A DNA stretch of 50,561 nt, taken from assembly GCA_016235345.1 (NCBI GenBank), contig JACRLG010000033.1, positions 1 through 50,561 on the forward strand, written 5' to 3'. The DNA comes from Deltaproteobacteria bacterium. Its GTDB lineage: Bacteria; Desulfobacterota; Desulfobacteria; Desulfobacterales; Desulfatibacillaceae. The notes under the pieces are model-generated. The model did not search any database. It was not told where the DNA came from and saw only the letters and a list, made by a program, of their open reading frames with translations. Made by a program: the position numbers and the translations under genes. Positions 1 to 50,561 of this stretch are shown here, in pieces. The first letter of the stretch is position 1, and each line of letters starts with the position of its first letter.

Positions 1-57
1 CGCAGCTTCTTCGCCGGAGAGCAGCCAGCCCTCAAATTCATGCCCAACGCCGGGTAA
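1..57 (+). CDS. possible 3' end of a gene entering from the left edge (partial)
   Basis: Frame +1 is open from the window edge and ends at TAA 55-57 after 18 residues ending in KFMPNAG. The fragment is too short to assign. The same frame reopens until TGA at 130-132, but most of that stretch lies inside a dispersed repeat and is probably not coding. Confidence 0.2.
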   Translation, partial: RSFFAGEQPALKFMPNAG

Positions 58-95
58 GGATACCCCCTGAAGGCTTACGAAAAAGGCTGGAATGA

Positions 96-217
96 AGCCT
101 GGAAAAAAACGATGAAGCGCAAGGAAGAGTGAAGCGGGCGGGGAGGAATAGTACTTTTCGTACATGACGACCCGCCCGCTTTACTCTGACACAGCGCTTC
201 GCGTTTTTAGACAGGCT
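96..217. repeat. dispersed palindromic repeat, copy A
   Basis: A left end reading AGCCTGGAAAAAAACGATGA and a right end reading TCGCGTTTTTAGACAGGCT form imperfect terminal inverted repeats of about 20 bp. The middle carries a short GTAC...GTAC dyad. Related copies lie at 948, 9446, 12691, 13645, 13734 and 16830. All are between genes, which suggests a non-coding MITE- or REP-like element. Confidence 0.7.
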
Positions 218-228
218 GTTATGGATGT

Positions 229-909
229 TCAGCGCACTCGGCGCAAAAGCCGGGGCACGTCGTTTACGCGAAGGCAGTGCCCGGTGGACGAGACTATGCC
301 CTTCTCCCTTAGGGTGCGCAACTCCTTGTTTATGCTCTCGCGGGTTGCGCCCACCATGTCGGCAAGGTCCTTCTGGGTGAGCCTGAGGCTTATTTCCAAG
401 GCATCGCCGTCCCGCCGCCCGAATGTCTCGCCCAGTTCCAGAAGCTTTTTGGCGAAACGCGCCGGGATGTTCAAAAAACTGGTGTCTTCCAGAAGATCGT
501 CGGTCTTCCGAAGCCTTGCGGATAAAAGGGAGAGTATGGACTCTATGGCCCCGTCGCTCCTCTTTAAAAAATGCATGAAATCGGTGCGGTTTAAAAGAAG
601 GAGCCGGGAGGGGTCCACGGCCACTGCGTCGGCGGAGCGGGGCATCCCGTCCAAAAGGGACATCTCACCAAAAAAATCGCCCTCGGAAAAGATGGTGACT
701 ATCATCTCGTCGCCCAGGCGCGATGGCAGGACAATCTTTACGGCCCCGGTCTGAATGATGTAAAGGGTGGTCCCTTCGGACCCCTTGCGGAAAAGTACCT
801 CCCCGGCCTTGACCTTCTGCACACGCAGAAGGCCTGCCAGGCTTGCGCGGTCTTCGGTGGAAAGGCCGGAAAAAAGAGGAATGTGGGCCAGAATTTCCAA
901 GGGCTCCAT
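229..909 (-). CDS. Crp/Fnr family transcriptional regulator
   Basis: A 226-residue cytosolic regulator with an N-terminal cyclic-nucleotide-binding fold and a C-terminal winged helix-turn-helix. The phosphate-binding cassette GEMSLLDGMPRSADAVA (residues 81-97) keeps the Glu and the Arg91-Ser92 pair that contact cyclic nucleotide in Crp. There is no N-terminal Cys cluster of the Fnr type. The helix-turn-helix spans about residues 167-190 (LTQKDLADMVGATRESINKE). The frame is open upstream to 1050, but I chose ATG 907-909 because GGAAGG lies 7 nt before it and the protein then has normal family length. It lies just beyond the terminator of an operon starting with an adenylate cyclase, so cAMP is a plausible ligand by inference. 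Target sites are not visible. Confidence 0.9.
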   Translation of the reverse strand: MEPLEILAHIPLFSGLSTEDRASLAGLLRVQKVKAGEVLFRKGSEGTTLYIIQTGAVKIVLPSRLGDEMIVTIFSEGDFFGEMSLLDGMPRSADAVAVDPSRLLLLNRTDFMHFLKRSDGAIESILSLLSARLRKTDDLLEDTSFLNIPARFAKKLLELGETFGRRDGDALEISLRLTQKDLADMVGATRESINKELRTLREKGIVSSTGHCLRVNDVPRLLRRVR

Positions 910-947
910 TGAGTCAACCTTCCGGTGTCGAGTCGTTCGGATACCAA

Positions 948-1040
948 CCTGTTGAAAAAGGCTCGATACGAAGCCTGGATACCAGTCTAAATATTGGCGA
1001 TGAAGCGCGGGCTCTTTCAATTCGCGTTTTAGACAGGCTG
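948..1040. repeat. dispersed palindromic repeat, copy B (short variant)
   Basis: The ends CCTGTTGAAAAAGGC and CGCGTTTTAGACAGGCTG belong to the same family as copy A. The interior (CTAAATATTGGCGATGAAGCG) is shared in reverse orientation with the copy at 12691-12783, to which it is very similar over about 90 bp. Confidence 0.65.
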
Positions 1041-1305
1041 ATACGGCCAAAATGGCCGGGATGATCCAGGTCCCCTATAACACGCCATTACCCCCCGCGC
1101 AACCGCCACCCGCTCCCAAGGCAGGGCCTCCGCATATGGAAAATCTAAATGCTTCAAATCGATTCCAGCAATCCTTGCTAATCGAAACCTATGTTTCATC
1201 TTGAGGAGCCTTGTAAAATATTTTGCCTAACTCATTGATAAAACATATTATTAACCATAAAATTCAAGATTTGAAGTTTTTTTTGAAGGGAGGGGAGGGG
1301 GTGCG
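1041..1305. other. intergenic, no gene seen
   Basis: A GC-rich part (1041-1135) is followed by an AT-rich part (1136-1290). No open frame with a ribosome-binding site or protein-like composition was found on either strand. It probably holds the promoter of the Crp/Fnr gene, but no convincing -35/-10 pair could be chosen. Confidence 0.5.
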
Positions 1306-1345
1306 GGGTAGGGAAACTTTTTTTCCAAAAAAAGTTTCCCTACCC
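1306..1345 (-). terminator. strong intrinsic terminator of the CHASE2/FecR operon
   Basis: A perfect 19-bp inverted repeat (1306-1324 with 1327-1345) has arms GGGTAGGGAAAC + T7 and A7 + GTTTCCCTACCC around a 2-nt centre. The T/A runs inside the stem make it usable in both directions. It lies 58 nt beyond the stop of the last operon gene. Confidence 0.85.
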
Positions 1346-1403
1346 TCCCCCGCAATCCTTTCCAAACTTTCCATATGCGTTTGCCCTGGCTCCCAAGTGC
1401 AGG

Positions 1404-2150
1404 CTAACGGAGCTTGTCCCTGGACTGGTTCCAGCGGACCCACTCGTCCCGGTCCTGGATGGGATCGAAGGAGCGGGGCGCGGAGATCGAGCCGTCCGGG
1501 CTTATCTTCACCTGCTGCATGTTGGTGACTATGGCCGTCCACTCGGTCATGCTGACCTTGGAGGGGCCCGCAACCGGCACCGGCCCCATAACCTTGGCGG
1601 GCTCCGACATGACCGGCGCTCCCGCCGGGGTCTGTGCCGCACCCGCAGGCGGCCTGCCGGTGACCAGCACCTCGCCCCAGTAGACCTTCAGAAGGACCGA
1701 GTCATCCCTGTTGACGTTGACGCGGTAGACGGTCCCCCTCACGCCTGCGGTCATGGTGTGGGTGGACACCTCGAAACCGCCGGAAAGGCCTGCGAGTTTG
1801 GCCGCCTTGGCCCACAGCTTGCCCATGGACACCCGGATTTTGATGTCCCTTTTCTTTTCAGGGACAAAATCCATGGCCGTAAGGGTCAGGGTGGAGCCCT
1901 CATCCACCCGGGCAAGGCTTCCGTCCGGCAGGGTGATCTCCAGGCGGCTCTTTTTCCCCGTGGTCACCATGTCCCCGGCCTTTAAGGGATCGTTCAGCTT
2001 CAGGGGCTGGGATGTGGTTACCTCGCTTCTTTCCACGATGGCGTTCCCGGAAATGAAGGTCACCTTCGCCTGGCTGCCTTCTGCGGCCAGGGCCTGGGAA
2101 AAAAACGCCACGGACAGAAAAACCACGAGGCAGGCGACTTTTCGCTGCAT
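1404..2150 (-). CDS. secreted FecR-domain protein
   Basis: 248 residues. An N-terminal signal peptide (about residues 1-22, ending QALAAEG) is followed by a FecR-type beta-rich domain (about 50-170) with the motif GDMVTTGKKSRLEITLPDGS and the later segment TMTAGVRGTVYRVNV. A C-terminal part ends in charged Arg/Trp-rich sequence similar to that of the second FecR protein in this operon (8615-9394), so the two are probably paralogues. ATG 2148-2150 has GGAGG four bases upstream. No FecI-type sigma factor is nearby. In this context FecR domains occur with CHASE2 sensors, so a role in periplasmic sensing or scaffolding is more likely than iron-citrate signalling. That role is inferred. Confidence 0.85.
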   Translation of the reverse strand: MQRKVACLVVFLSVAFFSQALAAEGSQAKVTFISGNAIVERSEVTTSQPLKLNDPLKAGDMVTTGKKSRLEITLPDGSLARVDEGSTLTLTAMDFVPEKKRDIKIRVSMGKLWAKAAKLAGLSGGFEVSTHTMTAGVRGTVYRVNVNRDDSVLLKVYWGEVLVTGRPPAGAAQTPAGAPVMSEPAKVMGPVPVAGPSKVSMTEWTAIVTNMQQVKISPDGSISAPRSFDPIQDRDEWVRWNQSRDKLR

Positions 2151-2209
2151 GACGCCTCCGTTTTCAAGCGCCGCCCCGGTTGGCCGCAGGCGGCGCTTAT
2201 GTTCGATTG

Positions 2210-3379
2210 TCAGAAATCCACCTTCAGAAGGGTCTTCATCTGGCGGATGGCCAAAAGAGCATCAGCGCCCGGAACCGTTCCCTGGGGGGCGAACTCGCCG
2301 GTGGCCACGTCCCTGGCGGTCATGATGTTGCGGGACGTGCACACCATCACCGCGTTGAAATAGCTCATGTCGCTCCTTATGTCGGGAAAGGGCGACTGGC
2401 TGTCTATGAAACGGGTGGCCAGCGCTTCATCGCCCGTGGCCTTGATGAGGATGTCCTCCATCATGAGGGCGAATTCGGCGCGGGTTATGGTGGCGTTGGG
2501 CTGAAACGCGCCGTCCGGGTAAAGGGCGAGGCCCCTCACCCCCACCAGAAGCACCGCGTCGATGTCGGTTGCGAGCACGTGGCCCGCCGTATCGCTGGCC
2601 CTGGGGCCGGTCGGGGCCGCAGGCTTGGCGGCGTCCTCCGGGCTCTTGAACCGGGTGTCGAAGGTCTTCTTGGCCGCGAACAGGCGGTCGATGTGAAGCT
2701 CTTCGATGAAAAGGGCTGCTGCGTCGGCACGGGTGAGAGCCTCCACCAGGGCGATTTTCCTGGCAACCTCGGAGCCCGGCCTTGCCCGCTCGATCTTCTG
2801 GATGGTCTCGTACGCCTTGTTGGCCTCGCCCAGAAATTTTCCGTTCAGTTCGACGACCTTTGCGAACATGCGGGCCGCGCCGGAAAATTCATAGGCGTCC
2901 TTGTATGCGAGGCCCATGTAATAGTAGGGGGCCGGGTCGTTGGGCGTGAGTTCTTCGGCCTTCTCGAAGGAGGACATCGCCTTCTTCAGCCACCCGGATG
3001 AGATTTTCGTCTTGCCCAGGGTAAGCACCCTGATTCCCGCCACCGCCACCTCGGCGTCCTGTACGTCGCCCTTGGCGTGACCTGCGGCCTTGTCCAGGTT
3101 TTCCATGGCGGCCTTGAAATCACCGGTGCTGGCTGCGGCGAGAGCGAGCCCGGCCCAGGCTGGCGCGTACTTGGGGTCGAGTTCCGTGGCCATGGTGAAT
3201 TCACGCCCGGCATCGGCGAATTTCCCGCTGTCCAGAAGTTTGTGGCCGTTGGTCACGTGATGGGCCGGGGTGTCCAGAACCGCCTGGGGAGCGCGTTTTT
3301 TGGGGCAGCCCGTGACAAAGACCATGAGCAGGGCCAGTAAAATCATCAAGACTATGGAGGAGCGTCTTTTCATCGTCAT
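2210..3379 (-). CDS. TPR lipoprotein with C-terminal SLH-like domain
   Basis: 389 residues. The lipobox VFVTGC places the lipidated Cys at residue 25. Tetratricopeptide-like repeats follow (about 38-215; for example HKLLDSGKFADAGREFTMAT and APYYYMGLAYKDAYEFSGA). The C-terminal third has an S-layer-homology-like motif with LYPDGAFQPNATITRAEFA (about 287-305), a second partial unit near FPDIRSDMSYFNAV and a third near the end. SLH domains bind cell-wall polymers, so the protein may link an outer- or inner-membrane lipid anchor to the wall. ATG 3377-3379 has AAGGAG six bases upstream, which favours it over the in-frame ATG two codons later. Sixth gene of the seven-gene minus-strand operon. The precise role is unknown. 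Confidence 0.8.
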   Translation of the reverse strand: MTMKRRSSIVLMILLALLMVFVTGCPKKRAPQAVLDTPAHHVTNGHKLLDSGKFADAGREFTMATELDPKYAPAWAGLALAAASTGDFKAAMENLDKAAGHAKGDVQDAEVAVAGIRVLTLGKTKISSGWLKKAMSSFEKAEELTPNDPAPYYYMGLAYKDAYEFSGAARMFAKVVELNGKFLGEANKAYETIQKIERARPGSEVARKIALVEALTRADAAALFIEELHIDRLFAAKKTFDTRFKSPEDAAKPAAPTGPRASDTAGHVLATDIDAVLLVGVRGLALYPDGAFQPNATITRAEFALMMEDILIKATGDEALATRFIDSQSPFPDIRSDMSYFNAVMVCTSRNIMTARDVATGEFAPQGTVPGADALLAIRQMKTLLKVDF

Positions 3380-3448
3380 GTTTCACTCCTTGCAAGGCTA
3401 ATGGCAACCGCAACAACTCGTGTCAGTTAAAACCCTGAGACGGAAACC

Positions 3449-4360
3449 CTAGTCCAGGACGATCATCACCCGGCACTTCTGCAAAAAGGAGAGGTCCTGG
3501 CCTGCGGCGCGAAGGGCCGCCGCATCGGCGCGGGAGATCACTATGTCGCTGCGCCCGGCCCCTTCGGTGCGAAGGCCCTTGACCGTTACCGGGGAGTTGG
3601 TGACCCTGGAATTGGTCTGGGCCGCGTTGACGTCCTTGGAGTAACCGGCCATGCCCTGCTGAACCGCGTATTCCCTGCTCACCGAGGCGGTGCCGTAAAC
3701 CTCCTGGCCGTCCTCGTCCACCACCTTGGGGGACATGGCCGGACGGGCGGAAAGGCCGCGCGCGTCAACCACGAGCCCGGTATAAATGCGGGCCGAAGGG
3801 GCTGCGGGAGGGGCTGCCGGAGGCGCGGCGGGGGGAGCGACAACTTCCGGGGGGGCCGGGGCGATCACCGAAGGCGGAACCGGCGTGGGCGCGGGACGGG
3901 CCTCGACGGGCAGCAGAAGCTGGGTGAAATTGCCGGAAAGCGCCATGCGCACGGTGACTTCCACCGTGCCGTCCGAGAGGTACTCGCGCTTCACGGTCTG
4001 AGCGCCCTTCACCATGCCGTCCACCTGGGTCCTTATCACGTCGGAGGTGGTGACAAAATCCTCCACGGTGGTGGAGGAGGTAAGCTGCACGCCCTTGACC
4101 ACTTCCAGAAGGTTGCGGAAGGCGTCCAGCTGGGCCGCGCGGAGGGCCATGGGCCGGGCCTGGGGCTTGCCGTAGTATTTTTCCGGGGGAGCGCCGGTGC
4201 CCACGGCCTCGATCCAGCCCTGGGTCCAGTCAACCTTGCCCTTTCCTCCCACATCCTGGATATATGGGCCATCCTGGGCAAGGGCTTCGGCGGATGAAAA
4301 ACCCATCCCCAAAAGGGCGACAAAAAACACCAGCGCCAACGTTAGACTGCGCTTCTTCAT
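3449..4360 (-). CDS. secreted FlgT/LPP20-like envelope protein
   Basis: 303 residues after choosing ATG 4358-4360 (GGAGGA five bases upstream) rather than the longer open frame. A signal peptide covers about residues 1-28. The next segment (WIEAVGTGAP... then RAAQLDAFRNLLEVVKGVQL) has the Trp-x-x-Gly and Ala-rich helix pattern of LPP20 and FlgT N-terminal domains, followed by the strand pair EYLSDGTVEVTVRMAL. A Pro/Ala linker (about 165-195) leads to a second domain ending in VMIVLD. FlgT-like domains occur in flagellar and other envelope assemblies, but no flagellar gene is nearby, so this is best called an envelope protein of unknown role within the CHASE2/FecR operon. Confidence 0.65.
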   Translation of the reverse strand: MKKRSLTLALVFFVALLGMGFSSAEALAQDGPYIQDVGGKGKVDWTQGWIEAVGTGAPPEKYYGKPQARPMALRAAQLDAFRNLLEVVKGVQLTSSTTVEDFVTTSDVIRTQVDGMVKGAQTVKREYLSDGTVEVTVRMALSGNFTQLLLPVEARPAPTPVPPSVIAPAPPEVVAPPAAPPAAPPAAPSARIYTGLVVDARGLSARPAMSPKVVDEDGQEVYGTASVSREYAVQQGMAGYSKDVNAAQTNSRVTNSPVTVKGLRTEGAGRSDIVISRADAAALRAAGQDLSFLQKCRVMIVLD

Positions 4361-4459
4361 GGATTCCTCCTTAAGGTTCCTTGTGTGGCGACCCGGCCCG
4401 GAAATCTTACGGGCAGGCCATGAAAGAAACAGCGCCTTTTTCGGTTTTCCGGCCAACCA

Positions 4460-7099
4460 TCATTTCATGACAAAGGCGTCCGGGTTCGGAGCTTCGAGCC
4501 AGGGGAAAAAGCGCACGTTATCCCCCCATATCACCGAGTTGTCGGGCTTTTCCACGCCCCACCAGTTGTCCGTGGCCAGTATCTCTATGCTGGTGAAGGC
4601 CTGGAGCCCCACGGCGTTTTCCGTTATGTTGCAGTAGGCGATTCTTGGGTGCGAAACCCCCAGGCATTCTATGCCGCCGCTTCCACTGTTTTTCTCGATG
4701 GTGGAATAAAGCACCTTGGGCGCGGCGTCGTTGGTGGTGCGTATGCCCCTTTGCTTGCAAAGGCTTATGTGGCAGCGAGTGATGTCGCTCTCCCCGCGCT
4801 CCACGTTGAAGCCGGTGGCCGCGTGACGCACCGCGCAGTACTCGAAAACGCTGGCCGCCGGGCTTTTGAGACTCACCGCCTCGCCGTAATCGCCGGGAGC
4901 CGGGCTTGCCGCCGCGCTTTCAAACACTATGGGGGCGTCGGCCCTGCCGCGCGCCCAGACAGCGCCGTCGTTCACCGAAAGGGACGCCCCGGCCTCGTAC
5001 CTTATAATCACCCCTGGCTGGATGATGAGAAGCGCCGAGCCGTCTAGGATGAATTCACCCGCAATTGTATACGGGCTTTTGGCCAAAAGCAAGAAGGCGT
5101 CCTTGTCGGCCCTGCCGGAAAGCCTGCTTTCCAGGACCGGAAAGGCTTTCATCCTGCCCGTCGGCCAGGGGCTTTCCAGGATGCCGTAAAGCTCCACCCG
5201 GCCCGATATGCGGGCAAGCACCTCCTTGACGTCGGCGGTCCCCCAGTAGTTGCCGGTGGCGGTCACCGGCTTTCCCGAAAAGGGGCCTTCGGCGTCAAAG
5301 GGATGGTTGTCGTAGATGTTGTTGCCGGATATATCCGCTGCGCCGTCCAGGGCGCGGACTCCGCCCCCAAGATTCTTGGTTATGGAAGTGGCCGTTATCA
5401 CCGGGGCAGCGCCCTTTTCCACAAGGACCCCGGCCTCGCGGTTGCCCCTTATGATGCTGCCCGAAACCCTGGGCCTTGAAAAGGAGCCTGAGGCCGTAAG
5501 CCCCGTGCCGTTGTTTTCAAGCTCGCAGGAGGTGACGGAGGGCGAGGCCGAAATGCAGGTGACCGCCGTGGAGGCCCCGGTTATCCGGCAAAAGGAAAGG
5601 ACGCTCGACCGCTCGGCGGTGTCCTCGAAAACGATTCCACCCCATACGCCCTTTTCGGGCCCGGAAAACCTTATGAGATCGGAGGGCGTTCCAAGGGCCG
5701 AAATCCTTCCCTTCACCACCAGCGCCCCTCCGTTGGATATCACCTCCGTGCCGGGCTGGATGGTTAAAAGGGTGTCGGCGGCCACGGTAACGTCGCCTTC
5801 CAGGATATATGGCCCGGCCCCGGCCCGCCACACGGCGTCGGCTGGTATGGCCCCGCTTACCCTTACAGGCCCCGGAGCAACCGCCACGCCCTCCGCCACC
5901 GCAGAGGGGGGGCTCTCGTTACCGGCCCGGTCCAGGGCCGTTATCCTGTAAAAGCGGGCGATCAGGTTTTCCCTGTCCTTTGCCGTAAAGCCGGAAAACT
6001 CGGTGTCGGCAAGCGCGCCGAAACCCGTGAGGGGCGTGGCGCTCTCGTAAACCCGGTAGGCGGCAAGGTCGGGCTCGGTGTTCTTGTTCCACGAAAGAAG
6101 GATTTCGCGGTTTTTGCCTTTGGAGGAAAGCCCCGTGGGGGCCTTGGGCGGGGTGGTGTCCAGGCTCACCGTTCCCACCGGGTCCACCCAGGATGACGCG
6201 TTTCCGGCGTTGTCGGCAAGGTGCCCGGTGACCAGGGCGTCGGCAAGGCCGTCCCCGGGCCGGACGGTGTAAACCCCTATGTATTCGCCCGGCTCCCTTT
6301 CATCCAGGGCGATCTTGATCTTCGACTCGCCGAATTCCGCCCAGGCGGTCATGTGGGGGGTGCCTCTTACGCCCACCTGAATCCTGTCCCCCGCCTTTTT
6401 GGGCTTGTTCTGCGTGTCCTGCACCACAAGCGTTATTTCGGGCGGACGCCTGGCATCCCTCAGGGCGGGTTCGGGAATGGTTTTCACCATGTCCCGGAAA
6501 AGATCGTCGCAGGCGCGGAAAAGCTGGATGTCCCTCACGTTCATGGCGGTGCCGAACACGGTGCCGATTAACCCGCCGATGCTCAGGGGGACGCCGCCCG
6601 CCCGGTAATGGACGGTGTGCCGGGCCTTCCACAAAAGCGCGCCGGAAGCGGTGTCGTACATGGAAACATCAGCCCCCACGGCCACGTCGGAGTAGATCAC
6701 GGCAAAGAGCTTGTCGAAATCCGAAACGCGCCCGATGACCACCGCGTCCACCTTGAGTATTTCACCCAGCCGCTGGGGGGTGGCCAGGGCCAGTTCCTTG
6801 GGATTGGCCAGACCGTTCATGGCCAGAAGCTGGTCTATTTTGAAAAACTCCATGTCCTGATAGTTCAAGGACGAAAAATGGTTGTAAAAGCCCCGGCGCA
6901 CCACCGCCGCGCCCTGGGCCGAGCCCGATTCGTCCGTAAAGGGCAGAACAGCCACGGTCCTGGGCTTCTTCTTGTCCATGGCCGGGCTTTTCTCGTAGGT
7001 TCCGCCGAACTTGACGGGCTTGGTCCCCGCCCCGGCGCAGCCGGTAAGGAAAAAAATTCCCACGAAAAGCGGTATGATGAAAAATCGCGCGGATTTCAT
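4460..7099 (-). CDS. large multidomain lipoprotein (GNA1162-like, FN3, right-handed beta-helix)
   Basis: 879 residues from ATG 7097-7099, which lies just after the stop of the upstream CHASE2 gene. The lipobox FFLTGC gives Cys21. Residues about 40-230 resemble the GNA1162/DUF799 lipoprotein domain (AVLPFTDESGS...; DAVVIGRVSDF). A fibronectin-III-like unit follows (about 320-400, APTGLSSKGKNREILLSWNK). The rest is two blocks of right-handed parallel beta-helix with recurring short strands and the turn motifs NYWG and NWWG, as in periplasmic copper-binding (NosD-like) and pectate-lyase-like repeats. Likely anchored in the outer membrane with the helix facing outward or into the periplasm. No catalytic site could be identified, so binding of a surface polymer is a guess. 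Confidence 0.8.
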   Translation of the reverse strand: MKSARFFIIPLFVGIFFLTGCAGAGTKPVKFGGTYEKSPAMDKKKPRTVAVLPFTDESGSAQGAAVVRRGFYNHFSSLNYQDMEFFKIDQLLAMNGLANPKELALATPQRLGEILKVDAVVIGRVSDFDKLFAVIYSDVAVGADVSMYDTASGALLWKARHTVHYRAGGVPLSIGGLIGTVFGTAMNVRDIQLFRACDDLFRDMVKTIPEPALRDARRPPEITLVVQDTQNKPKKAGDRIQVGVRGTPHMTAWAEFGESKIKIALDEREPGEYIGVYTVRPGDGLADALVTGHLADNAGNASSWVDPVGTVSLDTTPPKAPTGLSSKGKNREILLSWNKNTEPDLAAYRVYESATPLTGFGALADTEFSGFTAKDRENLIARFYRITALDRAGNESPPSAVAEGVAVAPGPVRVSGAIPADAVWRAGAGPYILEGDVTVAADTLLTIQPGTEVISNGGALVVKGRISALGTPSDLIRFSGPEKGVWGGIVFEDTAERSSVLSFCRITGASTAVTCISASPSVTSCELENNGTGLTASGSFSRPRVSGSIIRGNREAGVLVEKGAAPVITATSITKNLGGGVRALDGAADISGNNIYDNHPFDAEGPFSGKPVTATGNYWGTADVKEVLARISGRVELYGILESPWPTGRMKAFPVLESRLSGRADKDAFLLLAKSPYTIAGEFILDGSALLIIQPGVIIRYEAGASLSVNDGAVWARGRADAPIVFESAAASPAPGDYGEAVSLKSPAASVFEYCAVRHAATGFNVERGESDITRCHISLCKQRGIRTTNDAAPKVLYSTIEKNSGSGGIECLGVSHPRIAYCNITENAVGLQAFTSIEILATDNWWGVEKPDNSVIWGDNVRFFPWLEAPNPDAFVMK

Positions 7100-7106
7100 T
7101 TTCCGG

Positions 7107-8570
7107 TCATTCCTTGGGCGCGTCAGCCGTCGCAGGCTGGGCCAGAAGCGTTTCCACGTCCTTGTATTCACCCACTATTATATAGGCCAGAAGCAACTGG
7201 ATTATAAGCGCAGTCGGCTTCACGAAAAAGTCGAAATAAAGAAACAGAACAAAAAGAACCACATACAACTGGAGCACCTGCACCAGAAGGTCCTGGACCC
7301 TCGAACGGGTCCGCCTGACCAGAAGAACCGTGAAACGCGCCACGTAGCTGTTTTTGAGCCAGTGGAAATAAGGGGCGAACCTTGTAAGGGCCGCCTGTAC
7401 CCTCTTGAACCTAAGGTCGAAGCCATTCGCAAGCCACATGGGAACCACGCGCCTGAAAAGAGCCTTCAAAAGCCCTATCACGAACCCGTCGCCCGGCTTC
7501 TTGTTGTAAAATATAAAGGTGTAGAAAAGGGCGGCGAGACATAAAAGCACATAATACTCTTTTGGGGTGAGTTCGTCCAGAAGCCGGTTTTCCTCTAGGG
7601 CCAGCAAAAGGTTGGCGTGAACCTTTACCCCCGGAACGTAGCCGTAAACCGGCACCAGCTTGTTGTCCCCAAGGCCGGTGGCGGTGGCGGCCACGAAGAC
7701 CACCTTGTCCCTGAAAAATTCAGCCGGAACCCGGCCCCGCACCACGTCCGAGAAGGAAATCTGCCTTATGCGGTACTGGTCCTCAAGAAGCGGAATCCTG
7801 GTGCGAAGGTCTGCGTCGGAAGGAACGGCCCTTTCGCCCACCCGTATCTTTCCACGGGAAAACCGGACCGACTCCCTGGGTATTCCCGAAATCGCCCGGT
7901 AAACCTCCAGTGCCACGGTCGGATAGACCTTGCCGTTGACGTTGAAGACCACCGGCAGCTTTCTCAGAACTCCGTCGGTGTCCGCGTATGCGTTGGCGAT
8001 GCCGAAGCCCGAAAGGGACTCATAAACCGGGGTTATCATGGAGAAAAAGCCGCCCTCCTGAACCGCCCGACTCTTTATGTTCGACAGCCCCCCGTAGGCA
8101 CCCCGGTCGAACATGTGGCCTGCGTGATCTTCGGACGCGGCGAAATGAACGGAGAACACCCTGCCCTTTTTCATGGCCTCGCCCAAGGCGCGGTCCACCG
8201 CCGGGTCCGGGTGCGGATCGGCGAACAGGATGTCGAAAACCACGGCGCGGGGCCTGCCGGAAACCAGGTTTCTGAGGCCCGCCACGTGATACATGCGGTA
8301 GGTTTCGGGGTTGTAGGCCCCAAGCTCCTCCAGGCTCTTGTCGTCTATGCCCACGATGACAACGTTGGATGGCTTCTGGGACTCATTGGCCGAAAGCCTT
8401 ATGCGGCTTGCCAGAAACTGGCCGTAAAGGGCGTTGTCCAGCTGGGTCACCATGTTGAAGAAGATGCCCTTGGACACTATGGAGACCAGAAGAAGGCCGA
8501 AACCCATGAGCGCCAGCCCGAAAACGGCGGCTATGCGGCTGGACAGGCGTATGGGACCAATTCGGTCCAT
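7107..8570 (-). CDS. CHASE2-domain membrane protein without an output domain
   Basis: 487 residues from ATG 8568-8570 (AAGGGG upstream). An N-terminal transmembrane helix (about 10-32) precedes a large extracytoplasmic CHASE2 domain (about 35-310) with VVIVGIDDKSLEELGAY and AVVFDILFADPHPD. A membrane helix near YYVLLCLAALFYTFIFYN and two more near the C-terminus (VLQLYVVLFVLFLYF; ALIIQLLLAYIIVG) follow. CHASE2 usually feeds a kinase or cyclase on the same chain. Here the part after the sensor is only basic, Arg-rich cytoplasmic sequence and membrane segments. It may therefore act with the full CHASE2-cyclase encoded upstream. The stop lies 7 nt before the next start, which suggests coupling. 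Confidence 0.8.
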   Translation of the reverse strand: MDRIGPIRLSSRIAAVFGLALMGFGLLLVSIVSKGIFFNMVTQLDNALYGQFLASRIRLSANESQKPSNVVIVGIDDKSLEELGAYNPETYRMYHVAGLRNLVSGRPRAVVFDILFADPHPDPAVDRALGEAMKKGRVFSVHFAASEDHAGHMFDRGAYGGLSNIKSRAVQEGGFFSMITPVYESLSGFGIANAYADTDGVLRKLPVVFNVNGKVYPTVALEVYRAISGIPRESVRFSRGKIRVGERAVPSDADLRTRIPLLEDQYRIRQISFSDVVRGRVPAEFFRDKVVFVAATATGLGDNKLVPVYGYVPGVKVHANLLLALEENRLLDELTPKEYYVLLCLAALFYTFIFYNKKPGDGFVIGLLKALFRRVVPMWLANGFDLRFKRVQAALTRFAPYFHWLKNSYVARFTVLLVRRTRSRVQDLLVQVLQLYVVLFVLFLYFDFFVKPTALIIQLLLAYIIVGEYKDVETLLAQPATADAPKE

Positions 8571-8614
8571 TTTCCCCTTTTCCCGGGTTACCGGAGTGAT
8601 CGAAATTTTTCCCG

Positions 8615-9394
8615 CTACTTGGCTTCGGGGTCTTCGGGCGCGATCAACTGATCCCTCATCCTGTCGCGCTCGCGGTTCCACTTGAGCCAGGAGTCGGTTT
8701 CCGCCTCGTCTGCGGCAACGTCGGAAAGGGCGAAGCCGCCTTTCGCGTCCACCCTTATGCGCTGCATGGCGGCTACTATCTGGACCCATTTTTCCATGGT
8801 GACGGGTGTAGGTCCCGCCACCGGGCTCGGACCAGCCACCTTTTCCGGCCTGTCCTGGGATTTTTTCGCGCTCCCGGAATATCTCCTGTCGAAAACCTGG
8901 GCCCAGGTCTCCACCCTGCCCTCGAAAACCGAGATGGTGGTTTCGGCGGCCTGGGCGTTCACGTCAAAGGCCGTGCCCCTTATGGCGCACACGGCCTTGT
9001 CGGTGGAAACCTTGAACTCGGAGTTCTTGCCCACGGCGGTCCGGGCGTTCACCCACAGGCGTCCTGCGGTGGAAAAGACGTTCACCACCCTGCCCTTCCC
9101 GGCGAAACTGGCCTTTTCAACCCGATGGCGACCGTTCGCGCCCATGCGTAGGATGGAGCCGTCCGAAAGGGTGAGTTCAGCCGTGGAGTCGGCCCCGGTC
9201 CTTATGGTGTCGCCTATGTATATGGGAGCGTCCAGGCCTGCCTTGCGCCAGGCCGCCCCCTTTGCCTGCACCATGACCTCGCCCGTGTAGAAACTGAGCG
9301 TCCCGGCGGCCCCGCCCCTGGGCGCGGCGAAAAGCACTGCGGCAGAAGAGAGAACGGCCAGGGCGACGACAAAAACAACCAGGGATTTTTTCAT
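8615..9394 (-). CDS. secreted FecR-domain protein
   Basis: 259 residues from ATG 9392-9394. An in-frame ATG six codons earlier (9410-9412) is also possible, since both have purine-rich sequence upstream. A signal peptide (1-24) is followed by a FecR domain with GDTIRTGADSTAELTLSDGS and CAIRGTAFDVN. The Pro-rich PSPVAGPTPVTMEKWVQIV segment near the C-terminus matches an equivalent PVAGPSKVSMTEWTAIV segment in the FecR protein at 1404-2150. The two flank the CHASE2, lipoprotein and LPP20-like genes, as if one gene was duplicated within the operon. Confidence 0.85.
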   Translation of the reverse strand: MKKSLVVFVVALAVLSSAAVLFAAPRGGAAGTLSFYTGEVMVQAKGAAWRKAGLDAPIYIGDTIRTGADSTAELTLSDGSILRMGANGRHRVEKASFAGKGRVVNVFSTAGRLWVNARTAVGKNSEFKVSTDKAVCAIRGTAFDVNAQAAETTISVFEGRVETWAQVFDRRYSGSAKKSQDRPEKVAGPSPVAGPTPVTMEKWVQIVAAMQRIRVDAKGGFALSDVAADEAETDSWLKWNRERDRMRDQLIAPEDPEAK

Positions 9395-9445
9395 TTTATT
9401 TTCCCGTTTCATTTCCCGCAAAAGTGAGTCGAAAAACCTCTGCCT

Positions 9446-9611
9446 GACAGGCTGATGAAAAACGATGAGCTGCAAGGCGCGCGAGCGAGCTGCGAGGGCG
9501 CGTACCCGCCCAAGAAATCGAAGAGTTCTTGGGCTAAATCAGGATGTTCGTACGTAACCGAGCGGCGATGCGATGCGCAACACAGCAGATCGCGTTTTTC
9601 GACAGCCTGTC
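9446..9611. repeat. dispersed palindromic repeat, copy C (166 bp)
   Basis: The longest copy. The ends GACAGGCTGATGAAAAACGA and CGCGTTTTTCGACAGCCTGTC are inverted repeats. The interior contains GCGCGAGCGAGCTGCGAGGG and a CCCAAGAA...TTCTTGGG hairpin absent from other copies, so this copy may carry a small insertion. It sits between the cyclase and FecR genes inside the operon. Confidence 0.7.
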
Positions 9612-9614
9612 AAA

Positions 9615-11870
9615 TTACTTACTTTTCATGGAATAAGCCCTGTTCCACTTGGAAGGGGGCGGAGAAACCTTGTAGTTCTGGCAGCGCCGGAACATCTCCA
9701 TGCTGGGCCCATCCGTGGGAAGGGCGGCAAGGGCGTCCGAAAAATGGGCTATGGCCTCGTCCCACTTCAAGGCCCGGTAGGCGGCAAGCCCCCTGGCGTA
9801 GTGATGGTTGGCCTCGGTCTGGGCGGGGAGAACCTCCCCCGGAAGTCCCTGAACCTCGTACACGGTTATGGGCTCGCCCTTGCCTATGACCATGACGAGG
9901 TCAAGCTCGCGGGCCGCGATCACGTGGCTGGCCTCCGAGAATGTGCTGCCCGATATCATGACGTAGGTGCCGTAGATTTTGTTGACGCCTTCCAGGCGGG
10001 CGGCGGTGTTAACGGTATCACCCATCATGGTGTAGTCCATTCGCATGGCCGAGCCCATGTTGCCCACGACGGCCTTGCCGGTATTCATGCCGATGCGCAT
10101 GTGAAGCGCGGGCCTGCCCTCAGCCGCCAGTTTTTTCCTAAGCTCCGCGAGCCTTTTCTGCATCTTCACGCAGGCCACGCAGGCCTTGGCGGCGTGATCG
10201 GGCAAATCGTTGGGGGCCCCGAAAAAGGCGATTATGGCGTCGCCCTCGTACTTGTCCACCGTGCCCATCTCACCCAGTATCACGTCACTCATCTCGGTGA
10301 GGAACTCGTTAAGAAGCGCCACCAGCTCATGTGCCGAAAGGCGCTCGCTGATGGAGGTGAAGCCCTGGAGGTCGGAAAAAAACGCTGTGATTTCGCGTTC
10401 CTCGCCGCCCAGGGCCAGCTTGTCCGGGTTCTTTATTATCTCCGACACCACCGATGGGGCCAGATAGGTGGAAAAGGCGTTTTTGAGGAAGCGCTTTTGT
10501 TTCTCCTCTGAGATGTACTTGTAGGCTGTCATGGCCACGTAGGTGGTGATCATGGCCGCGCCCGGATAGAGGATGTTCAACAAAAGTCCCTGGCTTGAAA
10601 AGAGGAACTGGCACATGATTAGATAAAAAGCGAAAATGCCTGCGGAAACCATAGCGCCGAAGGCTATGCGGCTTCTGGGAACGAAAAACCCTATTATGGC
10701 GGACAGGAATGCGATGGCGGCAAGGTCGAAGATGGTGGCCCAGTTGGGCCTCCACAGGTAATCCTCGTGCAGGATGTTGTCCACCACGTTGGCGTGGATT
10801 TCAAGACCCGGATAAATTTCCGAAAAGGGCGTGACCCGAAGGTCGAAGATGCCCACCGCAGTGGCCCCAACGAGGACTATCTTGCCTTTCAGGTTCTCCC
10901 TGGGAACCCGGTTTTCTATGATGCTGGAAACCGAGATGTGCGGAAAAGTCTTGGCCCCGCCCCGGTAATTGATCAGCAGATGCCCGGTCTCGTTCACCGG
11001 TATTTCGTGGGAGCCGCTTCTTACGTGGCTCACGCCGAAATCCTCTATTTCAAGGGAGAGTTCCTCGTTCCGAAAGGCCCGCACCGCCATGAGGGCCAAA
11101 GGCGCGTGAAAGTGGTTTTCGCACTTTATCACCATGGGCATCCAGCGCACGGTGCCGTCCTTGTCGGGCACCATGTTGAAATAGCCCGAATAATCGGTGG
11201 TCTCGGCTATCATCTTTATGTTGGCCGCAGGCATGATGGCCGTGCGGAGCCCGGTGAACCTGCGGCCCTCTTTGGTCTCCCGAATCTTCTGAAAGCGGCC
11301 CGAACGCACGTTTTCAACCTGGGAATCAATCTCGCCCTGGTCCAGCCGCCCAAGCTCCTTGCGGTCCATGTGGAAAAAATAGCCCAGGACCACCTTGGTT
11401 TTGGACGCTTTTATGGTATCGGCCAGAATCCGGTCGTTGTCCCCGGCCTCCTTCAGCCGCCCGAAGCTCTCGGAAAGGTTGGGGGTGAGCGCCCCGGCCT
11501 CCTTCACCAGGCGCTCGGCCTCCTCCACCGGTTTTATGGTGTTGTTGGGGTCCGGCTCCAGGAAACCGATATCCAGGGCCACCACGGCGGCCCCGGCGTC
11601 GGCCAGGTTTTTGATCATGCGGGCTATCTTTTCGCGGGGCCAGATCCACTTGCCCTCTTCCTTCAGGCTCTGCTCGTCGATGACGGCCAGCACCACTTCG
11701 GGCCCCACCGGGCGCTCGCCCCTGAACCTGAACCTGAGATCGACCGTGTTCAACTCCACCATGTCCAGGAAGGACAGCTGGGAGACATAGGCTGCGGTCC
11801 AGGCCAGAACGATGATGACGGTGAGCATGGCTGGGCCGGGCTTTACGAGGCGACGGAATAATCCGGTCAT
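9615..11870 (-). CDS. CHASE2-domain class III adenylate cyclase
   Basis: 751 residues from ATG 11868-11870; a GTG at 11925-11927 would add 19 residues and neither start has a good ribosome-binding site. One N-terminal helix, a periplasmic CHASE2 domain (about 35-360), three more membrane helices (about 380-450) and a cytosolic class III cyclase domain (about 485-640). In the cyclase the two metal-binding Asp (FFSD500, GD544), the Lys540 and Asp618 expected for ATP selection, and Asn621/Arg625 for transition-state binding are all present. The active site therefore looks intact and ATP-specific. A short TPR-like tail follows (GLAAYRALKWDEAIAHFSDA). First gene of the minus-strand operon, predicted to turn an envelope signal into cAMP. 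Confidence 0.9.
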   Translation of the reverse strand: MTGLFRRLVKPGPAMLTVIIVLAWTAAYVSQLSFLDMVELNTVDLRFRFRGERPVGPEVVLAVIDEQSLKEEGKWIWPREKIARMIKNLADAGAAVVALDIGFLEPDPNNTIKPVEEAERLVKEAGALTPNLSESFGRLKEAGDNDRILADTIKASKTKVVLGYFFHMDRKELGRLDQGEIDSQVENVRSGRFQKIRETKEGRRFTGLRTAIMPAANIKMIAETTDYSGYFNMVPDKDGTVRWMPMVIKCENHFHAPLALMAVRAFRNEELSLEIEDFGVSHVRSGSHEIPVNETGHLLINYRGGAKTFPHISVSSIIENRVPRENLKGKIVLVGATAVGIFDLRVTPFSEIYPGLEIHANVVDNILHEDYLWRPNWATIFDLAAIAFLSAIIGFFVPRSRIAFGAMVSAGIFAFYLIMCQFLFSSQGLLLNILYPGAAMITTYVAMTAYKYISEEKQKRFLKNAFSTYLAPSVVSEIIKNPDKLALGGEEREITAFFSDLQGFTSISERLSAHELVALLNEFLTEMSDVILGEMGTVDKYEGDAIIAFFGAPNDLPDHAAKACVACVKMQKRLAELRKKLAAEGRPALHMRIGMNTGKAVVGNMGSAMRMDYTMMGDTVNTAARLEGVNKIYGTYVMISGSTFSEASHVIAARELDLVMVIGKGEPITVYEVQGLPGEVLPAQTEANHHYARGLAAYRALKWDEAIAHFSDALAALPTDGPSMEMFRRCQNYKVSPPPSKWNRAYSMKSK

Positions 11871-12180
11871 GGGTGCTCGCTTCGCCTTGGGGTGAATGGA
11901 AATGGAGGATATTGACAAATTTTTCACTCGCTTCCGCGTTTAATATCCCAAGGAGCGGTCCGAGGTCAAGCCCAAGGTGTCGCGCGGCTGCGGGATGGGG
12001 AGGAAAGCAGGGTTTCCCGCGCCGTTAACGCCCGGAATCCGTTTCCTGACCCAACGTTCATCGAAGCCGTGCGACAGGTTTTCAGGTTCCGCCCGCCCGG
12101 AACGGGAGGCGCAAGGAAGGGCAATTTCGGCCCCGCCGGGTCATCTGACGGGAAATCGGCATATTCGGCTCGCTAAGTGA
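11871..12180. other. divergent intergenic region, no gene seen
   Basis: This separates the minus-strand cyclase operon from plus-strand genes and must hold the cyclase promoter, but no convincing minus-strand -35/-10 pair was found. A TTGACA at 11912-11917 has no properly spaced -10. The rest is GC-rich and without a credible open frame. Confidence 0.5.
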
Positions 12181-12209
12181 TTGACAATGCATTTAAATTT
12201 GGTTATCTT
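12181..12209 (+). promoter_or_regulatory. sigma70-type promoter
   Basis: TTGACA (12181-12186), a 17-bp spacer and TATCTT (12204-12209) form a near-consensus promoter in a locally AT-rich stretch. It would transcribe the small gene at 12335 with a leader of about 120 nt. Confidence 0.7.
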
Positions 12210-12334
12210 CAAAAAAAATGACGCAGACGTACAAAAAAGGTTGTTCGCGCCGAATCCCACCTGCCTGGGCTCTGACCCGGCCATTGGGGATGACGCCGCC
12301 AAAATACACTACCGGTTGATTCGGAAGGCGCTTC

Positions 12335-12679
12335 ATGAAGTGCATCGACGGCATCGAGGGCGTGTTGCGGGAGGTCATCACGGGCTTCGTGGGCCTTTAC
12401 GAAACCGATGAGGTCGACGCAATGACCTATATCCGTTTCGCCAAAAGCCTCATCGAGTCGGCCTCGGCCTTTGTCTCGGCCAACCCCGAAATAACGACGC
12501 CGGCGGCTTTTCTGCAAAACGTGCTTTACGACGACGCCCGAAACGGCTTTCTGGACGCCCTTGGCCGGAAACGCGACAACGACTCCGAGGCCGACGGGGA
12601 GCCGTGCTGCAATCCCAAAGAGGGCTATTCGGAGCATTTTTTCGATTATGCGTATAGGTTGGACACCTATCCCGATTAA
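12335..12679 (+). CDS. hypothetical protein
   Basis: 114 residues. ATG 12335 follows GGAAGG by six bases, and a clear promoter lies upstream. The N-terminal two thirds is predicted helical (GIEGVLREVITGFVGLYETD; TYIRFAKSLIESASAFVSAN), while the C-terminus is acidic and ends in YAYRLDTYPD. No signal peptide or membrane helix and no family recognised. The codon pattern suits the surrounding genome. It is followed by a repeat element that would end the transcript or its stable part. Confidence 0.55.
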   Translation: MKCIDGIEGVLREVITGFVGLYETDEVDAMTYIRFAKSLIESASAFVSANPEITTPAAFLQNVLYDDARNGFLDALGRKRDNDSEADGEPCCNPKEGYSEHFFDYAYRLDTYPD

Positions 12680-12690
12680 AACGTCCTTGA

Positions 12691-12783
12691 GCGCCCGTCT
12701 AAAAACGCGAATTGACAGTGCCCGTGCTTCATCGCCAATATTCAGACTGTTATCCGGGCTTCGCTTAGCGCCTTTTTCAAAGG
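12691..12783. repeat. dispersed palindromic repeat, copy D (inverted relative to copy B)
   Basis: CCCGTCTAAAAACGCGAATT ... GCCTTTTTCAAAGG is the reverse-complement form of copy B (948-1040), and the two agree over nearly the whole length. Located between two small genes. Confidence 0.65.
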
Positions 12784-12850
12784 ACTTACAATATTTTTTG
12801 GCCTCTTTGGGAGGCTGCATCATAACAATTTGCCGTTACGGAGCAGTGCG

Positions 12851-13012
12851 GTGGATGACAATTTCGACGCAGGCATCATGGCCGAGCTTGACAGCATCAT
12901 GAAAAACGTTGACAACGTTGTGAAAAGACTCGAAGAAGCAGGTTACGGCATCAAGGGCGCATCCGGGGACGGATCGGGAGAATCCGCAGAAGGCGTCGGG
13001 CGCAAGTCCTGA
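12851..13012 (+). CDS. possible small helical protein
   Basis: 53 residues if the GTG at 12851, preceded by GGAG at seven bases, is the start; a TTG at 12830 and an ATG at 12878 are alternatives. The middle (MAELDSIMKNVDNVVKRLEE) has a heptad-like pattern suited to a short coiled coil, and the tail is Gly/Ser-rich. No homology recognised. Kept as tentative because of its size and non-ATG start. Confidence 0.35.
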   Translation: MDDNFDAGIMAELDSIMKNVDNVVKRLEEAGYGIKGASGDGSGESAEGVGRKS

Positions 13013-13300
13013 CCCTCACGGCGTCGGCGGACATCGGCCCGCCTCCCGGCCTCTTTGTCGCGCCCGGCCATTTACCCCGGCAATCGGGCGCGGTTTATAA
13101 GCCCCGGAAATTTGTTTCCAAGATATTAGAAGGAGCGCTATTTATTTCCATTTTTCGCTTCCACGAAAAAAGGGTGGGGGCAGAAGATCGGGGCATTTCT
13201 TCTCCGGGCCGGATTCCCTTAAAAAAGGGAAAAGAATCATGCTCCGCTTAATAACCCAACAATAACGCGGTACTCACCCCTGGCCGCCACGGGAGGCCTC

Positions 13301-13591
13301 ATGGCTCTGACCAAAAGCGACATCGTTGAAAAAATCTACAACCTCGGTTTTTCCAAGAAAGAATCCGTGGACATTGTCGAAGATCTCATAGAGATCATCA
13401 AAAAAAGCCTTCAGGAAGGTGAAGACGTCCTGATTTCCGGCTTCGGCAAGTTCTGCGTCAAAAAGAAGACCGAGCGGCGCGGGCGCAACCCCGCCACGGG
13501 TGAAGACCTCATGCTCCGCCAGCGGCAGGTGGTCACCTTCAAGTGTTCGGGCAAGCTCCGGGACAAGATCAACGAGGGCTCCGGCGACTGA
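13301..13591 (+). CDS. ihfA: integration host factor alpha-like DNA-bending protein
   Basis: 96 residues of the HU/IHF family. MALTKSDIVEKIYN at the start and the DNA-arm signature GRNPATGEDLMLRQRQVVTF (about residues 60-79) match IhfA better than HU. GGGAGG lies upstream of the ATG. As a nucleoid protein it would bend DNA at promoters and recombination sites. The usual pheT neighbour is absent, so the gene stands alone and the alpha-subunit assignment rests on sequence only. About 290 bases upstream (13013-13300) contain no gene and should hold its promoter. Confidence 0.85.
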   Translation: MALTKSDIVEKIYNLGFSKKESVDIVEDLIEIIKKSLQEGEDVLISGFGKFCVKKKTERRGRNPATGEDLMLRQRQVVTFKCSGKLRDKINEGSGD

Positions 13592-13644
13592 GCCCTTTCC
13601 GGGCCGCCTTGCCCGTTTTCCCCGCCACTCACCTGAAGCCCATA

Positions 13645-13731
13645 TCAAAAAAGGCTCTACGCGAAACCTGGATGCCATTTTTGATGATGGCGGTGAACAA
13701 CGCTAAAGTATAGCGTTTTCAGGCAGGCTGT
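13645..13731. repeat. dispersed repeat, divergent copy E1
   Basis: AAAAAAGGCTCTACGCGAAACCTGG at the left and GCGTTTTCAGGCAGGCTG at the right resemble the ends of copy B, with a diverged middle containing CGCTAAAGTATAGCG (a small hairpin). It directly abuts copy E2. Confidence 0.5.
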
Positions 13732-13733
13732 GA

Positions 13734-13854
13734 AGCCTGGATAAAAACGATGAAGCGCAAGGAGTGCGAGCGAGCGGCGAGGGAGCGTACGCCTTTGTAC
13801 GTGACCGAGCCGCGAGGCGATGCACGACACAGCGATTCGCGTTTTTATACAGGC
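13734..13854. repeat. dispersed palindromic repeat, copy E2 (best-preserved)
   Basis: The left end AGCCTGGATAAAAACGATGA and right end TTCGCGTTTTTATACAGGC are near-perfect inverted repeats. The interior has GCGAGCGAGCGGCGAGGGAG and a CGTAC...GTACG dyad. It ends 18 bp before the start codon of the next gene, so it forms most of that gene's leader. Confidence 0.75.
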
Positions 13855-13871
13855 GCAAATTGGAGGCCGTT

Positions 13872-14540
13872 ATGCCGGAGGAAGAAACCCCCTTTCCCAC
13901 CATGCCCATACTGCACTGGTGGACGTTGCGCAAACGCTTCAAGGAGCGCATCGCGGACATCGTCCCCGGAATCGTCACCGACAAGTACGTTGCCGGGGTT
14001 CTGAACGTAAGGGAGGCGACGGTCACAACCTCTGTCACGCCCTGCCTCAAGGCCGTGGGCATACTGGCCGCAGACAACCGCACCACCGACCGCATGGAGC
14101 GCTGGCTTGCGGACGACAAATACGCCGGGGTCTGCCGGGAAATACTGGCTGACGTCTATCCTGCGGAGCTTTTGCAGGCGGTTCCAGACCCTTCGGCCAA
14201 CAGGATCGACGCAGAGAACTGGTTCGCCTCCCACACAGGGACCGGGCCCGTGGCCGCCCGCAAGATGACCGCCTTTTTCAGCCTGCTCAGGGACGCGGAC
14301 CTTTCCAAGAGCCACGGCGCAAGGCCGCCCGCCCGCCGGGCTGACTCTTCGGAGGCCGCAGAAGGCTCGGGCCTTGAAATCTTTTCCCAAAAACTTTCGG
14401 GCCTTATCGCAAAAACAGGAGGAAAGGTGCGGCCCGTTGTCCAGGTCACCTTTCAGGTGGTGATAACCCCCGAAACCACGAATGACCAGATAGATTACGT
14501 TTTCGCACAGCTTGCGCGCATGAGCCGCCAGGACGATTGA
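13872..14540 (+). CDS. DUF5343-like protein
   Basis: 222 residues from ATG 13872, which follows GGAGG by five bases; the frame is open upstream only through a repeat element. Residues about 10-140 (FKERIADIVPGIVTDKYVAG; ADNRTTDRMERWLADDKYAG; ILADVYPAELLQAVPDPSAN) fit the DUF5343 pattern: a helical domain with a winged-helix-like start and a conserved Tyr-Pro-x-Leu near the middle. After a Pro/Arg linker a second short segment (residues about 170-222) resembles the C-terminal part of some DUF5343 proteins. Function unknown. A good terminator follows immediately, so it is probably monocistronic. Confidence 0.6.
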   Translation: MPEEETPFPTMPILHWWTLRKRFKERIADIVPGIVTDKYVAGVLNVREATVTTSVTPCLKAVGILAADNRTTDRMERWLADDKYAGVCREILADVYPAELLQAVPDPSANRIDAENWFASHTGTGPVAARKMTAFFSLLRDADLSKSHGARPPARRADSSEAAEGSGLEIFSQKLSGLIAKTGGKVRPVVQVTFQVVITPETTNDQIDYVFAQLARMSRQDD

Positions 14541-14566
14541 AAAGGCCAGCCGAGTGGCCTTTTTTT
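14541..14566 (+). terminator. intrinsic terminator after the DUF5343-like gene
   Basis: An 8-bp stem AAAGGCCA / TGGCCTTT with a 6-nt loop runs into a T run ending at 14566. It begins at the stop codon of the preceding gene. Confidence 0.85.
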
Positions 14567-14779
14567 GAGGCCCCCGGCGAGGCTTCCCGCCTGCCGTCTT
14601 CCCTGCAATCCGCATTTTCCAGCCACCGGACACGCTGCTTACGGCCAACCTTTCGGGTGGCCGGTCGAATTTTTTCGCGGACCAGAACCTGCTGCCCTGC
14701 AAAAAAATCCCTTTGCCTTAAGGCTATGCTAAAATGGATCGTGATTAAAAATTTCAAGTACGCCATCAAAACCCTATGG

Positions 14780-14798
14780 AAAACCTTCGGGTTTTTTT
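14780..14798 (+). terminator. weak terminator-like hairpin
   Basis: AAAACC, a TTCG tetraloop, GGTTTT and further Ts form a small hairpin with a T tail. An alternative longer pairing AAAACCC/GGGTTTT (14768-14774 with the same 3' arm) is possible. No gene is evident between the previous terminator and this one (14567-14779). Confidence 0.4.
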
Positions 14799-14845
14799 AA
14801 GGGCTCATCAACAAAATCTTACCGGGTACACGACATGGGGGGGCC

Positions 14846-16309
14846 ATGCGGGAAGTTTTGCTTGCGATTCTGCTTATAGGGGCGACCGGAATATACAATT
14901 TCGACGACGCCCTTCTCGATTCAGCCCCGAACAGGCAGGGGGCGGAGGCGATCCATGACCTATTGAGCTTCTTCAACGGCCCGGACATCGTCATGGACCA
15001 GCCCACCGGGGCTTTTTTCGACTATGTGGCGGACAGCCTGGAAAATTTCAGCTTTCCCAGGTTTTACGCCAACAAGTTCATGAGGGCGCTTCCGGGCGGC
15101 TTCCGGGGCGTGGCCATCCAGGGCGCGCGCGGCACCGCCGGATACAACTGGCGGCTTTCCATGGCCGACATCGAGTGCATGGAGCCCAACGGCCTGGGAA
15201 ATTTCATAGCCGAGCTGGGGCTCAAAAAGACCGCCGGGCCGACCTATCTGGGAAGGATCAGGGCCAAGATCGGAACCGGGATGCTTTCCCATGAAAACAC
15301 CGTCGCCTTCACCACCGGGCTTTTGAAGGTGACCGCGCCGGAAAACGTCTTCGCCATGCAGTCCCTGAAGGGCCGCGACACCCGCATGATCCCGGAGGAG
15401 GCCCTCCAGGTCATAGCCGAGTTCTACAAGGCCTTCCCGCGTTTCGCCGTGGTTTTCAAGAAATACATTTATATCTACCACAGCCTTCTGCGGCGGGACC
15501 GGTTGGGCGGCACCGAATTCACCCGCTCCACCGTGCGGGCCTTTTTCCGAATGGAGGAGATTTCAAAGGATTTTCCGGCCCTTTATCAGTTCGTGAAGGA
15601 CATAAAGGGCTTTTTCCGAATCCGCGTCACCCTCAAAAACAGGCAGGGCAACATCCTTTCGGAAATGCTCGTCGACGCCAAGGAGGATTTCTTCTCCCTC
15701 AAATCCCTCACCAGAGACGGAAAAATAATTCCCTTCGACGCCAAGGGCAACCCGGTCTTTTCCGAGGCCGTGCTTCTCACCGCGCTGACGGATTATTCCT
15801 TCGACGTTTTCATAGACAACCACGTTGACGTTTATGGGCTAAAATTTGACACCCCCCGCATACGGTTCTCCTGCCGGTATCAGAACACCCCCAAGGCGGG
15901 AAGCCTGGACATCCGCCTGGCCGAGTCACCGAAAACCAGGGTCACGGGCAAGTTGGGCGACGTTGTTCCGGCCTGGCTCGTCAACATGGCCATTCCAAGC
16001 GACATGGCGGGCCAGGTCAACTCCGCCGCCGATGTTTTTTTCAGGGCGAACAACGGCCAGGGCACCAATCTGCGCCTTTCCTTTGACACGACCTACCAAG
16101 ATGACGTAGTGTTGCGGGTCAACGGCGGCACGGAGTTTCTGGACAACTTTTTCACGGGCTTCACCCTTTCCACCCTTTCCCACCGGCTGCAGATAAAGGA
16201 AGGGGTCCGCAAGGAGGCCATGAAATTCTTCCGGCAGGCCGTGGCCGGGCTTCTCGCCGACGTGGACACCTATCGCAAAAGGACCGGGCCGAGGCCCCCA
16301 AAAAAGTGA
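14846..16309 (+). CDS. large exported orphan protein, function unknown
   Basis: 487 residues starting ATG 14846 after a G-rich tract (GGGGGGGCC). A hydrophobic N-terminus (MREVLLAILLIGATGIYNF) suggests a signal anchor. The rest is soluble, mixed alpha/beta, with a moderately conserved-looking middle (HSLLRRDRLGGTEFTRSTVR). A late beta-rich region (about 300-440) includes LRLSFDTTYQDDVVLRVNGG. No motif or family is recognised. The next gene, a small lipoprotein, starts 36 bp after its stop, so the pair is likely co-transcribed and may work together in the envelope. Confidence 0.6.
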   Translation: MREVLLAILLIGATGIYNFDDALLDSAPNRQGAEAIHDLLSFFNGPDIVMDQPTGAFFDYVADSLENFSFPRFYANKFMRALPGGFRGVAIQGARGTAGYNWRLSMADIECMEPNGLGNFIAELGLKKTAGPTYLGRIRAKIGTGMLSHENTVAFTTGLLKVTAPENVFAMQSLKGRDTRMIPEEALQVIAEFYKAFPRFAVVFKKYIYIYHSLLRRDRLGGTEFTRSTVRAFFRMEEISKDFPALYQFVKDIKGFFRIRVTLKNRQGNILSEMLVDAKEDFFSLKSLTRDGKIIPFDAKGNPVFSEAVLLTALTDYSFDVFIDNHVDVYGLKFDTPRIRFSCRYQNTPKAGSLDIRLAESPKTRVTGKLGDVVPAWLVNMAIPSDMAGQVNSAADVFFRANNGQGTNLRLSFDTTYQDDVVLRVNGGTEFLDNFFTGFTLSTLSHRLQIKEGVRKEAMKFFRQAVAGLLADVDTYRKRTGPRPPKK

Positions 16310-16344
16310 ACAGCCAACGACTTAATAACCCTTCGGAGCCATAA

Positions 16345-16827
16345 ATGAAAAGAACGCTTTTGATTTTCGCCCTCACAGCCGTCCTCGCAGCTTCTTTCGG
16401 CTGCGACAGGGCCGCCTCCTTCAAATCCATCACGGGCGATTATGCGGTGGACATCGTAAAGAGCCTGGAGATAATCAAGACCACCGACCGCTACAAGGCC
16501 CTTCCCAGGGAAAAGCAGGCCGAGGTGGAGGCCATGTTTTCAAGCGTGGTCAAATCCAGCAGGCTCAACCTTGCCGAGAACAAGCTCACGGTGGTTGTGG
16601 AGGGCCGGCAGGTGGAGATTCCCATAACGAGCGTGAAGAAAACCGAAAACGGGTTTGAAATAACCAGCAAGATCGAGCCTCCGCCGAATGCCGCCAAGGC
16701 CCCCGGAGCCCCTGCGCCAGCGCCCAGAATCCTAAACCTTGGAATAAAGGTGGACGAAGACAGGATTCAGTTCTTCATGGCCGGAAATCCGGGGCTGTCG
16801 CAGCATATCTGGAAGAAGACATCCTGA
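16345..16827 (+). CDS. small lipoprotein, function unknown
   Basis: 160 residues. The lipobox AASFGC gives Cys20, followed by a helix-forming segment (GDYAVDIVKSLEIIKTTDRY), a beta pair (KLTVVVEGRQVEIPITSVKK) and a Pro/Ala linker (about residues 116-128). The protein ends in IWKKTS. The architecture is a lipid-anchored adaptor, but no family is recognised. It lies close after the 487-residue exported gene and before a repeat element. Confidence 0.6.
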   Translation: MKRTLLIFALTAVLAASFGCDRAASFKSITGDYAVDIVKSLEIIKTTDRYKALPREKQAEVEAMFSSVVKSSRLNLAENKLTVVVEGRQVEIPITSVKKTENGFEITSKIEPPPNAAKAPGAPAPAPRILNLGIKVDEDRIQFFMAGNPGLSQHIWKKTS

Positions 16828-16829
16828 CC

Positions 16830-16950
16830 GCCCGTATAAAAACGCGAACTGCTGTGTCAGGCATCAAAGCCAATTTCGGTCACGTACGAAAAAGTACGCT
16901 CCCTCATTGGCTTTTCGCCTTCCTTGCATTTCATCGTTTTTATCCAGGCT
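16830..16950. repeat. dispersed palindromic repeat, copy F
   Basis: CCCGTATAAAAACGCGAACTG at the left and ATCGTTTTTATCCAGGCT at the right are inverted repeats. A CACGTACGAAAAAGTACG hairpin lies in the middle. The copy is inverted relative to copy E2. Confidence 0.7.
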
Positions 16951-17040
16951 TTGTATCCAAATATCGCGATCGGAAATTTCCATGCCTCCCCCATCAGGGC
17001 GGTCGGGGGACTTTGCAGGGCTTTTAAGGACTTGTTATAA

Positions 17041-18345
17041 ATGAAAATTCTCTTCACCACCCAGTTCATCGAAAAAAACGGCTGGTACGAGTATTTCAGC
17101 AACAACTCCAAAAGCGTCTTCCGGCTGGTGTATCCCCTGAAGCGCGCCTACGGCATCCGCTTCATCAAGCAGAACGTGCCGAACATTGAGATGCTGGAGT
17201 TCCCCCTCTGGGAGGACTACGTAAAAAAGCTCTCCGAGGGCTGGGACGTGGTGGGTTTTTCCTTCCTCACCCAGCACACGGGAAGAATAGTGAAGATGGC
17301 CGAGGCGGCAAGGAAGGCCGGGGTGAAGGTCCTGTGGGGCGGCAACTACGGCGTGACCAACCCTGAGGTGGCCGGCCTTTTCGACCGCACCTTCACGGGC
17401 TACGCGGAACGCGAGGTGGCCGAGGCCCTGGGAGCCCCCTTCGAGCGCCTCAGGCACCCGCCCCTCATAGACCAGTGGTACATCTCGCCCTCGCCCGTAA
17501 AGGTCCAGCTCGTGGGCCAGATGCAGACCTCGCGCGGCTGCCCCATGAAATGCTCCTTCTGCCACACCCCCCGCTGGGAGCCAAAGCCATACGGCCTTCC
17601 CATCGAGAGCCTGGACGAAACCATGCGCTTCATGAAGTCCAAAAGGGTGGACTGGATCGCCGTGCACGACGAAAACTTCGGCATCATGCACGATCACTCC
17701 CAAAAGGTCCTGGAGCTTTTCCGCAAGCACCGCCTGTTCTGGACCCCCCAGAGCAGGCCCGAAATCGCCCTGAAACGCCTGGACGAGTGGTGCGACGCCA
17801 ACTTCATGGGCATGGGCCTTGGCATCGAAAGCGTGGAGCAACAGGCCCTCGAAAACTGGGACAAGAACCTAAGGGCCGGAATCGTGATGGAGCTCGCCGA
17901 GGAGCTTCACAGGCGGGACCGCTACATCTTCGGCTTCTACATGATAGGAAACGAGCACGCCACCTACGAGTCCACCATAGAGGAGATAGAGACCCTGGCC
18001 AGGTACGACATCGATTACGTCAACCTGACCGTGGCCACCCCCTATCCCGGAACCCCTCTCTTCGACCAGACCGAGGAAAAATACGGCTTTTTCAACAAGG
18101 ACTGGAGCCTCTTCGACACCAAGCGCCTTGTGTGGCGGCACCCCAACATCACGCCCGACCAGATGCTGAAACTCCACGAGTACGCCTGCCTTCGCATCAA
18201 CACGCCCCAAAGGCTTTTTAAGTTCATGACGCGCATCTACAAGAACTACGCCAGAAATCTCAAGAGCTACGCCAAGGCAGGCGCGCTCGTTTCATCGTTT
18301 CCCATAAAGAGCTACATGCTCGATAAAGAGCTGCCCTTCCTTTAG
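17041..18345 (+). CDS. B12-binding-type radical SAM protein
   Basis: 434 residues. The first about 135 residues form a Rossmann-like cobalamin-binding-type domain (GWDVVGFSFLTQHTGRIVKM and LWGGNYGVTNP) without the His of the classic DxHxxG motif, so B12 may be bound base-off or not at all. The radical SAM core follows with Cys167, Cys171 and Cys174 (GCPMKCSFC). GFYMIGNE and ATPYPGTPLF are typical of this class (BchE/HpnJ-like arrangement). The substrate is unknown. The next gene is a close paralogue 27 bp downstream, so the two are an operon. Confidence 0.85.
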   Translation: MKILFTTQFIEKNGWYEYFSNNSKSVFRLVYPLKRAYGIRFIKQNVPNIEMLEFPLWEDYVKKLSEGWDVVGFSFLTQHTGRIVKMAEAARKAGVKVLWGGNYGVTNPEVAGLFDRTFTGYAEREVAEALGAPFERLRHPPLIDQWYISPSPVKVQLVGQMQTSRGCPMKCSFCHTPRWEPKPYGLPIESLDETMRFMKSKRVDWIAVHDENFGIMHDHSQKVLELFRKHRLFWTPQSRPEIALKRLDEWCDANFMGMGLGIESVEQQALENWDKNLRAGIVMELAEELHRRDRYIFGFYMIGNEHATYESTIEEIETLARYDIDYVNLTVATPYPGTPLFDQTEEKYGFFNKDWSLFDTKRLVWRHPNITPDQMLKLHEYACLRINTPQRLFKFMTRIYKNYARNLKSYAKAGALVSSFPIKSYMLDKELPFL

Positions 18346-18372
18346 GGCTGGAGTCATACGGAGGCTTGTTCG

Positions 18373-19680
18373 TTGAAGATACTCTTCGTCACCCCCTATA
18401 TCGAAAAAAACGGCTGGTACGACTATTTCGCCCAGAACACCCACAACCCGGCCCGCATCGTCTATCCGCTCAAGATTTCCTACGGACTTAGGTTCATCAA
18501 GCAGAACCTGCCGCAGATCGAAATAATGGAATTTCCCCTCTGGGAGGAATTCACGGAAAAGCTCAAGGAAGGCTGGGACGTCGTCGGTTTCTCCTTCCAC
18601 ACCAGCGGCACCAACCGGGTGCTTCGCATGATCGAGCACACCCGGAAAACCACCAGCGCCCAAATCTGGGGCGGCAACTACGGGGCCATGAACCCTTTTA
18701 TTGTTGACCGCTTCGACAGGGTGATAAACGGCTACGCCGAGGAAAAGCTCGCGGAAATCCTTGGAACCCCCTTCGAGCGCCTGAGGCACCCGCCCCTGAT
18801 CGACCAGTGGTACATAACGCCCCTTCCCTACAGGGTCCAGCGGGTGGCCCAGGTCCAGACCCAGCGGGGCTGCGCCATGCAGTGCACCTTCTGCCAGACC
18901 CCCGGATTCGCACCCAAACCGGAGCCCATACCCCTTGAATCCATCGATGAGGTCCTTGCCTTTTACAAGAAAAACGGCGTGGACTGGGTGGTGATGCCCG
19001 ATGAAAACTTCGGCCAGCTTTCGGCTCACACCGAGCGCGTGGTGGAGCTTCTTGCAAAGCACGGCATTTTCTGGAGCGCCCAGGCCCGGTACGAAATCGC
19101 CTTGAAGAACCTGGATCACTGGAGCGCCTGCAACCTCATGGGCGTGGGCATCGGCATAGAGTGCGTGGATAAAAAGGCGCTGGACTCCTGGAAAAAAAAG
19201 CTGGCCCCGGACGCCATCCTTCACCTGAAAGATGAGCTTCACCGCCGCAACCGCTACATCTGGGGCTATTACATGATCGGCAACGAATTCGCCGATTACG
19301 AAAGCACCCTGGATGAAATCGAGACCGTCCACTCCTACGGCATAGGCTACGTACAGACCACCATTCTCACCCCCTACCCCAAAACCGCCCTGTGGGACGA
19401 CGTGGACAGCCGCTTCGGCATTTTCGAGAAAAACTGGGACCATTTCGACACCAAGCACCTGACTTGGCATCACCCCAACTTAAAGCCCTGGGAACTTGAA
19501 AAGCTCCTGGATTACGCCTGCCTTCGCATGAACGACCCCAAGCGCTTTTTCGAGTTCATCTGGCGCATCTACAAGAGCTACTCCAAGCACAAGGGCTCCT
19601 ACGCCAAGGGCCTTGGGTTCATATCCACCTTCCCCCTAAAATCGTACATCTATCCCGCCAACCCGCCGTTTTTTTCGTAG
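18373..19680 (+). CDS. B12-binding-type radical SAM protein (tandem paralogue)
   Basis: 435 residues, colinear with the preceding protein over its whole length, including Cys167, Cys171 and Cys174 (GCAMQCTFC) and the phrase RLRHPPLIDQWYI shared exactly. The start is TTG at 18373, supported by GGAGG eight bases upstream and by alignment with the paralogue (both begin MKILF). Both end in a similar C-terminal helix region (SFPIKSYM / TFPLKSYI). Tandem duplication with divergence around the substrate site suggests two steps on related substrates. Confidence 0.85.
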   Translation: MKILFVTPYIEKNGWYDYFAQNTHNPARIVYPLKISYGLRFIKQNLPQIEIMEFPLWEEFTEKLKEGWDVVGFSFHTSGTNRVLRMIEHTRKTTSAQIWGGNYGAMNPFIVDRFDRVINGYAEEKLAEILGTPFERLRHPPLIDQWYITPLPYRVQRVAQVQTQRGCAMQCTFCQTPGFAPKPEPIPLESIDEVLAFYKKNGVDWVVMPDENFGQLSAHTERVVELLAKHGIFWSAQARYEIALKNLDHWSACNLMGVGIGIECVDKKALDSWKKKLAPDAILHLKDELHRRNRYIWGYYMIGNEFADYESTLDEIETVHSYGIGYVQTTILTPYPKTALWDDVDSRFGIFEKNWDHFDTKHLTWHHPNLKPWELEKLLDYACLRMNDPKRFFEFIWRIYKSYSKHKGSYAKGLGFISTFPLKSYIYPANPPFFS

Positions 19681-19805
19681 AAAGCGGGCAATGGGCGGTG
19701 ACAGGGCGAGCCCCGTAACTTGCCGTCAAAAATTTGCACTATGCGCCCGGAACATAGTAGGCTATGATAGTCTGAAAGTTTTATATGCCGGGGATGTCTT
19801 GATCC

Positions 19806-19846
19806 GGGTGGCCCCGGCAACTCGTTGCCGGGGTGCGAAGCACAAG
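19806..19846. repeat. left 41-bp inverted repeat flanking the kinase gene
   Basis: Starts GGGTGGCCCCGG and ends GAAGCACAAG. It is an exact reverse complement of 21052-21092. Its core is itself a palindrome: CCCCGGCAAC, two bases, GTTGCCGGGG. This is REP-like in form. Confidence 0.85.
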
Positions 19847-19884
19847 ATGGAATCACAACGTTGTATGGGGGCAATTGGTTGGTC

Positions 19885-21012
19885 ATGGAACAAAAAATAA
19901 AAGAGCCTAATGATATAATTTCTTTTTTGCGCAATCGCGACTACAAAATGCTGCGTGAGATAGGACAAGGCGCTTGTGGAAAAACAGTCTTGTTGTACGA
20001 CGAGCAAATTGATGAGTATTTTGTATGCAAAAAATATGCTCCTACACAACATAGTCAGGATTTGTTCAATGGATTCGTTCGTGAAATCAAGTTATTATAT
20101 AAAATACTACATGAAAATATAGTTCGAGTATTTGCTCATCACTTATACCCAGCCATCTTCACAGGCTATATCGTAATGGAATATGTAGATGGCACAGCTA
20201 TTGATAAACATTGTGCTAAGTATCCCGATGAAACCAACAACCTTTTTATCCAGGCGATCAAGGGATTTAGCTATCTGGAACGATCAGGGATTCTTCACCG
20301 TGACATCCGCCCGGAAAATCTGATGGTCCGAAAAGATGGGCTGTTGAAAATTATTGATCTGGGTTTTGGAAAATTGATTGAGAAGCCTGATGATTTCAAC
20401 AAAAGTATAAGCCTAAATTGGAAATATGAGACGCCTGAAGACTTTGAACTGTCAATATATGACTTTAAGACCGAAGTATATTTTGTAGGAAAACTTTTCA
20501 ACCAAATTATTACTGAAAATAAAATTTCTCAATTCAAGTATACTAATATCCTGGCAGAGATGTGCCAACATAGCATATCTTCTCGTATAAATAGTTTTTA
20601 TAATATTGAATTAAAAATTCAAAATAACCAGTTTGACGATATAGGTTTTAGTATTGATGAAGTTATGATATATCGTCGTTTTTCTGATGCTATAAGTCAA
20701 CATATTTCAAAAATAGAAAGCAGCGCAAAATATAAAAGTGACATCGACAAGATAAAAAATAATCTTAATAATATATATTCAGCTATAAAATTAGAAGAGT
20801 ATGTACCTGATGCGAGTATTGTTTTTAAACTTTTTATTAGTGGCGAGTTTTACTATGCGCAAACAGGACTTAAAGTATCAATTGTAAAAGATTTTTTGAT
20901 CCTACTCCACTCAGCTAATGAAAATCAAGCCCAAGTTATTCTTGCAAATCTCCATACCAAACTAGATTCTTTACCGCGATATCCAAGTATGGATGACGAC
21001 ATACCATTTTAA
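19885..21012 (+). CDS. serine/threonine protein kinase (AT-rich, probably acquired)
   Basis: 375 residues from ATG 19885. The kinase fold has a Gly-rich loop IGQGACGK (26-33), catalytic Lys at 49 or 50 in FVCKK, Glu67 in the C-helix, HRD at 138-140 with Asn145, and a DLG in place of DFG at 158-160. All residues needed for catalysis appear present. The C-terminal third (about 255-375) is helical, Lys/Asn-rich and unrecognised. There is no membrane helix or sensor domain. The gene is far more AT-rich than its neighbours, with A/T at most third positions, and is flanked by perfect 41-bp inverted repeats. Together these suggest acquisition. A defence or stress role is possible but not shown. Confidence 0.85.
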   Translation: MEQKIKEPNDIISFLRNRDYKMLREIGQGACGKTVLLYDEQIDEYFVCKKYAPTQHSQDLFNGFVREIKLLYKILHENIVRVFAHHLYPAIFTGYIVMEYVDGTAIDKHCAKYPDETNNLFIQAIKGFSYLERSGILHRDIRPENLMVRKDGLLKIIDLGFGKLIEKPDDFNKSISLNWKYETPEDFELSIYDFKTEVYFVGKLFNQIITENKISQFKYTNILAEMCQHSISSRINSFYNIELKIQNNQFDDIGFSIDEVMIYRRFSDAISQHISKIESSAKYKSDIDKIKNNLNNIYSAIKLEEYVPDASIVFKLFISGEFYYAQTGLKVSIVKDFLILLHSANENQAQVILANLHTKLDSLPRYPSMDDDIPF

Positions 21013-21051
21013 AACTTGGATTTTCATTCCTTCACTTGCATCACCGCACCT

Positions 21052-21092
21052 CTTGTGCTTCGCACCCCGGCAACGAGTTGCCGGGGCCACCC
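21052..21092. repeat. right 41-bp inverted repeat flanking the kinase gene
   Basis: Exact reverse complement of 19806-19846, with the same internal GC-rich palindrome. No target-site duplication is obvious outside the two copies. Confidence 0.85.
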
Positions 21093-21159
21093 ACATATGA
21101 GGCTGCTGAATCGGAACAGACTTATGACGCCTTCTGTGATGCGTAATGGAGTTTAAAAG

Positions 21160-21759
21160 ATGAAAACCACGATCACCTGCCTTATAATCTCCTGTTTCTT
21201 CTTGGCGGGCTGCGCCGCAGGCCCCGCTACATCGCCGGAATTGTCTTCGGTCAACAGGAAAAGCGAGACCATCGTACACAAGGGGTCGAAGTTCGTGTTT
21301 CCCGCTGCGGTTGGCGCGTTTCAGCGAAGCGGCGACCTGCATTTCTTCGACGACACCGGAAACAATTTCTCGGCCTCCTACAACATCGATGCGCCGGATT
21401 TCCGCGCCGCCTGCACGGTCTACGTCTATCCCGCCACGGCCAAGGATTCCCCCGAAAAGACCGACGAATCGATCCTGAAAGATCATTACAGCGAGGTCAA
21501 GGCCGCAATAATGTCCATGTACAGGGCGCGCCTGTTCTGGGACGCCACTTACGAACTGCCCCGCCGTTCCCAGGTCGCAAAGGGCAAAAAGGCCATATTC
21601 GAACTGGAAACGCCCGAAGGCGAAATCGCACTGTCGCACCTCTACATCTTTGTTCATAAAGGCAGGTTCGTGAAATACCGCTTCACCTATCCGAGCGAGG
21701 CCAACGAGGCCGTAAGGCCGGAACTGGAAAAATTCCTGGAACTTTTCCAATGGCCCTGA
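21160..21759 (+). CDS. lipoprotein, function unknown
   Basis: 199 residues. Signal sequence with lipobox FLAGC (Cys18). The mature part is a mixed alpha/beta domain with FVFPAAVGAFQRSGDLHFFD and a C-terminal pair HLYIFVHKGRFVKYRFTYPS followed by a helix. The pattern is typical of small envelope lipoproteins with a single beta-sandwich or ferredoxin-like domain, but no family is recognised. It is followed after 52 bp by a second lipoprotein gene and probably shares its transcript and terminator. Confidence 0.65.
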   Translation: MKTTITCLIISCFFLAGCAAGPATSPELSSVNRKSETIVHKGSKFVFPAAVGAFQRSGDLHFFDDTGNNFSASYNIDAPDFRAACTVYVYPATAKDSPEKTDESILKDHYSEVKAAIMSMYRARLFWDATYELPRRSQVAKGKKAIFELETPEGEIALSHLYIFVHKGRFVKYRFTYPSEANEAVRPELEKFLELFQWP

Positions 21760-21811
21760 AACGCCCCGCAGCCTGCCTGGCCGGTTGCATTGAGATGAAG
21801 GGAGCCCGTAA

Positions 21812-22555
21812 ATGCAGAAAAATAAAACCGTGCAAATAAAATCCGCGATAGTCGTTGCGCTCATCGCCATTCTGGCTTGCGGCTGCTCCGTGCGGTCGAT
21901 TTCCGATTCCGGCTACAAGGAACCTTACGGATACGGGCGCGAACCTTCGGCCCAGGGCCTGTACAAGGGCGAGCTTTCCGAGTTCGACGTACTGGGCGTC
22001 AATGTCGAGACAGGGGCAAGCCAGGAGGAGATCGCAAAGGCCCTGGACGCCAAGGTGCGGCTCACCCTTCCCAAGGGCTCGTCCGTAATGCTCATCCAGT
22101 CGGGAGCAATGATACCGGACGAGGCGATGGTGAAGGCCCTGGAAAAATACTACGGCGTGGCGGTTTTTTCGGGGGTGCCGGAGGAAAGCGGCGGCAAGAA
22201 CTACTCCACGGCCCTTCGCATGGCTGCGGCCAGGGGCGGCCACGAAAAAATGGTGGTTTACTGGGGCCTTTTGGAAACGGCCAAAAAGGGCCTTGGCACC
22301 AAGGCGGTCTCCTGGGTTCCCATCGTTGGCGGGGCGATTCCCGACGAGGACCAGGAAATGCGCATAAGGCTCAAGGTGGCCGTGGTGGACGTCAGAAGCG
22401 GCCAGTGGGACATGTTCTCGCCTGAGCCCTTCGGCGACTCGGCCTTAAGCGGACGCCACAACCGCGAGGCGGCGGACCAGCGCCAAGTGGGCCTTTTAAA
22501 GGCCATGGCCTACGAGGCGGCAGCCGAGGACCTTGTAAAGAGATACTCCAAATGA
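21812..22555 (+). CDS. lipoprotein, function unknown
   Basis: 247 residues. A long hydrophobic signal ends in a lipobox-like ILACGC (candidate Cys25). The mature domain includes a beta strand and nucleotide-binding-like turn (LTLPKGSSVMLIQSGAMIPD) and later MVVYWGLLETAKKGLGTK and AVVDVRSGQWDMFSP. This resembles envelope proteins that share an alpha/beta fold with GNA1162-type lipoproteins, but the match is too loose to name. It precedes a strong terminator. Confidence 0.6.
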   Translation: MQKNKTVQIKSAIVVALIAILACGCSVRSISDSGYKEPYGYGREPSAQGLYKGELSEFDVLGVNVETGASQEEIAKALDAKVRLTLPKGSSVMLIQSGAMIPDEAMVKALEKYYGVAVFSGVPEESGGKNYSTALRMAAARGGHEKMVVYWGLLETAKKGLGTKAVSWVPIVGGAIPDEDQEMRIRLKVAVVDVRSGQWDMFSPEPFGDSALSGRHNREAADQRQVGLLKAMAYEAAAEDLVKRYSK

Positions 22556-22649
22556 CCGCCCGGCCCGATCATTTCCGGTTGGGCTCATGATCGCCCGATG
22601 ACCGGACGGCCTCCCGCCCAAGACCCTTCGCCGAATACCCACCCACAAA

Positions 22650-22687
22650 AAAAGGGGGGTTAGCTCGAAAGAGCTAACCCCCCTTTT
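22650..22687 (+). terminator. strong intrinsic terminator with GAAA tetraloop
   Basis: A 13-bp perfect stem GGGGGGTTAGCTC / GAGCTAACCCCCC closes a GAAA loop, with A and T runs on either side. It can work in both directions. It ends the lipoprotein pair. Confidence 0.9.
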
Positions 22688-23111
22688 GAATTTTCTGGCT
22701 CCCCAAACGCAACCCTCTTCATAACCACTCACTGTTCGGCTATTTTTCCATAACATTTTGGCGCCTTGACAGAATGTTGATTTATATATATGCAATTGAC
22801 CTCATTGAGTCAGCTGGAAGGAGAGAACGGATTGATGCCAGCGGGGACCTGAAAGTGTCCTATTCTTGGTGGTTTGAAAATGTCGAGATTGCCTCTCATT
22901 TCTTCAGGAAAGGATTACATACAAGTTTTCTTCCTTTTCTTCATGAGCATCATTTCATTCAATTTTCAGGGCATTCCAGGGCGTTAGGTTGCGTATTCAT
23001 GAATCATGATTGCAAGTCTCCAGCAATATTTGTGCCCGAAAAATCGCTACATTTTCAAACCCGCTGTTTTCCTACATTTTCGCGCCGCCGCTGACAATTG
23101 AAGGAGAACGG
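22688..23111. other. intergenic region with a weak promoter candidate, no gene seen
   Basis: Mostly featureless. A TTGACA at 22766-22771 with TATGCA 17 bp later (22789-22794) could start a transcript toward the gene at 23112, though it is 320 bp away. The open frames here have unlikely composition and no ribosome-binding site. Confidence 0.4.
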
Positions 23112-23656
23112 ATGAATATCGATGGCTTTGAACTTCTCAAACTCACGGTGTCAGCCGTCACAGGCGGTGCCATGGGTTCCATCATCACCATTCTGGCCGC
23201 CCGTCTTGCAAGGCGAGCGAAGCAAGTCGCCATCGAGATCGACGTTATGCCCCTCTTGCCTCACAAGCTCGACGGAAAAAGCCTCGATGCAAAGGTGGAA
23301 TTGAGCATCCGCGATACACCAAGGCAGTTCGCCAAACTCTTCGTAGGGCACGAATCTGGAACACAACTGGGGAGGATTTATTAAAATACCCCTTCAAGCT
23401 CCAACTTCACGGTGATGACAGACTTATTCTCTGGAATTACAAAGGGGGGAGGGACGCATCGCACCAAATCATCCTCGAGAAGAGTGACCTGAACGATGAG
23501 TTCGCGCAGAGCATTGAGTTCCAGTGCGAGCCGTTTCTCTCGGGAGACCGATACGATTTGCAGCTATTCATTGACGCCCCAACAGACAGATATGAAACCA
23601 ATACACTACCTTCTCCACCAAAGACAAACATCAGTTCGCCAGATCGGGAAATCTGA
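23112..23656 (+). pseudogene. frameshifted gene for a single-pass membrane protein
   Basis: The first frame (ATG 23112, GGAGA upstream) stops at TAA 23382-23384 after 90 residues. The continuation lies in another frame through KYPFKLQLHGDDRLILWNY to TGA 23654-23656. Restoring one base at the GGG run 23346-23348 joins them smoothly (VGARIWNTTGEDLL). The full product would have an N-terminal membrane helix and a beta-rich domain, like the intact protein at 30467-31003 (both have an ID-x-x-PLL motif after the helix). It is either a recent pseudogene or a base-call error. Function unknown. Confidence 0.65.
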
Positions 23657-23783
23657 TCAGATCTCAGAAGTTAACGCGTTCACTTGAGATTCCGAGTTTG
23701 GATTCTCCATAGGCGCGCAGTGCCCAACCTGTGCCGATCACCCAACCCCGCACTATTTCGATTGAACAATCGCACGGTAGAGC

Positions 23784-24836
23784 CTACTCGCGAACGAAAA
23801 GCACATAATCCCTAAATCCTCTGGTCTGGACGACACGCTCCCTCCTCATGCCTCGTGCGGATAATTGCTCAGCAAATTCCGCACTCCCAACGTCGATTCC
23901 ACCGTCCTCCCAAAGAAGGGCGTTCAGCTTGATGAGCGCAAAGAGGTCACCTGGTTCGCCGCCGTCTATCTTGTCTGCCACGACTAACCAACCTCCTCGT
24001 GGCAGAGACCTACAGCATTTGCCGAGTAGATCGCTCGTCTTCTCACTCGCTGTGCAAACGAAGGATAGTATCACCGCATCGGCCCTTGGCAACTGCAGGG
24101 AGAACATGTCACCACCCATGAACCGCAGGCGGCCTGAGCAGGCTTCGCGGGACAAGAGACGCTCGCCGAGACGGCAAACGGGGGGGGTATCGATACAAAC
24201 TGCTTCAATCAGCGGATACCGGTGTAGCAAAGCCAAGCAGAGTGCACCTGTTCCTCCACCTACATCAAGTACTGTGCCAAACTGCGACCAATCGAAGGCA
24301 TCCGCGAGCGTCGCGCCCTCCGCGAGCGCGAGGCAGTGAAAGGCGAGCTGGTACATCTCGAGCGACGACTCCGAGTGCTCCGCGTTGCCAACGGGTGGAA
24401 CCGGGAACTCTCGCTGCCATTGGGGGAACGATGTGCGGAGCGCATCGGGCAAGTACCTCCAAAGTGGCTCAAAGTACAGCGCAAAGTGCCGAAAGAGGTG
24501 TCCTGCGGATATCTCTTCTTTTAAGCCGAAAGACGCACGCCCCTGCGGCGAGAGACCGAAGATGGTTCCGTTCTTCTCCAGCAAGTTGAGATGAACCCCC
24601 ACGTTCAGCAGATGCTCCAGATGTTCACCGCTACAGTGGCAATGTTCCGCGACTGCCGCGCGCGAAAGAGGGCCCGAACGGAGGGCCGAAAAGATTCCCA
24701 GCTCAAATATAGCGCCCACTGCCCAGAACCGAAGTGGGGCCAGGAGCAGATCTTGGACCTGATGTGGGAGCACTTCATGCTCCAGGGAGCCGCTTGAGGC
24801 CCCTGCGTTTCGCGTCTTCTTGTTGTGCGTTGCCAT
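23784..24836 (-). CDS. SAM-dependent O-methyltransferase
   Basis: 350 residues. The N-terminal half is a winged-helix dimerisation-type domain (FELGIFSALRSGPLSRAAVA; LLEKNGTIFGLSPQGRASFG). The C-terminal half is a class I methyltransferase with motif I DVGGGTG at 191-197, an acidic second motif (VCIDTPPV) and a post-motif LPRGGWLVVADKID. This is the layout of the O-methyltransferase 2 family that acts on small-molecule hydroxyls in natural-product pathways. It is the last gene of the long biosynthetic operon, after a frameshifted DUF6165-like gene, with no visible terminator in the 127 bp downstream. The substrate is unknown. Confidence 0.85.
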   Translation of the reverse strand: MATHNKKTRNAGASSGSLEHEVLPHQVQDLLLAPLRFWAVGAIFELGIFSALRSGPLSRAAVAEHCHCSGEHLEHLLNVGVHLNLLEKNGTIFGLSPQGRASFGLKEEISAGHLFRHFALYFEPLWRYLPDALRTSFPQWQREFPVPPVGNAEHSESSLEMYQLAFHCLALAEGATLADAFDWSQFGTVLDVGGGTGALCLALLHRYPLIEAVCIDTPPVCRLGERLLSREACSGRLRFMGGDMFSLQLPRADAVILSFVCTASEKTSDLLGKCCRSLPRGGWLVVADKIDGGEPGDLFALIKLNALLWEDGGIDVGSAEFAEQLSARGMRRERVVQTRGFRDYVLFVRE

Positions 24837-24947
24837 TGTTTTCCGATCCTACTCTGCGCTCTCGCTTGCACCCTGCGCCGTGAAGTACCTTTTGTCCTCG
24901 TTGCGGAGCGAACCCAGCAACTCGCACACTTTGATGTTCATGGTGCT

Positions 24948-25264
24948 TCATTCACTGTTGAGGCGGTGGACCGAGTGTGTAACATCAATGAACCGTTCTG
25001 CGAAATCGCTATCCGTATCCATGCTTCGGATCTCATCTTCCGCATTCCACAGTGACGTATTGACGCGGTGGAGTCTCGCCCCAGTTCATTCGTGGAACGT
25101 TCATCTCCGACAACAGAACCCCAGACCGCTGACATATCTGCGAGATATCCTTGCGCTCGCTCTGCCGACTTTGGTGCCTTCAGCTCGCGTGCCTTGACTT
25201 CCATTATGGTGATGCGATCGCGTAGCCCATCGGGGCCTATCTCAACGCGGATTGGGCTCGCCAT
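24948..25264 (-). pseudogene. frameshifted DUF6165-like protein
   Basis: From ATG 25262-25264 (AGAGGA upstream; a second ATG is directly before it) the frame reads DRITIMEVKARELKAP, then loses sense. The frame offset by one base continues with VNTSLWNAEDEIRS and RFIDVTHSVHRLNSE up to TGA at 24948-24950. These two halves are the N- and C-terminal signatures of DUF6165 proteins. One extra G in the GGGG run (plus strand CCCC 25079-25082) would restore a protein of about 105 residues. DUF6165 proteins are found near glycosyltransferases, and a GT9 gene lies in the same operon. A sequencing error is as likely as a true pseudogene. Confidence 0.7.
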
Positions 25265-25266
25265 CA

Positions 25267-26445
25267 TTAATCCTCTGTGTTGCAGGGGGCAGCTCGTTCG
25301 CGTCTCTTCGCTCCTACCCCATCCTCGCGTCGCGGCCACGCTCTACCTAAACCGAGCACGATCTCAGAAAACATATAGGAGCGCCAGCACTGACTGGGGT
25401 ACCCACCGCCTTGTGCGCTTGAGGAACTCTCCGAGAGACGCTGGTACAAGCAACCGCCTCGGCATAGGGAGTACCAGAGGCATCCAAGGCAAGCGCCCTT
25501 GAACTTTTCGGATATCGTAGCCAAAGGCCCTGCAGGGAGTTCACGCAACCTTGAAACGAGCTGGTCGTCGTCCACGTTCGCGATCACATAGTTCGGATCG
25601 TCTCCGAACTGATCACACGGAAAGACATCTCCATTCGGCTGAAGCATGATGTGGTTCCAACAAGCTCCTGACATGTGGCAGGCTTCGTTTTCACCTCCAA
25701 GCAATATGTCATCTATGAGCTCGAAGTACTGTATGCGCGGCCGGTTTTCATCGTCGCACTTCCAACGATTGAAAAGCTGTAGGAGTAGTCGCGCATATGG
25801 CATCAGCCATTGACTTCCATCGGGGCTCCTGTTCCATGGTGTCCAGGTCAGCTTGGGCTCCACGTTGATCCGTTCAACGCACAAGGAGCGATAGAACTCG
25901 TAGAGGCGGTCGACATCCAAGCAATCCGGGTCTACCAACGTCGATGTGACCTCGACCGACACGCCTTCCTTACGAAGTATATCCAAAGAGATCATAGCCC
26001 GGGTGTGAGGCGATACGTGGTGCAGACCAGAAGCCCAGCGCCGATGTCGGTCGTTAGCCTCCTGATATGCGTCGATACTCACCCCTACCGAGAATCCTCG
26101 CTCGGCGAAGAAACTGGCCCAGTCGCTATCGATGAGTGTGCCATTGGTATGGAGGCAGTTTTGAAGCAACATCGAGACTCGGCCTGCCTCGGATTCAGCG
26201 GCATCGATGAGTTGCTTCAAACGTTCCCTTCCTGCGAGCGTCGGCTCGCCCCCCTGCCAAGACAACGTGACCTTTTGGCACTCCAATCCGGAGAGCACTC
26301 TGATCAATCGCCCTACCGACCCCGGTTCAAGCCAGCCATGCTGCTGCCGGTTTTTTGGAGATATGTAGCAGTAGTCGCAACTGTAATTGCAGAGCAGTGT
26401 TGGCCGGACAACGACCACAACGGTTTGAAAGACGTTTTCGCTCAC
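25267..26445 (-). CDS. radical SAM/SPASM protein (anSME-like), enzyme D
   Basis: 392 residues. The start is GTG 26443-26445, overlapping the stop of the upstream ligase gene in a GTGA junction. The radical SAM cluster is Cys19, Cys23, Cys26 (CNYSCDYC). Core motifs WQGGEPTLAG and HTNGTL follow. The C-terminal SPASM region has CWNHIMLQPNGDVFPCDQF and then CLGCLWYSLCRGGC, which would bind two auxiliary 4Fe-4S clusters. This is the domain plan of sulfatase-maturing and peptide-modifying enzymes. It is a divergent paralogue of the enzymes at 32133, 38932 and 40068. A basic, disordered tail follows the SPASM domain. Likely substrate is a peptide, by inference. Confidence 0.85.
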   Translation of the reverse strand: MSENVFQTVVVVVRPTLLCNYSCDYCYISPKNRQQHGWLEPGSVGRLIRVLSGLECQKVTLSWQGGEPTLAGRERLKQLIDAAESEAGRVSMLLQNCLHTNGTLIDSDWASFFAERGFSVGVSIDAYQEANDRHRRWASGLHHVSPHTRAMISLDILRKEGVSVEVTSTLVDPDCLDVDRLYEFYRSLCVERINVEPKLTWTPWNRSPDGSQWLMPYARLLLQLFNRWKCDDENRPRIQYFELIDDILLGGENEACHMSGACWNHIMLQPNGDVFPCDQFGDDPNYVIANVDDDQLVSRLRELPAGPLATISEKFKGACLGCLWYSLCRGGCLYQRLSESSSSAQGGGYPSQCWRSYMFSEIVLGLGRAWPRREDGVGAKRRERAAPCNTED

Positions 26446-28130
26446 TGCATCTCTTCCTTCCTATAAACGAAGCAGGTCACCCAGTCCTTCACCGCATCGA
26501 CGCTATGGCCGAGAACAAAAAGCCGCGACCATATCTCGATGTTGAGCGTGGCCCATCGGAGATCGCGTGAGGCAGGTGCATACCGTGCCCAGCTCAGCGC
26601 GGGCTCACGGGAGAGCCCGAACACCACCTCAAATCCACTCCCAAGAATCTCGTCCAATGGCGGCAACCATAACTCAAGCGGGATGTCGAAACCAGACTTG
26701 GGCAGCTCAAGGACCTGAGGCGGGAGTCTCCCCGCAGATAGGTCTCTAACGACAGGTTTTGTTCTTTCCAGCGTCGATAACCGAGGAAGCGACGCCACAC
26801 CGGCCTGTATGACACGCCGTCCCAGATACGGAAAGGCGACCTGTACGCTACCGTACCGTGATGCCGCGTGGAGGCGCAGAAGAGTGAGAGGTAGCGTCTG
26901 GAAGAACTCTGTCATCCAGGCGATGCGCAGTTCTCTCTCCAGTGGATCATTCTCCTCGGATAGGAGCATGCGTAGCCGCGAGGCCAATGCCAGCCGCTCC
27001 GGAAATCCAAAGCCGATTCGCGCGAGGTCGTCGAGACCGCGCAGAAGGAATATTTCTCGCTCCAGATCGCTTCCTGAGACCGATCGTGTCTTAGGCTCGG
27101 AAGGTGCTTCTCTGAGCCGATCGCGGAGTTCGATCAGTCTCGGATATCCGCCAAACAGCTCGTCCGCCCCTTCTCCAGTCAGCATCAGCCGAACGCCTGC
27201 CCTCCCGGCCACTTTGGCAACAAGCGCCAATCCGACATGGTTCGGAAATCCCACGGGCAGCCCAGAATTCACTATGGCGTCAACAAGCCCGGCAAGAAAT
27301 GAACGCCGATCAAGTTGCACTTGAATAAGCTCTAAATTAAGGTGTCGCGCGATTGCAGAAGCGGATACCGATTCGTCAAATTTGTCCTCGCCAACCGCGC
27401 AGGTGAAAGCGGTCACCGGAACATCTCCCTCGCACGCGAGCGCTGCCAGAAGGGTCGAATCGAGACCCCCACTCATGAAAAGTCCGAGCGGACCTTCTCC
27501 ACTCAGACCGCTCAAGGCTTCCCGAATGGCGGTCGCTACTTCCTCCTTTTGAGCCGCTGGCGAGAGGTGGGACCGGGGTTGTGTCAGTATGCCGCCGGTC
27601 CATCTTCCTTCACAGACTGGAATCCTCGAACATAAATCCAATCGCCAAAGCTCGTCGGCTGGAACCATGAATGTGTTCGCGAACGGGAGAGGGCCTCCAA
27701 TCCATCCATCGTAGAAGACGTACTCTCTCAAGGCGCACGGTTCGGCGTCGGGGATCGATCCAAGGCGAAGGAGGACGGGTAGGTCGGCTGCGACCGCCCA
27801 GCCCCAATCAAATGACCGCACGAATACAGGAGAGATGCCAAGGGCATCACGTCGGACCAGAACCGCATCCTTCGCCTCAACATCCAGTCTGGTCGCCCAG
27901 CTCGAGGATCGCTCCAACGCACTCGAAGTCTTAAATGCCCACTCAGGGAGGCCCCATTTTGACTTGTGGATTTCGGGTCCCGGAGGCACTCCCCAGCCGC
28001 CTGAAATCGCCAAGGTCTTTCCAACGGATTGGATGAATGGGCCGTTGTCAACCCAGGCTGGCCAGGATGTATCGAACCTTCGCCGGAGCACAACCGGCGG
28101 CTCTGCGGTAGATGTTTGCACTTCAAGCAT
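26442..28130 (-). CDS. asparagine-synthetase-like ATP-dependent amide ligase
   Basis: 562 residues from the second of two close in-frame ATGs (28130; the other at 28145), overlapping the end of the GT9 gene. The C-terminal domain keeps the ATP pyrophosphatase motif SGGLDS (220-225) and the GEGADELFGGY loop (319-329) that adenylates a carboxylate. The N-terminal glutaminase-like domain is recognisable (RRDALGISPVFV) but has no Cys at position 2, so it cannot release ammonia from glutamine. The same loss is seen in lasso-peptide cyclases and beta-lactam synthetases, which use an amine already in the substrate. An amide- or lactam-forming step on the pathway product is therefore the best guess. 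Confidence 0.8.
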   Translation of the reverse strand: MLEVQTSTAEPPVVLRRRFDTSWPAWVDNGPFIQSVGKTLAISGGWGVPPGPEIHKSKWGLPEWAFKTSSALERSSSWATRLDVEAKDAVLVRRDALGISPVFVRSFDWGWAVAADLPVLLRLGSIPDAEPCALREYVFYDGWIGGPLPFANTFMVPADELWRLDLCSRIPVCEGRWTGGILTQPRSHLSPAAQKEEVATAIREALSGLSGEGPLGLFMSGGLDSTLLAALACEGDVPVTAFTCAVGEDKFDESVSASAIARHLNLELIQVQLDRRSFLAGLVDAIVNSGLPVGFPNHVGLALVAKVAGRAGVRLMLTGEGADELFGGYPRLIELRDRLREAPSEPKTRSVSGSDLEREIFLLRGLDDLARIGFGFPERLALASRLRMLLSEENDPLERELRIAWMTEFFQTLPLTLLRLHAASRYGSVQVAFPYLGRRVIQAGVASLPRLSTLERTKPVVRDLSAGRLPPQVLELPKSGFDIPLELWLPPLDEILGSGFEVVFGLSREPALSWARYAPASRDLRWATLNIEIWSRLFVLGHSVDAVKDWVTCFVYRKEEMQ

Positions 28131-29163
28131 GGCGTTCCATCTCATGTTCAGCGATGTAATCGCAGATAGTTGTTGCTACATCTTCGACTGCAATCCTATT
28201 CATGCACGGCGTGCTTGATGTGCAAGTCATGCGTTGGCACGGATAGCAGTTGGGGTGGTCGGACAGCGATATCGTGGTCCCGCCATCGACAAGGTGGTAA
28301 GGAAACCACTTTGAGGGTTCTGTCGGACCAAAGAGAGTCAGGATTGGTGTTCCGACAGCAAAAGCGAGGTGAGCAAGGGCGCTATCGCAGGTAATCGCGA
28401 TGTCGGCATATGCCAAATTACGCGCAGCCCCGAGCAGAGACGAGTCAAGCAGTATTCGAATGCCCGATGATCGAGCCGCAGTTCGGAGGCAATGTAGGTC
28501 CTCGCTTGGGTCTGCGAGCATTGAAACGGAATATCCGGCTTCGTGAAGTTTGTCTGACAATGAAATCCAACGGCTCAACGGCCAGGACTTGGAGTTTGTA
28601 CTTGCACCAGGACAAAGGCAGATCCCATGGAGGCTTGGAGATTTCCGTCTCTCAACCACACGGGCCATGAGATGTTGACTCGTCTCGAGAATCTTGATGA
28701 TGTCCCGCGGACGACGATCCAGAGTTCGCGCGACAAGTTGCTCGTAGTACTCATGGGCGTATTGAATCTCGGAGTCTGACGAGTACTCTTCCTTTGCTCG
28801 GTCACGAACATTCGATTTTGACTTCCGGGTGAAAACAAAGGTGCTTATCGTCGCTGAGACCGCATCGCTGATTCGATCATGCCGTAGGTCTAACACCTCC
28901 GTGCATCCGAGGAGGGAAACCCACAAAGATAGGCGCGCCGCGTGATATGTCGTTCGCAACCACGAATGGTAGACGGGCGGGCAAGCCAGGCAACTGGCAC
29001 CTCTGAAGATCGCGGCAACGATGGGTGCAGCCTGATCGTTTATAATCAGCGCGATCCGCTCGAATCGTTCACATTCGAATAGAGCGCCGAGAGCTGGCAT
29101 TGCCATTATCGTGTCCCCAATATGATCGGGGCCCACGACGATCAAAGATCTGACGCGTGGCAT
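28123..29163 (-). CDS. glycosyltransferase family 9 (heptosyltransferase-like)
   Basis: 346 residues from ATG 29161-29163, with GGAG five bases upstream. The Rossmann start LIVVGPDHIGDTIMAMPALG, the middle motif CLCPGASTNSKSWPLSRW and the donor-site segment DSALAHLAFAVGTPILTLFGPTEPSKWFP are classic for ADP-heptose transferases. The C-terminal Cys motif (CYPCQRMTC ... CM) is also typical. GT9 enzymes usually build lipopolysaccharide cores, but no LPS gene is nearby, and here the gene is locked into a radical SAM operon by an overlap with the ligase gene. Glycosylation of the operon's product is the simplest reading, by inference. Confidence 0.85.
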   Translation of the reverse strand: MPRVRSLIVVGPDHIGDTIMAMPALGALFECERFERIALIINDQAAPIVAAIFRGASCLACPPVYHSWLRTTYHAARLSLWVSLLGCTEVLDLRHDRISDAVSATISTFVFTRKSKSNVRDRAKEEYSSDSEIQYAHEYYEQLVARTLDRRPRDIIKILETSQHLMARVVERRKSPSLHGICLCPGASTNSKSWPLSRWISLSDKLHEAGYSVSMLADPSEDLHCLRTAARSSGIRILLDSSLLGAARNLAYADIAITCDSALAHLAFAVGTPILTLFGPTEPSKWFPYHLVDGGTTISLSDHPNCYPCQRMTCTSSTPCMNRIAVEDVATTICDYIAEHEMERHA

Positions 29164-29238
29164 AAGAGCTCCATAAAAGAGAAGATTCACGATCTCGACC
29201 CAAACTACTTCTCTATCTGAGAGGATGATTGTATTCGA

Positions 29239-30357
29239 TCACTTGCATCCGATGCTCTTTAAGAATTCGTAGTTGGTTTCAACATGAGGACAGCTGCCGC
29301 ATAAGCAGGACGTTACTGGAACATGAGTGATATGAATCATTTCCTCTTCAGCCCGAAACGCGCGGTACGGCTCGCCGTACCAAATCGACCGGAAGTCCTT
29401 CTCTGGCATCTTCCCCAGGGAATGCGAGCAACCGCAACAGCCAGCCACGGTCCCATCGGCCATCACGCGGGTAAATAAATAGCCGACGATGCACGGAATT
29501 TTGTACTGCTGCTGGGAGTCGATTCTCGTGTAATTAGAAACAACGTTAATACCGCGAGTGGTTCCATATTGAATGGCATCCTCAATAGTCTCGATGGTTC
29601 GTTTCCGGTCTTCTCCCGTCGGCACCTCGGATGCGGTCAAGCGACTCGGGACCATATGGTCGAACACAACCTGTCTAGCCTCGACGGAGGCGGCAAGCCG
29701 GACAAACGAATCTATCTCGGAACAGTTATCTTTGGTTACAACCATCGAAAGCAGGAGATGGGGCTCCTCGGACCGTGCTTCTTTCTTGGCTCTTGCTAAT
29801 CTGTGAAGCATCTCCCGTATATCGAGAAGCGAGTTGGCCGTACCGTTCACTCGGCGATAGGTTGCCTCCGATGCCGCATTTACGCTCACATGGAGGCCAT
29901 GCAGCCCAAAGGGGATCAGTTTCTCGACAGCTCCCGGAGTCAAAAGACGTGAACCGTTTGTGTCGAGAGAGACCCTTGCCCCAGTCTCCCGAATGTACTT
30001 GATCATGTCAGGGTATGCGAGGTTTAAGGTAGGCTCTCCGAGTCCACAAAGGTTGAAGTCCTCAGCGCCCTCGGCGCGAGTCTGATCGACGGCGTTTCGG
30101 AAGACGGCTAAGGACATCTCGCAACTTTGAAGCCGCTCTCCAAGCCAGAGTGCCGTGCCTTCGTCATACCCGAACGCGTCCGACTCCCCAGCAATGGCGA
30201 AGCCGTCCATCGTATATCTCCCTGGACCGTGCATCGCGCAGAACGAGCAAGCTACATTACAGCGGTTCGAAATCTCCAGTTGAACCCATAAAGGCCCTGC
30301 AGGTGGCTCGGCCTTGGTTCGAATCGCTTCCAGCAGTTTCTCCGAAAATCCCCACAT
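29239..30357 (-). CDS. radical SAM protein with SPASM/twitch-like C-terminus, enzyme E
   Basis: 372 residues. ATG 30355-30357 follows AAGGGGGG. The cluster Cys33, Cys37, Cys40 (CNVACSFC) sits in an LEISNRC context typical of MoaA/SPASM proteins. GLGEPTLNLAYPD and LDTNGSRL follow, with a C-terminal set of Cys in GCCGCSHSLG and CLCGSCPH that could hold an auxiliary cluster. It differs from the four anSME-like enzymes of the operon in lacking the HGGEP motif and the YPCD segment. It is separated from the DUF483-like gene upstream by an AT-rich membrane-protein gene. It probably modifies a peptide or attached sugar; the substrate is unknown. Confidence 0.85.
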   Translation of the reverse strand: MWGFSEKLLEAIRTKAEPPAGPLWVQLEISNRCNVACSFCAMHGPGRYTMDGFAIAGESDAFGYDEGTALWLGERLQSCEMSLAVFRNAVDQTRAEGAEDFNLCGLGEPTLNLAYPDMIKYIRETGARVSLDTNGSRLLTPGAVEKLIPFGLHGLHVSVNAASEATYRRVNGTANSLLDIREMLHRLARAKKEARSEEPHLLLSMVVTKDNCSEIDSFVRLAASVEARQVVFDHMVPSRLTASEVPTGEDRKRTIETIEDAIQYGTTRGINVVSNYTRIDSQQQYKIPCIVGYLFTRVMADGTVAGCCGCSHSLGKMPEKDFRSIWYGEPYRAFRAEEEMIHITHVPVTSCLCGSCPHVETNYEFLKSIGCK

Positions 30358-30466
30358 CGGGCCCCCCCTTAGCCTGTACCTGTAATCGAATATTGGATTA
30401 CTGTGATTTTTGCCATCCGCATCATTTTTAAAAACCTCGGCTTGATATATACCTCCAAATACTCAA

Positions 30467-31003
30467 TCAATTACCAAATGTCCCTTGGTTGATAATCTTG
30501 AATCGGCCGTCAATCAGTATGTTAACGGTACTAGTCGTTCGGCAACCTTCTGGAATAGACACCAATGCATTAACTGTGTATTTATCTCTTTTATGAAAGG
30601 GCTTGCATATTAAATCCATTTTCTCTAAAGGTTTAGAAAATTCAGGAATCTCAAGGAGCGTGATCGCATGGAGCCGGTCCTTTCCCGTAGCTGTTGCATA
30701 AACTGTTTTATCGCCATTTGTGAAGTCTATACCAAATTTGAAGCTATCATAATTCTTGTTGCTTAGATTTTCGATATCAACAGTAACATTATACAAATCT
30801 TCGTACTCTGCCACTTCTTCATGATAGGTAATTACTACTTTTACGCCTATATCATTGATGGATGGTTTAAATAAAAGTGGAAACGTATCGATATTAGCGG
30901 CAATCCCTTGAGGCCGGTTCAAATATTTCTCATTCAAAATTCCAATAATTGCCGTTGCCAGGGCTGTGGCAAAAATACTAAGGATAAAAGTGATTGTTTC
31001 CAT
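30467..31003 (-). CDS. AT-rich single-pass membrane protein, function unknown
   Basis: 178 residues from ATG 31001-31003 with AAGGAGAC upstream. An N-terminal membrane helix (ITFILSIFATALATAIIGIL) is followed by a beta-rich domain with IDTFPLLF, DLYNVTVDIENLSNKNYDS and CKPFHKRDKYTVNALVSIPE. It resembles the frameshifted gene at 23112-23656, whose product has the same layout. It is much more AT-rich than the operon genes on both sides, so it looks like a later insertion into the biosynthetic cluster. No function is recognised. Confidence 0.65.
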   Translation of the reverse strand: METITFILSIFATALATAIIGILNEKYLNRPQGIAANIDTFPLLFKPSINDIGVKVVITYHEEVAEYEDLYNVTVDIENLSNKNYDSFKFGIDFTNGDKTVYATATGKDRLHAITLLEIPEFSKPLEKMDLICKPFHKRDKYTVNALVSIPEGCRTTSTVNILIDGRFKIINQGTFGN

Positions 31004-31053
31004 TCTCGTCTCCTTATAGTCAGTCATTCGAGTTGATCGGGCAAAGCCGCAAA

Positions 31054-32136
31054 TTATCGATTGTTATCAAATTGATTCTGTGAATTTGAATATCTCTCTT
31101 CCTTATGCAAGATTAATCGAACATCAGGTAATAATTGTTTATCCATAGCCGTCTCTATCAAGAGGCCCTCTTTAATAGCCTGGAAAGTGACCAACTTGCC
31201 TCTGTGCTCTATCTGTCGGCACAGATCATTCGCTGCCATTCCGATCGACAGGAGTTCGGATGACAGAGCCTCAAATTTGTGCTTGCTTACTGGTCTATAG
31301 CCAATGGGCATAATAAAATTCATGGAATCGATTACCAAGACTGGTGACGAAAGCACGTCCATAAGATACGAACTGGCAGTTGGTGAAATGGATCTCAGTG
31401 CTCTCAGATTTCGTCTCGCCAATATCAACGTTTCACGGCAATCGAGGGCACAAGGTTTATGCGAGATAATTTCGAATCCAAACAATCGGCTATATTGATT
31501 TGTCAATATCGGTGCGTATCCAACGTTATTATCAACCCATTTCGGCTTAAATTCGTCTTTTCTATTAAAGGCTGCTATGCAGCACTGAGGATAGCCAAAC
31601 AATCTACCCAATTCGGCATCATTCTGGAGTAACTCGCTCGCCCATGCCCTCAGTACCATATCAGCATCTCTTGAGAGATAGACAAATACCTTGGCTCCTG
31701 CATCCCATACGCCTTTTGGAAGCACCACAACATTATCAGAGTAGGTTCGCTTCGAATCTATAGGAATCGTTCGCATAAGAAACGGACTGGGCACAGCTGC
31801 CAAGCCCAGAACATGGGCCCGTCTCACTGCGGCGGCAACCATTCCGGCTGGAACGATAATACGAGCTGTATCACGTCCGCCGCATAGGACCAGAAGACAC
31901 TCCTGTGCGCCCGGACCTATGCCACGCAGCGATTCTGGTAAGGGATCGCTTTCGCGGGAGCTTGTTAGGCGCGAGCCCCACAAGTGAATCCACTGTTCTT
32001 TCCATCTCTGTATTGAACATCGATTAACTGTGTCTATTTCCAAATCGTTGGCGTCTGTCGGATAAACCGGGCAGTAATCACAACTGTTGTCTGTCTCAAA
32101 TGCCGATAAAGACCATTTGGGTAGATGATAGCTCAT
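31054..32136 (-). CDS. stand-alone Cys-rich DUF483-like protein
   Basis: 360 residues. The ATG at 32134-32136 overlaps the upstream stop as ATGA, which shows translational coupling and rules out the longer open frame. An N-terminal CDYC pair (19-22) is followed by LFGYPQCCIAAF (about 179-190) and HKPCALDCRETLILARRN (226-243). This pattern of GYPxCC, then His-x-Pro-Cys-x-x-x-Cys-Arg, recurs in the C-terminal domain of the 1021-residue radical SAM protein of the same operon and resembles DUF483 proteins. The paired Cys suggest a metal or Fe-S site or a thiol chemistry role. Function unknown; the family name is my best match. Confidence 0.7.
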   Translation of the reverse strand: MSYHLPKWSLSAFETDNSCDYCPVYPTDANDLEIDTVNRCSIQRWKEQWIHLWGSRLTSSRESDPLPESLRGIGPGAQECLLVLCGGRDTARIIVPAGMVAAAVRRAHVLGLAAVPSPFLMRTIPIDSKRTYSDNVVVLPKGVWDAGAKVFVYLSRDADMVLRAWASELLQNDAELGRLFGYPQCCIAAFNRKDEFKPKWVDNNVGYAPILTNQYSRLFGFEIISHKPCALDCRETLILARRNLRALRSISPTASSYLMDVLSSPVLVIDSMNFIMPIGYRPVSKHKFEALSSELLSIGMAANDLCRQIEHRGKLVTFQAIKEGLLIETAMDKQLLPDVRLILHKEERYSNSQNQFDNNR

Positions 32137-33161
32137 CGAATAATGCCGCAATAGGGTGATGGATGATCGAAGGAGCCGAACGTCATATATCGTTGGTACG
32201 GGCAAGCTCCACGACATATTTCGGCCCATTGGCATGACCGACAGGCTGACGGAACAACAGAAGCGGCCCGTTGATACGAGAGATACGTATCACCAGACAT
32301 GATTTCCATGAGAGACGTAGTATGAATATTACCAACGCACATGCTCGAGTTTCCATGAAACAGATCGCAAGGGAATACGTCCCCGGTCCAGTCGACGGCG
32401 ATGTTTGTAAAACATTGCTCGCGACAGAACACGCACGTGGAAGGCTTTCCCACTCCGGGAGTGGACCATTCCCCAAGCGTCGGAATTTCCAACCCATATG
32501 ATGACTCTGATTCAGATGCGGCCTTCAGGGCAGTGACAAATCTTGAGAATGCGCTTGCCGAGACGGGCCTAATCCATCGCGATGAGCCTCGATTCAAGCG
32601 AGGTTCGAAGTGAAGCTGGTTAATCTGGAGACTTCGGCATAAGTCGAGCAACTCAGATGCAATTTCCCATGTATCATCATGTACGGTCGTGCTCACAGAG
32701 GCACCGAGTTCCGACTTGGAGGCAATTCTCAAAGCTATGACAGCTCGTTCGAAAGATCCCGAGCCGTCGACATCGTGCCGGTAACGATCATGGAAAGACT
32801 TGGGGCCATCAATGCTCACGGACACAGATACTTGAAGCGACTTGAAGATATCCATCCAGGATTCGTCCAAGAGCAGTCCATTGGTATGCACGCAAGTGTA
32901 GATCGACTGGTGCCGTCCGCAATAGGATTTGAGAATCTCGGAAGCCTGAACGAAGTAGTTCTGACCAACAGTGAGAGGTTCGCCACCGTGCCACGCGACC
33001 ACTATTCGGGGTTGTGGCAGCGAAGCGAGTTGACTGGCGAGTTTGGACAGCGTTGGAAATTGCAGGCGTTGTTCCGGCCCTGATACACGATCGCCGCAAT
33101 ATGCACACGCAAGGTTGCACACTGTTCCGGATTTGATCAGCAGCTGTATTTGCTCGTTCAT
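32133..33161 (-). CDS. radical SAM/SPASM protein (anSME-like), enzyme C
   Basis: 342 residues. ATG 33159-33161 begins two bases after the upstream stop; a GTG 21 bases earlier is possible. The cluster Cys15, Cys19, Cys22 (CNLACAYC), AWHGGEPLTVG, HTNGLLLD and SVSIDGPKSFHDRYR define the radical SAM core. The SPASM part has CFTNIAVDWTGDVFPCDLF and CRSCQWAEICRGACPYQ. It is colinear with the enzymes at 40068, 38932 and 25267. It sits between the B12-radical SAM fusion and the stand-alone DUF483-like protein, overlapping the latter, so the three products may act together. Confidence 0.87.
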   Translation of the reverse strand: MNEQIQLLIKSGTVCNLACAYCGDRVSGPEQRLQFPTLSKLASQLASLPQPRIVVAWHGGEPLTVGQNYFVQASEILKSYCGRHQSIYTCVHTNGLLLDESWMDIFKSLQVSVSVSIDGPKSFHDRYRHDVDGSGSFERAVIALRIASKSELGASVSTTVHDDTWEIASELLDLCRSLQINQLHFEPRLNRGSSRWIRPVSASAFSRFVTALKAASESESSYGLEIPTLGEWSTPGVGKPSTCVFCREQCFTNIAVDWTGDVFPCDLFHGNSSMCVGNIHTTSLMEIMSGDTYLSYQRAASVVPSACRSCQWAEICRGACPYQRYMTFGSFDHPSPYCGIIR

Positions 33162-33162
33162 C

Positions 33163-36100
33163 TTAACTGCAATCCTCGCCACTTTCCCACCGGAAGTTAA
33201 AGATGTGCGCCCGGCCGTGCTCAGCCGCCCACCAGCAACCGGTTGTACGCCCCTTAGTCATACCTAAAACGCGATCTTCAGTTACCATCAGCTCGTCGGA
33301 GAACGCCAGCCCAAGATCTGAGTAGTCCCTTTCCTTCCGAAGGGATACGTAGGCATTGAATCGTATGCGATTCAAGATGACGTCCCCGTCAAAGGCAAGG
33401 CCTTTGTTTTCATCCCAGCAGACTTGCGGGAGTAACGTGTCGTCCCAGATTACCACCGGCTGAGACAGAGCTTGCTCCATGCTGCGAGCAGCATCAGCTG
33501 AGCATCGCGCAATCTCATTGTGGAGGGTACGCGCCAGCGTGCGCGAATGCCGGCAGCGATAGGAGCACGGGTAGTGTGAAATAAGATAAAATGGCGACGG
33601 TCGGTCGGAAAGGTACCACAGCAGATTGTTCAGCTCCGCGCAACACTGACCGCTCGTCTGCCGGAGACTAACGACTGGCAGATTGGCGGGGCGGCCCCAT
33701 GGGCCGCTTTCCGCGTCCTGCTCTGTCAGCCATCGCACACAGCAATCAGGATACCCAAGTGCGCTGCCGAAGGCTGTCGCCCCCTGGCCCTCCGCTTCTA
33801 CAAGCCTGTCCGCGAGTACCGCAGTCCGTGCGATGTAGGCGTGAATAGGGGCCGCTGCAAGAGCGAGAGATCTTTCGTGCGGTGACAAGTGGGCCAAGCC
33901 GTCTGGGAGGAATTCTCCAAAACGGACGGCGAGACCACTTCGCATCACATGTCTGGCAAGCTTCTCAAGCCGTTTTTGCGACCATCCATAAAGCGTGATT
34001 CGCATGCCCGGCTTGATCCCGGATACAACGCCAAGCCATTCAGGCAACGCACTGTTTGGCAGATCTTCCGGCGCTTCGATAGCTGCGCGAAGGTTCAGAA
34101 ACGGCGTCTCTATGAACAAAGGTCTCTCTTGCATAGGAGTCGACTCAGCGAGGCTAAGGTCTGACCAGAGCACAGCAATTTCCTGTTCAGCGATAAGCTT
34201 ATTACCACCAAACGCCGGCGATAGGCTACGGGAAGCCACCGAAAGTGTGTTGCCATTCCGCCAAGCATGGACCGCGGCCCAGGCTTCATCCGAAAGAAGC
34301 GAAACACTCCGAGATCTCCCATCAACAACCAGCGGCAAAGGAGACCCTGATCGAGAGATATCTCCCATCGAGTCGGTCACGTCGTGCCACATGTGCGCCA
34401 GTTCTACGTCAATTGGCTGACTATGCTGCAACGATGTTGCATCACCTCTGCGGATACCATTATCATCGCCAAGAGCAAGCGTCATCTCGCGAGAATACCT
34501 CTCAAGGTAGAGCAGAAGCTGAGAGCGTTCGAGCCGATGCCAGAGAGGTGCACCCGACAGGCCCGAGAGGATGTTGCGATTGAATGACGTACACTCCACG
34601 TTGGCTTCGGCAACGGTCATTCCGTAGCTCGGGACGTATGGATGAACGAGGGACCAGAGGTCTGCGTCCCCCATGGTGATGCGGAATGCCGCAGGATTGG
34701 CGGCCATAATGGATTTACGCATCAGCTTGAACTGCGACGCTCCAACCGAGTGAAGGCGTTTCCTGTTGCGTTCCAAAAATGCGATTGTCTCTGCAACGTC
34801 TTCCTGTGTCTCTCCAGGGAAGCCGAACATTATGAAACCATGATTCCAGATACCGGCATTGCCGGCCTGGCTTAGGGAAGCCTCAACGGACGCCACGACC
34901 GTTCCCTTGCGCATCGCATCGAGCACCTTTTGACTTCCTGACTCGATCCCGAACTGCGCGAGGCGAAGGCCGGCGTGAGCGAATGCACTCCAGTCCTCGG
35001 GGTGTATGTTGGCCTCTCCGCGGAAGCTCGCCGCGATGGAAAGTTGAAGGTCACCGCCGCTGAGCTGTGTCGAGAGCCCGCGAATTGCAGCCACTGGAAG
35101 TGCTTCATCTGCAAATGCGAAGCAGGTGGTTCCATGTAGTCGCTGCAGTGTTTTCATCTCCGCCACAACGTCGGCGGGGGACCGGGCGGAACGGTGAGAC
35201 GAATAGGCCGCACTGTGATCACAGAAAGCGCATCGATGATAGCAACCCCGGGCAAGCATCACCGGAAGAACGGGTTTGGGAGTAAAGTATCGCGACAGGC
35301 ACAGCCCCGAGAAAACGGGGGCAGGAAGCCTTCGAAAGGGCGTGTGACCGCGGGCTGGGCTCCTTTGAATTTTGCCGTCGGTCAAGTATGCGATCGAGCC
35401 CTCAACGTCGTTGACGGGCTTATTACGCGAGATGCGGTCCGCCATCTCAACGATTGCGTCCTCGCCTTCACCTGTCACGATGATGTCGCAGTAATCTTGA
35501 AGTGAGCCTTCCGGCGTAGCAAGGATATCCGCAAGCCTGGTCGGAACGCCACCGCCGAGAACCACCGTGGCGGTACAGTCCGACTCGCGCAGCATACGAC
35601 ACAGCGTAAGAGCAGCGACCCACTGCGTCTCTGCCGCGATCGAAATGCCGATCAGGCGAGGGTTGAGATCGCGAACCAGAGGGATTGTGTGGCGGGTGAA
35701 GAAGTCTCGGTATGGGTTTGTAAAGTCATCCTGCGTGATCTCGGCAAGGCCCTCTCGTGTGGCTGGATTTCCAATCGAATGAAAAGACACAAAGTCCAAA
35801 CGCGAAGGGAAGAACGCTCTTCCAACCAGACCATATGCGGTCGAGATGCAATCGGTGGCCCACGTAAAGATACGAGGATCAAAAAACTCCTCAGAACTTA
35901 GTACCTTGGCAGCATGGTCGATCTCTGCTCGAAGCCTTTGGGCAACAGCGGCCCCTACGACCATGTTACGAAGACGGGCATTTTCCGTCGAGCTGATTGT
36001 GGATTTCTCTTCAAGGCGATCGATTTGGCTCCGGATTCGCAAGTCGAGTGCTTCAACGCCGTCGGAGGAAAAGAGCCATCGGTGGAAATCCAGATTGGCA

Positions 36101-36228
36101 TCCAAGAGTGTCGCATCGTGGCCAGCCGCAGCAAGCGCGCCATGCAAGCAAGGCAGCGCAAGGTGAGGCATGGTGAATGCCCAATGCGGCGGAAACAGCA
36201 GCAGAATGTCCCTCGTGCATGCAGTCAT
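33163..36228 (-). CDS. B12-binding radical SAM protein fused to a DUF483-like C-terminal domain
   Basis: 1021 residues; ATG 36226-36228 overlaps the GNAT stop as ATGA. Domains in order: cobalamin-binding-like Rossmann part (about 1-300, with LIGISIAAETQW and VVLGGGVPTR), radical SAM core with Cys329, Cys333, Cys336 (GCYHRCAFC) and GFPGETQEDV, a central region of unknown fold (about 560-800), and a Cys-rich domain with GYPDCC (825-830) and HYPCSYRC (about 885-892) shared with the next-but-one gene. B12 radical SAM enzymes methylate unreactive carbons or rearrange rings. At this length it exceeds the usual 450-650 residues, mostly by the C-terminal extension. I know of no named family with this architecture. 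Confidence 0.85.
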   Translation of the reverse strand: MTACTRDILLLFPPHWAFTMPHLALPCLHGALAAAGHDATLLDANLDFHRWLFSSDGVEALDLRIRSQIDRLEEKSTISSTENARLRNMVVGAAVAQRLRAEIDHAAKVLSSEEFFDPRIFTWATDCISTAYGLVGRAFFPSRLDFVSFHSIGNPATREGLAEITQDDFTNPYRDFFTRHTIPLVRDLNPRLIGISIAAETQWVAALTLCRMLRESDCTATVVLGGGVPTRLADILATPEGSLQDYCDIIVTGEGEDAIVEMADRISRNKPVNDVEGSIAYLTDGKIQRSPARGHTPFRRLPAPVFSGLCLSRYFTPKPVLPVMLARGCYHRCAFCDHSAAYSSHRSARSPADVVAEMKTLQRLHGTTCFAFADEALPVAAIRGLSTQLSGGDLQLSIAASFRGEANIHPEDWSAFAHAGLRLAQFGIESGSQKVLDAMRKGTVVASVEASLSQAGNAGIWNHGFIMFGFPGETQEDVAETIAFLERNRKRLHSVGASQFKLMRKSIMAANPAAFRITMGDADLWSLVHPYVPSYGMTVAEANVECTSFNRNILSGLSGAPLWHRLERSQLLLYLERYSREMTLALGDDNGIRRGDATSLQHSQPIDVELAHMWHDVTDSMGDISRSGSPLPLVVDGRSRSVSLLSDEAWAAVHAWRNGNTLSVASRSLSPAFGGNKLIAEQEIAVLWSDLSLAESTPMQERPLFIETPFLNLRAAIEAPEDLPNSALPEWLGVVSGIKPGMRITLYGWSQKRLEKLARHVMRSGLAVRFGEFLPDGLAHLSPHERSLALAAAPIHAYIARTAVLADRLVEAEGQGATAFGSALGYPDCCVRWLTEQDAESGPWGRPANLPVVSLRQTSGQCCAELNNLLWYLSDRPSPFYLISHYPCSYRCRHSRTLARTLHNEIARCSADAARSMEQALSQPVVIWDDTLLPQVCWDENKGLAFDGDVILNRIRFNAYVSLRKERDYSDLGLAFSDELMVTEDRVLGMTKGRTTGCWWAAEHGRAHIFNFRWESGEDCS

Positions 36229-36848
36229 GAGCGGGCCTTCTTTACTACAGCCCGTTCAATTGCTCTGCTGCGGAACTCGGAGACCCAGCGCTGTCTGTTT
36301 AGGGCGAGGACTTCGACATCAAAGCGCTCCCCGGCAATGCGTCGGTGCTGCCTGAATCGCGCCTCTCTTTCAAATCCCAGGCACGTCGCGACCTCGATAG
36401 CGGCTATGTTTTCAGATAGTATCTCCACGTAGAGCTTGTGCAGGCTCCACGAGTGGAATGCCCACTCTATTGAAAGCACGCTGGCAGCATGTCCAGAACC
36501 ACGCCCGACGTGACTGGGAAGTAGCGCAATGGTGTAGTAGGCCCATCCATTGATTGGTTCAAAGCTATATAGGTATGCCAGACCAATTGGCTCGCATGGG
36601 CCTTTGTTCGAGGCAATGGACTCCACGATGAAGAAGGTGCGCGAATGTGCCTTTTGCTTGAATACATCGACGAATTGCATTTCGACAGTTTCTATTTGTC
36701 CGTCGTCCCACAAGTGTAGAGTTTCAAAGGACGTGCTCAGATCGAACAGGAAAGGCAGATCGGCATCTCGAACGGCACGGAGACGAATTCCGCCGATTTC
36801 AAGCAGAGGCATTGCAATTTTCGACGCCTGTGGTTCTGTCAATGTCAT
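36225..36848 (-). CDS. GNAT acetyltransferase (RimJ/RimL type)
   Basis: 207 residues from ATG 36846-36848, which shares a base with the upstream TAA (TAATG). The GNAT fold is clear: IRLRAVRDADLPFLFDL at the N-terminus, ALLPSHVGRGSGHAASVLSI as the acetyl-CoA-binding loop (with a Val-Gly-Arg-Gly-Ser-Gly variant), and NIAAIEVATCLGFEREARFR as the C-terminal beta-strand/helix. RimL-type enzymes acetylate amino groups of proteins, amino acids or drugs. In the operon it could cap an amine made by the aminotransferase encoded directly upstream, by inference. Confidence 0.85.
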   Translation of the reverse strand: MTLTEPQASKIAMPLLEIGGIRLRAVRDADLPFLFDLSTSFETLHLWDDGQIETVEMQFVDVFKQKAHSRTFFIVESIASNKGPCEPIGLAYLYSFEPINGWAYYTIALLPSHVGRGSGHAASVLSIEWAFHSWSLHKLYVEILSENIAAIEVATCLGFEREARFRQHRRIAGERFDVEVLALNRQRWVSEFRSRAIERAVVKKARS

Positions 36849-38935
36849 TATTCTTCCCGTAATGTCCGTACGAGGATATCCCTGATTGCCGCCCAATCAT
36901 CGCTGCAAATCGTGAGCGGCGGGCTGAGGGCAATCGTCGCCCCAAGAACTTCGTGGATCACCCCGTTCTGTGTTAGCGATCGCGAGAACCTTTGAATGGG
37001 ATGTGGTCCGCCGCCTCCAGGGGTGCGGAGCTCAACTCCAATCCAAAGTCCTGTGCTTCGCACGTCGGCGACGTGTGGTAATTGTCGAAGCGCATTGGCG
37101 GTGTGAGACTGGAATTCAGATGCACGAGCATTGACGCTTGATATCACATCAAGTTGGTTGAGTGCATCGAGTACGCGACATGCAGCTGCGGCAGCGAGGG
37201 GATGACCTGAGTAGGTGTGGCCGTGTCTAAGCGACGAAGATTGAGCAGTGATTACGTCGAAAACAAGGTCGCTTGCAACTGTCGCAGACAGCGGGATGGT
37301 CCCGTTGGTCAGAGCCTTCCCGCATACGACAATGTCTGGTTCCTGCTGAGCTCGAGTGAAGTCAAACCACCGACCGGTACGCCCTAGGCCAGAAGCTACC
37401 TCATCGGCAATTGCCAGAGCACCTGCATCCCGTGCTGCCTCGAGAAGGCCACGGAGGAACCGTGGTGGTAGTGGTCGCACGCCGCCGAGCCCCTGAGTCG
37501 GCTCGAAGATAATGCTTGCAAAACTGTTCGGGTCTGCGAGCTCAAGAGCATGGTCGAGGCGAACAAGGGCTTCCTCCACTGCCGAAGGCTCTCCACTTAT
37601 TGGGGGCTCGATAAAAATGACGCCTTCCGGCAGAGGTCCAGCCCCGGACCGACTCGCCGCGTGTCCAGTGACCGAAAGAGCGCCCGCTGTTGCGCCGTGA
37701 TAGCCCCCCGAAAGCGATAGTACCCGGTATCTGTGCCCCTCCCCCCGACAACGATGGTACTCTCTTGACATTCGTAAAGCGGTTTCGACAGCTTCGGACC
37801 CACCGCTGTTGGCAAACACGTGGCGAAGCGTGCCTGGAAACAATCGCGCGAGCCTTTCGGAGAACGAGACCAGAGCCTCGTTTGTATAGCCGTCGGCTGG
37901 CCAATGGGCAAGTCGGCTATTTTGTTCTACAAGGAATGGAAAAATAGCCGGGTGTCCATGTCCGAGGCAGACGTTCTTCGTGCCCGCAATGCCGTCGAAG
38001 TAGCATCGCCCAAGCGCATCCCACACGCGAACCCCAAATGCACGTTCTACAACTCGCGGTGAAAAAGGATCGTCGGGGTTGGGGCACGAGAAGGGATGAA
38101 ACACGGTTTTGCGACTGTCGCTGAGGAGCGCCTTCTCGGCATCCCTATTAATGCTCGCGTCAGCCCTGGTGGCACCGGCCACGCCAACCACGGGTGCTGC
38201 AAGACGATCGACAAGAGTCTCGACGAACTGGCCAATGGCAGGGGGAAGACCGCACTCGCGTGCGGCCGCATGGTCCTTCGCGGCATTCTGGTCGGCGTCA
38301 TCGCTCGGTACACGCAAAGAGAGCCATGCCCGGTTCCGGAGTTCTGCGACTTGCGCAACGGCCGCTGTTTCCATGTCCACGCCGACGGCCGAGAACAGCC
38401 GGGAAAGCTGGCGGCCATCATCCCCATCATGGAGCGGCCCCTCTGCGCTTATAACCATCCCTTCCCGAAGCGGCAACCGGCATGTCTCGGCCGTTGAAAG
38501 GGCAAGCCGCTTGATCTCCTCAGACAGAGACCACGTGCGCACATGATTGGCGTCAATTTGTCCCGGTCGGAGCAGCGCCCCTGCCGACGCGTAATTGGCG
38601 GTCTTAGAAACGAGCAGGACAACGTCGCGAGAAATCGCATCGCTGATCCGCCCCATGAAGCCAACGGCCACCAGCAGCCCGACCTGATGTGTGTCAAGCA
38701 AGTGTGATGCAGCCGCAGCGGCGGCGACCATGCCCGGGCCCATGATGCAGACCAGGTAAGGTCTGCCTGCCGAGGTCTCCACGATTCGGCAGGACTTATC
38801 GGGGCAGGCAAAAAGTGCTTTGTGATACCTTATCTGCGCCGGGAGTTCGGCTTCTTCCGAGCAGCAAAGGGCCACTAATCGTCCGTGGCATTCGTCGAAT
38901 GTCTGCAGCACCAAGTGCTGGATCATGGTGTTCAT
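36848..38935 (-). CDS. nucleosidase (MTAN-like) fused to class III aminotransferase
   Basis: 695 residues; ATG 38933-38935 overlaps the upstream stop as ATGA. The first about 240 residues are a 5'-methylthioadenosine/S-adenosylhomocysteine nucleosidase-like domain: VDMETAAVAQV (Glu189) and SDDAD (Asp212) match the substrate-binding and catalytic parts of MTAN. From about 265 the chain is a PLP-dependent class III aminotransferase with DGIAGTKNVCLGHGHP, the Asp511 of ADEVASGLGRTG that holds the PLP ring, and Lys540 in CGKALTNG for the Schiff base. MTAN also cleaves 5'-deoxyadenosine, the inhibitory by-product of radical SAM enzymes, six of which are encoded beside it. If the aminotransferase uses SAM as donor, as BioA does, the nucleosidase could also clear its by-product. 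I know of no named fusion of this kind. Confidence 0.85.
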   Translation of the reverse strand: MNTMIQHLVLQTFDECHGRLVALCCSEEAELPAQIRYHKALFACPDKSCRIVETSAGRPYLVCIMGPGMVAAAAAASHLLDTHQVGLLVAVGFMGRISDAISRDVVLLVSKTANYASAGALLRPGQIDANHVRTWSLSEEIKRLALSTAETCRLPLREGMVISAEGPLHDGDDGRQLSRLFSAVGVDMETAAVAQVAELRNRAWLSLRVPSDDADQNAAKDHAAARECGLPPAIGQFVETLVDRLAAPVVGVAGATRADASINRDAEKALLSDSRKTVFHPFSCPNPDDPFSPRVVERAFGVRVWDALGRCYFDGIAGTKNVCLGHGHPAIFPFLVEQNSRLAHWPADGYTNEALVSFSERLARLFPGTLRHVFANSGGSEAVETALRMSREYHRCRGEGHRYRVLSLSGGYHGATAGALSVTGHAASRSGAGPLPEGVIFIEPPISGEPSAVEEALVRLDHALELADPNSFASIIFEPTQGLGGVRPLPPRFLRGLLEAARDAGALAIADEVASGLGRTGRWFDFTRAQQEPDIVVCGKALTNGTIPLSATVASDLVFDVITAQSSSLRHGHTYSGHPLAAAAACRVLDALNQLDVISSVNARASEFQSHTANALRQLPHVADVRSTGLWIGVELRTPGGGGPHPIQRFSRSLTQNGVIHEVLGATIALSPPLTICSDDWAAIRDILVRTLREE

Positions 38936-40071
38936 TGCGTGTCCCTAATCGAATTGAACACGGGCAAACGCACCAATCCATCCGCCCCGGCGGCGTCCAG
39001 ATCCGATGCGATCAGTCGGGCGAGGTGTCTGCGCGTCTCGCAAAATGGATACCGACGCGCAAACATCCCATCGCCCGAGTAACGCTCTGATGGGCAACCG
39101 CCGTTACAGATTGGCAGTATCTCACAGATCTCACAGGCAGGCGAAAGCCGCGCGATGTCGTTCCGAAAAGTGAGGTACCGCCTCCCGGCGAGCAATGCGC
39201 TGAGGTTCTGGTCCTGTAGGTTCCCCAATTTTAACTCTGGTGCCCGCATAAACGAGTCGCATGGGTACACGCTGCCGTCGAAATCGATCGAGATGTACGC
39301 CCCGCATCGGCCCGAAAAGGTGCATAGAGTAGGGTGGTAGCCCGTTACCCCACGAATCATGTTCTCAATGTAGCGTATAGAGATGCGGTCCTCGCCAAGC
39401 TTCGCCCACTCCATATAAACGTCACTTATAAACCTTCCGAACTCAGCGGCGCGAATCAGGTAAGAGTTGCCTTGGAGCTTCGGTGATAGGACCGCCATCG
39501 GAAGGAAATCCACAGAGTCCGCTCGAAGTGCAGAGAAGAAGGAGACTATTTCGCGTGCTGCTCCGAGGCTTCGTCGAGTGACCACTGCTGAGAGGCTGAC
39601 GCGTAGTCCTGCGGTCGTCATGCGCTCAAGCGCACTTAACGCACGACCGTGGCTGGGCCGTCCTCCTGTCAGCGGGCGCTGCTCATCGTGAATCCAAGCG
39701 GGACCATCCAAGCTGAGTCCAACTCCGATATCAAACGATCGAAATAGCTCAATCCAATCGTCGTCGACAAGGACCCCGTTGGTCTGGAGACTATGAAGGT
39801 ACTCGAGTCCTTGCTTTTCATACCTCTTCTGTAGGGAGAAGACCTGCCGGAAAAAGGGAATGCCCGCTATCAGTGGCTCCCCTCCATGCCACACTATCTG
39901 AACCTTAGCTAAGCCCGACGCCACAGCCCACCGATAGACCTCTTCCACTACGTCCAAGGAGATGGTGTTCGGGCTCCCCTCTGCGGCATTGTCCTCGTAG
40001 CAGTAGCGACAGGCTGCGTTGCATGAGTCAGTTGTCTTCAAGATAATTGTGGTCGGCAGATCTGCCCTCAT
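38932..40071 (-). CDS. radical SAM/SPASM protein (anSME-like), enzyme B
   Basis: 379 residues. ATG 40069-40071 overlaps the upstream stop as ATGA. The cluster Cys17, Cys21, Cys24 (CNAACRYC), VWHGGEPLIAG, LQTNGVLVD and GLSLDGPAWIHDEQR define the core. The SPASM region carries CGAYISIDFDGSVYPCDSF and CEICEILPICNGGCPSE, enough for two auxiliary clusters. It is the closest partner of the enzyme encoded immediately upstream, and the two are probably tandem duplicates specialised for different positions of one peptide. The C-terminal tail after the SPASM domain is unremarkable. Confidence 0.87.
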   Translation of the reverse strand: MRADLPTTIILKTTDSCNAACRYCYEDNAAEGSPNTISLDVVEEVYRWAVASGLAKVQIVWHGGEPLIAGIPFFRQVFSLQKRYEKQGLEYLHSLQTNGVLVDDDWIELFRSFDIGVGLSLDGPAWIHDEQRPLTGGRPSHGRALSALERMTTAGLRVSLSAVVTRRSLGAAREIVSFFSALRADSVDFLPMAVLSPKLQGNSYLIRAAEFGRFISDVYMEWAKLGEDRISIRYIENMIRGVTGYHPTLCTFSGRCGAYISIDFDGSVYPCDSFMRAPELKLGNLQDQNLSALLAGRRYLTFRNDIARLSPACEICEILPICNGGCPSERYSGDGMFARRYPFCETRRHLARLIASDLDAAGADGLVRLPVFNSIRDTQ

Positions 40072-41231
40072 GACCTTCCCCTCAGAGCAGTCAGCGCGGT
40101 CAAAGACAGATCTGCATTAGCTGCCATGAACTCCTCTATATGTCGGAAGATGGATTTTCGCGCTCCGCAAAAATAGTATCGTCCAAAGGAGTTGGGTTTT
40201 TGACCAATCCGATGCGCAGCGCATCCTCCGCCGCACGAGGCAAGCCAATTGCACTCACTGCATCCCTCCGGCAAAGCAGCAATACGCGATCGAATTGCTC
40301 TGGCGCGGGGAGAACGGAGAATTATCGACAGAGGCTCCGATCGCAAGTCGCCCAAGCACATGTCTTGCTGGCCCAGAAACAGATCACAGGGGTAGAGGCG
40401 CCCCTCCGTATCGACACTATAAAAATGATGGCAGTTGTGGCGGAAAGCACACGTTGTTGGTTTGACGCCCAATAAGCCCCCCAAGATATCCTCGAGCATC
40501 CGGCATGTCGGCGGGTCAGGATGGCGAATCCATTCGTCGAAGTACTCCTTGACAAACCGTGCAAGAGAACGAGGACTAATGCTAGGAGGTGCAACTTCAC
40601 CCCCGGGGCCTCGACAGAAGCATGGAAGCAGATCGACCGCGAGCTGCTCGTTGGTGATGAAATCGAAAACCTCTTTCGCCGCCGCCGCCATATCCTCGGT
40701 GATCACCAGAAGTGTGCCAAACGGCAGGTCGATTTCTCTCAGTTTGGCTGCGTTTGCCATAACTTCTTCATGGCACGAAGAAGAGTCGTCAGCCATGCTC
40801 TTACGATGGCGATTGTGAAAACGGGCGGGGCCATCAAGGCTAATCCCTATGTCAATGGGATGCTCGCGGAGTAATGATAGCCATTCATCGGGGACGTGCT
40901 TTCCGTTTGTCTGTACCTTATTTGTGGCCGAAGCACGACCGTCCGCCTTCAGCCGTTGTTGGGTTCGCAGGGCGCTCCACAAAACTGCTGGATCACAAAG
41001 CAAAGGCTCACCACCATGCCAATTGAAATCGACTCGCTTGACCGGCAAAGATAGAAACTGTTCACATACAAGTGAAGCGGTCTTCGCTGCCATAAACGAG
41101 GCCGTGCTTCCTAACCTATTCGAAGTCCTAGCATAACAGTAAGTACATGCCAAGTTGCAACGGGCAGAGATGCGTACCACTACTGTTATATTGTCAGGAA
41201 GCACGGCCTCTTTTATAGGGTCTGCTTGCAT
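40068..41231 (-). CDS. radical SAM/SPASM protein (anSME-like), enzyme A
   Basis: 387 residues. ATG 41229-41231 is preceded by GGAGGGGG; a TTG four codons earlier is inside that ribosome-binding site and is rejected. The cluster Cys25, Cys29, Cys32 (CNLACTYC), NWHGGEPLL, KVQTNGKHV and GISLDGPARFHNRHR form the core. CHHFYSVDTEGRLYPCDLF and CSECNWLASCGGGCAAH form the SPASM part. The first maturase gene after the small putative precursor gene, 186 bp away. It starts the run of overlapping genes that reaches 33163, so its strong ribosome-binding site may set the translation of the whole block. Confidence 0.88.
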   Translation of the reverse strand: MQADPIKEAVLPDNITVVVRISARCNLACTYCYARTSNRLGSTASFMAAKTASLVCEQFLSLPVKRVDFNWHGGEPLLCDPAVLWSALRTQQRLKADGRASATNKVQTNGKHVPDEWLSLLREHPIDIGISLDGPARFHNRHRKSMADDSSSCHEEVMANAAKLREIDLPFGTLLVITEDMAAAAKEVFDFITNEQLAVDLLPCFCRGPGGEVAPPSISPRSLARFVKEYFDEWIRHPDPPTCRMLEDILGGLLGVKPTTCAFRHNCHHFYSVDTEGRLYPCDLFLGQQDMCLGDLRSEPLSIILRSPRARAIRSRIAALPEGCSECNWLASCGGGCAAHRIGQKPNSFGRYYFCGARKSIFRHIEEFMAANADLSLTALTALRGRS

Positions 41232-41368
41232 CGCCCCCTCCAAAACTCTGGACCTTGATCAGAACACGGCGCCCCGCGCACGCACATGCTTTGATCAAAG
41301 AAGCGGGCCTGTGCAATTTCAGTGCATTTATCCTCCTCGAACAACACCTGCGACTTGAAATGGGACAT
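41213..41368 (-). CDS. possible small Cys-containing peptide (very tentative)
   Basis: A 51-residue frame starts at ATG 41366-41368 and contains Cys15, Cys29, Cys35 and Cys47 (MCVRGAPCSDQG in the middle). It overlaps the start of enzyme A in another frame. No Shine-Dalgarno sequence precedes the ATG, although a GAGGAGG lies inside the frame at about 41332-41338. It may be a second small product of the operon or simply a chance frame. Confidence 0.2.
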   Translation of the reverse strand: MSHFKSQVLFEEDKCTEIAQARFFDQSMCVRGAPCSDQGPEFWRGRCKQTL

Positions 41369-41416
41369 CCCGGTCATGCGGGAATGGCACGCCCCCCGCT
41401 CTTTCTGATCAAGCCA

Positions 41417-41611
41417 TCATCTCATCGAGCTGCGGCTATGGGCGTTCCAGTTTTGGGCCCACATCACGGTCTCTGCATCCTCCGCATCAGCCTTACGGAT
41501 GATGCGAGCTATAACGCGAGCACCCGGTTTATCGCTCGTCTCAAGATTTTCGATTAGGTTTTCGCGCTCGTTGATGGACTGCTCATTTCGAAGTGCCCCT
41601 GCTTTCTGCAT
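41417..41611 (-). CDS. putative RiPP precursor peptide
   Basis: 64 residues. ATG 41609-41611 has a perfect AAGGAGG seven bases upstream, the best site in the window. The N-terminal part is charged and Glu/Asn-rich (MQKAGALRNEQSINEREN), with a likely amphipathic leader helix to about residue 48. The C-terminus reads VMWAQNWNAHSRSSMR, with Trp51, Trp55 and His58 in a polar setting. Aromatic residues in polar tails are usual targets of SPASM radical SAM cyclophane or ether formation, and NWN recalls the darobactin core, though the rest differs. It is the first gene after the promoter and precedes four SPASM enzymes. No family is recognised; the precursor role is inferred from size, position and composition. 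Confidence 0.55.
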   Translation of the reverse strand: MQKAGALRNEQSINERENLIENLETSDKPGARVIARIIRKADAEDAETVMWAQNWNAHSRSSMR

Positions 41612-41701
41612 CGTGTTCCTCCTTTCCCTCCAAGGGAGTTAAACAGTTACGCCAAAGGAAACCATAGCGCCTCTTAGCTGTTTGGTGTGGATGAGCCTGT
41701 T

Positions 41702-41779
41702 GGCGGGGCAGCATATCCGGGTCCCATGCAACCCCGCCCCTCCACTAACCTGCCCCCTGCGAGGAGCTTTTTGGGACCC
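41702..41779 (-). promoter_or_regulatory. structured 5' leader with interleaved pairings
   Basis: The transcript from the promoter at 41830 has about 215 nt before the first gene. Two perfect 7-bp pairings interleave: GGGTCCC (41719-41725) with GGGACCC (41773-41779), and GGCGGGG (41702-41708) with CCCCGCC (41732-41738). They can form a pseudoknot or two mutually exclusive hairpins. A further 6-bp CTCCTC/GAGGGG helix fits inside the first. No known riboswitch core was recognised, so this is a candidate cis-regulatory RNA only. Confidence 0.4.
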
Positions 41780-41829
41780 ACGGCAACCCACGCGCAAAGG
41801 CGGTTTCCACACAAACCTATAGAATTTTC

Positions 41830-41859
41830 ATTATATGGCATAATCCATACTGAAGTCAA
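41830..41859 (-). promoter_or_regulatory. sigma70-type promoter of the radical SAM operon
   Basis: On the minus strand TTGACT (41859-41854), an 18-bp spacer and a perfect TATAAT (41835-41830) lie in an AT-rich patch upstream of the small precursor gene. No other good promoter was seen before the first gene of the operon. Confidence 0.75.
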
Positions 41860-41894
41860 ACTTTTTAAAGAAAAATATGGTAGGATACACTTCT

Positions 41895-42360
41895 CTATCT
41901 GCGGAACGCCTCCAGTGCCTCCTGCGCTTCGTATGCCTCGTCCATGCGTCTCAGTAAAGCTTTTTTTTCAGGCGGCACACTCTTGAATGCCTTGCTCAAG
42001 AAGGAGTGGAAATCATCCTGGCCATCCAGGACAGCCGTGAAGGGGCTATGCTCACGCCGGTCAAAACCCGCGTCGAGGTCCAGAAGCATTCACGCCCGGC
42101 GACATCGAAGGTAGTGGAAATGCCCCGCCGAATCTCAATGTTCGGCGCCGTGCGGGATAGACGGGCATAAAGCGCCAGGCTGAGAGGAGTTTCTTATCCT
42201 TCTTCATGAAATCAGGTTCGTGAGGTTTGAGAAGCGCCCAGAACTCGAGTGAGCGATTCATGTGTACTGCCCGGAAGTGATCATATATCATCTGGGCTCG
42301 TTGCTTTCGAACCGAAACATCGCTTTCGCCATGGAAGACAAAAGAGCTTTTATCAGCCAC
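41895..42360 (-). pseudogene. degraded or misread gene after hsdR, function unknown
   Basis: GTG 42358-42360 overlaps the hsdR stop and opens a frame reading RKQRAQMIYDHFRAVHMNRS. The frame changes near 42183-42190 to one reading LALYARLSRTAPNIEIRRG and again near 42085-42092 to one reading DAGFDRREHSPFTAVLDGQD, ending at 41895. Adding one base at each point gives a continuous protein of about 155 residues without membrane segments. Family unknown. Two one-base losses within 100 bp may be real decay or a local sequence problem. Confidence 0.55.
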
Positions 42361-45300
42361 TGATAACGCCTTCGGCCATCAACTCCGCCTGCCGGATAAC
42401 CAGTTGGGTAGCCGACTCTTGGGCATCCGGGGGATAGCCATACTTGGTCAGCAGCCGCCGTACCGTCCGCCGCATGTCCGCGCGCACAGTTTCCCGCTGC
42501 GTCCAGTCAAGCGACGCCTTGGCCTTGATTCGATCGGCAAGCTCACGTGCAATCACCCTGAGCGTATCGGCCTGCATCACCTCACGGGCAGAGGCATTGT
42601 CCGCGAGCGCGTCGTAGAACGCGATCTCTTCTTCGGTCAGGCCTGATTCCTCGCCCCGGTGAACTGCCTCCCGAATGGCACGGGCCAAGCCGATCAACTC
42701 CTCTATTACCTGTGCCGTTGTGATCGCACGATTGGTGTATCGCGTGAGCACCGACTCCAGCGATTCACGGAATGTCCGCGACTGCACGATGTTCACCCTC
42801 TCCCGGCTTCGGATCTGGTCATTTAGAAGTTTTCGCAAGGTCTCCAGCGCCAGGTTCTTGTGCGGCAGCGCAGCCAGCCGTTCAAGGAAGTCTTCAGAAA
42901 GGATGCCCACGTTCGGTTCCGGTAAACCAGCCGCCTTAAACAGATCAATAACGCCATCAGAGGCTATCGCGCCGGAGATCACCTGACGTACCGCAGCCCG
43001 CGAATCCGGCGGAGGCGGGGGACCATCGTCCGCAAGTCGTTTGCGGATCGCAGCCCGCACACACTGGAAATATATCAGATGGTCGCGGATGGCCTCGGTT
43101 TCGTTGCGTGGAACCGACAACGCAAAAGCCTTGGACAACGCCGCCACCATCGTCATGAACCGCCTTTTACCGTCTTCCTGCTCAAAAACATAGTCCGCTC
43201 CCGACGTCACCGCATGCAACTGGTCTGCCTCGGCACCCTTGACGAATGGGCTGTAATCGAAGCCGTTGAAAAAATCACGCAACGCTTCATACTGGCGCTC
43301 CATAAGGGGCACGGCCTCTCCCTGGATTTCTTCAACAGGACTGCCTTCCCCGCCAGCCTGGGTGTACGTCTGCACTGCATCGCGGAGCTGATCGGCAATG
43401 CCGAGGAAGTCCGCGACCACGCCGCCTGGTTTTTCGCCAAACACGCGGTTCACCCGCGCTATCGCCTGCATCAGATTATGACCCGCCAGGGGTTTGTCCA
43501 GATACATCGTATGCATCGGCGGGCAATCGAATCCTGTCAGCCACATATCGCAGACGATCACCAGGCGAAAATCATCTTCGGGGTCCTTGAAACGGCGAGC
43601 AAGGGCCTCTCGCCGTCCCTTGGTTCGTGCATGGAAGGCCACGCGTTCACCCTCGGCTACCGCTCCTGTCATTACTACCTTCACGAATCCGGCTTCGTCC
43701 CCATCCGCATGCCACTCGGGCCTCAGAGCCACAATCTCTTCATAGAGGTCCATGCAGATGTTGCGGCTCATGCAGACCGCCATGGCCTTACCTTCGATGA
43801 CTTCACGGCGCTTCTCGAAGTGTTCCACGATCTCTTTTGCAACCAGCTTCAACCGTTCCCGCGCCCCGACCAGTTCTTCCAGCGGAACCTCTATGTCCTT
43901 GGGGACGCCGTAACCTTCCTTGTCGGCCGCTGTTGCAGCGTCGAGCAGACTCTCGGCTTCGGCAATGCCTGCTTCATTCGGGAGCAGCTTCACCAGCCGC
44001 ATCTCGTAGTAGATTGGGACGGTTGCGTTGTCCTCAATGGCTTGGCGGATGTCGTAGATATCCGCGTACTCACCGAACACAGCCGGCGTGCTGCGGTCGT
44101 CGCGCTCCAAAGGAGTGCCCGTGAAACCGATGAATGTGGCATTTGGGATCGCGTCCCGCATCCACCGCGCACCGCCTTGGAGAAAACCGTACTGGCTACG
44201 ATGGGCCTCATCGGCCAGAACGACGATGTTTGACCGCTCACTGACAGGGCCGCCTCTCTCTTCGAATTTCTGGATCGTCGTAAACACAACGCCGCCGGAG
44301 GCCCGATTCAGCTTTGCCGTCAGATCTTCCCGGCTCTGGGCTTGTTCGGGCTGCTGACGAAGCAATGCCCGGCCAGAGGCAAACGTGCCGAAGAGCTGGT
44401 TGTCCAGGTCGTTGCGGTCGGTCACCACGACGATGGTCGGGTTCGCCAGTTCCGTGTCGCCAATCAGCGCCCCTGCCAGCATGAGCATCGTCAGGCTCTT
44501 GCCTGAGCCCTGGGTGTGCCAAATCACACCGCCCCGCCCGTCGCCGTGGCCTGTAGGGGGCTTCAACGCCACCTTGACGGTAGATCGTGCCCCGCGCACC
44601 GCGCGGAACTGATGATATCCCGCTACCTTCTTGATGATCTCCCCGGTCCGATCATCGTCTTCAAAAGTGACGCAGTGCAGGAGATAGTCCAGCAGCCTTG
44701 CAGGCTCGAACAGGCCCTTGATAAGAGCCTCAAGGTTTGGCTGGCCCGGTTTGAGGCAGTCTTCGATGGAGCGCCAGGGCGAGAACCGGTCCGACCCAGC
44801 CGTCAGCGAGCCGACCCGCGTGGAGTCACCATCGCTGATCACCATCAACTCATTGCAGATGAATAGCGACGGAATATGCTGCTTGTAATCTTGAAGCTGC
44901 CGGTATGCTTTCCAGACATCCGCCTGAATATTTGCGGGGTCCTTTAGTTCGATGACCACAATGGGCAGGCCATTAATAAATAGCACCTGATCGGCCCGGC
45001 GGTGGCTGTTGCCGCATTTGACGGTGAACTGGTTCACCACAAGGAGGTCATTTCTCGCCGGATAGACAAAATCCACCAGCCACGCCTTGTCACCTCGAGC
45101 TTCTCCATCAGCGGTGCGGTACTCAACGTCAATACCGTCGGTCATCAGCCGGTGGAACCACCGATTGTTCTGCTCCATCGTTGGTTCCGGCGGACGTGTG
45201 ACTATCCGCACCGCCTGCTCTATGGAGTCTTCGGGTAAGTGATCGTTGATCTTCCGTAGCGCTGCTCGAAGACGTGGCTCCAGTACTACGTGCTCGTGGC

Positions 45301-45412
45301 TCATGCGGAGCGGGGTTTCTGCACCGGGTGAGACTTCCGCGCCTTTACGGGTATCGTAGCCCAATGCCTCGAACCAGCCCAGAGATGCCTTTTCCAGGAT
45401 TTTTTCGTTCAT
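42353..45412 (-). CDS. hsdR: type I restriction enzyme, R subunit
   Basis: 1019 residues; the ATG at 45410-45412 overlaps the upstream stop as ATGA. A PD-(D/E)xK nuclease domain (Asp141, then IELK with Glu155 and Lys157) is followed by a superfamily 2 motor: Walker [12 protein letters not shown] (299-309), DEAH box ([12 protein letters not shown]), and motif [11 protein letters not shown]. Helicase motif VI lies in [12 protein letters not shown]. All catalytic residues look intact. With the M and S subunits it would translocate and cut unmodified DNA. The length is normal for the family. Confidence 0.95.
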
Positions 45413-46125
45413 TCCAGGCCCTCCTCTGGTTCGGCGCCTTCATCAGTGGTCTCTTGCCCCTGTCTGAACTGGACCAAGGCACTACGGTAGGCCCCGAAGT
45501 CCGCGCGGAACAATGCCTCGCTTGCAATCAACGGCACGTCCAGCACCTGGAATGGTCCAAAATTGCTGTCGATGAACTCATCGAAATCTGCGTGATCGCC
45601 ATACCGGAATCGTGACAACGGATCGCGTCGTGCCGAACCGAGGTGGGTCTTGAACAACAGGCCAACCACTGCATCGGTAGAGCGAGCTAAAATCTCGGCA
45701 TAACGAGCATCCAACAGGGGAGCATAGGCGTCCGAGCCATGAGCTGCGGAGCCGTGGGCATTTCTAATTTCCACAATTCCTGCAACGATCTGATTCAGTC
45801 CACGGACAAGTTGCTCCGCCCCTGTGCGCAACCGCGCATCAACGCCGCCATCATCCCTTGGTCCGAGGTTGAGGTATTTGACGGATTCAGAAACCAATTT
45901 CGGTGCTTCCCACGCGGAATCTACGGCAATGCCTCGGTCCGTCAGGATGGTTTTGCAGGTCGTCTCAATGATCGTTCTACAGAAGGATACGACTACACCG
46001 GGCCGATCCGGCATCGCCTCCTCAAGGGCTTCGACCTGTTCACGGATTCGGAGCGACTCAGGGTGTAAGGCGAGAAGCTCACGGCATGCAGGCAGCAGCG
46101 TAGAGCCGGCAACATCATTTGCCAT
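45409..46125 (-). CDS. abortive-infection-type protein within the type I locus
   Basis: 238 residues from ATG 46123-46125, which overlaps the 3' end of hsdS; a longer frame starts at 46143. The motif [12 protein letters not shown] (119-130) and the flanking helices match the C-terminal domain shared by several Abi family proteins, an all-helical RNase-like fold in some relatives. The Arg-Asn-x-His pair may be catalytic. The gene sits between hsdS and hsdR with overlaps on both sides, so its product is made in step with the restriction enzyme. It may be a backup or guard module, by inference. Confidence 0.75.
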
Positions 46126-47443
46126 TATCCGCCCCCTCCGCACTGGTCACCCTGATTTCGCCGGAGATCAGCTTCGGCAGCAGCGCATCCCGGATAAGGG
46201 CAAGGGTGCGGGATTCAGTTTGATTGGCAGAAACCATTGCGAACATCGGCCCGACAATTTTCCCAAAAGCGAGAGCGGTTGACTTTATCGGCCGCGCGGC
46301 CTTGAAGTGAGTTAGCGATGAGGCTGCGACACGCTGGCGGCCGCTGGTACCCGTCATGTTCTTTATGGCGAAGTCGCGGAATTCCGGCAGCCTGGCAAGG
46401 CAGTAAGCGTATATTGGCGGCAGAGGCGGTAAAGGGCGCAGGACAATGTATTCAGTCGATCCCCAGCCAATTGCCTCTGGTGGTAAGAAGTCCACAAAAG
46501 CCGTCTTGCCGTTCTCCAGGCATGGCGTAATGCGTGCGACAAGGGTATCCCCGTTCATAAACCGCATCCCTGAGCCGAAAGCTCTTTCATCCCACCTGTT
46601 CGGAGCATGACCCCGAGTTGGCATATCGGCCATCTCCAAATAGGGTGCAATTTGTCCATTTTTAAGCGGTCTTCGAGGGTTGATTTCAAATAAATTGTCC
46701 AAGGATACCACATCCCACCCCTTTGGGGTGGGTCCAAGTTCGGTTTCAGTGAGCTGATCAGGCAACTGGTCGAAAACATCCTGTGGCATACTCTGGAAAC
46801 TGGTCACACCTGCCACCTTGGCCTTGACCGGCTCGAAGTCGATGAACCACGCCCTGAAGATCGCCCGCGCCATCTTCTCCAACGTTGCATTCATCCGTCG
46901 GTTCAACTCGATCTTATCATCCAACGACCCAAGGATGTCGACAATGGCCTCTTGTTCGGGAATTGGAGGGGTGGGAACCTCTATAGACCTGAGGTAAGTT
47001 ACAGGCTGTGCGATGGAAGGAACGCCTGATGGAGAGCTATTTGCCAACAATTTATGTTGGCCTTCACGGGTTTTGAAATAATAAGTTATGAATGGTGGTA
47101 GAACTTTTCTTCTGTTACACCTCAAATAGAATTGTCGCTGTGAAATTATATATCGTTCATAGCGTGATGTATCAGGAATATAGGCTACTTGGCCAATATT
47201 CCCTGCGTGAGTAAAAATAACGTCTCCTTGGAACACATTTGAGTTGCTTAACTTTTCCGCATGTTCAGGCGCTATAAAGTTATACTCACCATCCTGTAAT
47301 CGTGAACCATGGAGATGTTGTCCACTAATCACAGGTATGCCATCAGGTACGAAAGTGGACACTTTGATTGACGAACCAAAAGGACCCATTCCGACTTTTT
47401 CGGTGATGTCCTCAATCCTTCGATGCACCCATTCACTTGCCAT
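46115..47443 (-). CDS. hsdS: type I restriction-modification specificity subunit
   Basis: 442 residues. ATG 47441-47443 lies inside the end of hsdM (11-bp overlap), so translation is coupled. Two target-recognition domains (about 1-150 and 215-380) alternate with conserved helices: [20 protein letters not shown] (about 155-175) with [17 protein letters not shown], and a C-terminal helix with [16 protein letters not shown]. Each recognition domain reads half of a split DNA site. The site cannot be told from sequence here. The protein pairs with hsdM for methylation and with hsdR for cleavage. Confidence 0.95.
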
Positions 47444-49118
47444 AGCCAATGCCCTCCAGATTCTTCGAAATGATCTGGCTGAGTTTGGCTGACTCCTTTG
47501 TTTGCTCCTTTAGCGCAAAAGTAAGTCTTGCCATTTTTTCCTCGAAGGGTTCGCCGTCGTCTTCGAACTCGGCTGCGCCGACATAGCGGCCCGGCGTCAG
47601 GACATATCCATGCTTCCTTATCTCTTCGAGCGTGGTGGATTCGCAGAAGCCAGGGATGTCCACGTAGTCGCCGGCACCGGCTTCGCCTCGCCAAGCGTGG
47701 TAGGCACGCGCGATTCGGCCTATGTCGCTGTCGGGCGGCAATGGATATTCGTCGCGGCCGGTGAGATAGCGCAGTGCGCGGGTTTCCATCGTGCCCATCT
47801 GGCGGGCGTCGATGAAGAGCGTCTGACCCCGCCGGTCACGCCCCGCCGGCTTCAGCTTCTTGCCGGTTTTATCGCGGCTGACGAACCAGAGGCAGACAGG
47901 GATTCCGGTCGTCAAAAAAAGCTGCGCCGGCATGGCGACGATGCAGTCCACCAAATCGGCCTCGATGATATTCTTGCGGATGTCGCCCTCGCCCCCGCTA
48001 CCCGAGGAGAGCGACCCATTGGCCATGACGAAGCCGGCAATACCGCCCCCACGCCCGTTGGGCGGGGCCAGGTGGTGGATGAAGTGCTGAATCCAGGCGT
48101 AGTTGGCGTTGCCGACCGGTGGGACGCCGAATTTCCAGCGCACGTCATCGCGCAGAAGCGCGCCCGACCAGTCGGAGACGTTGAACGGCGGATTGGCGAG
48201 GACATAGTCGGCCTTGAGATCAGGGTGCAGGTCTCGGACGAAGCTGTCGGCTGGCTGCTCGCCGAGGTTGGCCTCAATCCCTCGGATGGCGAGGTTCATA
48301 TGGGCCAAACGCCAAGTGGTGGGGTTGGACTCCTGGCCGAAGATGGAGATGTCGCGCTGACCCCGGGCCTTCGGGCCCTTGCCGTTCCCGTTTCCAGTGG
48401 TGTGTGCTTCGACAAAGCGGACGGACTGTACAAACATGCCACCCGATCCGCAGCAAGGGTCATAGACCCGTCCCTCGTAAGGTTCGATCATTTCAACCAA
48501 CAACCGGACGACAGAGCGGGGCGTGAAAAATTCGCCGCCCAGTTTGCCCTCGGCAGCGGCAAACTTACCCAAGAAGTATTCATAGACGCGGCCGAGCACA
48601 TCCTTGGCGCGGGCCTGGTCGGTTCCTATTGCGATGGAGGCGATCTGGTCAATAAGACCACCAAGGCGTTCGGGGGCGATACCGCGCCGGGCGTAGTCAC
48701 GTGGGAGCTTGCCCTTGAGCTTTGGGTTGTCGCGCTCAATGGCATACATTGCATCATCAATGAGCCTGGCAATGTTGGGCTGCTTGCCTTGGGCCTGGAT
48801 ATTGCCCCACCTGGACTCCGGTGGCACCCAAAAGACATTCTCAGCGGTGTATTCATCACGGCTTTCGAGCAGAGCCTCGGCTTCTTTCCCCTTGATGCCC
48901 TCGGCCTGGAGTTCCTCGGTGAGAGCTGCCCGGCGAGCCTCGAAGGCGTCGGAGATGTACTTCAGGAAGATCAGACCGAGGACAACGTGCTTGTACTCTG
49001 CGGCGTCGATGGAGCCGCGCAGTTTGTCCGCGGTCTGCCACAGCGCCTCCGGGTCAACACCTAGCTCACCGGCGCTGATAATGGCAGTTTGCCCGGATTG
49101 ATGATTGTTCGATGCCAT
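47433..49118 (-). CDS. hsdM: type I restriction-modification methyltransferase subunit
   Basis: 561 residues. The N-terminal helical domain ([20 protein letters not shown]) is typical of HsdM. The adenine methyltransferase core has PCCGSGG (221-227) for SAM binding and NPPF (309-312) as catalytic motif IV. ATG 49116-49118 has GGGGAAGG about ten bases upstream. It protects host DNA by N6-adenine methylation with HsdS. The gene order M-S-Abi-R is unusual only for the inserted Abi gene. Confidence 0.95.
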
Positions 49119-49190
49119 GGTTCAGTACCTTCCCCTGTGGGCCGGCCTATGCGCCCTCTTTTGATTTTGGCTTGCCTGCGCAAACATCCT

Positions 49191-49206
49191 TGGTCCGTAT
49201 GGACCA
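49191..49206. promoter_or_regulatory. small palindrome between xre and hsdM
   Basis: TGGTCC GTAT GGACCA is a perfect 6-bp dyad with a 4-bp centre, just downstream of the xre stop codon on the minus strand. It has no T tail, so it is more likely an operator or mRNA stem than a terminator. Confidence 0.3.
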
Positions 49207-49209
49207 TCA

Positions 49210-49443
49210 TTATTCTTCTACTAAAAACTCTTGGAGGAGATCACGGCTCTTCTCGCCCAGGTTCCGAAGCAAGTCCTCGATTTGCTTCATTGCCAGCGGC
49301 GACGGCTTAGCTCGGCCGTTCTCCCATCGGTTGATGGTTGGAAAGGTCACACCGAGCTTTGCCGCGAATTTCTCCTGGGTGAGTCCTGTGCGTTCCCGAA
49401 GTTTGCGGACCAGTATATGGATGTCTGCCTGCGTATTCAACAA
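49210..49443 (-). CDS. XRE-family helix-turn-helix regulator
   Basis: 77 residues starting at TTG 49441-49443, preceded by AAAGGAG at seven bases. The helix-turn-helix covers about residues 17-45 (LTQEKFAAKLGVTFPTINRW followed by ENGRAKP). The C-terminal helix has QIEDLLRNLG. Located just upstream of hsdM in the same direction, so it is the likely control gene of the restriction system and probably represses its own promoter. This resembles the C-protein arrangement of other R-M systems, although it is not a canonical C protein by sequence. Confidence 0.85.
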   Translation of the reverse strand: MLNTQADIHILVRKLRERTGLTQEKFAAKLGVTFPTINRWENGRAKPSPLAMKQIEDLLRNLGEKSRDLLQEFLVEE

Positions 49444-49485
49444 TCTTCTCCTTTCAGATCCAAAAGAGACCTGAGCAGATCACAA

Positions 49486-49518
49486 ATTATAATACGTAGC
49501 ATATCAAATGATATATCA
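49486..49518 (-). promoter_or_regulatory. xre-hsd promoter with overlapping operator-like palindrome
   Basis: A perfect TATAAT (minus strand, 49491-49486) lies about 40 bp before the xre start. The expected -35 region is instead occupied by TGATATATCA (49509-49518, a perfect palindrome) and another ATATCA half-site (49501-49506). A weak -35 covered by repeated half-sites fits an auto-regulated promoter, by inference. Confidence 0.5.
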
Positions 49519-49590
49519 TGCAATGTTAAGAAAGCGCTGTCAAGCGGGATTTCCACCCGGAGGCTTTTCTGGATGGGAGATAACTTGGCT

Positions 49591-50157
49591 TCAGTGCCAG
49601 ACCCCGCCCAATAGCTCTTTGAAGGAGCTGATCCAGCGATTCTCGCCTACGTAAAGCCAGGCAGGAAGCATGGCTCCGTTTACCCGGACCGGGACCAGGA
49701 CGCGGCAGTAGAGGCAAGGGCCGCCGGGGTGAAATCCCTCCAGCCGGTCAATGGCCTGGAGGCGGGTCTCGGGGTCGTCGAAAATCAAAAGTTCCCCGTA
49801 CACGGGGCCCCAGGGCGCGCACGTGGCGTTCTTGGGGAGCCGATTGGGGGTTGACTCGGGGTCGCGCACGAGGGCCGCGAAGCGCGCTTGTGTGGCCACG
49901 TCGGCCAGGGGGTCGGTGGTGCCATGAGCTAGGACGTCCTCCTCCGGGACCTGCAGGACCGGAATGCCGGAGGACGTCTCGAAGAGGCGGCCGCGGACCA
50001 CTGCGTCCTCCACAGCCAGGACGCCTCGGCAAAAGCGGTCGTGGTTCCAGAAACCTCGCTTGAGAGTCCCGTAGACGAAGAGCCTCAGCATTCCGCTCGT
50101 GTTCGCCTTCGAGGATTCTACTGGGTTCATTGCCTGGTTCATGGGGGTGTCTGTCAT
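49591..50157 (-). CDS. gamma-glutamylcyclotransferase-like (AIG2 family) protein
   Basis: 188 residues. ATG 50155-50157 overlaps the stop of the upstream amidotransferase gene as ATGA. The family signature LFVYGTLKRGFWNHD (about 26-40) forms the substrate-binding YGTL loop. GPVYGELLIFDDPETRLQAI and LDRLEGFHPGG follow the usual fold, with the Glu expected for catalysis in the RLEGF segment. The first 22 residues are extra and probably disordered, so the true start could be Met23. Together with an amidotransferase it may act in glutamyl-amide or glutathione-type metabolism, which is inference. Confidence 0.75.
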   Translation of the reverse strand: MTDTPMNQAMNPVESSKANTSGMLRLFVYGTLKRGFWNHDRFCRGVLAVEDAVVRGRLFETSSGIPVLQVPEEDVLAHGTTDPLADVATQARFAALVRDPESTPNRLPKNATCAPWGPVYGELLIFDDPETRLQAIDRLEGFHPGGPCLYCRVLVPVRVNGAMLPAWLYVGENRWISSFKELLGGVWH

Positions 50158-50561
50158 GGTTCCGCTCCCTTTCTCTCCTGGGCCACGAATTCGAAGGGCT
50201 CCACTGAAAACCCGGCCAAGTTATCGCACCGGAACACCGCGAGGCTCATGGGCGGGACCGGGAGGTCCTTCCATCCCTTTTCCTCGGATAGGACGACGTC
50301 CAAGTATATTGGGTCCGAAGCGTATAGCACCGCTTTTCGCTTGGGATGCCAGCGCATTTCCAGCGGCCTGTTTCCTTTGAGCACGAGGACGGCGCCCGGG
50401 TCGGTCCGGCAGGCTAGGACGGCAGTGATCTGGCCGCGGCAGCGCCGGAGCCGGACCTTGAACCGCTCGATGTCCACGCTCCCGTCCCGGGCTGCGTTCG
50501 CGGCCAGGCGGAACAGAATCTCGCTGTCCACCTCGGCGAAGCGCCGCATCTTCCAGCGGCG
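50154..50561 (-). CDS. class II glutamine amidotransferase-like domain (partial, runs off window)
   Basis: The frame is open to the window edge, so the N-terminus (with the nucleophilic Cys if present) is missing. The visible part has FAEVDSEILFRLAANAA, the ACRTDPGAVLVLKGNRPLEM segment and strands such as AVLYASDPIYLDVVL, matching the central and C-terminal parts of class II glutaminase domains (compare GlmS and PurF). It ends overlapping the AIG2-like gene. No synthetase domain follows, so it is a stand-alone glutaminase domain or a short amidase. Confidence 0.65.
   Translation of the reverse strand, partial: RRWKMRRFAEVDSEILFRLAANAARDGSVDIERFKVRLRRCRGQITAVLACRTDPGAVLVLKGNRPLEMRWHPKRKAVLYASDPIYLDVVLSEEKGWKDLPVPPMSLAVFRCDNLAGFSVEPFEFVAQERKGAEP

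Follow-up and report, generated by a model that had tools for sequence, protein, structure and literature searches.

What does a cluster with as many as six radical SAM enzymes make? We addressed this question for a gene cluster within a 50,561-nucleotide stretch of DNA (here the window) from a Deltaproteobacteria bacterium (assembly GCA_016235345.1, contig JACRLG010000033.1, positions 1 to 50,561). The original prediction, made from sequence alone, was that positions 23784-41611 hold an 18-kb multi-radical-SAM operon for an undescribed RiPP-type pathway, with a small peptide gene at its head. Our analysis indicates that the cluster carries a small peptide gene whose tail is nearly identical in the one relative found so far, together with radical enzymes that probably remodel that tail, in a combination that we could not match to a described peptide pathway.

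Gene content of the cluster

The predicted arrangement of genes is borne out by the sequence. All 15 genes are open at the expected places on the minus strand, and six encode proteins with a radical SAM domain (PF04055), each of which carries the CxxxCxxC motif. In the list below, paired values are bit scores against the curated cut-off, and percentages are identities to the orthologue in the relative, whose two stretches are called L021 and L025.

41830..41859 (-), sigma-70-like promoter TTGACT-18-TATAAT, suggestive only
41417..41611 (-), putative precursor peptide of 64 aa, leader ...PGARVIARIIRKADAEDAETVM, predicted core WAQNWNAHSRSS(MR); orthologue at L021 4615-4803
40068..41243 (-), SPASM radical SAM enzyme 1 (PF04055, PF13186); best NCBIfam model TIGR03942 215.1/349.45, DynA 189.1/450; 70.5% to L021
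38932..40071 (-), SPASM radical SAM enzyme 2 (PF04055, PF13186); TIGR03942 257.6/349.45, DynA 199.6/450, DarW 186.3/650; 71.7%
36848..38935 (-), nucleosidase (MTA/SAH type, PF01048, PNP_UDP_1) fused to a class III aminotransferase (PF00202, Aminotran_3); 75.7%
36225..36896 (-), GNAT acetyltransferase (PF13302); 70.9%
33163..36228 (-), B12-binding radical SAM protein (PF02310, PF04055) with a C-terminal DUF483-like domain; TIGR03975 RiPP C-methyltransferase 127.6/281.85; 69.4%
32133..33182 (-), SPASM radical SAM enzyme 3 (PF04055, PF13186); TIGR03942 187.8/349.45; 62.6% to L025
31054..32235 (-), DUF483-like Cys-rich protein (PF04467); 58.4%
30467..31027 (-), 186-aa protein of unknown family, hydrophobic N-terminus by eye, GC 0.37, no Pfam or NCBIfam hit; 42.7% to L025
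29239..30357 (-), radical SAM enzyme 4 (PF04055, PF13186), nearest the tungsten-cofactor/PqqE type; TIGR04317 105.7/380, PqqE 50.8/381.35; 78.5% to L025, the best conserved gene
28123..29190 (-), GT9 glycosyltransferase (PF01075), membership uncertain
26442..28145 (-), asparagine-synthetase-like protein (PF00733, Asn_synthase) without a glutaminase hit, membership uncertain
25267..26445 (-), SPASM-like radical SAM enzyme 5 (PF04055), SPASM score 20.7, just under the 21.5 cut-off; TIGR03942 184.6/349.45; membership uncertain
24938..25339 (-), DUF6165-like gene, frame apparently broken
23784..24836 (-), O-methyltransferase (PF00891, Methyltransf_2), membership uncertain

Several details of the original prediction require correction. 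The genes were said to be joined mostly by short start-stop overlaps. When the longest ORFs are used, 9 of 14 junctions do overlap, but only 4 of 14 are exact 4-base overlaps, and the other 5 are gaps of 173, 26, 109, 48 and 101 bases, so that transcription as a single unit is not shown. The promoter matches 11 of 12 consensus bases and is the one such site found, but shuffled DNA yields 1.0 such site on average. The DUF6165-like ORF has no Pfam hit at E<=0.01, and its recognizable halves, read by eye, lie in two frames. Moreover, the 186-aa protein, which is conserved in the relative, had been left out. A search of the 5′ region for riboswitches gave one Rfam match attributed to chance, at 15.5 bits against a cut-off of 50.

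The protein at 31054, predicted to be a Cys-rich partner, exceeds the PF04467 (DUF483) gathering score of 25 when searched as a protein (25.7), but scores 23.4 in a six-frame search. The C-terminus of the 33163 protein scores only 15.1 against the same model, although blastp aligns it with the DUF483 protein at E=3e-8. The motifs G-P-CC and PC...C are invariant in 8 aligned sequences. In the 4 of 261 genomes of the order with a DUF483-like match, including that of the window, the match lies near radical SAM genes. In one genome (G017), a DUF483-like gene lies near a YhhB-type maturase that passes its cut-off (471.3/445). The DUF483 profile has no match among solved structures, and structure predictions for the C-terminal half of the 33163 protein and for the 31054 protein were unusable (mean pLDDT 30 and 32).

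A relative with the same gene order and a conserved peptide

Whether the genes occur together elsewhere, alongside a small conserved peptide, had been named in advance as the point on which the proposal could fail. A scan of 84,980 species genomes with six exact 8-residue patterns found one relative, a MAG titled Chlorobiaceae. The peptide and nine further genes occur there in the same order on MAG contigs C29 and C18, with one extra B12 radical SAM gene between. These contigs share an exact 34-base end, consistent with their being adjacent. The shared block runs from the peptide to the radical SAM gene at 29239 and includes five radical SAM enzymes. The proposal of an undescribed RiPP-type pathway with a small peptide passes this test.

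The peptide of the relative is 67.7% identical to that of the window (42 of 62 residues; pS 0.55, pN 0.18), and the tail is W[A/S]QNWNAHSRSS in both. There are 20 amino acid changes against 29.8 expected (P = 5e-5), and base changes by codon position number 14/8/26. Conservation stops at the ribosome site/ATG and after the last core codon, and the flanks are no more alike than shuffled DNA. Conservation is confined to the open frame and biased to silent changes, so the peptide is real. The leader is well conserved from PGARV onward, and the greater conservation of the core (11 of 12 identical) relative to the leader (31 of 50) is not significant on its own (Fisher P = 0.08). The dN/dS values are 0.10-0.17 for enzymes 1-4, the nucleosidase-aminotransferase fusion, GNAT and the B12 enzyme, 0.20 for the DUF483 protein, 0.21 for the peptide and 0.36 for the 186-aa protein, although these are rough because dS is near or above 1 throughout. 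Enzymes 1, 2 and 3 are only 28-30% alike within the window, yet each is 63-72% identical to its own orthologue, indicating that they have distinct, kept roles.

The last part of the cluster finds no such confirmation. The genes from 29190 down to 23784 are not seen in the relative, whose contig ends 376 bases after the 29239 gene without a GT9 frame. A search of its assembly, run without a positive control, gives no AsnS-like match at E<=1e-5, and the 25267 enzyme finds only 23-27% matches there (3 matches). Among 241 genomes of the class, a search with the 25267 enzyme at E<=1e-45 returned 1, the window's own.

Other searches returned no further locus. The peptide has no hit over a cut-off in family libraries, only weak chance hits at E 0.05-0.2, and the MAG's copy finds none in plasmids at E<=1. 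Among 297 genomes of the phylum, 9 have a peptide match at E<=0.05: the window's own at 1.2e-42, and 8 at 0.0014-0.042, of which seven are inside open frames of 171-824 aa and one runs across a stop, and which we take as chance. For the nucleosidase-aminotransferase fusion, 388 of 395 phylum genomes have a match at E<=1e-30, but apart from the window none of the matches examined starts before residue 146, and the next best score is 209.5 against 1567.4. Among 198 relatives of the MAG, the B12 fusion finds only itself at E<=1e-80. Relatives of the B12 enzyme occur in 17 plasmid records, with unrelated annotated surroundings in the three examined, and enzyme 1 has no match in viral contigs. A search of the MAG for rpoB, intended to compare the lineages, found nothing. 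Thus, transfer between distant lineages rests on the title of the MAG and on the absence of marker genes in near relatives of the window.

No enzyme passes a RiPP equivalog cut-off among the best 25 models listed for each protein, and the models that are passed are the general SPASM and radical SAM domains. Scores also fall below the cut-offs for the triceptide maturase models (YhhB, FxsB, XyeB and GrrM) and for the daptide aminotransferase (NF041821, 235.1 against 450). A PqqD-type or RRE recognition domain, present in about half of known prokaryotic RiPP classes (PMC11002830), gave no Pfam hit. A two-strand, three-helix stretch precedes the DUF483 domain of the 33163 protein, but in a model whose pLDDT is near 40 there. 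As originally noted, no transporter or peptidase is recognized among the cluster genes scanned. This does not count against a RiPP, because the darobactin leader is cut by host proteases, and a cluster IV daropeptide locus lacks the transporters and has a putative N-acetyltransferase (PMC9055067).

A putative RiPP pathway with its own precursor family

The original interpretation is supported only in part. An undescribed RiPP-type pathway with a small peptide remains the most likely explanation, whereas a single 18-kb unit and a perhaps glycosylated and methylated product are not supported. What the analysis establishes is a real, conserved peptide gene at the head of a conserved gene block with five radical SAM enzymes shared by both known loci. 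In these two loci the general RiPP criterion of a conserved ribosomal precursor peptide next to modifying enzymes is fulfilled. The chemistry, the product, its function and transcription as one unit are inferred or remain unproven.

We hypothesize, with moderate confidence, that the three conserved anSME/DynA-like SPASM enzymes (1, 2 and 3) join aromatic side chains of the core (the two Trp, the His) to nearby residues, for example Trp(i)-Asn(i+3) or His(i)-Arg(i+2), each enzyme acting on its own site. Related enzymes form such cross-links, namely dynobactin Trp(i)-Asn(i+3) and the YhhB His-Arg link in a three-residue cyclophane (PMC11002830). In this view, the B12 enzyme would C-methylate, enzyme 4 would make a further radical step, the aminotransferase would put an amine on a carbonyl made on the way, and GNAT would cap an amine. 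The fused nucleosidase would remove 5′-deoxyadenosine, MTA or SAH, which would inhibit so many SAM enzymes; 5′-deoxyadenosine does inhibit radical SAM enzymes (PMC8102628). This domain aligns with solved MTA/SAH nucleosidases and keeps the catalytic ME and SD motifs, and the PLP lysine stretch of the aminotransferase is aligned as well. SAM as amino donor, as in BioA, remains possible, given that bioA is the best NCBIfam model (284.8/405) and a fused MTA nucleosidase would fit, but the nearest solved structures are general class III transaminases and the BioA entries rank lower. The DUF483-like proteins would be accessory, binding either metal or the peptide, and leader removal would be by host proteases. 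The block would have spread by horizontal transfer, and the genes from 29190 to 23784 may be strain-specific tailoring or an unrelated neighbor. This model rests on only two loci, one of them in a MAG.

A more far-reaching version is possible but tentative. Three SPASM enzymes might each install a different cross-link on one short W-x-Q-N-W-N-A-H-S-R core, which is then C-methylated, oxidized and transaminated by an enzyme with a built-in nucleosidase that clears SAM by-products, while DUF483-like proteins are a so far unrecognized family of radical-SAM RiPP partners. If so, this would be a new RiPP class.

A small precursor with a nearly invariant tail served by five or six radical SAM enzymes would be one of the densest radical-chemistry peptide pathways known. 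It offers a substrate for several unknown cross-links, a natural fusion of a SAM by-product nucleosidase with an aminotransferase, and a possible first functional setting for DUF483, for which a full-text literature search, judged by titles and the beginnings of abstracts, found no paper on RiPPs.

Alternative explanations

It is doubtful, though compatible with our model, that all 15 genes form one pathway and that the product is also glycosylated, amide-linked and O-methylated. The last genes share the strand, are closely spaced, include one 4-base overlap and encode a further SPASM-like enzyme. However, the relative shows neither an AsnS-like match nor a close fifth enzyme, and the DUF6165-like gene looks broken. 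Because the MAG is incomplete, this absence is weak evidence.

It is unlikely that the peptide is a scaffold for a small redox cofactor or other small molecule, as in PQQ or mycofactocin, in which the Trp/His part is remodeled, cut out and further aminated, acylated and methylated. In favor of this view, no transporter was found by reading and scanning inside the block in either locus (an EamA-like ORF, identified by eye, lies outside it in L021 at 2249-2662), the best-conserved protein is enzyme 4, which resembles W_rSAM/PqqE-type maturases, and aminotransferase and GNAT are unusual for cross-linked peptides. However, the PqqE, MftC and tungsten-cofactor models are all far below cut-off for enzyme 4 (50.8/381.35, 33.4/265 and 105.7/380), no PqqD hit was obtained, a 12-residue conserved tail is longer than a cofactor needs, and no dehydrogenase partner occurs among the cluster genes scanned.

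Still less likely is that the enzymes make a non-peptide small molecule and that the small protein is a regulator or an unrelated short gene. Aminotransferase, GNAT, GT9, AsnS-like and methyltransferase genes are common in small-molecule clusters, but the peptide heads the block in both loci with its tail conserved, 173/194 bases from the first maturase, and after sulfatase maturase the nearest models of enzymes 1-3 are peptide maturases.

Finally, we consider it very improbable that enzymes 1-3 and 5 are ordinary anaerobic sulfatase maturases, because although TIGR03942 is the top model for all four, and the solved anSME 4k37 aligns with residues 7-347 of the 379 of enzyme 2 at 2.7e-40, all four score below the curated cut-off, are divergent copies in one stretch with a conserved peptide, and have no sulfatase among the cluster genes scanned.

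Comparison with known peptide pathways

A literature search on SynChlorMet, a similar cassette, returned no papers. Among the closest known systems are the daropeptides and dynobactin (DarE, DynA/DynE), which share SPASM maturases near the DynA and DarW models, a Trp-rich C-terminal core with W..N spacing, no dedicated peptidase and, in the cluster IV locus, the absence of a transporter and the presence of GNAT. The window differs in having three or more maturases, a B12 enzyme, an aminotransferase-nucleosidase and DUF483, and its best scores are far below the DarE (150.7/650) and DynA (199.6/450) cut-offs. Its core, WAQNWNAHSRSS, is not of the WNWxKxF type (PMC9055067). It is also not the dynobactin sequence.

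Triceptides and the FxsB-YhhB cyclophane peptides share aromatic-to-neighbor cross-linking by SPASM enzymes (PMC11002830), here only inferred, and the proximity of a DUF483-like gene to a YhhB-type enzyme in G017, but enzymes 1, 2, 3 and 5 of the window score 88.6-155.0 against the YhhB cut-off of 445. The RiPP B12 radical SAM C-methyltransferases (TIGR03975) share the B12-binding plus radical SAM layout and are the best model for the 33163 protein, which nevertheless scores well below their cut-off and carries a fused DUF483-like domain. Similarly, the PQQ and mycofactocin pathways remodel a short peptide by radical SAM chemistry without an exporter, whereas the cluster described here has no PqqD hit, model scores far below cut-off, and a much larger enzyme set.

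Gene content and paralogy of the cluster

The minus strand of the window carries, from 41611 down to 23784, a 64-codon ORF and fourteen larger genes. Specifically, Pfam finds a radical SAM domain in six of these genes, and all six products contain the CxxxCxxC motif. The gene arrangement of the original prediction is present. The four anSME-like proteins (enzymes 1, 2, 3, and 5) are only 22-30% alike, as expected for old paralogues rather than recent duplicates. The 36848 protein is a phosphorylase-superfamily nucleosidase fused to a class III aminotransferase. The 33163 protein is a B12-binding radical SAM enzyme whose C-terminus resembles the separate 31054 protein (blastp E=3e-8), which itself is a DUF483 member by a narrow margin (25.7 against a cut-off of 25). 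Only 4 of 14 junctions are exact 4-base overlaps, whereas 5 of 14 are gaps of 26-173 bases, and the promoter is a good consensus match of a kind that chance supplies in equal number. Thus, the proposal that these genes form one transcript remains unproven. The reading of the region as a single undescribed RiPP-type pathway is partly supported. Features in and around the cluster, and at the related locus described below, include the following:

41611-29239 (-), block from the peptide gene to enzyme 4 that is shared with the relative
29190-23784 (-), genes of uncertain membership
30467-31027 (-), gene for the 186-aa protein, low GC (0.37) in surroundings of about 0.55
24938-25339 (-), DUF6165-like gene with its C-terminal half in another frame, a broken gene or a sequence error
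23104-23660 (+), a relative of the 30467 protein as judged by inspection, convergent with the methyltransferase gene, its halves in two reading frames and so probably a decayed copy
19825-21012, protein-kinase-like gene, low GC (0.33 for 20001-21000) in the same surroundings of about 0.55
17041-19680 (+), tandem pair of radical SAM proteins, 55% identical to each other, nearest the HpnJ model but far below its cut-off
42353-49118 (-), type I restriction-modification set (R, S, M), with an AbiJ-like protein at 45409-46143, directly upstream of the cluster
L021 (the peptide-bearing locus of the relative) 142-2175, type IIG methylase, and 2827-3921, Fic gene, on the same side
L025 (the second locus of the relative) 81-1379, B12-binding radical SAM protein between the B12 fusion and enzyme 3, which the window lacks

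The peptide is conserved in a relative

No model in the family libraries searched recognizes the peptide. A scan of 84,980 species genomes, made with the B12 enzyme and six exact 8-residue patterns and therefore blind to distant relatives, yielded one relative: contig CAJAJL010000029.1 of a MAG titled uncultured Chlorobiaceae bacterium, in which the B12 enzyme is 69% identical over its full length. Upstream of this gene lie, in the order observed in the window, the peptide, enzyme 1, enzyme 2, the nucleosidase-aminotransferase, and the GNAT protein. The contig stops just after the B12 enzyme, but another contig of the same genome begins with the identical 34 bases and carries the additional B12 radical SAM gene, enzyme 3, the DUF483 protein, a protein of the 186-aa type, and enzyme 4. 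Amino acid identities are 67.7% (peptide), 70.5% (enzyme 1), 71.7% (enzyme 2), 75.7% (nucleosidase-aminotransferase fusion), 70.9% (GNAT), 69.4% (B12 enzyme), 62.6% (enzyme 3), 58.4% (DUF483 protein), 42.7% (186-aa protein), and 78.5% (enzyme 4).

In the peptide gene, 48 of 186 bases differ between the two loci, distributed as 14/8/26 by codon position. These differences give 20 amino acid changes where random placement gives 29.8 (P=5e-5), while 150 bases on either side align no better than shuffled DNA. The tail W[A/S]QNWNAHSRSS differs at one residue, and its excess conservation over the leader is suggestive but not significant (P=0.08).

Boundary of the shared block

The shared block runs from the peptide to enzyme 4. 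Beyond this point, the MAG gives no AsnS-like match at E<=1e-5, although this search lacked a positive control and its empty result by itself shows nothing, and only three matches of 23-27% identity to enzyme 5. After enzyme 4 the contig of the relative runs on for 376 bases, with a frame that we read as a transposase start and no GT9 frame, and then ends. In the window, the DUF6165-like gene is split over two frames. We therefore treat the genes at 23784-29190 as being of uncertain membership. Incompleteness of the MAG tempers the comparison: rpoB was not found in it either.

Rarity and possible horizontal transfer

The DUF483 protein was absent from the eight same-genus or same-family genomes examined and, at E<=1e-3, matched 3 of 194 relatives including the genome of the window itself. 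Enzyme 5 matched only the window's own genome among 241 class genomes at E<=1e-45. Similarly, the peptide had no credible match in the other 296 of 297 phylum genomes, and the B12 enzyme had none at E<=1e-80 in the other 197 of 198 relatives of the MAG. A single distant carrier with proteins that are about 70% identical, together with absence from near relatives, points to horizontal transfer, although this remains an inference. Both loci lie beside restriction-modification genes, as genomic islands often do.

DUF483-like proteins near radical SAM genes

A profile built from eight DUF483-like sequences matched 4 of 261 order genomes at E<=1e-5, namely that of the window and three others designated G017, G121, and G138. 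In all four, the gene lies near radical SAM genes. The three additional gene groups are as follows:

L007 (G017, contig C56) 7716-10959, DUF483-like gene three genes from a maturase that passes the YhhB cyclophane model (471.3 against 445), with a peptide-arginase-like gene (30.6 against a cut-off of 350) and a GNAT-like gene, the latter judged by inspection, between
L006 (G138, contig C82) 405-11459, two DUF483 genes, an FxsB-like maturase (361.1 against 370), and further radical SAM genes, with a 913-aa HD/radical SAM fusion
L047 (G121, contig C1) 6644-10164, DUF483-like gene with two radical SAM genes and, in front, a 71-aa ORF without a family hit

The counter-example is genome G200 in the phylum sample, where 2 of 395 genomes matched PF04467, the other being that of the window. 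In G200, none of the translated neighbors within about 9 kb reads as radical SAM. Because the profile was built partly from G017, G138, and G200, only G121 is a find independent of it, whereas G017 and G138 had been recovered with the 31054 protein of the window alone. The invariant residues of the aligned sequences are G-P-CC and PC...C, from which we infer possible metal binding.

Proposed mechanism

The conserved peptide, the conserved enzyme block, and the retention of motifs in the nucleosidase and radical SAM domains are established by the sequence comparisons, whereas the chemistry is inferred. We hypothesize that enzymes 1-3 install cross-links, based on their nearest models after sulfatase maturase (DynA, DarW, YhhB, and others, all below cut-off) and on spacings known in dynobactin and YhhB products (PMC11002830). 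C-methylation by the B12 enzyme is likewise inferred, from TIGR03975 as its best model. Finally, the nucleosidase could remove by-products, a role supported in principle by the inhibition of radical SAM enzymes by 5'-deoxyadenosine (PMC8102628). Work on darobactin shows that missing protease and transporter genes are no obstacle to this type of pathway (PMC9055067).

Relationship to known radical SAM RiPP pathways

A literature search found no paper that brings together a radical SAM RiPP pathway, a precursor peptide, an aminotransferase, and a nucleosidase, and none that contains the core string WNAHS with radical SAM, although most subscription literature lay outside its reach and a wider search on multi-radical-SAM clusters did return papers that matched in part. 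No enzyme of the cluster passes a RiPP equivalog cut-off among the best 25 models listed for each. We place this system among the radical SAM RiPP pathways, with its own precursor family. A new class is possible, but such an assignment would depend on the product.
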